A stretch of 64,000 nucleotides of DNA from Tribonema minus (taxonomy: Eukaryota > Sar > Xanthophyceae > Tribonematales > Tribonemataceae): positions 1,612,001-1,676,000 of the forward strand of contig JAFCMP010000223.1 of assembly GCA_017506865.1 (NCBI GenBank). Reading direction: 5' to 3'. The position numbers were made by a program, and so were the translations under genes. This document shows positions 1 to 64,000 of the stretch, one piece after another; position 1 is the first letter of the stretch; every line of letters begins with the position of its first letter. The notes under the pieces are model-generated. The model worked only from the letters and a program-made list of their open reading frames with translations. It was not told the DNA's origin and searched no databases.

Positions 1-3000
1 GCGACATGCGCCTGCTCAACGACGTGAGTGTATGCCTGAGCGTTGCCACTGAAATACGCGTTTTGAATCATACTGAGGTATCATTGCGCTGCTGCCCATC
101 AGACCGGTCGCTCATTAATTTTCCAGTCAGCATTACCTAGGCGTGGCGCCTGGAAGCGCCTACATCACGCGGCGCAAAGATACATCATGCATGCACGAGT
201 ATAGTGGTGTGGCTGTTGAATAGTGTGAAAGCTATTTACAAAGGCACTTGTAGTGCCGCCTGTGAGAGGCAACCTTTGTCTGAAAACAACTTAAGCAGAG
301 CGTGTGCAGCTTGACTGATCATGGCGTGTGGAAGACGTGAGCATGACCCAAAAGTATGTTCCCCTCAGCTCGCCACAGCAGGTCATTGACTGTACTAAAA
401 TGCGTAAGCTGGATGCATGCTGACCTAGCATGTTAATGATGCAAGATTTCAGCGCTTGGACCTTGGGAGGCTGCATTGGCTGTGGCTCCCTGTCGAAAGT
501 AGCATCAGCCAATCCTAGCCATACACCCCTGGAGTCTGCATTGGCTGTGACCGCTGTTGAAAGTGGCATTACCCGATCCTAGCCATACACCCCCCTGTCT
601 CGTGTCGTCATTAACGCCCTGTCTGCTGGTGCTGTGCAGGTTCTGGATGACCTGATCAACAGGGCCAAGGATTCCCGCCAAGAGCTGGACCTGGAGGACC
701 TGCAGGTGCGTTCCAAACGCTCCTTTTAATGCTGAGCAATGCTGACTTTGAAAAAAGAAACGAGACCTCCAGTTCCGTGTCAGGCAGCCCTAGCGGTCAC
801 TTGATGCTGAGCACTGCGGTAGCCCTGATTCTGAGCACTGTGGAGTTGAGTTCACGGGTGTACTCGTCGTCCTGCGCGCTCGCAAGGGTAGTGGTGGGTC
901 TGCACGTGTCAGGAAGCGCCTGGAAAACGCCAAACCTTTTTCTGAATGTTATGTCCGTCTTGTGCTGCAGGCGCACAACTACGAATCATACTGCATATTG
1001 CCTGAATTATACATGTGGTGTTGCAAAGTACCGTTCTGTCAGCAACTGTGGGATGGTTGCATACACTGACCGAAACACGCGCGTGATCGGCAAACTATAA
1101 GAGTATGAACTTACTGCTGTTCTTGTGCTGCAGGCGCGCAACTACGACAAGGTCACGGACGCCAGCATGCTGCGCTTCCTGGTCGACCTGAGGGGCGAGG
1201 ACGTGTCCAACAAGCAGGTACAATATATGTCCAAAAGCGGGCATGTAGGTTGGCCAATGATGAGGGTCAGGGTTAGGGATAGGGTTAGGCTCCCGAGCAC
1301 TGTAGGGTTAATACGGTTTTGCGCGATGAAGTATATAGGCAGGCCAATAAGTGGGTAGGTACTGGCTGGCAATCGACCAGTTTTTGTCATGCATACATAC
1401 CTGATGCACGTACACAACACCTGCCATTATGCGATTCACAGCTCCCGACTGTGTTCTTTCTGCATTATCTGATACGCGGATTGCAACGCAAAAGTCCGAT
1501 GACAATGCCTTAGCAGTTGCGGCTGACAGCGGTGCCCACTTGAGGTACCATTACGTACCCATATTTATGTGCTTGAAGTACGACAATTGTGTACTCCCAA
1601 ACGTATTATTTCTAGAAGATCTTCAGTTATGCATGTAGCTGATACGTACGCACTGCAAAGTATAAGCAGCTGTTTCTTGTTGCCCACCGCCCCCCGTGCC
1701 CCCCGCTCCCCCCTCCCCCTGCAGCTGCGCGACGACCTGATGACCATGCTCATTGCGGGCCACGAGACCACCGCAGCAGTGCTCACCTGGGCCACCTTTG
1801 AGCTCGCGCAGCGCCCCGAAGTCCTCGCCAAGGCGCAGGCGGAGGTCGACAGGGTGCTCGGCGACCGGCGGCCTACCCTCGATGTGAGTGCTGATTACTC
1901 TTTGTCTAAATGCGAGTGCTGGTTGCTGCTGGTGTCTTAGGGTGCTGTGTGTTGGTCTCTGAGGGTGACGGTTGCCAACCGTAACTCTACCATGGTGTAG
2001 GCCAACAGGGTCCTTGGTAACCTGCGCTACGAGGGTGGTGAGCTCTGCGTGCCTGGCGCTGTGCTCCAGGAAACGCGCTCAATTCAAGGTCGCGTCAAGT
2101 TTTGCACCTCCATGCGGCATGCAACCTCAACATGGACGCAACACGTAGACTGTACGCGAAAAGGTCGTCTCGAACGCCGCAAAGCCTGCGCCTGCAAGAC
2201 AGTTGTGAAACAAACGGAGTTAATCATGATGGTGTAGCCGGAGACCCGGCGCACGCACTCAATGTTGCACCGTCAAGCATCGCCCCACTTCAACATGGAC
2301 TCTGCGTCGTACATCGCCTCACAATCATGACGCCCAACCCACACCCTGTAGGACATCAAACAAATGGAGTACATCAGGTTCACCGTTGCGGAGAGCCTGC
2401 GCATGTACCCCGAACTAATGGCACTGCTCAGCTGCAAACTTGAACATAAGCGCTCCTCTGGTACTGAACCTCAAATCCATGAATGCTGTACCCTGCAGGA
2501 CATCAAGCAAATGGAGTACATCAGGTTCATCGTTGCGGAGAGCCTGCGCATGTACCCCGAACCGCCGCTGCTCATCCGCCGCGCGCTGGAGGACGACGTC
2601 CTCCCCAAGGGCTCGGGGGAGTTCCAGCCCAAGATTCCCAGGGTGAGTGAGTGAGTCAGTGAGTGAGTGAGTAGGTGATTCATGAGCAGCTCATCCGCCG
2701 TGCGCTGGAGGATGACGTCCTCCCCAAGTGCTCGGGGGAGTCCAGCCCAAGATTCCCAGGGTGAGTGAGTGAGTGAGTGAGTCAGCCACAAGCAGCTCAT
2801 CTGTTGCGCGCTGGAGGACGTGGTCCTTCCTAAGGGCTCGGGTGAGTTCCAGCCAAAAATTATCAGGGTGAGTGAATAGGTGAATAAGTGAGTAAGTGAG
2901 TCACCAGCAGCTGATCCCGCACGCTGGTCAATGATGTACTGACCAGCTTGAGTTTCACAGGGTGAATTCGTAGTGAGTGTGATTGAGTGACTGACTAGCG

Positions 3001-5399
3001 AGAGCAGCTGGTGATGCGCTGCGCTTCGGACGCTGGCGCCGTGCCTTGGAGCTCAGGAGTGTCCCAGCTCAAGGCACCTGGAGCCAGTGAGTGAGTGAGT
3101 GAATGAGTACATAGAGGACCAGCACCAGCTGATCTGCCGCTCATGGAAGGTGACGTCAAGGGTTGAGGGAGTTTCAGGCCAAGACTCCTGACGAAGGCCC
3201 TAGCATACCCACGCGTTAGCCATGGTCCCGATCGAAGCAGAGTTGCTGTTGTACAGTTTGCATCTCACCACAAGGCAGCAGCCCTTGCTCCTCTCTTTCA
3301 AAGAAGGACCGAGGTACAGGATCTGCTGCAGAAAGCTGTCGTGCAGTGAGAATCTCGCACCAGTCTTGCCCCTTGCACTTCCAGCTCTCCATGGTTGCTC
3401 ACTGCTGCACTTCACTGTCCGCTGCCAGGGAGCTGCCATCTTCATGGCAATTTACAACATTCGCCACTCCTCTATGGACAACCCCATTCATTTCACAGAA
3501 TGCTGCCGCCGGCTTGCTCCTTGTATCTTACCCCGACCCCCCCTTGGTTGCTCGCTGCTGCATTACGTTGTCCACCAATCAGGGCGCCGACATCTTCATG
3601 GCGATCTACAACATCCACCGCTCTCCGGAGTTCTGGGAGAACCCCGATGAGTTTGACCCCGACCGTTTCAAGCGCCCGTTCACCAACCCGGGGGTGGAGG
3701 GGTGGGCGGGGTTCAACCCTGCCGCGATGGAGGGGCAGTTGTACCCCAATGAGGTGTGTATAGAATAGAGGGTATGGGTATGGTGGTATTGTTCCCTAGG
3801 CAGTTCGGGGGGTGGAGGGGTGGGCGGGGTTCACCCGCCGCGATGGAGGGGCAGCTGTACCCCAACGAGGTATGTATGTAAATGAATCAGAAGATCGTGG
3901 AGCTCTAGGTGACAAGGTGTGGGTAGCCGTCAAATTGAATGCCTTCCACTAATAAACGTGGTCGCCGCTGCTGCGGCAATTGGCCACGAGTCAAACAGTG
4001 CCACCATATCCACAGAAGTCGAAAGACTTCTGTATGCAAGCTTTTTAGCGTTCGAGGCGTGTATACGTGTGAAAAGAGGGTATGGATATGTGGTGGTATT
4101 GGTCTCTAGGTGGGCTCGGTGACATGCGTATGATGCAGGGAAGGTGTGTGTAGGTGTAGTGGCGGGGTGCGTAGGCAGACTACAAGAGGCAGCATCAGTT
4201 CTTGCGCCGCCCCCATATTTGGTTGTGCACGGTCCCTGCAACCAGGACATGCAGCAGCGCTCAGCAGTGTTGAGCTGTCATTACTGCAGGACTAATCAGT
4301 AGCGCGGCTTTGATTGCGTAGTGCTTGTGCCGCGGGCCGCCAATGTCCATGTTTTCATGACATTCTGCTGCGCTCCGCCTCCCCAGCACGTCTGTCCTGC
4401 ACCACGCAGCGATGCAAGCAGCCGCGGACACCGCCAAATTGTCTTGTAACACCTGCGATTGCGCATTCGATCGCACATGCATGGCTCTCTTCGCACCGGC
4501 ACCTATGCGCTGCTGACATCTTGTGTACATGCTGTGATGGTGATGCTCCGGTGGTGACGCTCCACAGGTCGCGTCCGACTTTGCGTTCCTGCCCTTTGGC
4601 GGGGGCCAGCGCAAGTGCGTGGGAGACCAGTTTGCGACCATGGAGGCCGTCGTTACGATTGCCATGCTTTTGCGGCGATTCGAGTTCAAGCTGGTGAGCC
4701 GAGGCAAAGGATGAAGCAGTGGCAGCTTAAACTGCCTTGACGTACTGTCCTGCATGACGCTGATTTCTGTCTTGACACTGGCACTGTATATCCGTGCTGT
4801 TGGCGGCGATTTGAGTTCAAGTTGGTGAGCTGAGGCAAACGATGACGCAGCAGCAGCCCAAAGCGCCTTGCTGTAGTGCATCTTGCCATCAACTGGTGTC
4901 AATTGTGCTTCACGGCGATTGTAGACCAAGGCTGCGACGCTTGCATCCTGTTTGTGTCAGCCGTAGAGCAGAGGTGGCGTCAGCAGTGGCCTGCTATGCC
5001 GCAGTGGGCGCCCCGCATGTAGCACTTGACACGACCACTTGACCGTCCGAAGGCCACTCACTCGCTTGGCTGAGGTGCATCATGCCGCTGTGCACAGACT
5101 CGTTGTTCCATGCTGTCACACGCTGTGCTCAACCGCTCAACTCACATTTGAAGTTTGAACGTGACTTGCACCCTCACCGCGAGACACAAATGTGCTTGCC
5201 GCAAGTCATCGCGCACTGCGCCTTCCGAACGCTCTTTTCACGCGCCCACCGCTTGCAGGCGGTACGGCCCGAGGAAGTCGGTTTCTTCACAGGCGCCACC
5301 ATCCACACGCGAAACGGCCTGCCAATGACCATAACACGGCGGCAAACGGACAAGGCGCCGGCCGCGATGGCCGAGCCGCAAGCAGCGAGCGCCGCATGA
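1..5399 (+). CDS. CYP97: CYP97-type cytochrome P450, 3' part (carotenoid ring hydroxylase family)
   Basis: The gene is cut by the window edge; eight exons are visible: 1-23, 640-705, 1134-1217, 1725-1883, 2499-2642, 3583-3753, 4568-4693 and 5259-5399, together 303 codons ending at TGA. All join in phase 0 with GT-AG introns. Seen: [20 protein letters not shown] (I-helix with AGHETT) in exon 4, ESLR of the ExxR motif in exon 5, and the haem-binding loop [10 protein letters not shown] with its cysteine in exon 7. The [15 protein letters not shown] signature and the C-terminal GATIHT stretch are typical of CYP97, plastid enzymes that hydroxylate beta or epsilon rings of carotenes to make xanthophylls; subfamily (A, B, C or an algal one) is not settled. 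N-terminal targeting lies outside the window. Its introns contain repeated copies of exon ends (separate entries). Family is certain, substrate inferred. Confidence 0.94.
1998..2044 (+). repeat. Echo of the 3' end of P450 exon 4
   Basis: The stretch resembles the last 40 or so bases of exon 4 with its donor (ACAGGGTGCTCGG versus ACAGGGTCCTTGG, then a GTGAG-like donor). It lies just downstream of the true exon end and is clearly decayed. I read it as an old tandem copy of the junction, not an exon. Confidence 0.55.
2344..2431 (+). repeat. Echo of the acceptor and 5' half of P450 exon 5
   Basis: After a TAG acceptor the first 64 bases match true exon 5 (from 2499) with two differences, then the similarity breaks off. 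It could be spliced in as an alternative exon start, but it has lost the LLIRR part of the exon. It lies about 150 bases upstream of the real exon. Confidence 0.85.
2687..3190 (+). repeat. Array of decaying copies of the P450 exon 5 3' end plus donor
   Basis: Successive blocks starting near 2690, 2793, 2908, 3004 and 3124 each begin with a CAGCTCATC-like string, continue like the last 60-70 bases of exon 5 (the stretch for [14 protein letters not shown]) and end in a GTGAGTGAGTG run copied from the donor. The first block is nearly perfect, with a one-base deletion; later blocks become steadily harder to recognise. The GTGAG runs form short microsatellites. Confidence 0.85.
3388..3468 (+). repeat. 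Echo of intron end plus start of P450 exon 6
   Basis: The stretch TGGTTGCTCACTGCTGCA to the codons for IFMAIYNI repeats 3541-3626, which spans the true acceptor and start of exon 6. The copy includes an AG at the matching place, so it is a decoy acceptor about 150 bases upstream. Confidence 0.8.
3795..3880 (+). repeat. Echo of the 3' end of P450 exon 6 plus donor
   Basis: The stretch from GGGGGTGGAGGGGTGGGCGG to CCCAACGAG and a GTATGT donor repeats the end of exon 6 (3690-3760) with small changes. A shorter echo of the exon 7 end and donor lies at 4797-4836. Confidence 0.85.
3887..3965 (+). repeat. Dispersed short repeat, copy 1
   Basis: The block reads AGATCGTGGAGCTCTAGGTG, then ACAAGGTGTGG, then GCCTTCCACTAATAA. 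Related blocks occur at 12800-12870 and 13310-13360 on the same strand and, inverted, near 24835-24915 and 31020-31080; shorter pieces lie near 57846 and 60660. Both orientations and unrelated flanks suggest a small mobile family (SINE- or MITE-like), but I see no coding capacity and could not define the ends. Confidence 0.55.
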
Positions 5400-6092
5400 G
5401 CGCCGCTGCCCTACGTGATTATCACCGTGAGATCGGCCTAGATGTCCGGCAGCATACACGAGAACAAGACATGCATATATATACAAAATTTACCGCGTTC
5501 CCTGTCTGGTGGTGTGTGTGTGCGCCGCTGCTGCCTTGTGGAATTTGCGCGCTGCTGATGCGATGCGGCCAATCACTGTTTGGTGCGGCCATGACTCATC
5601 CTTGTTTTGCAGCTGACATTGAACGTGAACTGATGTTAGTGAGCCAGCTTGACGTACATGTAGACACCGTGCCACACCTCGATGCATTCAGAATGGACAC
5701 AAACACAAGCACACTGGCAGGGGGCAGGTCACTGCAGATATGTCTGTCAACGCCGCTGCTGCCATGCCGAAGTCTCAAGTGGTGCAGCATATGATCGTAT
5801 GTAGAACTGGAGTAACCAATGCTAGTTCAAAACAGAGTACCACCTCGAAAGCCTTTCCGTGCGTCTGGTGCTTCAAGTTCAACCGCGAGGATTTGACACC
5901 ATCACGTCAAAAGCATTGATTGCATGGAGCGCACAGAGCCAGCGGCTGCAGCTGGCACCAGCTACACGCTTCGGCAGGAGTCATAGCGCACAGCGCTTAT
6001 CGCAGTCAGACTACGGCACACGACCGCCTCCAAGACACTTCAGGCTACTGCTGGTCCATCTTTGAGAAGTGCCCCATCTTTGAGTGCGCGAA

Positions 6093-6461
6093 ATGAAGGC
6101 ATATCTACTGGCCTGGCTTACCGTGGTCCTGATTGCCATTGCACATGGCGAGACTAAGAGCACGTCAACCTCATGGCTACATCTTTATGACTCGACAAGC
6201 TCCAGTGGCTTATTCGTGGACTTGTACGTTGATGGACTTTCCAGGTCAGAATTGGTGCGCCACAGTCTCACCTTCGCTCTTGCGATTGGTGGCAGCCTCT
6301 GCCGTAATTGCTTGCCGCCGCCGCCTGCACAGCAGCTGTTCAAACGTGTTCACACAACAGCAGCGATGCTCAATTGCACCTATGTGCTTGACAGCGAAGG
6401 ACACGGCTGCAGTTGGTCGTGTCACGCAGCGCCCCTGTCGCAAGGGTGCCTGCTGATTTGA
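6093..6461 (+). CDS. Possible secreted-protein exon, unrecognised
   Basis: This is an open frame of 122 codons starting MKAYLLAWLTVVLIAIAHGE, which looks like a good cleavable signal peptide, followed by Cys- and Ser-rich sequence with no family I recognise. It could be a small gene or first exon in the gap between the P450 and the DUF1995 gene, perhaps joined to the open frame at 6866-7377, or a chance frame. No echo or second exon supports it. Confidence 0.25.
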   Translation: MKAYLLAWLTVVLIAIAHGETKSTSTSWLHLYDSTSSSGLFVDLYVDGLSRSELVRHSLTFALAIGGSLCRNCLPPPPAQQLFKRVHTTAAMLNCTYVLDSEGHGCSWSCHAAPLSQGCLLI

Positions 6462-6865
6462 CTTGTGTTGCCTGTCAAGGCATCTGTCACCCGGTACCGC
6501 AGCTGCTGCTGCAAGTGATGCTGCAGGAAGAGAGCAACAGTGTGATGCTCTTTTCGGGCTTTGACATGTGGTGCATTGTTTACATAACCTCGAAGTCGAG
6601 ACGCGCAACTTGGTGAAGCCCCAGCTCTGGCGAAGAGCATGCGAGAGCTGCAACTGACACCTGTCCATCACTGATGCATGCTACACTATCTAGTCGCCTC
6701 CCTTACTTGTGCAGAATGCCTTACAGCTGCTGCACATCAGTCACCATGCATGCAGCACTCGTACGTGACATCGCATGGTCTGTTCTGCACTCAATTGGGA
6801 CAGCAGTCAGCACACCTGGGACCTATTGCCCGGGTTCGCTGACCCCTCCCTTTTTGTCTCTGCAG

Positions 6866-7377
6866 CAATCGACATGCAACTCCCAGAGGAGGGGCACTAC
6901 TTGCGCCGATCCGACGTCAAGCTCTCCGACGTCAAGCTCAGGCATCGGCGTACCACCGCTGCAGCCACCGCATACATGGATAGCGGTGATGCGCAAGCGA
7001 ACGCCATGACTGATGCTGACGCCATCGATGGTGCGCAGCGGCACAGCGCACCGCGTGAGCTGCGACGCAAGCGGCGGCGGCGCAACAGGCACGCCACCAC
7101 AGAGCATCCCGCCGTCGAGGACCACCACAGCAGTGCTCCGAACGACGACTCGAATGTGCATGGCGGCCACTATCACCGCTTTGCCGCTGCCGGTATGGTT
7201 GAAGTTGCCGCTGGCAGTGTTGAAGTTGTAAATGATGGCGCAGGCGAGATTGACGGCCGCCCCGGTGATCAGGCATTGCATGCACCGACCACGGATGGGC
7301 AGCTCGTGCGCGAGTTGAGGAAGAAGAAGCGGCCCAAGAGCTGGGGGCGGGGTGGCGGGAAAGGGGAGGGGCAGTGA
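6866..7377 (+). CDS. Possible terminal exon of an unrecognised basic protein
   Basis: An open frame follows a plausible acceptor (TCTCTGCAG) and runs about 170 codons to TGA. It contains a basic patch (ELRRKRRRRNRH), acidic and His-rich stretches, and a Lys/Gly-rich tail (RKKKRPKSWGRGGG). The composition would fit a nuclear or RNA-binding protein end, but no domain is recognisable. Its upstream exons are not identified, and a chance GC-rich frame is possible. Confidence 0.3.
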
Positions 7378-8771
7378 TCACAGCAGGCTTGCGGAGTGTG
7401 TCGTACAGGCGGATGGGATAGATGACTTCAACTTGGAGTTGCCGAGCGCTGTCCAATGATGGTGCGCTGTAAAGCGCCATAGAGTATGCTTGGGATATCA
7501 ATGATGAGCAATTGCTGACAACACATGTACATATGAGCTGTTGTACCTGTGGAGCTGGCATGTGCTATCCTGGTGTTGGTGCCATGTGCCAGGCCCCCAT
7601 TCTGGTGTGGTGGTAGTGGTGTCTGGTTCGGACCATGTTGCTCAGGCTCACAAAAATGCAGTGTACGTTGTCATGCGCGCTTGCTGTTTGAGTGCTGTTC
7701 CGCCCTGACGTTGTGGCTAGTCAAGAGCGATAAGTGGACGTTGACAATTCACGCGTTTCTCATTGCATTGATGCTCTCACTTGCAAAGCTCGCGCTCAGC
7801 GGCTCATTTAGATCTTGGTGTGCTGTTGCGTCATCAGCACCGCTCGCATGTTAACTTTGTGGCATTCTTGTCTGAGTAGATGCTTGTGCAAGCCATGTAT
7901 GACTACTGTAACACTTTTTCTGCTGTAATGCCGCAAAGTCTTGATTTCTCCAGAAAAGTAGCCAGAGGTGGTTCTAGGGCTAGGGTTAGGCCATGACCAA
8001 ATCTTTCAGGGTCCTGAATTTCGCTCTCGGCCACAGCAGGCAAGGCTCTGGAGAGTGTGCCTCGTTCTGCCCTCCGCTGCAGTTGCTGGAGTAACCCTTG
8101 CGTACGCTCAGTTTGGAAGGTTGGCGTGTGCGCGTGCGCTGCCTGGAGTTCAACCCAGGATCCTTGGGTTCCTGGTTCCTGCAGGTAAGCGACCTCTGTT
8201 TGCATGCGATCCGGCATGGCTGGCAGTGCTGAAGTTGATGGTATTCTTGCAACAAAACAGGAGGCGTCCGCTTTGCCGCTGTGCACTGGCGTGAAATTAC
8301 AGTCACAAACTGGCTGCAGTTGGAGCTGACAAATGATGCATGCGGCAGCTTGCTACGTGATGCGAATTCAGCAAAACTCAGCAGGGGTAGCAACATTCAC
8401 ACGCACTGTTGAAAGGCAGGAAAATGCCGTATCAGATGTGCAAGCTTGACAGCACCTGTTGACGATGACTTGCCGAGCATAATGCGAAGTTCAGCAGCCG
8501 CATCTAAGTAGCAAACAGCAGCAGTTTTCTAAAGAACAACAAAGTACATGCACAGCTGTCTGACGCCTTGATGGATCTGCATGTCCCAACGCAAAAACAC
8601 AAGCACGTGTTGGTGTCAACAGCAACTCAACATGCAATGCAAGCAGACGAGCCACATTAACGGTGTGCTGGATGTAAAGCATTCATAGCAACAACAACAA
8701 TGAAAACTGCACGGTTGGCAGCAGCGATGACATGCTACTGCCCCTGCGCCGGCTGCAGGCTTACACGCACC
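7378..8771. other. Intergenic stretch before the DUF1995 gene
   Basis: I see no supported gene here. A short TTAGGG-like tract lies near 7975-7990. The 3' part probably holds the promoter and leader of the DUF1995 gene; I see no clear TATA box. Confidence 0.4.
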
Positions 8772-11700
8772 ATGCCTCGGAAGGCAGCGGCGGCAGCAGC
8801 AGTGGTCGTACTGTGCGCTACTGCACAGGGCGCGGCGGCAGTGCACAGCAGCAGCGTAAGAGACGGGCTGCGTGTGGGCAGCAGCAGCAATCACGGCGGC
8901 TTTCTAGCCAGGCAGGCGGGGATGGGAGCCGAGCCGCACGGTGTGATGGCAGAACTACAGGTGAGACGTATTGCATGATCTCTAATGAGTTTGAATTTCA
9001 AGTAGGTGACGGTGTGGTCAGCGGGCGTTTGCCGTGCCCTGGACCAAGTACAGAAGTACATGAATTAGGGTTAGGATTAGGGTTAAGGTCAGGGCTAGGG
9101 TTGAAAGAGCAGGCGCCAGCAACTCTTCCAGCTGTTGTTGCAAACTCTGCTGCTGCGTGCACCTTTGTCGCGCGCGTCGCCCCTGCCACCTTGCTCATCA
9201 CCACAAGTGCCTGCATAACGACCCCACACCCGTCAGTCACGCTACCGCGGCCACACCCCCTGCCGCCGACGCCTGCAGCAGCCGCAGCGGGCGCGGCAGC
9301 GGCGGCGGCGGCAGCGCGGCCCGCCGCCCCTGTCGTGCGCGCAATCGTCGTCGTCGCTCTCGGCGCCGCCGGCGGCGCGCTTTCCGCGCTTCCCCAAGTC
9401 CCTGGACGAGATATCGCGGGAGATGGCGGGCGCGCTGGTGGATGCCGCGCGCGCTAGCAGGTACCGCGCGGGAGCGTCGCTGCCTCTGGAGTTGAAACTC
9501 TAATTTGATGTTAGCAAGTGTGTGGACGCTCCCTCTTCAGTTGCATCGGTGCGCTCCTTGCCCTGGGAATGTGGAAGGACGGTGTGGGTACTCTCGCTGT
9601 TGTTGAAGTGGCGGCAGTTATCGCCTGCGTCATGCGGATATACGCACTTGACGTGTGAGGGGTATGTTGCAACGTGGTCCAACATAGCTTGCCGCTACTG
9701 CGCAAGCGTGCGTTTTGTTGGAGGCGCCATGTCTCTGCGACCTTGTTGCTGTACCCTCGTGAACGCTGTGCACCGCTGACCTCTCAACACTGTACTTCAC
9801 CGTACCGCATGAGATAAAGGGGCACTTTACCTACGCTATGCAATGCACATGCACACGTGGCACGCACGACTGATGAAAACCGCGTCAAGGGTGATCATAG
9901 GAGGCAGTGAATGAACCTTGCCTACTTTGTAGTCCTGCAAGTACACCAGATAACAATATGTGTCTATGCAGGTTGTGAGTAACGCGTGCTTGCTGACCAT
10001 GCTGTGTGCGCAGGGGGCCACGGCTGCTGGTAGACCTGAGGCTGCCGGAGCTGGCCAGGGAGAGGAATATGGGCGCAACGGAGGGGGATGAGGTCAGCAG
10101 CGTTACCTACATACCCTGTTATGCGTTGTGGAACATATTGATGAGAAATGCATGCGCGTTGGTGCTTGTGCACGGCCAGCGCTGGTGATGTACATCATGC
10201 GTTGAGGAATGACACGCACTGCCCCTAGCCAGCACGCCCATGCTTGGCTCAGCGTGAGCAGCAATTTATATTTGAATTCATTCGGCAATCCCGACAGCCC
10301 AAACTGTGCCTGCTGCCCCCCCCCCCCCCCCCCCCCCCCTGTCTTCTGTTTGTGAGCTAATTGCAGAGCCTGTTGCTGCTGGACGTGATCCGCGGCATGT
10401 CGCAGAACCTGGCCGTCAAGGGGTTCACCAAGGTGAGCGCTTTGGATTGTTTTGCCCCCCCCTCTTTTTCTCTTAGGGTCACAGGTAAAACCCCTGACCC
10501 CAACCCTAAAATGCCCCACACAACGCTCACATCGTGGCATGCCCTCTGTCATGCGTAGGGTTGGCAAAATCCGTATTTCTGAAAACCATATACTGATAAA
10601 ATACCGTATTTTGCCGTATTTTCCGTATATACGTATTTCTAAACCGTATCTGACAAACGCATATCACCAGTACAGGCATTTAAACTTCAACTTCAACTTC
10701 AAAAGTGCATCATGCTAAACCAGACACTTGTAAAACATACACACAAGCAAACACACTTGAAAATAACATCATGTATGTGCATAATTAGCCTAGTGTAGAT
10801 ATTGCCCTACTCCTTCATCCCCCCATCTGCATGTTACATGTTGACAACCTCTTCCTCCGCCGCCTCCATCACTGTAAGCATGACTTCCTCATCTGTCTTG
10901 CGCTCAGCAGCCTTATCATTGCCTTTAATGAACACTAGCTTCTCACCACGCTCAAGTGCAAGCCTGCTGCGGCACTTAGGGTACACATTGCCCCACAGGG
11001 ACCAGTTGCGCTCGGTTGCACATGCAGTCACGTGGAACGCCTTCTTCGCCCACCGCATGTGCAGCTCCTCGATCCACTCCGCATTCTTGCAAATGCCTCG
11101 CGCTGGCTCCGTTGTCACGAAGTAGGAACCGCCCTTTGGCAACAGTGCGCAAAGGTTAACCAGCGGAGTGCCGTCTCCGCAATGCTTGCGCCTCCACCCA
11201 TCGCTGGCAAGCTGGACAAGGTGCAAGGCATCGATCGCTTCCCAGACGTCGCGGCTGACGCGGTCGTGCTCCTTGTTCAGCATTGTCCCGGCCAAGGCTT
11301 TGCGGTTAGGCAGGTCGGCGCCAAGGGCAGCGAATGCTGCAACCAAGTCCTCCTGCTCAATCAGGTGGAACGCTACCCCGGACTTGTAGAAGAAGCGGGC
11401 AAGGCTGTTCCGTGCTTGAGTTATCTGGCCTGATGTAGCCATGTAAGGTGTAATGCCAGCAGCACCGCGGTGGCGTTTAGTGCCAGTCACCTCTACTTCC
11501 TCCTCGCCATCGCCAGCAGCAGCACAGCAGCGGCTGCTGCTTCGGCAGCAGCAGCAGCTGCTGCACTGGCAGCAGTCGCTCTGAGGCATGCCTTGCTCTT
11601 AAGATGGTCGTTCGCTGCGCGCGAAGGGTTGCTGGCACCTAGCTTGGCTGAACAACGAAGGCAAACAAGCCGCACCTCGTGCTTCACTGAGTCCAGCTCG

Positions 11701-14700
11701 ACACTGAAGGACCCCCACCAGCCCGCCTGACCTTGGCGCTTTTGATCACAACGCTTTTGATACAATGCTCTGGCCTGCTTGGCCAGGTCCGGGCCAGGAT
11801 CGATGGCATCCGCCATGCTGCACTGCTTTGTGTGATTTAAAAGAAGGAAATACGGCAAAATACGAATTTTGGCGCGCCAGAAATTGACATACGGCGTAGA
11901 TACGGCGTATATACGGATATACGGTGTATCTACGGAATACGGTGTTGCCAACCCTAGTCATGCGCATTGCAGCGCGCTGGCGCACTCCCGCCGTACGCGC
12001 GACATGAGCTCAGTCGAGTGTACTACTGTAGCATCGGTCACACCTCAACTTTGCCTTGAAGTGTCACAATTGAGAGGAATGCTCACACCTCCGGATGGCC
12101 TCCCATCATGCGCAACGCCGCACGCCGCCACGCTATGTGCTCGTGCACCGTGCGCTGGGCGCCTTAACGTACAACTCTGCCTTCATGTGTGACACTTGCT
12201 GCTGCTGTGGTGCTGTGCATACAAGACTACCTCTGGTGAGCGCTGCTACCAAGGGCTACTCAGTGTTTGAGGTGGCCACGTCTGGTAGTACCTGTAGTTC
12301 GCATCACGCTGCGATGTCACACTTCAACTGAAGCGCGGTGCTCGCCGCAGGCGCACTTCAACTTTGTGTACGACTGCTGCAGCAACAGGTTGCTGTAAGG
12401 CTGTGCTGCACTCGAGCCTGGTTCACCAACATAAGTACTAGAGTCAGAAAGCACAGAGGACAGCGTGCCAGATTGCTCTACCGTTGTGCACAGTGCAGCA
12501 TCGATGTACCTGTTGTACTGCAGAGGAACAACACGGAGGCAAGGGATCACACACAGCGAAGAAGCTGCGGCGTGCCTGTTGAAACGGGTCCTCGGGCCAT
12601 GCGCACCCTTCCGAGTATGAATTGCATGCACGTACTCCCATGAAGTGCGAGTGGGGAAGTCCTACTGCTAGCGGCGGTAATAGGCATTCCTCGCAGCTTT
12701 CTTGTCAAGCGCGTTCACGCAACAACTGTCGCCTACCTGCCACACACTCCTGAAAACAAGTTTGGTCGGTAATGGAAGCGCTCATGGAAACAAATCAAGT
12801 GTTCATAAAGTTCTAGGCGACAAGGTGTGGTTAGCCGCCAGTGCCTTCCACCAGTCACCGTGGTCATAGATATGTCCAGTGCCTCCTTGCAGCAGATCAA
12901 CGACGTGATTGCACGCACTCAGTGTGTCACTTCGGTAAGACCGATTAGAGGCAACCCATAACTACTACGCAAACGTCCATTTTGTCAGCTTCAATCTCCT
13001 TGCCTATAATGTATATATATATGGTCGCCGCTGCTCATGTGGACTGAATGCCGCTTATCTGCCACAGGTCCGCGTCTGCTTCAACACGCTGGCCCTGCTG
13101 CAATGGTGGTGTGCACACAAAACGAGCTGGTCACTGCTACCGGAGTTCACTCATGGTGGCATTGTGCGGTATCTTTGATTGTCGGCGTCATGCCATGATT
13201 GTACACTTCAACTTCACCTTGAAGTGCGACTGTACGTGTACACTGTACCGCTTGCCTGCCGCAGCCGCAGGTCCGCGTCTGCTTCAACACGCTGGCCCTG
13301 GCGGCGAGTTCTAAGTGACGAGGTGTGGTGCGCCGCCAGTGCCTTCCACCAATAACTACACCCCCGTCAGTGCCATACCTACATACCATCAGTGTAGCCG
13401 CTGCACATGTGGACTGAATGTCGCTCGCCTGCCGCAGGTCCGCGTCTGCTTCAACACGCTGGCCCTGGCGTCGAGCGCGCGCGAGTTCTTCCGCGACATG
13501 AACCCCTTCATCGTGCGCATCGACGCCCTCGGCGCTGCGCAAGTCGCTGCCGACGACGAGATGCTCCTGCTCGTGCGCCCCAACAATGCCGTGACGTGGA
13601 AAAAGGTGGGGGGAGCCGGTGGTCTTGTATTGTCCTTTGAATGTACTAATCCAACTGCGCGTCCATTGACTTGATTTGTGAACTTTGTGATCCGATAAAG
13701 GTTGTCTCAGGCGACGAGATGCTGCTGCTCGTGCGGCCCAACAACGCTGTGATGTGGAAGAAGGTGGGGGGAGTGTGTGGTCTTGTTGTTGTCGTTTGAA
13801 TGGAATAATTCAACAGCGCGTGTGTCGACGTGAATTTGTGAAGCTGTGCTTCGATAAAGGTTGTCTCAGACGACGAGATGCTCCTGGTTGTGCGGCCTGA
13901 CAATGCCGTGACGTGGAAGAAGATAGGGGGGGTGGGTGGTCTCGTTGTTGTCGCTTGGTAGCAACAAAAGCTCAACTGCGTGTGTGTTGGCATGATCATG
14001 TGACTCGAGATGAGCAGCACTGTCAGGTTCGTCGCTGTGTCGGTGACATGTTGCGCGTTCTCACCTGAGTAGAACTTCAAATACTTGAAGTGTGTGGTAG
14101 CGGGACGTGTCTTGTCGGGCGCGATGCACGCACCTCGAGAACGCCATGATGTGACAGGTGCTGAGGAGAGCGTGTGCCGTGCTGTGCAACCACTCTCCCT
14201 GCCAGCTCCAATATCAACCTCACGAGCTATTCAAAGTCCAGTTTTGCTCACTATCACCTTCATGCTCCCGGTGCGGTCAGCAACGATGGAATGGTGCTTA
14301 TCGTGCAGCCAAACACAACCCTGTGGTGTGGCAACAGACGATGAGCTTTTTAGCATTTTCATTTTGTTGGCCGGATGTGGTCAGAGTCAAACTCAGAGTC
14401 AAAGTCAACCTAACAAGTGTACTCGAACCTAACCATTCCAATGTCCAAATGTGTGGCGCGCCCAAACAGTCGGCGCGCTGCCCTGAAACAGCTGACCGAT
14501 GAGCACACACATGCCGAGCACTGCTGTCAAACGCATGCTGCGCGCTGAGCACGCTTACATGAGCACTGCTGCAGAAATGCAGCTGAGCGCTGAGCACACA
14601 CACACTGAGCACTGCTGTCAAAAAGCAGCTGAGCACTGACCACACACATGCTGAGCACAAGACACAGCTGAGAGCTGAAAGCTGCTGCCAAAAACCGCAG

Positions 14701-16521
14701 AGAGCTGAGCACACATATGCCAAGCGTCGATGTAACCCATGCGCATGTCTGCCTGCTCTGCATTTGTCCGCCCGCCACAGCTAGAGCAGGTGCAGGAGCT
14801 GCTGGTGCAGGCCACTAATAAGGTGCGTCTGGGTTCAGAACCCGTGCATGTACTTTTTAATACCGATCAGGGCGTGAAAAGCCCAGATGGTACATGTCCC
14901 GCTTGCTACCAGAATTTGCAATGCCTGGGAAGACTCGAAAGTATCTCAATGCGCATTGACAATCACTTTTCAACGACATGGCCAAATGGCATCTCCCCCC
15001 CTCCAAGTGCATGTACTCTGACTCTGCTGTCACAACTGTGGGTGGGTCAGGCTACCATGTTCAGTGTTGAGCGCAGTTGTTTGGCACAGCACTTCTTTCA
15101 CTCCGCCTCCAGTGTGGTGCCAGCGGTCAAGAGAATCGAATGAGTCACACACATGCCTGTTTGAGCGTAGTTCGAGGTCACTTGTTTGAGTGGAATTGAA
15201 GTTCAATGTAGTCCACCAAGTCTTACCAGCGTGCGCAGGGCGCTCGTTCGCAGCAGGCCCAAATTTAGGGTTAGAGTTAGCAGGTGCTAACGTCAGCTCG
15301 CGCTCATACCTGCCTACCCTCCCTTGCACACCGCCCCTCCTGCCAGGATGTGTGCATGGGTACTATTCCGCAGCAGGCGCTGAGTTAGGGTTAGGGTTAG
15401 CACGCGCTAATGCATCAGCTCACGCTCATACTTACCTACCCTCCCTTGCGCACCGCCCCTCCTGCCAGGGTGTGTGCGTGGGTACTATTCCGCAGCAGGC
15501 GCTCATTTAGGGTTAGGCTCAGGGTTAGCACGCGCCAGTGCGTCAGCTCACGCTCATACTTACCTACCGTTCCTTGCGCACCGCCCCCTCCTGACAGGGT
15601 GTGTGCGTGGCCATGGTCAATCCGGAGCTGCAGAGCTACGCCGCAGTGAACGGCACCACCTGCCGCCCCATGGTCCTCAGCGACTTTGCCGCCACCTTCT
15701 GCATTGATCCCGCAGCATTGTGAGTGTGATCAGCACTGCTGCCACGTTGAAACTGCTAGGAGTATGCAAATCGGACACCTATCTTGTCTGTCGGCTAAGC
15801 GGATTTTCAAAACGCTCTGACTAGACAACGCAGCGCATAGGTATCGTATGCACTGCTGCATCAGACCCTGCAGCGTAGCGAGTCCCGTTCTTCTTGCGAC
15901 GCGCATCAGTTCTGTTACGTGCCGATTCAACACGCATTGTGTCATCATGTTCATTCGCGGTCTTGCAAGAGACTTTGAGTAGGACCGCACAGCATTGTAA
16001 GTGTCACTTGTGCATGAGCAAACGTGACTACTATGTACAACCAAGGCGTGGGTAAAAGGTGCGGCAGCCTGTTGACAATGAAGGGCGATGTGATGTGCGT
16101 CATTGCCAGTACATGATCCTGCGCTGAGTACAGCTGGGAATCGGACGCTTGTACCGCTTAGCATTGCACTTCAGGCATCACATGTGCTTCCCTGAAGTAG
16201 CCATTAATGTGCGCTTGCCACTGAGTGTGACAAAGGCGCCCTTGTTGAATACCCTATGTACCCGCAACACCCCTGAGCAGTTGCTAACTCCCCCCCCCCC
16301 CCCCCCCTTTCCCGCACTGTATCACTTCCGGGTGCTGCCGCAGTGTGCTGAATCAGGAGGTACACGTGGCACTGCTTAAGCGCTACCCGCGCGAATGGGA
16401 GCTGTACCGTCGCGACGTGCGACGCCCAGACTTGGGCTACCTGTATTTCTCGCAGAGCCGGACGGAACCTTCACAAGTGGTTGTGCGGGAAGAGTTCTTT
16501 GCGAGCGGCATGGATAAATAG
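8772..16521 (+). CDS. DUF1995-domain protein, probably plastid
   Basis: Eight exons join in phase: 8772-8960, 9279-9460, 10014-10092, 10367-10432, 13438-13605, 14781-14822, 15598-15719 and 16344-16521, giving 341 aa. The start was chosen at the ATG that opens a hydrophobic signal-like segment (KAAAAAAVVVLCATAQG); an upstream in-frame ATG lies at 8700. Exon 2 has FPRFPKSLDEISREMAGAL, exon 3 RLLVDLRLPEL, exon 5 LLLVRPNNAVTW, exon 7 VAMVNPELQSY, and exon 8 the YPREWELYR end. This order fits DUF1995, found in plant and algal plastid proteins such as LPA3, an assembly factor of photosystem II. Plastid location is inferred: a signal-like N-terminus is seen, but no clear ASAF site. Intron 4 (10433-13437) holds a hAT transposon and exon echoes. 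Family fairly sure, role unknown. Confidence 0.8.
9064..9105 (+). repeat. Interstitial telomere-like tract
   Basis: The tract is a run of TTAGGG variants (TTAGGG, TTAGGATTAGGG, TTAAGG, TCAGGG) inside intron 1 of the DUF1995 gene. Similar tracts lie at 1264-1292, 15260-15280, 15385-15402, 15506-15530, 22725-22770, 30515-30537, 30612-30632, 48034-48075, 48770-48842, 49240-49352 and 50750-50775. Confidence 0.85.
10317..10340 (+). repeat. Poly-C tract just before an acceptor
   Basis: A run of more than 20 cytosines lies about 25 bases upstream of exon 4 of the DUF1995 gene and may serve as the pyrimidine tract. Comparable homopolymers lie at 16290-16307 (C) and 30135-30162 (G). Confidence 0.9.
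10834..11589 (-). pseudogene. hAT transposase remnant (N-terminal domain joined to C-terminal dimerisation part)
   Basis: After a low-complexity start the frame reads ITQARNSLARFFYKSGVAFH, as in the region before the RNase H-like core of hAT transposases, then WEAIDALHLVQLASDGWRRK and a DUF659-like stretch. It jumps near 11060 to ATERNWSLWGNVYPKCRSRL, typical of the C-terminal hAT dimerisation domain. Most of the catalytic core between the two is missing, so the protein cannot be active by itself. Confidence 0.85.
11493..11816 (-). CDS. hAT BED-type zinc finger, N-terminal part of transposase
   Basis: The frame starts at MADAIDPGPDLAKQ. It has a Trp-containing strand, then CLRC, a spacer, and NDHLKSKAC, which together form the C-C-H-C pattern of a BED finger, the DNA-binding domain of hAT transposases. 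It ends in an Ala-rich stretch encoded by a GCA/GCT trinucleotide run, where the transposase frame takes over in another phase; either a frameshift in this unstable run or a small intron separates the two. Confidence 0.8.
   Translation of the reverse strand: MADAIDPGPDLAKQARALYQKRCDQKRQGQAGWWGSFSVELDSVKHEVRLVCLRCSAKLGASNPSRAANDHLKSKACLRATAASAAAAAAAEAAAAAVLLLAMARRK
12800..13320 (+). repeat. Tandem copies of the acceptor and start of DUF1995 exon 5
   Basis: The first 30 bases of exon 5 (GTCCGCGTCTGCTTCAACAC onward), each after a CAG, occur at 13068, 13271 and again at the true exon at 13438, identical in all three. The repeat unit also carries a copy of the dispersed short repeat (12810 and 13310). 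Only the last copy continues into an open exon. Confidence 0.92.
13706..13935 (+). repeat. Tandem copies of the 3' end and donor of DUF1995 exon 5
   Basis: The last 50 or so bases of exon 5 with the donor (GACGAGATGCTCCTG through GTGGGG) are repeated at 13711-13770 and 13870-13929. In the second copy the donor GT is replaced by AT. A much older relative can be seen near 14285-14340 (codons like MVLIVQPNTTLW). Confidence 0.9.
14500..14720 (+). repeat. GAGCACTGC/GAGCGCTGC short tandem array
   Basis: About ten degenerate copies of TGAGCACTGCTG or TGAGCACACAC fill this part of intron 5 of the DUF1995 gene. The same word is common at the start of introns elsewhere in the window. Confidence 0.75.
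15225..15610 (+). repeat. About 120-bp tandem repeat ending at the acceptor of DUF1995 exon 7
   Basis: Three units each contain a TTAGGG-like tract, GCTCATACTTACCTACC, a C-rich tract and an acceptor followed by GTGTGTGCGTGG (acceptors near 15348, 15470 and 15597). The first two copies leave the exon sequence after 12-13 bases and run into GTACTATTCCGC; only the third enters exon 7. Confidence 0.9.
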
Positions 16522-18169
16522 TTTGGGGGGTCATAGTACTGTAGTGTGTTGAGCGTCGTTGTGCTTTTAGGCTTGTGATGTTGTGGTCAGAATCGTCTGT
16601 GATCACAATGCAATACACCACACACACTTTCTAAGGTGACATCGTTCCACTCTCTGGTTGCTGCCTATGACAATGCAGAGCCAAGTCAACGCTTGCCCTG
16701 TTGTGTGTCGCTGTTCAATCAATTCGCACTTGCAAGCATCAAGTGACCTATGCAACAGCTGGCACGATGACATCATCCGCCATGAGTTTCACAATGGCAT
16801 GCCCTTTGTGCTATGCTAGTCAGTGATGAGTCACCATTATCCATGCAATCTGTTTGCTTCATGTGGCCATTTCGCGCCAGGTGAAGACGACAAAGAGGTG
16901 ATAAACAGAAGATTGCAGTTGGTGAATGACATTTGCTGATGCTTTTGTGAGAAGCACAGAGGACTCAGCTGATTCTTGAGTCTGTCTCTTAGGACTTTAC
17001 ACTCAGCAACTGGCTCATGTGGCGACCTCAAGAAGCTTGACAAACTAGCCTTGCAAACAACACAGCTCATGTGAAGGTGCATCAGTGCGACGCTCGCTGG
17101 GGAACACACTGCGTGCAGCATAACGCTGCACACAGTATGATATGCTCTTTGCTAGATGTAATTTGCACAAACCAATTACTGGAAAAATCGTACTTCGATT
17201 GTAACGTGCTTCACTCAGAAGTGCACATGCCATGATCGCTGATCGCTGTCTGTATCCTTGCAGCAGTATCATGTACAGCACTTGCAAGCAGCTTCCACCC
17301 ACAATGGTGCATTGCGGAAGCCTCGTATTACCTTTGCCCCGAAAGCTTGACCATGTCAGCCTTCGCATACAGGTGAAGCCAACGTGCGATGAGAATTTGC
17401 AATTAGTTTTACTGTTTGTAAGGTACTAGTGAGTCCAGCACTACACGCCAGCAGTCTGTCCTTCATTTTATGACTTCAGTCAGCGACTGGATCTGCAAAA
17501 AGTTTGACCATCTCACCTCGATTTCGACATGGCCATTTTCATCAGTGCGACGCCCATTGAGGGGAACACATTGCCTGCAGCGGCATGCTGCAGACAGCAA
17601 CACCATGATGTTTGGCTTACAGTCAACTCCAGGTACTTTGAGAAAACGCTGTCTCAATATGCTGCACATCCAATGAAACGCTGGTTGTGTTCTTGCGGCG
17701 GTGTCATGTGCAGCACCTAAACACAGCTGTTACCATAAAAACTGAATGGTGCAACAGAGCAGAATACTGTCACATGAAGAAAGCGAGATGAATACTTGGC
17801 AACATGCATGCATGTGCAACAACATGTATGTGCGCATATTGCACGCCTGTAATTAGTGCTATGTCACCTTTCCGTCGTGAGCAGGGGACTTTTGACACAA
17901 GAAAAACGAAACAACAGAAGAAACCACAGGCGTGAGAGCTAGTTATAAACATGTCTATTATCGTTTTCTACAGTGTTCTTGGGGGACAAAAGCGTTGCCG
18001 CGATGGCGGGAAACCGAGAACGCCCAACATCAAGAAGGGTCAAAAGACAGCTTGTAGGAAACACTGCGCCGTGGCGGGAGAGCCCGTGTGTGTGGTGGTG
18101 ACGTCTAGTTGGAGCGCGCGCCGGAAAACGGCCGCAGAAAGGGCTGCAGCACGTTCCTGGGGACTGCGC
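16522..18169. other. Convergent intergenic region with an old duplication
   Basis: This lies between the 3' ends of the DUF1995 and light-harvesting 1 genes. I see no supported gene. Two stretches about 460 bases apart are related: 17075-17300 and 17535-17735 share CATCAGTGCGACGC, GGGGAACACA.TGC.TGCAGC and GT.TCATGT.CAGCAC. Both are non-coding and strongly diverged. Confidence 0.5.
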
Positions 18170-20337
18170 TTAGAACGCGCCCTGGCCGTCGCCGAAGGGG
18201 CTCAGGTGGCCGGAGATGAGCTGCTGGATGGGGGTCTGCCCGGTGACACCCTCGCCCACCTGATATATGTGCAGATACAGGAAGCAAGGTTGAGTGCCAG
18301 TTACGAGCGATGCAATGTTCAGCAGCGCACGAGAGAAAAAAGTACAGTGTTTCGGACGGCAATTTGCCCCCGGCTTCTGGTCAGAAACAGCTGAAGGCCT
18401 TGTGTTGGAAATCACTTAGCCTTAATGTTAATCGTCACAAGGCAAGATAGAGACCTTTCTTGAAGTTGGCAAATGGGCTGCAGACGAGCTTGCGCGATTA
18501 CCAGCAGAACGCAGGGCATGCTTGTGTCAACATATTTGCAACAGGCGCAGCACCAACATGATACTCTCGGGCCTCACAACTGCCCCCCACCCTGCTCCCC
18601 GGCACAAAGCGCAGCAGCATGGTCATGGTACTGGAGCCTACAATTTTGCCCACCCTTCAAGTACCATGCTTTTGAACAACGCGCACAAGCACAGCACAGC
18701 AGCAGCGCTCAAAGCACACACACCGCTCACCATCATGCCCATGATGCCGAACATGGCCAGGCGGCCGTTGTTGAGCTCCTTGTTGAGCTTGTCCTCCTTG
18801 ATGGCGGGGTCGCTGTAGCGCACCCACCCCTTGCCGCCAATGTCCCCGGGCGCGTTCTCCGGCTTCTGCTGCCACACAAAGAGCTCCAGGAACCCAACGA
18901 ACAGGACGATCTGAACGATGCCGAGAGGGGGCACCGCCTTCAGCGCGCCCAGGCCGTTGGGAATGTCGCTGAACTTGAGGTTGTTGGAGGGGCTGATGTA
19001 GCCGGGAAAGCGGAAGAGGTCCGGCACCAGGTAGCCGACGGTGGCGAGCATGGCGCTGTGGCGGGGGGGAGCGCAGGGGGCGAGACAGGGGAGGGGGGTG
19101 AGAACACAGTACAGCAGGCGATATTGTCGGTGATTGAACATGAGGGAGCCTGCATGCTTGTAGTGAGACATGAGGGTGATCAGCTCTTACTGCTCCAGAT
19201 TCGCCAGCCCTGCACTGTTGTGCAATGTTTTGGCAGCGCCAGAGCTACTCAACTTGTTGCACTCTTCATGATGATCAAAATCCAGAAGTGCAACGTACTT
19301 AGTCTCCACAGCAAAACACACATTAACCAATTACAGGATCTTGTTGGCCACAAACCCTATCCAATGCACCGCGCGCTCGATCGCCTCCACTGTCAGCAGC
19401 ACTGGATCCACATTGTGTGGAGCTTCCCAATGACACTTCCTGGCATGTTCCTGAACGTCCCTCTGCTTCACAGTCTGCTGCCACTCTAGATACTTGCGCG
19501 TGTGCTCGCCCCAGACATCACAGGCTCACAACTGCGCACACAGCGCGCACAACACTTACATGCGGCCGTGCTTGATCTCCACAGCGCGGCGGCGGTTGAA
19601 CGCCTCCTCATCGCCGCTGTTGGTGAAACCAGCGGGGTCCCAGTAGCCTGTCGTCAGAACAGCACAGTGTCAAGTGAAGGCGCGGGTCAGCCTCGTGCTA
19701 TAGCAACGCCCAGCGCGCAGGATCCAAATCCATGCTGACTGAGGGAAGTGTGAGGCCCAGGAAATCACAGCCTGCTGAGGGGGGACCGGCAGGCTGCGAA
19801 GCGAATAGCACCAGCTACCGAAGGCAGAAGTTGTGCCGGCGGTTGCCCTGATCGCCGTCGCTAAACATGGCTTCACCAGGAGCTCGCGTGGACTGTCCTA
19901 AAATTCATGATCATGCGCGTAATGAAAATTGCCCACTGGCAAAACACAAGCCCGCCAGGGACGGTTCTGGCAGCGACAAGCAGAGCGGTCTGCTGTTCGC
20001 GCCAGGAACCGCCAGCCGCCAGCCCGGCTGCCGCTGGCATGCCCCCCAAGATTTGTTTGCCCTGACATGAACATGTGTTGTCGGAAGTAGCCCCTCACAA
20101 AGCGCACGCCCGCTCCGTCCGCTGTTGCGATCAGGCCTGTCCACGGCTCCCAACAGCACTGGCGCTGCTCACATAATACTCACCCAGAGGCTTGGTCACG
20201 CCAGTGCTGTCCTCAGCGGACATCTTCAGGGAGCTCGATGACCGTGCGACATTGGCGAGGCTGCGGCCGGGCGCCTGCACGAACGCGCTCGCGCTCGCCA
20301 CAACGGACGCGACGGCGACGACAGCTGCGGCCTTCAT
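18170..20337 (-). CDS. Chlorophyll a/c light-harvesting protein 1 (FCP/LHC family)
   Basis: Four exons on the minus strand: 20337-20184, 19647-19560, 19055-18731 and 18259-18170, 218 aa, all in phase. Residues 1-19 form a signal peptide ending SASA, then FVQAP: the Phe at +1 is the marker for import into a secondary red plastid. Helix 1 carries EIKHGRIAML (Glu75, His78, Arg80) and helix 3 ELNNGRLAMF (from Glu174); each Glu-Arg pair locks the helices and binds chlorophyll, as in all LHC proteins. A middle helix lies at GIVQIVLFVGFLELFVW. The C-terminus is LSPFGDGQGAF. It would sit in the thylakoid membrane as an antenna protein. Subgroup (Lhcf, Lhcr or Lhcx) is not resolved. It diverges from THG1 with 589 bases between start codons. 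Confidence 0.96.
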
Positions 20338-20926
20338 GGTGCTTGCTGGGACCTGTGTAAAGAGTAAAGTGTGAGCTAGGTGCAAGATAGGGATTCAACT
20401 CAAAAAAATGTTAGGCCGCAAGGGGGGAGTTCCCCTGAGAAACTTCAAGAGGGTTTGGACAAAAGCGATTTTTTGCGCGCAGATGAACGGGAGAGACACG
20501 GAGAGGCTGCGGCTGGCCACATCTTGTGAGGCGCGGCACCTACGGCTGGCGCAACACAGAGCGGACGGCAGCAGCGAACCGGGGGAGTAGTTTTTGAGCC
20601 CGCCCGCCCATCCCTTTTTTGCCAGGAGGGGGGAGGGAGGGTTGTGGGGGGGTCTCGTGAGGCTTGGGCTGCTGAGCACTGCGGCCCGGGGGTCGATTCT
20701 CCACGGGACCCCCCACACACCGGTCACATGGCAATACATCCAGGCAACCAAAAATGTCACATGTGTGTTTCCTGTTTTTGTTTGTCTCTGCCGGGAAGCA
20801 AGAGGAAAAACTTCAAACTTGAGCTTCAAACTTGGCGGGGGGGTTCCCCTGAGAAACTTCACTTCAAACTTGAGCTTCAAACTTGAGCTTTTGATGTTTT
20901 TCCTCGTGGGTGCGTGTGCCTGTGCC
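20338..20926. promoter_or_regulatory. Divergent promoter region of light-harvesting 1 and THG1
   Basis: This 589-bp region separates two start codons facing apart. It contains a direct repeat, GGGTTCCCCTGAGAAACTTC (about 20428-20447 and 20841-20860), and a small array of TTCAAACTTGAGC words at 20815-20890. The direct repeat, one copy near each gene, is a candidate shared regulatory element; this is inference from position only. Confidence 0.4.
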
Positions 20927-23900
20927 ATGGCGAAGTCCCGCTTCGAGTATGTGAGGAATTTTGAGCTGGCGGACTCTCTGGTGCCTGGCTGCTGCATAGT
21001 GGTGCGAGTGGACGGCCACAAGTTCACACGCTTCACCAAGACCCACAGCTTCGATAAGCCAAATGACAGCAGGGGTTTGCAGCTGATGAACGAGGTACAG
21101 GACACAAAATATTGCTGTTTAGCCAATGAGTATGTTGTCCTTCCAACACACTGGCGAACAACATTTCAGATGAGCAATGGCGCGTCCCTCTGTGAAGCAG
21201 AAGCGCTGATCACAGTTCTCTCTATCACCTGTTTGGTGCCTGCTGCTGCATTCTCAGCCGTCTTGATCTTCTTCTCGTTTTCTGCTGATGCTGTGCCTGA
21301 GCAGTGCGCAAAGGCAGTGATGCTGGAGTGGTCGGATATCGTCATGGCATATGGTCAGAGTGATGAGTACAGCTTCCTCCTGCCAGCTTGGTCGGACCTG
21401 TACAACAGGTGCAACCACACGATTACTTATTGCATGGTGTTCATCTGGTAATTGTCCAATTGAGTGCACATTGCAAGCCGCATGATCCTAATGAAGACCT
21501 GGGGCGGCATTGAGACGAGCAAGTGATGGACTGTAGACTAGATGGCCAGCTCTTTATCACGGCAAGGCGATCCTGACTGCAAATATCTTGAGTAATGACA
21601 CAGCTGCCGTCGAATGTTTGCTCAATTTATTATTCGAGGCTGATGTTCAGGTGTCCCGAAGGGGAGTCACATCGATTGTGAGTCTCTAATCACTGCATCA
21701 GGTCACCTGTGCCTCAAGTTGTTTGGCCGAGGTGGTATTGGAGACCTCACCCCTAGCGCACACTGCAGCATCAGGGGGTCAATTGTTGTGCAGTGTCTCT
21801 TATCGCTCTAGTGACGCCAGAGGGCCATTCTTTGTCATTGTCTCTACGCTACTATAAATGAGAATTCAAAAGCCACGGTGGCGGCCGCCCACGGCTGCTC
21901 ACACACGCAGGCATGCGTACGCTGCGGCGCACACGTTCAAAGGCACCGACATCCAAGTCTTGTTTCTTTGTACCACCATCTTCGTAGTACAATATCCGTA
22001 TCTGTCTGAAGTGTTCTGCTCTGAAGCAAGTTGGCAGTTGATCTTGGGGTGCTCTGACCAGCCAATGGGATTACACGCTGTTGCTTTCTGGGTTAAATTG
22101 TGGACAGTGCTACTTCTGTTGTCTACTGCAGCGTGCCTCTGATCGGTGGTAGCGGTGGTGTTGACTAGCTGCCGCTATTTCTTGGCAGCAATCTGAGAAG
22201 GAAGGACAACACAACAACTAACCGCCATTTCTTGGCAGCAATTTGAGAAGGACTTCGACAATTAAACTTCAGCATGCCCTGGCGCTACTGCTCTTTTTCT
22301 CGAGCGTGCATGTAAGCCGTCCCCACTGTCTGAATTTGTCAGAGCGGCGTTGTACTGTCCACATCGTGTAGCTGATGACTTCAGAGCGTTCGTGACCACG
22401 CAGCAACAGGCTTCCGCAATAGTATCATGCGTGCAGCACAGGCATCCCCTCAGGCCTATCAGCACTGTTTCTGTTTGCAGTGAATACACTACACGCTTAT
22501 TAGTGCTGTTCTCGCGTGCACTGCAGGCGCGCCTCCAAGCTGTCATCATCGTTCGCGTCCCTGTTCGCGTCGTCGTACGTTTTCCTGTGGCCCAAGTTCT
22601 TTGGTGACGCTCCGCTGCAGTCAGCGCCGGCCTTTGACGGCAGGGCCATTGCATATCCCACCCCAGCTCATGTCAGGTGCGGACAATGTGAATGGCGTGC
22701 GCACGTGCATGTCTGAGCGTTGGCTGGGTTAGGGTGAGGCGTACAATCAGGGTTTGGTTTAGGGTTCAGGTGAGGGCCCTGCAGATGCAAGTCGCGCTCG
22801 CTGAGCTCAGCAGAGTCAAGTTGGTTTTAGCGCTGTATGAGATGGCATTGCTCATAACGTTTTCATGAGCGCTGCTGTAGTCAGGTGCCGCATCCTCCAG
22901 AACTCGCCGTCACATTGTGCGCGGCCATTCAGCATCAGGCACATGTGTAACAGCGCTGGCAGTGGAACAAAGGGTGCGGACAGCAGCATTTCCTGGCAGC
23001 CGCAATAAACATTGATGACTCAACCTGGCATCTGGCATCTGCACAAGTGAACCTAACCTTAACCCCAACCCTAGCTCAGCGCGGCTCGTGTGTAACCGTG
23101 TGTAGGGCGCCAGCGCAGGCGCACATCTCGCAACAGTTTCGCACAAGCCACGTCCCGGTGTGAGCAGCCGGGCCGTTGACACTGCCCGTTTGCGCACGGC
23201 AACGACTGAAGGAAGTCAAGTGCAGGTGCACCCATTCGGTTCTCTGCCGTACCCCTAGGAACACAGTTCCTCACACCCTCAAGTCGTCTATGCATGCCCC
23301 CCATGTCCGTCCGCAGGGACTACTTTGCGTGGCGCCAGGCCGACTGCCACATCAACAATCTGTACAACACCGCTTTCTGGAGCATTGTCAAGAGCGGGTT
23401 GTCAACGCAGGCAAGAGAGTTTGCCTGCGAGCGACCACTACTTCAAGTATTTTTCAAACACACTGCGTACTTGGAGCGCAGCAACCCTGTCGCAAGCCTG
23501 GGCTCCGATGATCGGAAATTATTTGCAGTTTTTGGGTCCACTGTTTAGGTCCAAGCACGTATGCACTGCTTGAAGGCAAGGGGGTCCGCCATCATGCAGC
23601 TGTTCCGTGATGGTCAGCCAACACGACTTCAACACTGTGTCGTGTTTGTCCTTCAGCGCTGCTCGCATTGGGCGCTGCACCAGCACGCATGATGAGCACT
23701 GCGGCAGTGCGTACGTATGTATTCGAAGGCCATGCGTAGAGTCGACATCTGCTGGTACATAGGTAGCAGCTTGTGTCGGCGTACTGCCGTCTGTGCAGCA
23801 GTTGACCATTGCTTCAGCGGGCGAACACTAATTAACCGTTCTGTGAGTTAATACTCCAACTTCAACTGTTGGTACGCTGTTCTTTGAAGATGGGCCAATG

Positions 23901-26380
23901 TGTGCGGTGTACAGAACCTCCGCAGCCTCTCTGCCAGCTCAAGGCTTGGAACACTCTGTTCAGCTGTGGCCAGCGTGACAAACGCCTCGCAACTCCATAC
24001 CTAAAAGTGCATGCGCACGGAAGCGTCACAACGCTGTCCGAGTGGAGCGTCACTGAGTGGAGCGTCTCCTTCAACTGACACGGCAACGCTCACTCGCAGT
24101 GGTTGTACTGTCAGAGAGAACCTCAGGTCTGTGCGTACCTGTCTGCTTACCTGTTGCGCGTTGGAACGGTGCACGCGCGGTCGGACAGGAGTCAGAAAAG
24201 GCGCTGGCGGGAACGTCGGCAGCGGAGAAGAACGAGCTGCTGTTCAAGCGGTTTGGCATTAACTACAACAACGTGAGATTCTTATGCTCGTTCCCTGTCA
24301 TGATTGCTCGAAGAATGCATCCATGAATTGCTCCTATGCTTTGCGAATGATGTCGCTGTTGCTCAGGTATCATCCATGCGTGGGCCATTTGGCTCTGTCA
24401 CGCATGTTGTCTAGCGCTGTCGCTCCTCAGCAGGCACGTCTGTCAGTGTGCCTACTGCGTGTACATTACGCTAACTCAGGAGCAGGGTAGCGCTCGCGCG
24501 AGCGGGCAACAATGCTTTGTTCAAGAGCAAGGTGAAGCCCAGGTGCCAGCCCCACTGTGTAGCAATGTAGCCGCACAGACGCCCGATTGGAATTTGCTCC
24601 CATGGCAACGCTCTATATGTGGGGTAGGCATGTCAGCAGCTGTCGCCCCTCTGCATACATACTGCCTCCCAAGCGCTGCGCTGATGCACTGAGGGGCACG
24701 AGCTTGGGTGGATGAATGCCTGCGCACCTCCGGAGGTTTGCCCGCCCCGTGCTTTTGTGTGATGTGAGCGAGCAACGGTAAGCGTGCCACCGATGTGCGC
24801 GTCTATATGTGTATTTTTTAGCACATGTATATCTAGGTACATGTCTATTGGTGGAAGACATTCGTGGCTGAGCACACCTTGTCACCTATGTCAAACCTTA
24901 CAATCTTTTTATTTGGTTTTCATGAACTTCTTGTATGCATCGACCAAATGCACTCAATGGTGTCCTTCCTGTGCAGGAGCCCGAGATGTACCGCAAGGGC
25001 ACGGTCATCTGCCGGCAGGGCGAGCTGGCGCTCACACGCCCAAATGCCAGAAACAAGAAGGTGAATGGCGGCACAAATTTGCTTGGTACTCGTCCATGTG
25101 AAGCTTGGTTCTGAAAGCTCTACAAGTACTACGAAGTACTTCTGTTTATTTTTGCTTGATGGGCCAAAAAAACTGTATCACTCAGACTGTGCTGTTTAGA
25201 CACTATTGACGCCCAAGCGCCAGAAACAAAAAAGGTGACATGCAGCATAGATTTGCTTGATGCATGTAATTTTGAAGGATGACTCGTGCAAGCCCTACAG
25301 GTATTTTGTGCAGCTGGAAGAATGGCGGTGAGGGTTGTCATCTGCAAGAGCACCTGTCATGGCCTAACTCTACTTGTAGTTGCACCATGATGAGCGTGCA
25401 GCCGGCAATTTACAACAGCATGTGATGCATGTGGCGGCGCACTGTGCGCCCAAACGCCAGAAACAAGAAGGTGAGTGGCGGCACAGATCTGCATGATGCT
25501 TGTGCTTGTTATGTTGCAGGCTCTACTAGTATCCTTTGCAGCTGGAAGACTGGCACTGAAGGTCGCAGCCTGTAAGAGGACTTGTCATGGCCTAACTCTA
25601 AGTAGTCGCACCACAACGGGCGTGCAGCCGGCATTTCTTGATAGTGCGCAATGCGTGTGGCGCACTGTCGAGCGCAAACACATTGGCCTGCCAAGGAATG
25701 CGTTGCTGGTACCAGCATACGTGTGTACAACTTCTTGCCCATCACTGACGGCGCTGCCTCCCCACAAAATGATTTCGCTTTTGTGTCACACCGCCCTCTC
25801 TGCCCGGCACATGCGTACTGTGATCGCTGCCGACATTACGCCAGCCGCGTGTGCGCGCTGCCCCTCGCCCTCCGCACGCCACGCTTTCACCCCATTTTTA
25901 CTGACCGCCGGTAGCGCGTTGTGCTGAGCGCTGCTGCCGCTGCAGGCGCGCGCCCGCGCGGAGGCCGATGCACGCGGCGACGGCACCGCGCTCGCCACCC
26001 ACCACGTCGACATCATAGGCGAGGCCTTCTGGGCGCAGCGGCCGGCGCTGCTGCGGCCCGACGGCAGGTCGCTTACGACGCCGCAGCAGCAGTGCTCAGC
26101 ACTTGATGCGTCGTCATCATCGCTCAGCGCCTTGGACGATGGCGACAAGGTGACTGGGCGGCAGTGCTCAACGGCTGCTGCAATTGCAGCTGGCGCTGGG
26201 GCAGCGCCGCTCGGCACTTCAACTGGTGACGTGCCAGCACTCACAGATGGCGAATCTGACGCGAGTGAACGGGCTCTACTGGAGGCCACTCTCGCTGCCT
26301 CGAAGGTGGACATGCAGCTAAGCCGGTCAGACGCTGTTGCTGTTTATTCTGGTGCAGCAGCGAGCAATGGCGCGTCGTGA
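20927..26380 (+). CDS. THG1: tRNA-His guanylyltransferase
   Basis: Seven exons: 20927-21094, 21305-21408, 22527-22676, 23317-23410, 24189-24272, 24977-25060 and 25946-26380, 372 aa. The enzyme adds a guanosine to the 5' end of tRNA-His (3'-5' addition), needed for histidyl-tRNA synthetase recognition. Seen: [16 protein letters not shown] start, [12 protein letters not shown] with Asp29 and Gly30, [10 protein letters not shown] with Asp76 and Glu77 (the metal-binding carboxylates at the same numbers as in human THG1), [41 protein letters not shown] and [10 protein letters not shown]. The core is complete. After about residue 270 there is a Ser/Ala/Thr-rich tail of about 100 residues that I do not recognise. 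The intron after exon 4 seems to start with GC (23411), not GT. Intron 6 holds three tandem copies of the exon 6 end. Confidence 0.97.
25030..25680 (+). repeat. About 240-bp tandem repeat starting in THG1 exon 6
   Basis: The last 25 bases of exon 6 plus donor (CGCCCAAATGCCAGAAACAA then GAAGGTGA) recur at about 25209 and 25449. Each is followed by similar intron sequence (TGGCGGCACA, TTTGCAGCTGGAAGA, GTCATGGCCTAACTCTA, GTGCAGCCGGCA). All three copies have a usable GTGA donor, so alternative donors about 165 and 405 bases downstream are possible, although the sequence between is not coding. Confidence 0.9.
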
Positions 26381-29299
26381 GCGCCGACGCACGCAGCGCG
26401 GCGTGACCTGCTGCCGTGTCAATCGTGGTGTGCGTGATTCGCTGTCCGCGTTGACGTGTTACTGAGGTGGAGCGCTGTGGTGGCAGCGCTCCGCTACGAG
26501 AGCAGCACCGCTCAGGTGACGCAGTGTGCTGGCCAGGCCGCCACAGCTGCAGCTCTACTTGACACGCGAAGAAGAATAGCAGCGGCGCTTGCGGCAGGCT
26601 GTAGCCTTGTGCTGAGCATCAGCAACGCATTGCTGCCCCATTTGTGGCTGACCTTCAAGGTTCGCTGGCATCAGCAGCAGCGGTGGCAGCAGAGCACAGC
26701 AACAAAGGTCAAAGCGACTCGTGAAAACAGCAGTGGCTCTGTGTGTCAGTTGATGGCGCACAAGATGAACTTATGCGCTGAACAAGAGCCAGCGGCCGAA
26801 GAAGAGGTTGTTGTAAGGTCAGACAAGCCATGTTCAACTGAAGACTGCAGTGTTGCCCGTCAACGGCAGCCATTCACACCTTTGCGCTCGCCGACTGTTG
26901 CTGCGTTAGCCAGATCATCGCGCTTGCCGTAATCGGATGCATTACAGCAACAGGGGTGTCGGCGATGACAGTTGGGGCAAAGCTTACGAGGTTGCGTCCA
27001 TCAGCTCGAGCTCAGCCGCCGCTTCTCAATGGCAACACAGACCGTCTATGGGAACACCACATGTCAATTGACATCTGACGACATTCTTCTGTACAACAAC
27101 TTTGCTGACACCACTTGCCAACGATATGCTGCGCACACATGGTGAATGTTGCTCGCGCCTGTAGTAATGCGCCTGTAGGAATAGAACTCGTCTCAGAGTT
27201 GTGCTGATTGCGTTGCAAAGCACACGCTGTCAATGGTCCGTGCTGTTGGGGTCGCCTTGCAAATGTTGTGCGGCAGTGAAGCATATGCCACTCATCATTA
27301 AGCGGCACCATTGTACGACATGCCTGCTGCACTGTTGGTACCTTGCCATTACCCCTGTACCCTGCTGCTGGCAGGGCTTGAAGCGACACCCTTGGTGCTT
27401 CATGCATGAGCTGACTGCTGCAAGCGCCAGCCAGGCTGCTGCTGATGCTTGCGTTGGCAAAATGACAATTGCCGATGACGTTTGCAAAACCATTGTCTCA
27501 GCTAGTGAGTGCACGCTTGTCGACGATGGCTTGTGCCCTCGTTGTACGTATGGACTTGTATTTATAAAGGCCCAAGGGAGGCCGGGTTGCCTATGCAATC
27601 GAAAAGCTTGCGTCGTTGCACTGGCGTCTGTGTACACCACTCGATATGCATGATAGCAAGCTCAGGAGAACCGCACAATGTCCGCTTTGGAGTCTGTGCA
27701 TGTCTGTGATTTTTCATCACAGGTCACATGATACTCTCAACTCCAATTGTTACTCAAAGCTCACTTCCCAAGTGTCGAGCAAGCATGGGCTAATGCTGAT
27801 GCGCATGCATGGTTCATGCATGCATGGTTCAAGGAGCAGTTGCAGATAAAATGGCTGACGATGGAAGCAGTGCATGACTTTCTTTTTGAAGCATATGTAG
27901 ACAGTACAGCAGTTCCTTCATAAATACAAGTCCACAAGTACTCAGCGCAGACTAGGCTGCTGCGTTGACGCAAGCTTTTCGATTGCATAGGCAACCCGGC
28001 CTCCCTTGGGCCTTTATAAATACAAGTCCATACGTACACAGCGCAGACTAGGCTGCTGCGTTGACGCAAGCTTTTCGATTGCATAGGCAACCCGGCCTCC
28101 CTTGGGCCTTTATAAATACAAGTCCATACGTACAGCAGTCACAGGAGCTCTGAGTGCTGGAGCTTCAGCAGGGGCGGCAATTTCTGCCAAACACAACAAT
28201 ACACGCACACTGTGCAGAAATCGTGGCCAATCAAGCAAAGTCGGTGCTGGCGAATTTGGTGTATTTACTTCAAACGCCATTTCAACTTCATCTTCACCAC
28301 GGTGTACTGTCAAGTGAGTTGTGTGTGTGTGAATCAACCTCAAATGGTCGGTACTGAGGCTTCAGGAAAGTCCAACTTCTACCTTGTAAACCAGGACATC
28401 GGCTTGGTGAATGCCAGATGCTTCCTACAATGCAAGACGGCTTCAGAGCACTGACGCAGCAGTGCATATGAGTGCCTGCCGTTGCACATTGCTGGCATTG
28501 CAACAACGCTGCTGCGCCGCTATCCTGTGCCGGTAGCATGTGCAAGAGGGTACTGGACCCATTGCACAGGCTGGCAGTTACAGCTGGCGTTAGACGCGCC
28601 TGAACACAACCAGTGCAGTGATCCCCTGCACAACGGCTGTGCGCCCTAAAGGCCCTTGCGCTGCCGACAAGCATCGGTGCATGAAATTGCTGCCGCATCA
28701 AAACTGCCCCGGCAGCAGGCTGCAAATCAGTGCTGGTGTCGCCGGCGGCCATCCTCTGCAGAGGACAAGTGCACCAGAAATTCGTAACAGGAAGCTCTGC
28801 TGCACGGCACTGGAAGTGAAGCTCAACAGCGTTACCTCAAGGGCAGGCTGTGCAATGGAAGGACTTCCCGGGATTTTTGCCCGTTTTCCATGCCGGAACT
28901 CTTGCCCGATCTGGATGCACACCCTGCGACCACGATGGCGATTTCTGCAGCACGCTCTGCTCAAATGCGCAGCAACCTCAACTGCACTCGGGACGCCCAC
29001 CACTGCGAGCTCGCGTTCAACAGGTCTGTGCATGCCCTTCAGGTGTTCATAGTCTTGAAGTACGCGGCGGCGCTTCATAGAAGCGCGCAATCGCAAACTG
29101 AGGATGAACTGATGACGAACGCGCTGCAGCTCCTGTCAGCAGCGGCAGCGGCGGCATGAGTATACTTCAGGCGTACTTGAGACACACACACACTTCGAGC
29201 GCGCTGGAAGCATGCGCTTGCGGTCAGGCTTGCCAGCGACTCGCGCCAACGCCACACTGCTCAGCAGCAGCGGCGGCGGCTCAAGACGCCGACACACTG
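26381..29299. other. Convergent intergenic region between THG1 and SUMF1
   Basis: No gene is recognised with confidence. Weak candidates on the plus strand are a Cys-containing open frame after an acceptor at 27375-27653 (HPWCFMHEL, LCPRCTYGLVF) and one at 28890-29159 (MPELLPDLDAHPATT start, Ala-rich end). Neither shows a family motif or a partner exon. The block 27544-28133 holds a perfect inverted/direct repeat (separate entry). Confidence 0.4.
27544..28133. repeat. Three identical copies of a 71-bp unit, one inverted
   Basis: The 71 bases at 27544-27614 are the exact reverse complement of 27967-28037, and the same 71 bases recur in direct orientation at 28063-28133, 96 bases on. The unit contains TTTATAAAGGCCCAAGGG and its complement. 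Between the two direct copies lies a repeated AGCGCAGACTAGGCTGCTGC. Identity over three copies implies recent copying or active homogenisation. RNA crossing the region could fold into a long hairpin with a loop of about 350 bases. Confidence 0.95.
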
Positions 29300-32200
29300 C
29301 TACAGCTCCTGCTCGGCGGGCGCAGCAGCGCCATCGGTGGCGGCAGGCGCGGGGAAGTCGGCCGCGCAGCGCAGGCCCTGATTGCTAGTGCCACTCTCCG
29401 CGTCCGTCTTCGTGCGCGCAGCGACGCGGTACCTGGCCATCGACGCAGAACGGACAGTGACACAGTATCTCAGGTCAGAGGGTATGTATGACGGTTGTGC
29501 GACAGCCACTGCGGAGGTGCGCGCAGCCAGAATTCAGAGTCGGTTTCTGCGCTACGTAGAATATGTGTACACAGGCATGGCACATGCATCGCTGCGAGAG
29601 AAGGGCTGTCTTTGTGCGCCGCGCAATGCGGTTTCTGGCCATCGGTGCAGAACAACAACAACAGCATAAGTCAGAGAGATTTGTGCGGGTGCACGCAACT
29701 GCTCTGCCGGCTTGAGCACGTTCGTAAATCTTGACCATGTGGGGTAGATAGACACAATGCGCTGCACAGTTCCCTGCAAGTTGCTGGTATCGGTCTCCGC
29801 ATGTGTCTTTGTGCAAGCCACAACAAAGGGGGGTCACCCGCAAGAGACCACTAATGTGGGCTACTGGATAACAGATGTCAGCGGGCATGCACTGCGCGTG
29901 CGAACATTAGTGAGGGGTTGTTGCGCAGAGCCATGTTTCATAAATGACGTTTCAATTACATGTGAAGTTACATGTTGTGGTATGTAGGGACCCGCGCAAT
30001 AATGGCACGTGCATTTGCAGTTTCGGATACATGGGACAATTGCATGTGCGCTATCGTGTCGCAATCATCTGTACCCTGTCCTGTGTAGTGACTTGGCCTG
30101 ACGGCGTTCAAGAAAGTTGACGACGTCAGGAAGGGGGGAGGGGGGGGGGGGGGGGGGGGGGGCTGGCATCTTCTGCAGACCAATTCGCCATCAGCTTGCC
30201 CACCCCCTCACCCCTCTTCACAGGGCAACCCATGCGGGATCCCACACGCAAAACCTCCCACCCATGATCGCAAGGTCACGTGTAACTTCAAGTGCGGTCA
30301 CATGGGCACACAGTGCCGAACTATAACGCTCGCGCACCTGTAGCAGTAGCTCTGGTGGCACAGAAAGCTGCCTCCCTTCTTGACCTTTTCTGCTGCTGCG
30401 CCTGGGCTGTGCGGCCGCACCCTCTGACCGCGAGCCTTCTGCCTATCTGCAAGGTTGTTGGGCAAAACAGCAATTGTTGGACGCAGGGCTTTCGAGTGCG
30501 GCTCTACTAGCCCCGCCCTAACCCTAACCCTAACCCTGGCTTTGAGTGTTGGGCAAAACGGCAACCGTTGGAGGCAGGGCCTTCAATTGCGGCTCTACTA
30601 TTCCAAAGCTACCCTTACCCTAACCCTAGCGTAACTGTAAGACGCGCTGCGAACTGCATTGCGGTCCATGTAAACGTCACACAAACACATACGCGAATAC
30701 ACATGCATACATGCATGCAAGAGGCGGCTCTGCTTGATGAATCGCCACACGTGCATCTGTACAGACGCACTTTTGCGCATGCGCATGCATACCAGACAAA
30801 TGTCTGCTGACTCGGCGTGCCAACACGCGCTTGGAAGTTATGCATGTGCCCATGAAACTGCACAAGATCGAGAGCGTGCAGCGCACTTCATATTCATTCG
30901 CGCTTTGTTGAGTGGGCTTGCGGTCAAATACAGGGGGTCCATCTACATACATCCATCTAATGCCTCGTCGCAATACCAGGCACCGATCATTTTTTTTTGT
31001 GTATGCTTCCCTGTAATATATATGAAGGCACTTGCGGCTAACCATCCCTTGTCACCTAGAGCTCAACGATCTTCTTGATTCGTTTTTCACATATATATAT
31101 ATATATATATATATAGCAGGCTTTGATGGGCTACAGTGCCTGAGGGCATGACCATGAGCCACTCAGAGTTGGAGGTACCACACTCTTGACCAAGGGGGGA
31201 TTCATCATCTGCATCATACCATAAAGTGGTTATTCTAAGCGTAGTGACAAGGCCATAGCATACTCGCGGGCAGCACTTGCATAAACCTACAAGCTATCAA
31301 GGCAAACTACCAGTTGCTGGCTTTTCAGTCTGCCTGTTGATTAGACAGTAACAGCATCCAGAGGCAGTTACGTCAGTGACGTCAGTTACGCTCTCTGACC
31401 TGTCCACTCGTCGCTGGTCCACTCCCACACGTTGCCCACCATATCGTACAGGCCCAGCTCATTTTGCGGCGGAAATGCCCCTACGGGGGACGTGAAGGCG
31501 TGCGCGTCCCCCACTTGAGCGCTGCTGTGCTGACTGTCGTGCGGAAACGTCCCCTGAGCAGCATTATCAAGAGTCCAACGGAGAAATTCGGGTGTGACGT
31601 GGGTGTCATGCGGAAACGCTCGCTGTTGCTATCTCGACTTGAAGAGCGGAATTGTCAACGAGAGGTGGAGAAGACGAGCTTGAATTCGTCTCCTTGCACT
31701 GGAAGCAACTGTGGTCCAAAGGAACTACTGCAATGGCTGTCATCATGTGTAAATGCAGGGACCAGCAAGATCGGACATGCAGCAGTTGACGGCATGCGTG
31801 GGGGGAGGAAGGCGCGCAATGCTCACATCTACCTGGCATACTCCAGTGACATTGGCATTGCATTATATACCTAGCCGGTCACTGCCTGCACCTGAAAGAC
31901 GCTGGCTGTGTGCTGGCCGATTGGCATTGGCTCCGACATTAGCTACAGTACCCGCCCCAGGGGTAAAGGGGCCACTCCTGCACATCTACAGACCTACCTA
32001 CATGCACGCTTCAGCAAATACCAGATACCTACACCATCACTGTCCGCACCTTAAATATGTTGGCCCTGTGCTTGCCGTCCGGTACTAACTGGTCGCCCCA
32101 GGGGTACACTGGCCTCTTCTGCAGATCTACATACCTACCTACATGGCACGCTTGAACCAAGAATAGTATTACTACCCCATCACTGTCCGCACCTGAAAGA

Positions 32201-35200
32201 TGTTGGCCCTGTGCTCGCCATCCGGCATTAACTGGTCGCCCCAGGGATACACTGGCCTCTTCTGCAGATCTACATGCCTACCCCCCCCCGCGGCGTACTC
32301 CCACTCCGCCTCCGTCGGCAGCCGTTTGCCGCGCCACCTGGCAGTCGGCAGGAGCGTGAAAGTGCACTTAAACGCAAGGTATGCATGCCTGACAGCTGAG
32401 CTCCCATGCCGCAAGGCTACATAAAGGGGCCTGAGCAACCATGTACGCGCACTGTGCAGCATTGCAGCGTGCGCATCCACAGCCCTCGATTGACAAAGTG
32501 CAAGCACTGCCCGGAGGGGGGTACCATACATTGGAGTACACTACCAGTACAGCGTACTGCACTAGGACTGCGCCGACGCTCAGCGGTGTACCCCTGTGAG
32601 GCTTTGACATGCAGGGCTGCGGGGTGCCCCGGGCGCTATACATACATGCACCATATCATAAATACGCACCCTGCACACCACAGGAACATGACTCATGGAT
32701 TTGCGAGAACCTCATGTCACATGAGGTCCTTGCTGATCCAGTCGACGCTTGGAAGCACCACCGCACGCGCACAGGTTTTCTTTTCTTTTTTCAGACTCCA
32801 ACTACTTGAAGTGCGTGCCCACGCACGTGCAGTAGCCCTGAACATCCTCCCACGAGCCACGCAGAGCAGGGCAGGCGGCGCGAGGGGTGCTGCGTTTACG
32901 TGGCATCTACTTCAACTTCAACCTCTGTTACTTGACGTGCGAGCGTGCCTGCAGCAGACCTTCGCGTCATTCCGGTAGACGTGCGGGGCGGGGTGGTCAG
33001 CGCGCGGTTTGGCGCTACCAACGAGTCCATTATTTACTTAGCTTCAAGTTCAACTACTTAACGTCAACTGCAACTACTTGAAGTGTGCGAACGCACCTGC
33101 AGTACGCCTTCGCGTCGTTCCTCGAGACATGCATGACGGGGTGGTCAGCGCGCGGGTTGGCGCTACCAATGAGTCCATTACTTACTTAACTTCAATTTGA
33201 ACTACTTGAAGTGTGCGCGCGCACCTGCAGTACGCCTTCGCGTCGTTCCACGAAACGTGCGTGGCGGGGTGATCAGCGCGCGGGTTGGCGCCATCAAACA
33301 CGCCGGGTCGCTCCGGTCCTTCCGGGTACAGCCAGAAAGCGCCCTCCACCGGCAGCCACCACGGCGTCGCTGCGACTTGCTGTGGTGCAGAGTAGCATAA
33401 GCACATAGCTGAATCAGAGTTATGTGATGCCACGGTGTTGCTGCAACTTGCTGCGGCTGCAAGTGGCATACGTAGCAGGATCGAGGTGATGGATGCGCCG
33501 TCGTTATATACGCCGAAGGTGCGTAGGGCGCCACTTTGCAGACGCCCTGCAGCTGGTTGCAATGAAAGCATGCGTGCACCATGCATATGTCGAGATGGTG
33601 TTCGGAGCATCACGCATCTGCACTGCGTACATGCATCCTACTGGGTTGTAATAGAAGTACTTCGAAGTATGATATGCTGCTAGCATTAATGCTGCTTGTA
33701 CTTTTTATTAAGTCTCGCTCAGGGCGCGAAAAAGCGCAGATGATGGTATAACTTGATGCTGCTGTACGGAATCTGCATGTCGTGTGACTTCTGCTTGTAC
33801 TAGTTATGGTACAAGAGCATTATGCCAGTCGGCCACCTCAATGATTGTGTGTGGTAGTTCATCAAAGCTCTGTGAAAGCTGCCCCTGGAATGCGGGCGGC
33901 CGATTCCTGGGAGACTTTCTGCCGCACGTGAGCACACATTGGTCACTATTTCAGAGTCAGCAGCCTGATGACTTTTGCCATTGAGACATAATGCTAACTT
34001 CACTTTCCGCCTTTGATGTCAATGCCACAATCATGTCATGTCATTCAGATTGAGCTTGCCTTCTTCTGAGCCTTCGAATGCAGTGCACCAACACCAGTCC
34101 TGTCAGCAAGCTTATGTGACAATACAACCCACGTGCTTGCGCGCCCTGATGCCAATGTAACGGTCACGTAACTGCCACTGCTCTAAAGCTCACATCATGA
34201 GTCACATGACAACATCACAGATCGTATGAAACGGCGTGGCTACACACTTCAAGGTACCCTATACCGTAGGTATTCCACAGCGTTTTGTACCACCATACTG
34301 GCGAGAGGCACCCCGCTGAGCACTCCACCATCACAAAGAATATCATGCCTTCCACATGTGGTCATTCAACGTCGCCTACCCCCCGATGAAAAAAACCATG
34401 CCTTCCATATGTGGTCATTCAACGATACATACGCCCTCTGTTCATTGTACCTACCCGCGTGATGGCGGCGTCCTGCTCCGGCGTGAGCATCCCCTGAAAC
34501 ACAAAACTCCACCCATAGTGCTCGCTGTCGGTGACAAAAGGGCGCTCCCGCCGCCTCCCGGCGCCACCGTTGTTCACTCCAGTTTGAAGACCCTCTGGCA
34601 GTGCTTGAGGTTGCGCAAAAGCCGCAAAGTCGCGGTTTGTGACAGGACGTTCGTCCAGCCAGAAGTTCTGGACGGTCGCCTGCGGTGTGGATGGGAGCAA
34701 GCAGGCCACATGCATGTAGTGATTAATTGATGAAAATGGAATGTTTGCTGAGCACCCGTGCAAAGCGATGGGATGTGCATACCTATACACAGAGACGCCC
34801 GCAGGTCATGTGTATGTATGTAGACGTTTGAATGGTTGCTGAGCACCCGTACAAAGCGATGAGATGCGCACACACAAAGATGCCGGCTTTGTGTGACGTT
34901 ACACTGGGCTACTACCATAAAAATGTACTTGAGCGTATGCACAGGCACTGGACCAGCGTGTCACGTACGCTGCAACTTCAAGTCTCGTCATGAACAGAGA
35001 CATTGACATGAGACTAGCCTGGCCTTGGATTGCAAGGACGCATCGCATAAGTCAGCAGGCTATCACCATAGTATCTTGCTGAATACTGCACCGAAGTACC
35101 GATGGCAGTGTCGGCACTACACCTACGCATTCCAGCAGTACTACGTTTTTTCATCCAATGAAAGCTTGGACGCTGCATATCATTCAAGGTCCGACTCACC

Positions 35201-36220
35201 TGTAATGAAGGGCTCTCCTCATCGCCCCCTATAACCCCTTTGTCTAGCCCCAGCCTGAAAGTACCACCTGCAAGGGCGCATCACCAATGGGGTGCGCACT
35301 CAATGATGTAAATGAGCTCCTGCATGAGCTTGTACACGTGAACTCTCCTGGCATCAAGTCAGAAGCCGCATCAAGCAGTCACACGTGTGGGTTTAATTAT
35401 GCGAGGCAGACAGATGCTCAAGGTGACATTGTGGCTGCAAGCGACGTGAGAAATGAACACACACTGTGTTGACATGCATCCCAAGCACTGTCCGGCACTC
35501 ATTGGCACTGCACCGGTGCACATGCAGCCAAGACTCATGCTGAAAATGACTGCAGTTCATTATCTCACCTTCTACAAACACCATCCCAGCAGTTTTGTGG
35601 ACTTGCGACTTGCAACCGCTGTTGCTATCTGTTGCAGACTTGTCTGCTGCAACAGGCACGCTGTCAGCGGCCACGCCATGAAGCGGCAATCCAGCATTCG
35701 CGCCAGACCGTGAGGTCGCTCCGCACCCACAGTCAGTGCCCTCTTTGTCTGGGGCGTATGGTGATGCAGCTTGTGCCGGAGCGTCCAGCTCTGTGTGAAA
35801 TGGAGAGCAACAAGAAGACATGGTCGGCGTCAGGAGCGGTCTTGCAGGCGGATATTGAGCAGCTCAGCTAAATGCACGGAAGGTCACCATACTAGCATCG
35901 CTTCACTCTGGTTTGTGTTGTACCATGTCAGCACGCCAACTTCCGACCTGTTCGCCATGGCGAGCCAGGTTCTCGTTGTTCAAGTGATGCCTGTAAGCAA
36001 GCACCATTTGACATCCTGTTAAGAATGGGCACTTGCTGATACTTTGTGATCATAGCAAAGCTTACGTGCTACAGGCTCGTGTGGTTTCAGCTCACAAAGA
36101 TCCACAACATCTTGAAGTCTCACCTGATCCGCGGCTGTCATCAGAGACAGCGGCAGCGTAGGGACCACTGTGTGAAATGATGAACAGCGCACAAAAGCAC
36201 CACTGCCACCAGGACACCAT
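29300..36220 (-). CDS. SUMF1: Formylglycine-generating enzyme (sulfatase-modifying factor 1)
   Basis: Nine exons on the minus strand: 36220-36124, 35790-35569, 35267-35200, 34679-34455, 33379-33225, 32337-32193, 31529-31400, 30446-30338 and 29432-29300, 427 aa, every junction in phase. The enzyme oxidises an active-site Cys of sulfatases to formylglycine in the ER. A signal peptide ([16 protein letters not shown]...) is followed by a variable stretch, then [95 protein letters not shown], and [18 protein letters not shown]. The two Cys of the last motif (377 and 382) match the catalytic pair Cys336/Cys341 of human FGE, and NQGLRCAAD closes the domain. All catalytic elements are present. It diverges from light-harvesting gene 2 with 201 bases between starts. 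Four introns carry junction echoes. Its presence implies sulfatases elsewhere in the genome. Confidence 0.97.
29590..29845 (-). repeat. Echoes of the start of SUMF1 exon 9
   Basis: Reading the minus strand, 29655-29600 has ACCGATGGCCAGAAACCG and codons like ARRTKT, and 29825-29780 has codons like [14 protein letters not shown]. Both resemble the acceptor and start of exon 9 ([17 protein letters not shown]). They lie upstream of the real exon in the transcript and are decayed. Confidence 0.75.
30460..30635 (-). repeat. Two-copy repeat next to SUMF1 exon 8, with telomere-like ends
   Basis: GTTGGGCAAAACAGCAATTG and GTTGGGCAAAACGGCAACCG head two units of about 85 bases that both continue through a CGGCTCTACTA stretch into CCCTAACCCTAACCC-like sequence (30515-30537, 30612-30632). 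They lie just upstream of exon 8 in the transcript. Confidence 0.85.
31088..31116. repeat. (AT)n microsatellite
   Basis: A run of about 14 AT dinucleotides lies in intron 7 of the SUMF1 gene, next to an inverted copy of the dispersed short repeat (31020-31080). Confidence 0.9.
31885..32190 (-). repeat. Tandem copies of the 3' end of SUMF1 exon 6
   Basis: On the plus strand the block GGCCCTGTGCT.GCC.TCCGG, TAACTGGTCGCCCCAGGG, TACACTGGCCTCTTCTGCAG covering the end of exon 6 (32193-32290) recurs at about 32047-32150 and, more diverged, at 31888-32000. In transcript order these follow the exon, and the nearer copy is better preserved. Confidence 0.9.
32930..33220 (-). repeat. Tandem copies of the 3' end and donor of SUMF1 exon 5
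   Basis: On the plus strand, CACCTGCAGTACGCCTTCGC, then GTCGTTCC, then GGGGTGGTCAGCGCGCGGGT, then TTGGCGC recurs with a period near 138 bases: true exon 33225-33300, copy at about 33085-33165, older copy at about 32947-33030. Each unit carries CTACTTGAAGTG-type sequence beside it. Confidence 0.92.
34340..34440 (-). repeat. Short tandem repeat after SUMF1 exon 4
   Basis: CATGCCTTCCACATGTGGTC and CATGCCTTCCATATGTGGTC head two units of about 57 bases (34346 and 34403). A second pair, TTGCTGAGCACCCGTGCAAA with about 85-bp spacing, lies at 34743-34885 on the other side of the exon. Confidence 0.85.
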
Positions 36221-36421
36221 CTTCTTCCACAAGAGCGAGAACGAGAACACGTGAACCCCACTGCGGCGGGTTCCTTCGAACTTCAGCATACGCACGTGCG
36301 TTCCAGTCATTTGCTGAGCACTGATTTCATTGAACGCAGATCTCTCTGCATGCATGTGTTTCTAGTTGGGCTTTCAGAAGTCACCACCTTCCCCACGCAC
36401 ACCTACAGCCACCCTTCAGCC
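36221..36421. promoter_or_regulatory. Short divergent promoter region of SUMF1 and light-harvesting 2
   Basis: Only 201 bases separate the two start codons, so both 5' leaders and both promoters must fit here or overlap. I see no TATA box. The GC content is moderate and one GAGCACTG word is present. Confidence 0.45.
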
Positions 36422-39400
36422 ATGAAGACGTCTGCGGTTGCTCTGGTGGCCTCTCTGGGTGCGGCGGCTGCCTTCCAGGTGGCTAGCCCCCTCACCGCCG
36501 CTAGCACTCGGTGAGTGGAGCTGACAGCCGAGACGTTGCAGGCTCTCTCGCAGCTCGGTAGCAGCAAGCGAGGCTTGCGGGGTGCGGCAGGAAGCGGGGA
36601 TGGCAATGCAAGGGGTTTGCAATGCTTTGCGTGGCGGCCGCGGGAGCAGCTGGGGGCGTGCCCGCGATCTATGCTTGGATTTGTCCCTGCCTACGCACTT
36701 TTGAGAAGCAGCCAGAGCACACACCGCGGGGCAGCGTGTAGACATGGGACTAACGGCTGTACTGGTGCATTGCCTTGTGTTACGCAGCTCCTCCACCTCC
36801 CTGGAGATGACCTTCGGCAAGAAGAAGGCCGCCGCCGCTGCCCCCGCTACCTCCACCCCGGTAAGCATTCATCTCGAAGCTTGATTCCTTTGGCATGCAT
36901 GCAATCGTGCGAGGCACACACACAACACCTGCTGCCAGCGGCATGGGAACTTGGTGCGGTGGGGGGGTGCAGGAGCTGCTGACGGCTTGCGCACACGCAG
37001 GCGCTGGGCGTGGGCGGCGAGGGCTTGGCGACTGGATTTGCACAGCAATCCTGACCTGGCGGAGCGGACGTGACGCTGTGTGGCGAGCGGCGGCAACTGG
37101 CAGCAGCCGGAGCATATGGTGTGAGGGGTTGATTGTGTGGGGGGCTTTGCGCACATGCAACCTGAGGATTGCGTGACAGCAGGGGACGTTGAAGGCTGGG
37201 TTGTGTGCGCCCAGCAGCTGAAACTGCCGCGGTTCGGCCTTTCGACCTTGTTGGTTTCTAACAACGAAGCAGCAGCATCTTCCACAGCTCATTGGTGTTC
37301 TCAAAAGCTCGATTCTTAGCAAACAGCTGAAAGAGCCAGTACGCAGTGTTGCCAGGCTCGTCCAGGCTGACACTCCATCCATTCCTCCCTGTGCTGCGAC
37401 AGGTCGGCGGCCCCAAGAGGCCCCAGAAGCCCGCGGCGCCCGCCGCCGTCGCCGCCCCCGCCAAGAAGGTAGCCGCCGCCGCCTCCAAGGCCGCCTCCAA
37501 GGCCCCCGCCGCCGCCTCCAAGGCCGCCTCCACCGTCAAGAAGACGGTCGCCGCCCCCCTCAAGAAGGCCGGCACCCCCCTTAAGAGGGCCGCCCCCGCC
37601 CCCGTACAGACGGACTTTGCCGTGGCCTTTGGCTCCGACGTGGAGGCGCCCTTCTGGGACCCCGCGCAGCTGGCCGCCGACAAGCCCGCGGAGACGCTGG
37701 ACTGGTACCGCGCCGCGGAGCTCAAGCACGGCCGCGTGGCGATGCTCGCCGCCCTCGGCACCTTCATCAACGCCGCGGGCATCTCCCTGCCCGACCCCAC
37801 GTTCTCGGGCTCCACCAAGTCGTTTGACGCGCTCGCGCAGGTGGCGGACCAGCGCCCGGGCGCCCTTATCCAGGTGCGTGCGCACGCCTACCCAGCAGTC
37901 GGCGCGCACCCTGCGCCTGTCGCGCAGTTGTACGGAGCGTTCGCCGGCTAGAGCACTGAAAGTGCTGAGCGATGCCCTGCGCGCTGTCGGACATTCGTAT
38001 GGAGTGTTCAACGGCTACAGAACCTGCTGGAGCGGTACGCGGCAGCGCAAGCCAAGCGCGCATGCGCGTGAGACGGCTAGTGATTGCCTGCGCCGCCATT
38101 GCCGTCGAGTGAGGCGGTTTGTGGCGTGTCAACTTCATCGCTCTCGTCGCTCACGCTCATGTGCAATTCATGTTGGGCTCACGGTAATGTGAAATTAGGT
38201 GGTGGCATGTCAACTTCAATACCTTCATCGCTCACGTTCATGTGAACTTCATGTGTTGTGCTGCAGATCGTCCTGGGCATTGCTGCCGTCGAGGCGCTGT
38301 CCCTGAACCTGCCCGAGGGCTCTTTCCCCGGTGACCTGGGCTTTGACCCCGCAAACCAGATCCCCGTCTTCGAGAAGCAGGGCAAGTTCGACGAGCTCAG
38401 GCTCAAGGAGCTCAAGAACGGCCGCCTGGCAATGATCGGCATCGCTGGCATGTAAGTGACAGACCTGGACTTGCAGCGTGTAACTTGTTGTCAACAAGTG
38501 GCTATATTGCGCTGGTGATGCAAGTGCAAATTTTGCTGGGCAGTGGTGGCAGGCAACGCTTGCGGGTTCATGACTATGTCCATCATGCACACGATTTCAG
38601 CACAGTCTCCTGCAGTGTGTCGGTTGGTTGTCTGCAAGCGTGACAGCAATGCGCTCTTGTCTGGATGTGATTTTTTTCGCATGTGTTTGGCAATGGCTCA
38701 CCCGCTCCTCCACTGCCATATCTTGGGTATCCGCAGGTGGGTTCAGGAGGCACTGACTGGCCAGGGCGTGTTTGAGCAGCTCTCTTCTGGACACTTCAGC
38801 CCTGTCGGCGACGGCCAGGTACGAGCTGGGCCTTGCACTGTATTGGTGATACATGCATACATGCCTGCTTAGGGTTGCTGATACCTACATACCGTACAAG
38901 GTACTTGGGGGTTTCTTGGTGTCGTCAGCAAGAGCTGTTCAGATGCACGCCACCGATCAGAGGCGAGGTGAGCTGCCACAGTATGAATAATGTCGCGCGC
39001 GACATTTGTGTGAAGAGCACGGATGTGAGGGCAGTGATGTGATGATCACTGCAAGTACAGTGGGCACGGTTTCTGTCCAGGACTAGTCTTGAGGTGCTGT
39101 AGCTCTGCTGCTGCAACCAAGGTCCACATGTTCATATGCTACTTGAGGAGTTGTGAGTCGTCACATGGCTGCAGATGCCATAATTGTGTTCTGCAGCCTA
39201 TCGTTAGATCTGAGAGATCTGAGCAGGCAGGGTCTGCACATGGCCTTGCCTTGATGCTCCTTCGTTCTGTTTGAAATGCGCTGAAGCATATTTGTGTTGA
39301 AGTTGAAGTTGTGAAAATGCGCATACTCACACATTTTGTGCGTGTAAGAAGATATCTGTCATATTCCCAGAGCATGTAACAAGGCAGACGTGGCGGTAGG

Positions 39401-39604
39401 TGGTCGAGGGTAGGGATGTGTGTAGTATGATATGTCATGTAGCACACATCTGTGGTATCTGAAGAGAGAGCTCGCACACCCTCCCGTGAGTCTTTGGCAT
39501 TGCTTGAAGTTTCAGGATGCATACATTCCTGCTGTAAAATCACGCACACGACTGATTGCATGTCCCACCTCCTTGCACCTGTGTCTGCGCAGGGGTACTT
39601 CTAG
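36422..39604 (+). CDS. Chlorophyll a/c light-harvesting protein 2 with Lys/Ala-rich insert
   Basis: Six exons: 36422-36510, 36788-36860, 37403-37873, 38267-38451, 38737-38818 and 39593-39604, 303 aa. The signal peptide ends AAAA with Phe at +1 (AAAAFQVASPL), again a secondary red-plastid import site. Residues about 55-120 are made of Lys, Ala and Pro in histone-H1-like repeats (KKVAAAASKAASKAPAAASK), which is unusual for an antenna protein. The LHC core follows: helix 1 AELKHGRVAMLAALG (Glu160, His163, Arg165), middle helix IVLGIAAVEALSL, helix 3 KELKNGRLAMIGIAG, and the tail LSSGHFSPVGDGQGYF. The last exon is a 12-base microexon (GYF-stop) after a 774-base intron; it is supported by the matching GQGAF end of light-harvesting 1. 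The length is about 85 residues above the first protein, almost all from the insert. Confidence 0.93.
38100..38266 (+). repeat. Tandem repeat before light-harvesting 2 exon 4
   Basis: GTGTCAACTTCATCGCTC and ATGTCAACTTCAATACCT head two related units of about 90 bases, each with CGCTCACG.TCATGTG.A.TTCATGT, ending at the acceptor of exon 4. No exon sequence is copied here. Confidence 0.75.
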
Positions 39605-41166
39605 GCGTCTTCACACACATCCTCGCGCACGATCATTAAACAAGATGGTTATACAGCTGCAGTTGCCACCTCTGCGCTAGACGCACTCTGCGGCCCGCCA
39701 ACCAAGTCAGGGCTCAGGGCCTGGGTCTTCAGCCCTTGTTAGGGCTGGCGTCCAAGCCCTAGCCCTAGGGCCCCCTGCGCTGCCAGCCTTTATGTAGTTA
39801 TGTGGCCTAGGTGGTGCCGGGGGCAGCCCACTGACTGCCTCCGATTCCTGGGTTTGTGGAAAGTCAATACACCAAACATTTTGTCATAAACAGCTGCTCG
39901 TGCGCTTTTGTCGTGTGACAATTCTCTTGTGTGTGTTTGTTCCCGTCGTTGTTAATCCTGTGGAGTACACCAATCATTCTTCAGACACAGCTACCCCTGG
40001 GTGCTTATGTCAAGTTTTGTAATTGCAGATTTGAGTGCAAACATATTGGCGAGTGGCGTCTTTTGTTGGTTTCGAGCTTATATGATTGGCTATCCCCATG
40101 ATGACTCGGGTGTGCAGTGCTCGGGATATTAGCCATACATGTCATCGGTATGCCGTCATGGGTCGTTGACTAGGTCACTCGGCCCTCGCGTTATACCAAA
40201 GGTCGCATTGTTGCACACACTCGCCAAGTCAGCCAAGAAGTTGCAGCATATGCCCGTGCGGGCCTGTTCTCATGTCACAACTTTTTTGCCTTCTGCTGCC
40301 GTGCTCATGAATGATGCGTTTTGAAGCATAGTTACTTAGCTAGCATGTATGCGCTATTATTGCCTTCTGTTCCAAGAATTTGACAAATGAAATCCATGTT
40401 GTAGCCAGTGTGAATCACCCCACCTCGTAAAGACAGGGGGCGGCACAGAGCAGCAGTGAGCAAGAACTGGAAGCGAAGAATGGAGTTTCCCCCTTTGTGT
40501 GTATACCCGCTCATCTACTGCATGTGAATACGTATGGCCTCCATGTCCACGTGGACTTGCAGTTAGTACATGAGTGGCGTTCAGTACTGGTTCAGTGTGG
40601 TGTTCGCAGCAGTCAATCACAATCGTCCTTCCAGGAATGATCGTGGCCCCCTCAGGAGCAATGATCAGGCCATTGAAACCGCAATGTGAAGGAGACTCAT
40701 ATGTTTGCCAAAGCGTTTGCACTGCAGCAGTGTCCGATAGAATATTGCATACAGCAACACCATTGCAATGTCATTGTACTCATGTAGTCATTTGCAGTAG
40801 ACTGTATTCGTCAATGGACTGTGATTTCATTCATTTTGTGATCGCTCATTAATGCGCGCGCTGGCCCACTCAAAAACAACATCAACATGTGGTCCCCTTT
40901 CAGTCTCACTTATGGCTACTTCAAGTGGCTCAAGGAAACGCCTGATGCAACGGTTGAAGTTGCCCGCTATCACGCCGCAGCTCACAGCCACACAAGGGCG
41001 AGAACTGCCACAACTTCAACAATGTGCACGCCTCCGACCGCTGGCATACACCCTCCGTGGCACCACCAACACTTCACACATGGCATGAGCACCAAGTTCA
41101 AGCATCGCCAGAGGCTCCATGTGGTGAGAGCACAGATGGCTTGCTCCCCAGGAGAGCGCGTTCCTG
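39605..41166. other. Convergent intergenic region
   Basis: This lies between the ends of light-harvesting 2 and the thioredoxin-like gene. Unassigned open frames exist, for example one on the minus strand at 40357-40722 with IIAPEGATIIPGRTIVIDC, and one on the plus strand near 40887 (YGYFKWLKETPDATVEVARY), but neither shows a family motif or clear splice partners. I do not call them genes. Confidence 0.35.
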
Positions 41167-44100
41167 TCACCGGTTCGAGCTGTTGGAAAGTTCTGTGGCA
41201 CGGTCCAGCATCGCGGCCAGCCGCGCAGTCTCCTTGATGTACTGCAGCTCCAGTTGCTTGCCGCGGTGAAACAGTACGAATGCCGGCAGTGACTTGGCGC
41301 CAATGTCGCCCAATAATGGCGGTAGAGTCTCCGCCTGTGTGTGTGTGTGTGTGCATGTGGAGGCGGGGGTGGGGGGGGGGAGGGAGGACAATCAGTTGCT
41401 GTTACGAGGATGAAGCAGGTGCCAGAGGTGCCGCAGGCAGGCGGTCGGAGACGCTTCCTAATTGAGCTTCCTGATTGAAGTTCCAGTCATTTCCGTTGCT
41501 ACTGGCATTCATTCATGAAGTTCAACAGAGCGCTCTGAGCTCACTGAAATAACGCTCCAGGGGTGGCGTGAGTGTATGCCGCTGTTGTTATGCTTGACCT
41601 CTGCATGCACACATGCGTGTCATTGACGTGACCTTTCTTACTCGCTTCAAAGTGTTCCGTGAGTACAGACACCCACACTCGCTGTGGAGTAGCAGTGCTG
41701 TGCTGAAAGCTGCATGCTTCCGCATTGCCAGAGGACACGCGCGTGTGGTGCATGTGATCAAGCTTCAAATTCTGGAACTACATCAGCCAGCGGTGACTCA
41801 CCTGCTGCAAGAGTCGCAACGCTCCGCAGGCGCTGATGCAGCATGGCAGTAAATGAGTGCGTCTGCATACACAGCGTATACATATCAGTCCAAAGTACTC
41901 TAACTCATACATTTTTTCTGCGATATTCCTGGACAAACCGGAGTGCCTACTAAATGTACAAGGTACATGTGTACCTGGAATACTTACAGTATGCGTACCT
42001 GAAATTGGACGCAAATGACGTCGGGATACTGCGGCGCCAGCTTGCCCAGCTTCTGCAGCATGAAGGTGCATGCCCGACACCAGGTGGCGGTGATCTTCAG
42101 TAACAGCAGCAGCCGCAACAGCAGCAGCAGCAGCGGCGACGGCAGCAGCATCAGAAGTACAGCCGGGGGTGGGGGGTGTACAACTGCGTTAATGTACTTA
42201 GGTAGCGCGCTCTGCCTCAGCTAGCGGACGGCTGGCAATCACGCACTCGACCACGTTGCCTTGGGCGCAACTGACGTGCTATCGCGCTCTGGTACATGAA
42301 CAGTGTCCAAGCACTGCTCTCGCACTCTTCTACCTGATGACTTCACACTTTGAACCGTCCACAGTTGGTGGCATGTATGCACGCGCCTAACCTTCAAATG
42401 AGCTGGTCGTGTGCGTCATCTTTGGCGCACAGGCGATGCTGAGCAGCGCTCAGCGGCACTGCGACGACGACGCATTTGCGCCCATCAATAGTGCGTATCG
42501 GCACAGAGGTGTTGTCCACTGCATTCTGCGTTTGCCTGCCCGTACGAACAAACTGCGCGCTAAACATCTTTCCGCCTGTGCTCACGCGTCTGCGGCATGG
42601 TGACTGACGCAATGCGGTGACAGCGCTCAGAGCTTGTGTTGAATACAGGTTGATTGCGCTGTGGGGCAGGAAGAAACGAGCGCTGCCGCAGCCTACCATA
42701 TGTGCAACAGTCTCATCGCCAATAGCCATCGAAGCAGCCCCAAGCCCCTGTATGATGCTAGACGCTGCAGGCAGGCAGCAGTGCTCGCCATGCACCCTGT
42801 GATGATGACGATGCTCAACGCAGGGCAGGCAAGCAGCAGTGCTCAGCATCACCTGAGCCTCACCTGCACCACAACAAAAAGCAACAGTGCTCGCATGCCC
42901 CCTGGTGATGGTGGTGATGCTCAACAGGGCAGGCAAGCACCAGTGCTCGGCCTCACCTGCACCACGGTGGCCCTGCTCTCCATACCCGTGATGATACCAA
43001 AGGTGGTGATGCTTAGAAGGCAAGCAGCAGTGCCTAGTCTCACCTGCACCACAACGGCCCTGCTCTCCAGCATTTCCACCTGGCCTCTGGCCGTGTACTC
43101 CTCCTCCGTCAGCTCCCCACTTAGCTTCTGCATCATGCGCTCCTGCGCGAAGAAGGTGCGGCGTGCAGCACAGAAAGCGCCAAAAGAAATTCAGCTCTGC
43201 GGCGCAGCGCTGCATGGGTTTGAAGCGCTAGCGCATTCTGCTGCTCTCGTCTGTTTTTCAAGAAGCCGTTGTCATAACTGCATGCCCCAGCGTGACGACG
43301 TTCATGCACGCCGCGGCATGGCGGTGAGAACAGCACTTAGTTGCCTCTGCCATGAAACACAGGGTTGATTGTCGCAAGGGGCCTGCGCATTGGTGCAACC
43401 TAATGTCAGTGCCCAGTGCTCAGGTCCGCAACCTACGCCCCTGCCAAACGTCAAGCACCACAAACTTCAAGCGTGCTGAAGACAAGACACTGCTCGTCGG
43501 CAAGGCAGCGGCAGTGCACAGCACAGAAGCGCTGACGACAGCCCCAAAAACGCAGCAACTTACCTGTGCATTGAGGCTCAGAGTTGTCTTGAACGGCCAG
43601 TTTGGCGACTCCTGACCTACCAGTATGGCATTTATCTCCTCTATTGACCGTATCTCTGCCACCGCGCCTTCTGTCGACTGCAGCAGCGTCACCTGTTTAA
43701 GTGCGAGAGAATGCACGTCATGAGATCCTGCTCTCATTGTGCAGTACCGCAGACCGCGTGGCGGACACCAGGTCGGTCGTGTTTGCGATCATGACAATCT
43801 GCAACCACCGATGCAAGGCATGGTCCTGAATAAATCATGCATCTGAGAGAGTTGGTCAGGAAATTGTACTTGCATTTTTTTCAATTTTTCAAATTGCCCC
43901 ATGCAATTTCAGCTGGATATCAAGAGTATGTGCCTGTTCCTCCAGATCAAATGACTTGTGCGTGCTGTGGCTCATATAGAAGCGCAGCTCTTGAGCCACG
44001 ATCAGTAAGAATGAATCAAAGCTTTTTACAGGATGCCACCTCAACTGCGTCGCTTATCCAACAGCGCAAAAAAGAAATGCTCGTTTCGGTGCATCAACGC

Positions 44101-44305
44101 CGCGATAACAACATGCGCGCAGCTATGCACTCAGTATGACACCGCATGCCAGCGGAGCTGGCACAACTCGTACCTTGGGTCCTTCTGTCGCTGATATTCT
44201 GGATGTTGATGAAATCTGAGGCCGGACAGCTGGGGCAAAAGCCGCGGCATACCCACTACACCACGCCAGCAGCACCGCCGGCGTCAGCACGCTCACCCAC
44301 CGCAT
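41167..44305 (-). CDS. Plastid thioredoxin-like protein with WCRAC site
   Basis: Five exons on the minus strand: 44305-44174, 43692-43621, 43142-43044, 42094-41999 and 41334-41167, 188 aa, all in phase 0. The N-terminus is a signal peptide followed by AAA-FAPAVRP, a textbook secondary-plastid import site. Residues 69-101 (ERMMQKLSGELTEEEYTARG...) form a charged helix-like stretch. The thioredoxin fold begins with VVVQITATWCRACTFMLQKL: the active site is WCRAC in place of WCGPC. It goes on to PDVICVQFQ and the cis-Pro loop KSLPAFVLFHRGK. Both redox cysteines are present. Small plastid thioredoxin-like proteins of this sort are thought to act in redox control, but the partner is unknown. The fold assignment is good; plastid location follows from the leader. 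The gene diverges from nicastrin. Confidence 0.86.
42790..43040 (-). repeat. Tandem copies of the 3' end and donor of thioredoxin-like exon 3
   Basis: On the minus strand the exon end CTGGAGAGCAGGGCCGTTGT, then GGTGCAGGTGAG, recurs at about 42984-42945 (CTGGAGAGCAGGGCCACCGT) and, shorter, near 42880-42840 (TTGTGGTGCAGGTGAGGCTC). Each copy keeps a GTGAG donor and is followed by GAGCACTG and GCTTGCCTGCC. Confidence 0.88.
43837..44139 (+). CDS. Weak open frame inside intron 1 of the thioredoxin-like gene
   Basis: The frame has 100 codons on the strand opposite to the host gene, with a Cys pair (MTCACCGSYRS) and a Gln/Lys/Arg-rich end. The stretch is more AT-rich than its surroundings. No family is recognised and a chance frame is likely; listed because it is the only long frame in that intron. 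Confidence 0.12.
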   Translation: MHLRELVRKLYLHFFQFFKLPHAISAGYQEYVPVPPDQMTCACCGSYRSAALEPRSVRMNQSFLQDATSTASLIQQRKKEMLVSVHQRRDNNMRAAMHSV

Positions 44306-44640
44306 CCAACCCTATGCGCTCAAATTTAACTGCAAGTCTGGACATCAACTTGAACTTCGATTGGATCTGATGAGTAAACCACGGATGATGCATCCATAGA
44401 AGGGACTAGAGCGATTGTTAATGTGGGTGGAGGCGACTCTGTCTGCCTGCCGTCTCCATCATACGTCAACACGGCTCATTCAGTGCAGCATTATGGAGCT
44501 GAACCTGACGCGTAGCGACAACGAGATCTTGTAAGATCCCAAGGTCTTGGAGTACAATGCGGGCTGGAAAGGATCTGCTGTGGGTGGCGTTGCACCTTGT
44601 GCTTCATCAAGCCGTTGCAGAGCCTTGGGCGGCCCAGCAG
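44306..44640. promoter_or_regulatory. Divergent region between thioredoxin-like gene and nicastrin
   Basis: It should hold both promoters and the first nicastrin exon or exons. A candidate exon piece is 44493-44530 (MELNLTRSDNEI), which resembles the stretch just before CVRLLN in animal nicastrin. No TATA box is evident. Confidence 0.35.
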
Positions 44641-47600
44641 TCACCATGCGTGAGGATGTTCCATAGCGGAGGCGACATAGGGTGCAGATTGCCGGAGCGA
44701 GGCAAGCAGGTGTGGTGATATTTGATAGTACATTGGAAGCTCTCTTTGTATACCACACATGTGCAATACGGATGACTCGCTAATGCCATATGCTCGGACA
44801 GTACCATGCAAGCAGTGCATAGTGTGTTCATGGATCAGGCAAGGACTAGATTTGCAGGACATCGGTATTTGACGACGCATTCATGGACACACAGCTTACA
44901 AAACTCAGCTCATGCATGGCGTCACACAACGCTGACTCAGCAACAGCTGCACCTGTATGTGACTTTGTGAACAGTACCAGTAAACACATTGAGTTAAGCT
45001 TTAGTGGCTGGATGTGGAGCAACAGCATCAACTGGTGCAGGCAGCAATGCAGAATTACCAGTTCCTGATGTGGTCATTTGTCGTCAGTCAGTCATCCCCA
45101 TACTGTCTGCTAATCTTTCCCATTATAGCTAGATTTGCTCTGCTTCTGTCAGTCAAGCGCTTGCTTCGGACAGACTTTGCCCAATCCTAACCCTCACCAA
45201 CACTACCCTCCTGGCTGGCCACACTGCCCACCAGCATGGCTGGCAGCTATGCACATTTGATGCCATAGTAAACATCAGATTTGGCACCATATCCTCAAGT
45301 TGCCAGCACCACCCAGCACCCGTGATGCTAGGCATAATGTGCATGTGCAAAGAGCCAGAGCTCCTCAGCCAGACCACAGCCCCATGCATCAACGCTCAGC
45401 GTGCTTGCCGTGTGTCACCGCTCAGGCATTTCCGCTGCTGTCGGTGGCATCGCAGCTGGAGCTGGAGAGCTTTGCGGCAGATGCAGCAGGTTTCGGGAAA
45501 GAGAAGGTGGCGGCGGCGGTCCCGGCTACCATGTTCACTGCAGCGGTGAGTGCACTGGTGTACAATGACTGTCCATTTACAATGAACGACCTCAACATTG
45601 CCTACAGTACTGAAGCCAGCATCACCACTGGTAATGTATGATACAGTGTATACTTTGAAGTAAGGGGAGATGCATGTTTTAGGATGGGGGATCTGTGGAG
45701 ATGGCAGCGCTTCGGACTCGCCACTGTCAGCGGCTTGCGCTGTGCAAACGAGAAATGTGCAAGAGTGCATCTGCAGCAAGGCTTCCGCATTCACAGTTTA
45801 CGGTTTTATGCAGCAGCGCTCACACACATGACACGAGCCTCTGACTTCAGCGGTACATCTTCCGCTGCGAGTCTCTGACTTGCTGATCAAGTATGTTTGT
45901 TCAAATCCGTCGCCAAAAAGCAGTCGCGCTACCCCTTGCTAGCCGAGCGTTTCCCAGAAAGAAAGAACTTTCCTTCGTGGTGTTGAAAGTCGGCCAAACG
46001 GTGCTGCCTGAATCGTAAAGGTTGCCTTTCGCATTGTGGCAAGGAGGTACACACCGCGGCATTGCTCACCGTTACATGCAGGATCATGAGTTGAATGTAC
46101 CCGGGCGTGTGCACATCTGCGACCACAGCAGTACCTCCAAGTACCCTTTAAGCATGAACTTCCACAGTGTTTGGAACATGTGGCCCATGCTTCCAGCCTG
46201 TTACAGTACGGCACTGTTGCACGGTTAGGGTTTGATGCCCTAGTTGAGGTTTGCACTTGAGGTTGTAAATGACCAGCCACAAGACTGTACCAGCGGAGTT
46301 TCACAGATTTATTATTGCCCGTTGCGCGCTGAATGCATGGCGCGGTGGCACCTCGCTGGTGCGTTGCAGGTGGTGTCACAACTGGAGGGCACCGGGGTGC
46401 TGGGGGGGCTGCTGGTGGTGGACACCCCGCCTCCCGACACAGCCAAGGTACATACATACATACAGCCAAGGCGCACACATAACATACATACTGACAGTAC
46501 ATACATACAGCCATGGTGCATACGTTTCACACATTCTGACAGTGACAGTCATAGCTCGCTAGGACTGCCATCCTACTGACAGCTGTCTGCCTAACCCTGA
46601 CCCTTGTGCTGAAGTTCGGGTTGGCATTAGGGTTACCGTAAATCACGGGGTATAAGGCAGTGCCTCTGTATAGAAACGGGTATCTTATATGGCGTATAAG
46701 ATACCCGTTTCTTATAACATTTTGACAGGCATGTATGTAAGATACTAGGTTTGCTGTATAAGAAACTCCCTTTCTTACACGCGGCATAAGGAACTCTTGC
46801 GTGTAAGAAAGGGGGTTCCTTACACGACGGTATAAGAAACCTTTTTCCTTGCGCAGCAAGCAAGGCAACTTGCAAATTGGTAGCGAAGCACCAACGACAG
46901 GCATGCAGCAAGCAGTACATGAGCCTCTGAGCTTGGCAGGCCTCGTGCGCTTAGCAGAAGGCTCTGGTGCTGGTAGCGTTCATCTGATGCACCATCGCTG
47001 GTAGCGCTGCTGCTGCTGCTGCTGCTGCCGCTAAACCGGCTAAACCAGCTGCAATACCACGGCATTCATTCAGCGGAATTTCAGCCGTACTACCGCTCAT
47101 CTCACTCAGCTCTCAACTTCAAGACCCCAACACCGTTGGTGAGGCATACGCATACGCCGTATAAGATACCTGTTTCTTAAGCACATTGACAGTTGTGTAT
47201 GTAAGATACTAGGTTTGCTGTATAAGATACTCCCTTTCGTATACGCCGTATAAGAAACCTGTATCTAAGAGGGCCAAAAAGCTGACGTTGTTAAGGAACG
47301 GGTATCTTATACCCCGTGATTTACGGTAGGCTTCGGTTTGAGTTACGATTAGGGTTGGGGTAAGCTCACCTCTACACCAAAGGGCTACAACAATGTGTCT
47401 GGCATGCGGTGCAAATGCCATTGCTGCAAAGGCCATTGGTGCACAGGCCGCAGCGCGGCAGCAGCACACAATGAGGGTGATGGGCATTGGAAGCTTTGGG
47501 AAAGACCGAAGACTAGTGAATACGTAGGCAACAGTGGGCACGACTTTGAACCCTAGCCCTGATCGAGGCGGCAGCATGAACGATGCAATGTGCTGCCGGA

Positions 47601-50600
47601 GGTATTGCACTCATTGTGCTGAGCGTTGAGGCAGCACTAAGGTGTGTGTTGATGGTGCATTTTGCTGTACATACCCTGCCTACCTGCATGCATACCCTGA
47701 GTCCCTGAGCTTCTGTCAAGCGAGAGCGGTTGACACCGCTGGCGTGTACGGGACCTTTGCGATGAAACACTCGCATAATGACATCAGGCACGGCGTTCGT
47801 TCATCTTTGTAGAAGCACTTCTGGTCTTTTATCCATTGTAGGCGCCAGCTTCTGTTTAATCAGCTCCGAGCATCAGCGAATTGCAGTGCTCGTGGCTTTG
47901 TCATGACTTGTGAGTCATGACTTGTGAGTCATGAATCATGAATCATGACTCATGGTTCATGCCCCATAAATCACTGCTTGTGCTACAAATGCATACTCTG
48001 AAGGATGCTTGCGTGAACGCAAGTACGTACTCTAAACCTAACCCTAACCCTAAACGCTAACCCTAACCTCACCATAACACCACCTCTACATCACAAAGTC
48101 TGCATGCACTCATGTAGTGTGATTTTCAATATTTTCACATATGCACCTGATGCCACGCCTCCGCTCGTTATGCCTCTGCGCTCCACAGGCATCTGCTGCC
48201 GCATTCAGCCCCGAGGACAGGCGCGAGGGCTGGAATGCCCATGGCTCGGCGCTACTGCGTCGCAGCCTCGACTTTCCTGTCGTGCTGTTGAGTGGGGAGG
48301 GGGGGCAGGGGGCTTTGGAAGCGGGGGTGAGCAACAGGGCGCACGGGCTGGGATCGTTCCCCCGGTATATGGCGGAGTTTGAGTTCTACTTTGGCGCCGC
48401 GAGCATATCTTCCAAGGTACATTGTGCAATTTGTGACAGATGCATGTTAAAGTTTTTTCACATCCAATGAAATTTGTTGTCCTCATTTTCATGCACTTAA
48501 TATCCATGCAGCTGTAGCGTGGATTCATCACAGAAACCCATAGCGTATCAGTGTAGAATTGCGAAACCTGTGCCGTATGTTGAGCCAGAGGCGCCTGAAG
48601 CTGCTCGTCGTTGTAGCAGTTGGCACCGTCATGAAAGAGCGCGCGCGGGCACGCTAACCCTAACCTACCCCTAAATCTACTCCTAATTCTAACTCACCAA
48701 TGGCGGCAGATTTCAGGTCTACGACGCAGCGCTGCCGCCGCGCATGGTACTCATGTGCGGCGTTGGCTTACGGTTAAGGTTAGAGTTAGGTTGAGAGTCA
48801 GGGTAGGGTTAGAATTAGGGTTAGGTTTAGGACTAGGGTTTAGCATCGAAGGGCTTGAACGCGGCGTCATACCCACCGTGCCATCGTGCCAGTCCTTCGA
48901 AACGCATTCAGCACGCAGAAAGGGCCGTGTGCGCAAGGCGACAATCAGGCGCACGCACCTTGAAACATAAATACAAAGAAAGTGCGCTCCGCGAACGCGC
49001 TTCAAAGCTGAGCACACGAACGCAATGCGCATGGTGATGCGCCTCGGACAACCGCCAGACGATAGGCTGGACAACAACGCGGTGCACACATTGCTCACCT
49101 GCACCACATACAAAGCCGGCGTGGCGCTGCTGACGCCGCTAACCCTAACCCTAAGCTGGAGCAACTGAATGTAGCGTAGGACGCCGACGAGATCACAGAC
49201 GATGCCGTGCTTGAGGCGCTTGCGTGCCACGCGGAGATAGAGTTAGAGTTACGGTTAGGGTGAGGGTCAAGGTTAGGCTTAAGGTTAGGGTAAGGGTGGT
49301 AGGATAGGGTTAGGTTTAGGGTTAGGGTTAAGGTTAGGGTTAGGGTTAGGGAGGGACCTTGCGTGCCGAGCGCGCTGCCACCCGCCTCTGACACCTTTCA
49401 GACCACATCAAGAGTCAGCGTAACGCCGCTTTCGGTGGATATTGTGCGGGTGAGCGATATGTATATTGCGTTGTTATCCAGCCTGTTGTCGGGCGGTTGT
49501 CCGAGGTGCATTGCCGTGCGTTCGTGTGATGAGCTCTGCGGGTAAAGACAGCCGCACTTGTCGCTGCTATCCGCGTTTCCTGTATGTGCTGACTTTTTCT
49601 TTTACATTGATTGTGAACATACACTAGACCTCGTGCATTGCTTCATTGCCGCTCGCTCAAGCGTGGGCAATTGCTTGTTGGCGGTCATGCCAAGCTCTGC
49701 TGCAGAGCAGATACCACATGCGCATCGAGCATTGGCTGCAAGTGCACAATCAACGCGCAAAACGCTTGCCATTGTGATGCATTGCTGACCTGACACGGGC
49801 CCTGCTGTGCTGACACCGTGTTGGACACTCCTGATGCAGCAACATGCCATCCTTGTCATACAGCTCGTTGCAATTGGCCGGTATTGCACAGCAGCGCGCC
49901 TGGCCTGGCCTGGCGGATCACGGTGCCGCGTTAATGCCTGCCACAAAGTCGGCCAGCCATCTTTCTTTAACCCTAACCCTATGTGTCCGCCACCCCGCAC
50001 TCATCCTATGTCACCCGCCACATGCTTACATACACGAAACAAATAACTTCAACTTCAACAGCACCCACACACTCCCCTGACGCGCTGACAACACGTACTC
50101 CTTCCAACAGGAGTGCCTGCAGTGGGTCGACAAGGACGGGGCGCGTGACCCCCAGTGCCTGCCCATGGGGGGGCAGAGCTCGTGGGGGGTTCTCGACGGG
50201 CCGTACTCGAGCTCTGACAGCGCGCCAAGTGGCGGCAAGCCGGTGGTCCTGCTGAGCGCCGCCATGGACTCCGTGTCCTTCTTCCACAACACGTGCGTTG
50301 AGTGGCTGAATACTAGTAATAGGCTCCTTCTTGTTTCTACAGTTATGGCGCGGATCGGCAATGGCTTGCTTGAGACTGGGCGCTCTCGCTCTTGGCCAGT
50401 CTCGGTGCCTTGAGTTGTCTTCCTTTTCAGATTTAGCCAGGGTATTTACTGTCTGAGGAATACTGCATGCGCCGAACAAAGTTGCCCCTGCTAGCGCGCC
50501 GCCAGTCGTTGTGCGGGGGCCCCCCATGGTAGCGAAAGGGGATGCCTGCAGCAGCCAATTCGCACGCAAACAGCGTGCAGCGTTGCTTTGATTTTCTATG

Positions 50601-53600
50601 TTTTGTGGTTTGATGATGGAGCAAGCTCTCGTTTCGCTTGCAATTCGGCGTGCATACTTCAAGCACGTCCCGCGGGAGCCACATGCAGGTGCACTTTTGG
50701 TGTTGGGTTGACAGTTGAGAATAACTGCAAATTTAGAGTGGCGGTCAGTACTAGGGCTAGGGTTAGGGTTAGGCTTTCTAGGGTTTGCTGCGCGCCGGCC
50801 ATGCTGCTGAGCGCGGCCATTGCCTCTTTCATGACCTGTGCGCGAGTACACAAGTTGCAGTTGGCAAGCATGCAAGCTGCCACTTTGCGCTCTGTTGACT
50901 CCCCCTTGTACCCCAAATGTAGCCATGTGCCACAACGATCAGTATCGCGCAGCTCAAAAGTGGGGATAACCCCCAACCAGCAACCAGCGCCCAGGCCCAG
51001 TGGTGGTGCATTGCACTGAGCTGCAAAAGCATGGTGCAAGTGGTGAAGCAACTGCCTGTGCCACCATACATGCGCACAAGTCACACCGGAAGCCACATTA
51101 AGTAAAGATTTGTTTTTGTCCATTGTGGATTAGTGTTGGGGTCGCTCGTGCAGCAGCAGGCTGCTGGTAGAGTAAGAGCAGGTCGCGCATCCCCTGAAAC
51201 GCCATCAGTGGATTCTCACGTCCAGATGTACATCCGATCTCCAACTCATTCGCGACAGCTTGTAACCCCTTTTCTGCTATTTCCCTCAAATGCCTGTCCC
51301 GCCGCAGTGTGCCCGCGGCAAACGGCGCAGCTAGCGGCCTGGTGGCGCTGCTCGCTGCTGCAGATGCACTGGCTGCCGCCGCCGATGACCTTCACCTCAC
51401 CAGCCTGGCAAACGCCATCGGGTGAGCACCGCTGCGTTGCAGTTTCATCACTGGCGTGTGCCAGTCAAATTACAGCTGGTCCTAGCCACCTACCGTAGCT
51501 GCGACCTACTGACGGCCGCCCCTGACGTCCTTCACCTCACTAGCCTGGCGAATGCCATAGGGTGAGCACTGCTGCGTAGCGTTCAACTAATTAAAAGCGC
51601 AGCCTTCACCTCAGCAGGCTGGCCAACGCCATTCGGTGAGCGTTGGCACTGCTGCATTACATTTTCATCACCGGCATGTGCGAGCTAACCCAGGCCTGAT
51701 GCCAGCCCTAGCCCTAGCTACCGACGCAGTCACCGCCCGCTGGCATCTTTGACTTTGAGCAGGCTGGAGAAGGCCATAGAGCGAGCACTGCGACATAGCA
51801 TTTTAGTATTCAAAAGAGCGCAGCGCCATCTAACTTTAACCTTTGCCTTAGGACTAGAATGTCACCGTACCTTAATCTTGAACTAACCCTTACACCAGCG
51901 ACCACAGGCGTAGTGACCGCCCGCCCGCGGTGGCGTCCGTTGCTTCAGCAGCCTGGCGAAACCGCCGTTGGGTGAGCACTGCTGCATCACATGAGTACTA
52001 TCGTCGGCTTTCCCGGGTACCCTGGCCTTGAACTCTAGCCCTACGTCAGCGCTGCTGCGCCACATCACGAGTGATGACTGTTGCTGCAGCATTTTCATTG
52101 CCCAAGTGACGCAATTGCGTACTGACACCAGCTCCTGCAGTACTTATTGTTTGCTCACATGTCAATCATCACATACACATTCATGCCACATTTTAAGAGC
52201 CGATATGATGTAGACTTCTATTTCAGTTAGAGCTATATAGCGGCGCCCAACGTAGCACCATAGTGTCCAAGTCCGTCATACGCAGACGGCGCTTTGGCGG
52301 AGGGCGCGCGGTCGGTGGCGAGAGTCAGTGCTCATACACTGCAGTGAGCACTGTCACACTGCTGCTCAGCCAATCAGGACAATGAACGCTTACATGTTCA
52401 GAACGATCTGATCAATGCACCTGCAGTAGGCGAACACATGTCAGAGAGAATGCGTGCCCACATTCACCTTCTTTTGCCGGCTTGGATGCCATCAACCATA
52501 TGACCCCCTTGCGGCGCACATAATGGTTTTGGGGCTTTGAGCAATGCTCACACCAGCACGTTCACAAACCAAAGCTACTGCCGCGTGACGCTTGCGCTTT
52601 TGTTCTTGGGAAATCACGCTGCATCGTATGGATCAGCTAGTGCCAAAGTGACCGACTGAGGGTGCCATTCTGTTTCTTTTCAGAATCTTTTGGCGCCATT
52701 TTAGTTGTAGTTTAGGTATGCACAGCATCAACAGATATCAGCAGACTGACATGTGTTCATGTTTTGAACACGAACAACTATGGCTTGGGACATATCATTG
52801 CACGTCCATCCGGTCACCTGGCTGACCAAAGCACCGGCCATTGGTACTGTGTGTGGCGTGCAGGTTTGCGGCATTCCAGGGCGAGGCATGGGGCCGTGTG
52901 GGTTCACGCAGGCAAGATGCGAGAAGATGACGCACCACGTTGAAGTTGATGATGAACCACGTTGAAGTATATGAGTTCGCTTTGCAGTGCAGTCCCAGTT
53001 GCTTGCTTGAGTTTGTAGTTGTCATGAGCGACGTACTGGGCACAAGCGCTAGCAGCGTGCATTGGAGTCCAAAGCGGGGCACTGGCGCACCACAACACAA
53101 AGCCCGCCCACTAAGGCCCACATTGACCGGCCTGAATGTCCTGTTCCAGTATCAGTACAGCATCATTATTCTCGTTGTATTGTTTCGATGTGATCAGCGT
53201 CGTTTTTGGTCAGCTATGTAACATGTTACACTTTCCTGCACTTCGCTGCACCGTTGTGGTCGTGTCACCAGCTTAGTGGGCTGATGCCTGGGGCGTACAT
53301 AGCGCCTTCAGCAACACTGTTTTTTCTTCTAACCAACAATTACTACGTTCGAGCAGCTCGCGTGCTGTCCTTCTGTATCGCATTGCATTGTCATAACCGT
53401 GTCACCAGCTGTGTGAGTGACACTTGGGGTGGGCACTACGCCTGCAGCAACGTTGTGTATATTTCCCACCAAGGGTTACTGCGTTCAATCAGCTCATATT
53501 GCTGCCCTTGTGTGTCGAATTGCATTGCCGTGGTCATGTCAACAGCTTTGTGGGTGATGCCTGGGGAGGGCAATACGCCTGCAATAACACTGTACCAGCG

Positions 53601-56600
53601 GAATCTTCGCCGACTGGACTGCCTGTTTGCCTCAACCCTCTGCACGTCTCTACGGCATTCACCAATCTTGGGCCAATAGCGGTGAGAAAATGCTCGATGC
53701 TAATGATGGGCTTAAGTTTCTGTTAGTCCCAACCTTCTGCATGTCTCTACTGCGTTTGCCAATCTGGGGCCAGTAGCGGTGACAAGACGCTTGAATCAAC
53801 GGGGTTGCAAAGTTAAGCTTTGATGTGCCAGTAGCTTTGCTGTGTCAGCAGCGAGGTTTTTCAAGATGGTGGATTTTTTTTCCACTCAGGAAGCACAGCA
53901 TTTGCCTATCTCGTAGCGGTAAAATCTTCGCTGAAAATCCGCAGCACATTAGTGGGAGGCTGGTGAACAATTACGAGTGCAGTGCCACCCTCGCTGTGAC
54001 TGCGCAGGGGTCCAATTCAGGAGCGAAGGCTGACAACGGGTCGCTGCAGTGATGTCATGGATGCTGGTGTGGCCGACAGTCTTTCTCCCCTAGCACAGTG
54101 CTGTTTGCCCCCGCTTTCTGACTGGCAATCACTGTCCATGCATCATTTTGACCGTCAATCGTCGATCACTCCATAAATCAGTTGACCTCGCTTGGCACGC
54201 CTTGCAATGAATACGTCGATCGATCAATCAGGTATCGTGGGATTGCGGTCGCATGTGCAGGCAGTGCTTGCAACAACACAGCGTCAATGAATTCATGAAT
54301 GAATCCATCAATGTAGAAAACCAGTCTGTCAGACACGCATCTGTAGAAAAAGTCATCAGTCACGCATCATGCTGTCGATGCCGGTATGCGTGAAAATTCA
54401 CTAACTTCACCAATGAATTCATTGATCTGTCAGACACGCATCTGCAATAAAGTCACAAGTCACTCATCGTGCTAACGCGGCCGCATGTGCAGGCAGTGGT
54501 GGCTCTGGATCAAGTGGGCATCCTCTCCTCGCCGCACAGCTTGTTTCTGCACGCATCACCGGCTGCTGCAACCTCAAGTGAGACGCTCCGTACCACCTTT
54601 TTTGCTTGTTTTACTCGTCACCACAACCTGTGCAGCATCAGTAAGGATCCCCATAGAACCACTGACATCTGACATCAAAGGCAGCAAGGGAGGCTGGTAA
54701 GGCGGTCGTTGTTTGAAAGGCGCAGAGAGCAACGTGACTCATAAAGCACGCATCACCGGCTGCTGCAACCTCAAGTGAGACGCTTCGCACCCCTTGTTGG
54801 CTTGTTCTACCCATGAAGTCTATGATTCTATCGTGTTGTGCGGGTCCGGAACGTACTGCAACAAGCAATGGCATGCTCACATGCTATACTGGACCAAGTG
54901 CCCAGAATCTCATTGTGAGTGAATCATTCACTTTTTCTGTATCTCATCGCGCTCTGCAGGTGTGGCCGCACTTCTGGCAGTTGGCACAGATACGGCACAA
55001 ATAGCCGCAAATGAGGCCTCGCACTCGCTGTCGTCATGTTACGGTCAAAACCATGTACTTGGATGGCCCAAGATCCATTTTGGCTGTCAGTTCCAGTCAT
55101 ATCTGGTAACAACAGGTTTTGTTTCAACTGTGTTTCGTTTTGCAATGTGCAGGTATAGACGCACTACTGGCAGTGGGCGCAGACATCGGCGGCGATTTCT
55201 CCATGGGCCCATCATCCACTCAGGAGCTGCCACCCACGTCTCTAGACTCGTTCCTCGAGAACAACTCTTCCGTCGCGGGATTTGTCATCTCAGGCTACGA
55301 CCACCCGTTCGCCGACGAGCTGTACCGCAGGTGAGCACTGCCATGTTTTTTGGTGCGCTGAGCGCTGCTGACGTGTGCTGCAGATGAGCACTGCCATCTT
55401 CAAATGACGAGCGCTGCGAAATGCCTACATAGAGTCATTGGATGCTGAGTGCAGCTATCTTGGGATGGGGCGATCACAGCCTGTGACGACAGTGAGCCTT
55501 GTCATGCTGGAAACGTTCAATCAGCGAGCACTGCCATCTGCAGACGATGAGCACTGCCATGGCGGGTGGTGAGCGCTGCCATCTTGAAGATGGCAAGCGC
55601 TGTCAGCTCTGTATACGTCAAGCACCGCCATCCGTGGCCAGACAGCACATGGCAATCTTTGGGTGTTGAGCACTGAACTCTTTTGATGCTGGGCACTGCC
55701 AACGCTGAGCAGTTCCATTTTTCAATGGTGAGCGCTGCCATCGTGAATTTGTGATTGCTGCCGTCGTGGGACTATGTGCGATGCCATCTTTGTAACTCCT
55801 GCTTAGCAGTACATCCCCATTCACCCGTTTTGTGGCTCGGCTGGTTGACCTTGAACCTGCAGACGCGGGCAGACAGGCTCTCACATGATATTTTGCCCAT
55901 GTTTAGTTGCATCTAAAGACAGCCTTGCCCTTTTGTCTGCAGCCATTGGGACACTGCGGACAGGCTGGATGGCGCTACCATTCAACATGCGGCGCTGGCG
56001 GCGGCCAGGGGAGTGTACGTGCTGGCGGGGGGTTTGCTGAGCACTGGTACGTGTGTCGGAGCGCTGCCACGGGTGCCTCTTAACGCATAGGGCAATCTTA
56101 TTAGTCAAACGCATAGGGCAACCAGTCAGCTGAGTACTGGGAAAACAACTGATGTTGTGTACTTCGCAGCAGGTCACCTGTGATCAGTAGAGCTTCGGAG
56201 CTAACCAAGGCATAGGACAATCAGGCAGCCAAGCAGCGGGCGATGTTTTGTACTTCAGAGTAGGTCGCATGTCGTCAATGGAGCTTGAAGTGCAAATATC
56301 ATATGGGTGTCTGCCACAGTTTTATTGGCAACTGGAAGAATTGACCTGGTCAATCACGCAATGCGAGGCTGGTGCCTCGAAGCATTTTACAGCAGTTGCT
56401 GGCATGCCAACACTCGCTTACCCAGCCGCTCAGTGTATGCGTCTCGGCAATGACCCCCTGATGCTGTTGTTTGTCATTGCAAGGTCTCACATTCACAAAG
56501 ATTCACAGAGATTTGCTATGCATAAACGCCCAGTCATCAACATTGACCTGCTATGTTCGGTCCCTGAACCTGCTGCATTGATGCATCAGAGTGAGCACTA

Positions 56601-59600
56601 GGATCAGAGATGATCATGAGGACCCTAACCGTAGCCCTAAACCTGAGTAAACAGGCAGTGCCGCCCTCTTTGCGGCTATGTTGGAGCAATGGAATGCTGC
56701 CCTCTTCGCTGCCACATCCGATGCTGCCGCACTATTGCCAGCATAATGATGATAGTGTCGATGTGATGGTCCATTTTGAAAACAGTCAATGGCACCCTAC
56801 TTGCAGGCATGCGGCACATCCATGTGCACACCCAACGCGGCACGGCGACTTTGTGTTTGAATGGCAAAGCGACCGTTGTTCACCCCATGCGGCGCCACTC
56901 CTCCATTTCTCACCCGACCACAGCAAGTCATATGTTCAAGTACTGTTACGCAACATCATCTCTTTGAGTATCGCATTGCGCCGCGCGCGCAGCGATGGCG
57001 CGCATCGCCCTCACGAACTGCAGCGCAAGTGACATATGCACACCTGACGCCCAATTTTCAAAGTCAACAACGTCTTCTTTTCATGAGGTCACCCCATGCG
57101 GCAGCACTTTTCCACCTCTCACCTGACTACACATGTACATACTGTAAATTTCACTTGTCTCTCTGACGCTGCGCTCACAGCGATGGCGCGCATCACCGTC
57201 CACGCGACCCTCATCGACTCGCTCACGGACTGCATCGCAAATCACATAAGCACACCTGACGCCCGATGTTCAAAGGCAAAAAAACGGCTTCTGTTAACCC
57301 CATGCGGCAGCACTTCTCCACCTCTCACCTTACTGTGACCATATCATGAATTCTATGCGTCCCTCCGACGCTGCGCGCGCAGCAATGGCGCGCATCGCCG
57401 CCAACGCGACGCTCATACACTCCCTCACGGACTGCATTGCAAATGACATGCACATGCACACCTGACGCCCGATTTCCAAACGCGAAACCTTTTCTGTTCA
57501 CCCCATGCGTCAGCGCTTTTCCACCTCTCACCTGCTCACATTTTGTACATATCACGTGTGTATTTCACAGCGATGGCCCGCATCGCGGTCAACGCGACCC
57601 TCGTCGCCTCCCTCACCGACTGCATCGCGACCGATTGGGCGTGCCCCCTGATGGCCCCCTACGTGCAGAGCGAACTCGCGCGCGCCGCAGCTCTCGCGGG
57701 CAGCGGCGGCTTTGAGTTTGGCTTTGACTCCGGGGCCGCACCCTCCCTGAGTTCGGGGGTACTGGCGTGGTGGGGGGGCGGGGGGTTGCCGCTGGTGCGC
57801 CGCTACAGGTAAGCTGAGCACTGCACCTTTTCTCTCATGTTATCGAATCAAAAGACCGTAGAGCTCTTACGGTCGAGCGCTGGCTCACCTTTGTTGCCGC
57901 TGGTGCGCCGTTACGGGTGACGCTGAGCGCTGCACCTTTTCTATTGGTAGTTGAAGTTCAGTACGTCCTTAAAGTGTCAGTCGTGGCTTCTTCAAGTTGT
58001 TGACCAGCTTCCAAAGCAGCGTCATGCAGTATGCTGCCTTGAGCGCTGCTGCTTTGCCTTGTGCTGCCGCTGGTTGCGCCGCTGCGGCTGCACTGAGCAC
58101 GCGTTTGCGTAATTGAGCGCTGCAGCTGCAGCGTGCTTCCGAGCACTGGCATTTTGAGCACTGCACGCCTGTTTTTTTTTTGTAGTTGAGCGCTGCTGCT
58201 GCTGCACTGTGCTCCTGTTGGGTCTGCGAGATGCCGCTGCATCCGACACTTCACGTGCTTTCCCTATGCCTGAGTGCTGCGGCTGCTGCGGCAGCGCAAG
58301 TTGCAGTGATTGAGGATTGAAGTGATGTATGCACATGCTACGATCTGTTCGTGTCCTTGGCAAGGGGGGGTTAGAGTTGGGGTCAGGGGTCAAAGGCACA
58401 CTGCTTATTGTACAGCGTACTGTAATCACTGGTGAACGGGCAACACTTCAACTTCAGAGGATGCGAGGTCTGATGCAGTTTTGGTGGTTGCCTTCTTCTT
58501 CAGAGCTTCAAAACTTGCTCTGTGTCTGGCATGAGGAGGTTCAAGAGGTCAGAGAAGTAGGTGACTCTCCGTCACTGGCTCAGAAGTCCACAACAGTGAA
58601 GTACGCAAAGACCGCTGTCTGAAACACCAATAGCGTCCCACAGAGCTGCCTCTATGCTTGATCGAACGACACGTTTGTTTGCACCACACACCTGGTTCTC
58701 ACCCCCATAAGTACAACTACAGCACTGCAACAACCGCTGGACCTCACGAACTCATCCCTGTGCCCCCTGTTGCAATCATGACTCTTACTCATCAGCGCCG
58801 ATGGCAGTTGGACGGCTGCAGCGACCACCAACGAGACTTGGAACCCAGCCACCGACGCGCTGTTTCTCGTGCCAAGCCCCCTGGAAATGTTTGTGAGGGC
58901 ATACTTGGGAGAGAAGCTCGTTCTCGCGGGGGGAGCAGACTATGTTGGCGGGAGCTGCGGTGCAGTGGAGAGCCTGCCGTGTGCCCCGTGTTCAGGTCTG
59001 TGAACTGTCCGTGAACTGCTGTGGTAGTGCATGTTGAGTGTGCCACGTGTTCAGGTCCGTTTGATGATCTTTGTTCTTTGGTGTACTGCATGTTGAGTAA
59101 GGAGGTGGTGCAGGCTTCCTGCTGTAGTGGACAGGCAGAGTGGCTTCGAGCATCGGCCAGGTGTGAGAGTAGTGGCCAGCAGACCACTGAAGCAGGTACA
59201 TCCTTAAGGTACGTATGTTGTTGTCATGGCATGTCACAATCAGTGACAATTCAGCTCAGACAGAGACTTTGGGGATACCATATGTTACCGATACTCTGAA
59301 GTGGGTTTGGTTGGTGGTGAAGCTTCAGGTGCTCAGCACTTCATGGAGTGTTCGAATCGCAAACTGTCACTGCTGAGCTGGCTTCATCTTCAAACTTTTA
59401 TTCAAGTGTACATGGCTGCCAAGGGTGCTACTTGTGGCTGAGCGCCGCAGCAGCACTGCTCAGTAAATAAGGGCATCAGCCACATGTTGTCAATACGTCA
59501 CCCACGGCATAACGCAATGGAACATCAATGTCCACGTCAGCACGGTCTAGCGCCAGCTATTCTCTGTAGCATCGCAGCATCATCCGACCTGCCAATACAA

Positions 59601-61864
59601 CGCAGTTTCGGGATGACCAACCAGACCTGAACAAGGGGCACAGGGCAGAATACGTGGAGGTACTGCACACAGGCCTTGTCAACGCTTTGCGACATTACGT
59701 TTCGATACATGGCTGGCTATGTGCATGGCAAGAGTCCCATAAATCCCACCCAACTTTGTTCTTGTATGCGCATGCTGATCTGCTTGTACACCCCCCCCCT
59801 CCACGCCTCCTCACGCTGTTTTACCTGCCGCTCTGCTGGTTGCGTGTGTTGCTTGCGTGACAATCCAGTTGGAGAGAAGCCGGTGCCCATGGAGTGCGTT
59901 GCGGGCAAATGCATTTGCCCTCTGGCACACCACCACATTGCCCTGGACCCAGGTATGTTTGTGGGTATTTTCACTTCACACTTGAAGTACATGACTGTGG
60001 CGTGCGGGAGGGGGCTACCCAGAGATGCCCGTTGCAGTGCTGCTGTAACGCGTTACATATAGCGTGATATGAGTGGCAATTGCGAACTTCAAGATGGAGT
60101 GTGTCACAAGTCGCTGCCCTCGTCCTCCCCGCCAATGTGCGTGTATGCGGGGGCATTGTCGTGTGCTGTGCCACCTGGCCCCGCAGTGACTTTCGTGGTT
60201 GTGTAGCCTGTAGTACTGGCATTGCGCAGTGGCTTTGCTCTGCAGTGATTTCAAAGGTTGTGTAGCCTGCAGTGCTGGCATTGCACAGCAGTGGCTCTCG
60301 CTTATTTGGTGTGTACGTTCAGCTCAGAGCTCAGAGTACAAGATGGCGGCGGCGGCGTTTGAGTGGTTGTCGTTGAGACGCATTCAGACTGTCACACGAC
60401 ATGTAGATTCCGTACAGCAAGCTTCAAGTTAGATGCCATTTATCTGGGCTTTTTTGCGCCCTGAGCGAGAATTAATAAAAGTACAATGTGACCTTGCTTG
60501 TGCTCCCCCAAGAGTAAACACGCAAAGACGGCTGCCCTGCGGGCCTCAGGCTGTGCACCGTCCGCAAGAGGCAATATCAGGGCGCGCTTACTCAACGACA
60601 CCTGTTGGTACCCGGCCACCACTTTGCAGTACAGCATGATTTGAGGTACATGGAAACGAATCTAAAGATCGTGTAGAGCTCTACAACATACCCTGGTGAT
60701 GCGCAATACATACATACTCCGGCGACGCATGGCGTACGGCGCTCCCGTGTTGCAAGCAGCCAGCAAGACGCACCGCCAAAGCACTTGTCTGCCGTACTCT
60801 GAATGCTGCGCGCCTCCAGGGCTCGAGAGGGAGGCTTTCGCGGGCCACTACCGCATTGTCGACGCCGCTGCCGAACTGTGGGCGGAGCCCAACTGGGGCA
60901 CCATTGGGGTTAGCGGGTATCTGGACGCTGGCAAGCGCATTGGGTGAGCACCGTCAAGTCATGCCGTGTTTTTTTGTTAAATTGAAATATTTCGGGCAGT
61001 GAACCTGCTGTTTTGGCGGTTACATGTGTGCGTGCTGTACCGTGCGAGCCCGGCGCCGGTGAGCGCATTGGGTGAGCACTGCCACACGCCGCGCTCTGGT
61101 GACTAGTTGTTTTGGCAGTTACATGTGTGCACATGTTCCTCTTGGCAGTTACATTTGTGTGCAAGTTTGTGCTGAGGCGTTGGTGAGTGCTTCAGGCACT
61201 GTCATCTCAACCCCAGCGCCTGCTCTGAATGTGAAACTGGTGATTTGGCATTTGCATCTGCGCACATAGTTCAGGGCTTATTGGTCACTGGCAAGCATGT
61301 GCAATGCAGCCAAACTCAACTGGGGGGATACTGGTGTTTGAGTGAAGACGAGCACATAGACCGAGCGCTGACTTTCTCTCAATGTAGAGACGTGCCACCA
61401 CTTGAAGTGTAGTCATCAGTGCTCGTCTGCGCTTGCAGACCTGACGTCAACGTGTGCATGTGGGCGGGGATCCGAGTGTTGACGTAGTATGTTCTGAAGC
61501 GCGCGTTGCTGCTGCAAAGCCTGAAATCGCATGTAGCTTGCTGTCCTCCACTGCGGACCTGCTGCTTGCGATAGAGCCAAATGCTGCTACAAACGATCGC
61601 AGCGTGCACGTTGTTCATTAGTGCGTGTTTCCTTTCCTTGGCACTATCAATTTTGTCAATTTCCATCCGCATTGTCTGTACCCCTCACAAGGCCTGTACC
61701 AAGATTTTTTAACCTACCACCTGTTAGCAGAACTAAACTTCTACTGTTCTCTCTCGTCTGTCTGCAGGGTCATAGCTCTAACGCTGGGCATCATCACCAC
61801 GGCCATTGGTGCCTTTGCGTCATACAGGCTCCGCCACGCTCTGGTCAAGCGCAAGCTGCTGTAG
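44641..61864 (+). CDS. NCSTN: Nicastrin, gamma-secretase subunit (5' end not resolved)
   Basis: Fifteen exons: 44641-44709, 45426-45545, 46370-46447, 48189-48416, 50111-50292, 51308-51421, 53546-53681, 54493-54577, 55153-55330, 55943-56046, 57571-57808, 58796-58995, 59869-59952, 60820-60943 and 61768-61864, 678 aa so far, all in phase. Nicastrin is the type I membrane protein that gates substrates into gamma-secretase. Seen in order: SPCVRMFHSGGDIGC, VVSQLEGTGVLGGLLVVD, AFSPEDRREGWNAHGSALL, PVVLLSAAMDSVSFFHNT, NGAASGLVALLAAADAL, FVGDAWGGQY, VVALDQVGILSSPHSLFLHA, LPPTSLDSFLENNSSVAGF, an SWTAAATTNETW stretch, LWAEPNW, and one transmembrane helix (VIALTLGIITTAIGAFASY) with a short KRKLL tail. 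The signal peptide exon is missing; ATGGAGCTGAACCTGACG at 44493 could be part of it but does not join in phase by its obvious donor. The gene is about 17 kb because its introns are full of repeats. Confidence 0.93.
46636..47326. mobile_element. Non-autonomous inverted-repeat DNA element flanked by TA
   Basis: The ends are perfect inverted repeats of 21 bases (CCGTAAATCACGGGG and on), or 23 counting the flanking TA on each side (46634-46635 and 47327-47328), as left by Tc1/mariner-type insertion. Inside, both halves carry copies of a block with GTATAAGATACC, TTTCTTA, ATTGACAG, TGTATGTAAGATACTAGGTT and TGCTGTATAAGA; the middle (about 46860-47150) is unrelated and has a CTG run at 47007-47029. 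There is no transposase. It lies in the intron after nicastrin exon 46370-46447. Confidence 0.88.
47895..47965. repeat. GAGTCATGA palindromic mini-array
   Basis: Five or so tandem, partly palindromic copies of TGAGTCATGA/TGAATCATGA lie in a nicastrin intron, next to a telomere-like tract at 48034-48075. Confidence 0.7.
48770..49352 (+). repeat. Cluster of telomere-like tracts in a nicastrin intron
   Basis: Long runs of TTAGGG variants occur at 48770-48842 and 49240-49352, with an inverted short run (CTAACCCTAACCCTAA) at 49139-49154. Around them are two related stretches near 49030-49090 and 49440-49530 sharing GTTGT and GGGCGG.TGTCCGA.G-type sequence in opposite orientations. This is the densest telomere-like cluster of the window. 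Confidence 0.85.
51505..51985 (+). repeat. Four tandem copies of the nicastrin exon end at 51421
   Basis: The exon end TTCACCTCACCAGCCTGGCA, then AACGCCATCGGGTGAGCACC, is echoed near 51528 (CTGGCGAATGCCATAGGGTG), 51607 (CTGGCCAACGCCATTCGGTG), 51762 (CTGGAGAAGGCCATAGAG) and 51953 (CTGGCGAAACCGCCGTTGGG). Most keep a GTGAGC donor followed by ACTGCTGC. Similarity falls with distance. Confidence 0.9.
53255..53460 (+). repeat. Two upstream copies of the acceptor and start of nicastrin exon 53546
   Basis: GTCACCAGCTTAGTGGGCTG and GTCACCAGCTGTGTGAGTGA are followed by GATGCCTGGGGCGTAC or GACACTTGGGGTGGGC and CTGCAGCAAC. They match GTCAACAGCTTTGTGGGTGA, GATGCCTGGGGAGGGC at the real acceptor. The period is about 140 bases. 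The nearest copies could still be read as weak acceptors. Confidence 0.88.
53722..53785 (+). repeat. Downstream copy of the 3' end of nicastrin exon 53681
   Basis: CAACCTTCTGCATGTCTCTA, then CTGCGTTTGCCAATCTGGGG, then CCAGTAGCGGTGACAA repeats 53632-53690 including the donor. This exon thus has echoes on both sides. Confidence 0.9.
54165..54492 (+). repeat. Repeats before nicastrin exon 54493
   Basis: TCGCATGTGCAGGCAGTGCT at 54249 is a copy of the acceptor and first bases of the exon (CCGCATGTGCAGGCAGTGGT at 54481). Around it CAATGAATTCAT, CTGTCAGACACGCATCTG and AAGTCA.CAGTCAC.CATC recur at 54290-54365 and 54408-54470. A copy of the exon's 3' end and donor lies at 54743-54785. Confidence 0.88.
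54945..55000 (+). repeat. Upstream copy of the acceptor and start of nicastrin exon 55153
   Basis: TGCAGGTGTGGCCGCACTTC, then TGGCAGTTGGCACAGATA repeats TGCAGGTATAGACGCACTAC, then TGGCAGTGGGCGCAGACA of the true exon. The copy is open for a short distance only. Confidence 0.88.
55331..55760 (+). repeat. Array of GTGAGCACTGCCAT units grown from a donor
   Basis: The donor of exon 55330 begins GTGAGCACTGCCATGTTTT. About ten GAGCACTGCCAT or GAGCGCTGC words follow, spaced 20-70 bases apart, down to about 55745, several still reading GGTGAGCGCTGCCAT, so the intron start contains a field of donor-like sites. Confidence 0.82.
56790..57570 (+). repeat. About 190-bp tandem repeat carrying acceptor and start of nicastrin exon 57571
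   Basis: Copies of GCGATGGCGCGCATCGCC occur at about 56992, 57179 and 57382, before the true exon (CGATGGCCCGCATCGCGG) at 57571. Each unit holds ACACCTGACGCCC, TTCACCCCATGCG, CACCTCTCACC and the acceptor. The later copies keep the exon similarity through ACGGACTGCATCGCAAA. A fourth, older unit is visible around 56850-56990. Confidence 0.92.
57885..57935 (+). repeat. Downstream copy of the 3' end of nicastrin exon 57808
   Basis: GTTGCCGCTGGTGCGCCGTT, then ACGGGTGACGCTGAGCGCTG, then CACCTTTTCT repeats the exon end plus intron start at 57786-57832. Similar small donor echoes lie near 59036-59062 (after exon 58995) and 61055-61085 (after exon 60943). Confidence 0.85.
60195..60300 (+). repeat. 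Short tandem duplication in a nicastrin intron
   Basis: GTTGTGTAGCCTGTAGTACT, then GGCATTGCGCAGTGGCT is followed 59 bases later by GTTGTGTAGCCTGCAGTGCT, then GGCATTGCACAGCAGTGGCT. No exon is involved. Confidence 0.85.
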
Positions 61865-63185
61865 TTCAAGTTGAAGTGGCAGTGTACAGCCTCACCCGCC
61901 GCCCTGCCAACACGACCGTGGTATTAGGCATGCCGCCGGCTTCGAAGGACACGAAGAATGTGCTGCACTGGGTATGCGGAAGCAACAGCGACCGGAGCTG
62001 CACCAATTACCAACACATGCACGCGCCACTGGTCACTGCCACTGTGCGCCAGGCGTTGCCGACGCAGCGCATCTCAGTGCCTGTACGACAAGCTGCTGTC
62101 GATGTGACGCATCTCGGTGCCTGTACAACTCCTGGGCGCACACCACGCTGCGCCCATGCACAGCCGCGGAGCATCACTATCACTGCGGCGCGCAAGGGGA
62201 CCCCATCTCTGAGATGATCTGTCTCGCCTGTGCTGGCAGCACAACATGCAATCAGCCACGCGACTGAAGCTGGAGCCCAGGAGTTTACCCTGTGAGAGCA
62301 TTAGCGAAGACTGCTGCTCTGGGCTGTGTGATTGTCTCGGGTCTGGTGGACACGGCGGCGCAGGCAAAGCCAACAAGCGGACTGCAATGAAATGCAGCAC
62401 ACATGCCAATGCATGCCTGTTGAAAGAAGAAGATGGCCGATGAGATGCACAGGTTTTACATGATTTTACATGACACTAACACATACTTCTATCACACAGT
62501 GACACTTACACTCTCGCATCACCAGTGGTGTCATCACATGCACATGCAGCTGCTGGTGTTTATTTGTATTGCATTCATGTAACGACAACACGGCGGCTTG
62601 ATGACTGTTGGCGTCATGAGCGCTTCTGTGCCCTATGCTCTAATGAATGAAATGCGATTTTAGCAGACTGCCTGTGATGGCATCCGTCGCAGTGCGCAAC
62701 ACTCATCTGGTAAGCTCAACAGCACAACTTAGATGCACACACAACCAGCACGATGCAGTCGAGCACGGGATTTGTCATGACACAACTCAAGGAGCCTACT
62801 GTGAGATGCCAATGCTATGACACGAGCAGTTCAAGCAAACAGTTGGCATTGGCAAATAACGCAAGCATGCCAGCCTGGCCATGTGCTCACAAAAGCAGGG
62901 CAGATCATGCACATTCAAGCAGCGCGGAAAAGCACAGAGAGCAAAAGTCACAAGCGCAATGGGTAACCGTATTGTGGTGAAGTGGACCTGTCATATTGAA
63001 TGTGTGGGAGCTGCAGGAGCTAGCGTGCAAGACCTAAAAAGATGCCCCCGGTGGATGTACTGGCAAACTTGACCACTACGGAGCTTGAAGTGCCCAGCGC
63101 CAGGTTTGCTGCTGGCAGTGCACGTATTGAGGGCTGATTGAAGATGCGCCTGTCACACCAAAGCAGCAGCAGCAACACGCCACAC
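61865..63185. other. Region downstream of nicastrin
   Basis: It holds the nicastrin 3' end and flank. A small duplication, GACGCATCTCGGTGCCTGTA, is seen at 62069-62130. I see no supported gene. Confidence 0.4.
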
Positions 63186-63189
63186 ACAT

Positions 63190-64000
63190 CCCTCAGCTGC
63201 TCTCACCCCTCAATGAGGGGTAACAACTCAAGGGAGTGAGTGTGACCGCAGCAAGATTGCTCTAGCCCCGAGAGGAAATGTGGGGTAACAATCTTGTAGC
63301 CTGTGTTGTGGCCGCAGCGAGATTGCTCTAGCCCCAAAGGAAGCAGGGGTAACAATCGTGCGGTCTGGTGCCCACTTCAGAAGTACCAGCCATTGTGCCA
63401 AAAGCTGCTCTTGCACAGCTTGCATGCTAGAAGGGCTTAACAGCTCACGCGTGATGCTCAACTCGCATCACACAGCTGATCTCCCCCCTTCACCTCACAC
63501 ACAAGGAAGCATAACAACTGGTGGCGCCGCCTACAAACTGCTCTAGCGCCACTCGAGTGCGCAGCGAAGGGGCAACAACTCAATGTGCAGTGGCATTCCC
63601 ATCACTTCGCTGATCTTGCCCCTGTTGTCGAGGGACGCATGCGGCGTAACAGTTCGACAGCATGCACAACCTGCTCTCGCGCCCGTCGGTGCTCAGCAAA
63701 GAAGTTAACAGCTGTAGATGAGTGGTACCCATGCCACAAAACTGCTCTCCCCTCTCCACTGAACACCTTCGAGCGTAACAGGCTGAGCCACGCAACACTG
63801 CTCTAGCCTACAAACTGCTCTAGCGCCACTCGAGTGCGCAGCGAAGGGGCAACAACTCAATGTGCAGTGGCATTCCCATCACTTCGCTGATCTTGCCCCT
63901 GTTGTCGAGGGACGCATGCGGCGTAACAGTTCGACAGCATGCACAACCTGCTCTCGCGCCCGTCGATGCTCAGCAAAGAAGTTAACAGCTGTAGATGAGT
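63190..64000. repeat. Minisatellite block with a 277-bp higher-order repeat
   Basis: Degenerate units of roughly 60 bases share a core CTGCTCTAGC or ATTGCTCTAGCCCC followed by a GTAACAA/GGCAACAACTC-like box. A 277-base block made of several such units (63531-63807) is repeated from 63808 to the window end, with a single difference seen over the 193 overlapping bases (G at about 63686 versus A in the second copy). The near identity shows recent tandem duplication of a higher-order unit. The array continues outside the window. Confidence 0.93.

What the first reader, a model, noticed from the sequence alone, without database searches (positions are those of the whole stretch)
1998..61085. Introns built from decaying tandem copies of their own exon-intron junctions
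In six of the eight recognised genes (P450, DUF1995, THG1, SUMF1, thioredoxin-like, nicastrin), introns contain repeats whose unit spans a splice junction: exon end plus donor repeated downstream, or acceptor plus exon start repeated upstream. At least fifteen junctions show it, on both strands, with units from about 60 to 240 bases. Copies nearest the real exon are usually best preserved, giving an age gradient. This points to recurrent tandem duplication at junctions as the main mode of intron growth here. It would leave a field of decoy splice sites, with splicing still using the outermost intact one. Known tandem-duplication models make new introns; this seems to lengthen old ones.
Basis: partly seen in the sequence, partly recalled or inferred. 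Interest (0 to 1): 0.9.

Follow-up and report, generated by a model that had tools for sequence, protein, structure and literature searches.

The report
Splice junctions duplicated into neighbouring introns
In this 64-kb piece of an algal genome, many introns carry older and younger damaged copies of the exon-intron boundary beside them, so introns appear to have grown by repeated small duplications that the splicing machinery ignores; single cases are known elsewhere, but this density in one place looks unusual.

Summary
I modelled six genes in full or nearly so (CYP97, DUF1995, THG1, SUMF1/FGE, two fucoxanthin-type LHC) and nicastrin and a thioredoxin-like gene in part: 69 splice junctions. 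26 of 69 have a copy in their own intron that beats all 200 shuffles (reverse-strand control 1 of 69); 20 copies cross the junction by at least 8 nt on both sides. Near direct repeats outnumber near inverted ones 48 to 5. In the 26 introns of the six genes, 11 of 14 independent duplications cross a junction, against 3.95 expected for placements that spare the exon (P 5e-5); a null allowing for easier detection gives P 5e-5 to 2e-3. The exon is constrained and the copy decays. Decoy splice sites are intact in 34 of 38. The age gradient is a tendency, not a rule. The two LHC genes have no crossing copy (0 of 12 junctions).

Best reading: recurrent local duplication; units crossing a junction are tolerated because splicing keeps the exon-contiguous site, so the intron lengthens. 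'Main mode of intron growth' and junction targeting are not proved: recognisable copies cover 19% of intron sequence, and one window cannot stand for a genome. New variant of a known kind.

The parts
640..5366 (+). CYP97-type P450 gene, 3' seven exons: 640-705, 1134-1217, 1725-1883, 2499-2642, 3583-3753, 4568-4693, 5259-(end uncertain)
   Evidence: spliced frame open; a draft of exons 3-6 matches LUT5/CYP97A3 6l8i at 4.7e-57
958..984 (+). decoy copy of CYP97 exon 2 acceptor (1121-1147), 96%
2343..2415 (+). decoy copy of CYP97 exon 4 acceptor plus 64 nt of exon (2490-2562), 96%
2686..3188 (+). array of decoy copies of CYP97 exon 4 end + donor; four span the donor (GT, GT, GT, GC), identity 0.94, 0.83, 0.76, 0.74 outward, plus a fragment
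3389..3469 (+). decoy copy of CYP97 exon 5 acceptor + start (3542-3623), 77%
3808..4110 (+). decoy copy of CYP97 exon 5 end + donor (3690-3761; copy 3808-3877, 92%) and a weaker second copy 4054-4110 with only 3 nt of exon
4792..4878 (+). decoy copy of CYP97 exon 6 end + donor (4662-4747), 80%
13438..16518 (+). DUF1995 gene, four exons found: 13438-13605, 14781-14822, 15598-15719, 16344-16518; first exons missing, last exon end uncertain
   Evidence: Pfam PF09353 1.1e-10 on the spliced protein
13024..13308 (+). two decoy copies of DUF1995 first-modelled-exon acceptor + start (13024-13097, 13264-13308)
13712..14003 (+). two decoy copies of DUF1995 exon end (13552-13605) + donor
15249..15490 (+). 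two decoy copies of DUF1995 exon 3 acceptor region (15491-15610)
20927..26377 (+). THG1 (tRNA-His guanylyltransferase) gene, seven exons: 20927-21094, 21305-21408, 22527-22676, 23317-23410, 24189-24272, 24977-25060, 25946-(end uncertain)
   Evidence: an exon draft matches 7cv1_A at 2.3e-78; spliced frame open
25209..25679 (+). decoy copies of THG1 exon 6 end + donor (25036-25128)
29301..34679 (-). SUMF1/formylglycine-generating-enzyme gene, six exons found: 34679-34455, 33379-33225, 32337-32193, 31553-31400, 30446-30338, 29432-29301
   Evidence: an exon draft matches 2aft_X at 1e-37; spliced frame open
33430..33496 (-). weak decoy copy of SUMF1 exon 2 acceptor
32795..33169 (-). three decoy copies of SUMF1 exon 2 end + donor
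31871..32139 (-). two decoy copies of SUMF1 exon 3 end + donor
29608..29676 (-). decoy copy of SUMF1 exon 6 acceptor + start
41334..43044 (-). thioredoxin-like gene, partial: donor 43044, donor 41999, acceptor 41334
   Evidence: draft pieces match 2ypm_A at 1.1e-6; the exon ending at 43044 was not in that query
42775..42982 (-). decoy copies of the donor at 43044 (exon recognised partly through the echo)
51308..60943 (+). nicastrin gene, partial: 51308-51421, 54493-54577, 55153-55330, 57571-57808, 58796-58995, donor 60943
   Evidence: Pfam PF05450 1.5e-6 supports the 55153-55330 exon only; PDB nicastrin only E 0.12; the other pieces rest on coding score and reading by eye
51508..51985 (+). three decoy copies of exon 51308-51421 end + donor
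54746..54810 (+). decoy copy of exon 54493-54577 end + donor, 91% (exon recognised partly through the echo)
56979..57440 (+). decoy copies of exon 57571-57808 acceptor + start
57893..57942 (+). decoy copy of exon 57571-57808 end + donor, 90%
61054..61079 (+). decoy copy of donor 60943, 26 nt, 88%
18170..20337 (-). fucoxanthin-type LHC gene (LHC1), four exons, no junction-spanning echo
   Evidence: Pfam PF00504 5.6e-37; best PDB match 6j3y_11 fucoxanthin chlorophyll a/c protein 5.7e-56
36807..38866 (+). second LHC gene (LHC2), four exons, no junction-spanning echo; not sent to a family library
   Evidence: LHC motifs read by eye and DNA similarity to LHC1; open frame

Best explanation
These are fossils of recurrent local direct duplications (tandem at origin, I think), mostly about 60 to 240 nt, in an algal nuclear genome. 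When the duplicated segment straddles a splice junction, the copy still joined to the rest of the exon stays functional and the other copy falls inside the intron, so the intron lengthens and gains a decoy splice site. Duplications inside exons are removed by selection; intron-side copies decay neutrally. The same junction can be duplicated again, so several copies of different age can stack outward from the exon. Shown: direct, local, junction-crossing copies; constraint on the exon and change in the copy; decoy splice sites mostly intact. Inferred: that splicing uses the exon-contiguous site (from protein homology, no RNA data); that the duplications arise by slippage, unequal exchange or break repair; and why junctions are hit about two to three times more often than allowed placement predicts.
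For: Near direct against near inverted matches 48 to 5 at score 50 or more, far direct 2, far inverted 4. Of the 51 near-direct matches at score 46 or more, 27 touch a modelled exon or junction; all 27 cross that junction (one with only 3 nt of exon), none has exonic sequence in both copies, none is a purely exonic copy. 26 of 69 junctions above all shuffles, reverse strand 1 of 69. Exon sequences against introns of other genes: 1 of 1104. Over 25 exon-crossing alignments, mismatch is 11.3% in exonic and 17.3% in intronic columns, and by codon position 10.1, 7.2 and 17.5% (array copies counted more than once; codon positions of the nicastrin pieces read by eye). With one best copy for each of 12 exon sides, position 3 12.1% against positions 1+2 5.5%, P 0.005, and exonic 7.7% against intronic 16.2%, P 4e-7. 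Decoy sites intact in 22 of 25 donors (one as GC) and 12 of 13 acceptors. 11 of 14 clusters cross a junction, expected 3.95.
Against: No RNA, no second genome, one window. Repeat coverage is not concentrated within 100 nt of junctions (P 0.29). At 9 of the 17 junctions with a match at score 46 or more, the exon copy and the decoy are spaced, not contiguous (gaps of 44 nt or more; hand count), e.g. 2343-2415 with 74 nt of other sequence before 2490 at 96% identity, which a plain tandem duplication does not give without a later insertion or replacement. Three of ten three-copy sets run against the age gradient.
Confidence: 0.75

Rival explanations
1. No junction effect at all: local duplications fall at random, exon-internal ones are purged, and junction-crossing ones are merely easier to recognise because one copy is held by selection.
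For: The needed ingredients exist: exonic columns are better preserved than intronic ones, and a simulated null with detection bias already gives 25 to 37% junction-crossing, up to 41% among close copies. Intron bases within 25 nt of a junction are inside a repeat hardly more often than intron bases at large: 276 of 1,300 (21%) against 3,360 of 17,968 (19%).
Against: 11 of 14 observed; P 4.6e-5 to 1.7e-3 over twelve settings; all five clusters at 85% identity or more cross a junction, P 1e-3 to 1.1e-2.
Confidence: 0.35
2. Junction-targeted mutation: transcription, splicing-linked R-loops or chromatin edges make exon-intron boundaries hot spots for break-induced duplication.
For: Excess beyond both nulls. 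Duplications that do not cross still end close to an acceptor where an exon is modelled nearby: 30456-30630 at 9 nt, 38121-38254 at 12 nt, 14489-14678 at 102 nt, and, from coordinates, 466-593 at 46 nt, 34739-34873 at 59 nt, 54325-54473 at 19 nt (that exon recognised partly by its echo). No test was made of these distances; other non-crossing repeats lie where I have no gene model.
Against: Fourteen clusters in 26 introns, 10 of the 11 crossing ones in three genes; LHC genes, probably strongly transcribed, have none (0 of 12 junctions against 14 of 41, P 0.015); coverage test P 0.29. No mechanism was tested.
Confidence: 0.25
3. The copies are functional alternative exon ends or alternative splice sites kept by selection.
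For: 22 of 25 decoy donors and 12 of 13 decoy acceptors are intact. If overall identity is squared as the expectation, 27.5 of 38 would be intact, so 34 is high (rough P 0.01 from hand-copied identities).
Against: Copies differ from the exon at codon positions 1 and 2 at 5.5 to 9%, so they accept amino-acid changes. Overall identity also counts changes in the exon and true intron; with the decoy's own rate alone (5.5 to 9% per site) about 32 to 34 of 38 intact sites are expected, as seen (hand estimate). Copies tend to decay outward.
Confidence: 0.06
4. The introns themselves were created by tandem duplication of an AGGT-bearing exon segment (Rogers/Hellsten model), and the copies are relics of that birth.
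For: Tandem duplication is the process in both.
Against: That model puts a copy of the next exon's start at the intron 5' end and of the previous exon's end at the 3' end: 0 and 1 of 26 introns; copies lie beside their own junction.
Confidence: 0.03
5. Assembly error.
For: No reads were available.
Against: Copies differ by about 2 to 31%, are tied to junctions, and occur in genes on both strands.
Confidence: 0.02

Closest known systems
Potato RdRp tandem duplication across an intron-exon boundary (PMC4974935; abstract and outline seen)
   Same: A tandem duplication crosses an intron-exon boundary; most splicing signals are inherited from the parental structure.
   Different: [quoted passage not shown] here the reading frames and homologues suggest a longer old intron. 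There one case; here 20 junctions in 64 kb.
Internal tandem repeats at exon-intron boundaries of human paralogs (PMC2812944; passages seen)
   Same: Tandem repeats at exon-intron boundaries change intron structure (27 intron modifications reported).
   Different: Variable repeats in recent segmental duplications, with novel or alternative introns; here unrelated genes and decaying copies.
Tandem-duplication intron gain (PMC2891723, passages seen; Rogers 1989, Gao and Lynch 2009, Hellsten 2011 recalled; Zhuo 2007 seen only as a title in a reference list)
   Same: Local duplication of exonic sequence with splice signals, one copy later turned into intron.
   Different: Makes a new intron from an exon-internal proto-splice site; here an existing junction is copied.
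Introner elements (PMC7789003, passages seen)
   Same: A route to more intron sequence in algae and protists.
   Different: Introners are repeated across many introns and behave like mobile elements; these copies are private to one junction.
Local tandem duplication by patch-mediated break repair in rice (Vaughn and Bennetzen 2014; recalled, not read)
   Same: Frequent local direct duplications.
   Different: Not tied to splice junctions, as I recall.

Membership tests
Intron gain by tandem duplication (AGGT model) | intron 5' end copies next exon start; 3' end copies previous exon end | tested here: not met
   0 of 26 and 1 of 26 introns
Intron gain by tandem duplication (AGGT model) | intron absent in relatives | not testable with these tools
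   no genome is held for the window and the collections offered hold no eukaryote relatives
Junction-crossing tandem duplication (potato RdRp type) | duplicated segment crosses an intron-exon boundary | tested here: met
   20 of 69 junctions
Junction-crossing tandem duplication (potato RdRp type) | a new intron arises and part of the extra copy becomes part of it | tested here: inconclusive
   spliced frames are open without the copies and the CYP97 and SUMF1 homologues show no place for the copies in the protein, but there are no RNA data
Introner elements | same sequence in many introns | tested here: not met
   far direct matches 2 against 48 near at score 50 or more; foreign introns 1 of 1104
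Neutral tandem duplication with purifying selection on the exon | exon constrained, copy not | tested here: met
Neutral tandem duplication with purifying selection on the exon | junction-crossing share as allowed placement and detection predict | tested here: not met
   11 of 14 against 25 to 37% expected, P 4.6e-5 to 1.7e-3; small sample
Neutral tandem duplication with purifying selection on the exon | copies contiguous (head to tail) | tested here: inconclusive
   contiguous at 8 of 17 junctions, spaced at 9 (hand count)

The most novel reading that the evidence does not exclude
In this lineage exon-intron boundaries are mutational hot spots at which 60- to 240-nt segments are duplicated again and again, so existing introns grow outward from their own junctions in datable layers, and the spliceosome must reject a series of intact, intron-proximal decoy sites in favour of the outermost one.
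Probability: 0.25. Interest if true: 0.85.

Novelty: new variant of a known kind. Interest (0 to 1): 0.6.

Why it matters
How introns lengthen is usually put down to transposons and unspecific insertion (general knowledge). Here a source of added intron sequence can be read directly, dated by its decay against a constrained exon, and counted. The window is also a natural splice-site competition experiment: copies with mostly intact decoy sites begin about 40 to 560 nt inside the true junctions, on the side that the classical proximity rule (recalled) would favour. If it holds genome-wide, it gives a measurable rate of intron growth and a test of intron against exon definition in an alga.

Tried and rejected
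Intron birth by AGGT duplication: tested, not met. Introners: tested, not met. Functional alternative exon ends: codon-position pattern speaks against, though intact decoy sites are somewhat more frequent than squared identity predicts. Chance: shuffles and the reverse-complement control. Concentration of repeat coverage near junctions: rotation test P 0.29, a negative result. I first read 12809-12853/13307-13351 as a local duplication, then found it is one of about five copies of a dispersed repeat and dropped it from the list of near-acceptor duplications; it lies outside the 26 introns. The interior-position control (124 of 1287 positions hit, 9.6%, against 14 of 53 junctions, 26%) does not separate junction from interior well, because 123 of the 124 hits fall in introns that also hold junction copies (the other is in SUMF1 intron 4); I relied on the placement null instead. 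An Rfam scan and a bacterial-code tRNA scan of the window found nothing. The species was not identified: fucoxanthin- and peridinin-type LHC matches point to a red-lineage chlorophyll c alga (inference), no closer. Literature: eight searches in an open-access library; listings and abstract starts seen, six papers opened for abstract or passages; no listed title or abstract start described junction duplication as a general way to lengthen introns, which does not show that none exists.

Full report
What was checked. The window (64,000 nt, GC about 54%) is eukaryotic and no genome is held for it. I built gene models from homology and open frame: CYP97 (a draft of exons 3-6 matches LUT5 at 4.7e-57), THG1 (draft 2.3e-78), SUMF1/FGE (draft 1e-37), DUF1995 (PF09353 1.1e-10 on the spliced product), LHC1 (PF00504 5.6e-37; a fucoxanthin chlorophyll a/c protein 5.7e-56) and LHC2 (LHC motifs, similarity to LHC1 and open frame; not sent to a family library). 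CYP97, DUF1995 and SUMF1 may lack 5' exons, and the last exon ends of CYP97, DUF1995, THG1 and LHC2 are uncertain. A thioredoxin-like gene (1.1e-6) and nicastrin (PF05450 1.5e-6, one exon; PDB only E 0.12) are partial. The PDB queries used draft exon edges; final edges come from GT/GC-AG sites and frame continuity. The six models read through without internal stops. This gave 34 donors and 35 acceptors; one donor is GC (23410).

Is the pattern real? A self-comparison of the window gave 36 direct matches, all 65 to 505 nt apart, and 8 inverted. With a more sensitive search, near direct matches outnumber near inverted 48 to 5, with far direct 2 and far inverted 4, at score 50 or more. Each junction (up to 60 nt exon, 60 nt intron) was aligned to the rest of its own intron, or to 1,000 nt where the other end is unknown: 26 of 69 beat all 200 dinucleotide shuffles, the reverse-complement control 1 of 69, and 20 cross the junction by at least 8 nt on both sides. 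In the six genes 14 of 53 testable junctions have a crossing copy, 7 of 25 donors and 7 of 28 acceptors, with no reverse-strand hit; intron interior positions score in 124 of 1287 tests, 123 of them in introns that also hold junction copies. Exon sequence without intron hits introns of other genes in 1 of 1104 tests.

Is it more than neutral placement? In the 26 complete introns (17,968 nt) there are 14 independent duplication clusters at score 46 or more; 11 cross a junction. If clusters are placed at random wherever they would leave the exon intact, 3.95 are expected (P 5.4e-5); for clusters at 85% identity or more, 5 of 5 against 1.2 (P 2.7e-4). Because an exon copy decays more slowly, junction-crossing duplications are easier to see. 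A simulation with this bias raises the expected share to 25-37% and the P value for 11 of 14 to between 4.6e-5 and 1.7e-3; for 5 of 5, between 1e-3 and 1.1e-2. So there is an excess, but from 14 clusters, with 10 of the 11 in three genes. Against it: repeat-covered bases are not concentrated within 100 nt of junctions (942 of 5,200; rotation mean 820, P 0.29). That test also allows placements that would break exons, but it is the simplest positional test and it is negative.

Which copy is the gene? Over 25 exon-crossing alignments (array copies counted more than once) mismatch is 11.3% in exonic and 17.3% in intronic columns; by codon position 10.1, 7.2 and 17.5%. With one best copy for each of 12 exon sides, position 3 has 12.1% and positions 1+2 5.5% (P 0.005), exonic 7.7% and intronic 16.2% (P 4e-7). 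This is what is expected if the exon accepts mainly synonymous change, while the copy and the intron are free. The copies are therefore most simply read as decaying decoys, not alternative exons.

Age order and recurrence. In 12 of 14 junctions with more than one copy the nearest copy is a better match than the next one out (hand count). Of ten three-copy alignments the distal copy has more private substitutions in six (for the CYP97 exon 4 donor: exon 1, near copy 3, far copy 14; SUMF1 exon 3 donor: 2, 5, 19), fewer in three (THG1, 51.4-kb donor, 57.6-kb acceptor) and equal in one. Repeated duplication from the exon junction explains most arrays; at 57.6 kb the two copies resemble each other more than the exon, so arrays can also grow internally.

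Decoy sites. Where a copy spans the splice site, 22 of 25 donors (one as GC) and 12 of 13 acceptors are intact. Squaring the overall identities predicts 27.5 of 38 (rough P 0.01); using only the copy's own rate of change (5.5 to 9% per site) predicts about 32 to 34 (hand estimate). There is no sign that decoys are purged, and no firm sign that they are kept. Yet LHC1 and LHC2, usually highly expressed genes (general knowledge), have no crossing copy: 0 of 12 junctions against 14 of 41 (P 0.015). Their introns are also shorter (285 to 542 nt), so this is only a hint.

Mechanism. Contiguous arrays (8 of 17 junctions) fit slippage or unequal exchange; at the other 9 the exon copy and the decoy are spaced (hand count; for example 2343-2415, 96% identical to 2490-2562 with 74 nt between), which needs a later insertion or a template-copying repair. 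One spacer holds a dispersed repeat (13307-13351). Copying of random local templates into introns should also leave purely exonic copies; there is none among the 27 of 51 matches that touch a modelled exon or junction, which favours tandem events under selection. The copies are not relics of intron birth by the AGGT model.

Known or new. A tandem duplication across an intron-exon boundary is described in one potato gene, with a new intron as the outcome (PMC4974935, abstract), and tandem repeats at exon-intron boundaries alter introns in human paralogs (PMC2812944, passages). Intron gain by exon tandem duplication is established (PMC2891723, passages). In eight searches of an open-access library I saw no listed paper that treats junction duplication as a pervasive route to longer introns. 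I rate it a new variant of a known kind, and of clear interest if it holds genome-wide.

Noticed in passing
3871-3949, 12788-12853, 13307-13351, 24849-24918 (minus), 31024-31097 (minus): Dispersed repeat of about 65 nt, five copies in or near introns, 71 to 89% like the copy at 12788.
   Followed up: partly
33696-33788 (minus) and 60391-60486 (plus): A 97-nt sequence shared at 88% by a SUMF1 intron and the nicastrin region, sense to the gene in both.
   Followed up: no
27543-27614 and 27915-28134: A 96-nt tandem unit (97%) of which 72 nt is also present inverted and identical a few hundred nt away.
   Followed up: no
9065-9102, 15249-15610, 48032-48068, 48768-48840, 49238-49351: Interstitial telomere-like TTAGGG runs; TTAGGGTTAGG 13 times on both strands against a mean of 0.0 in 20 second-order Markov sequences.
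   Followed up: partly
55333-55580 and elsewhere: GAGCACTGC occurs 24 times against 2.2 expected, in places right after donors as GTGAGCACTGC; seven GAGCRCTGC follow the donor at 55330 at 22 to 27 nt steps with one gap.
   Followed up: partly
63529-64000: 195-nt direct repeat, 99.5% identical, 277 nt apart, cut by the window end; the most similar local duplication of this length here.
   Followed up: no
53256-53794: Two further local repeat arrays in the nicastrin region, no exon placed there; they may be more junction copies.
   Followed up: no
10837-11598 (minus), 6769-7374 (plus): Long open frames with coding-like composition; a 69-aa piece of the first and the whole second had no Pfam match at E 0.1.
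   Followed up: partly
23411-24188: THG1 intron 4 has a GC-AG border, CAG|GCAAGA.
   Followed up: yes
18170-20337 and 36807-38866: LHC genes lack junction-spanning copies, 0 of 12 junctions.
   Followed up: partly
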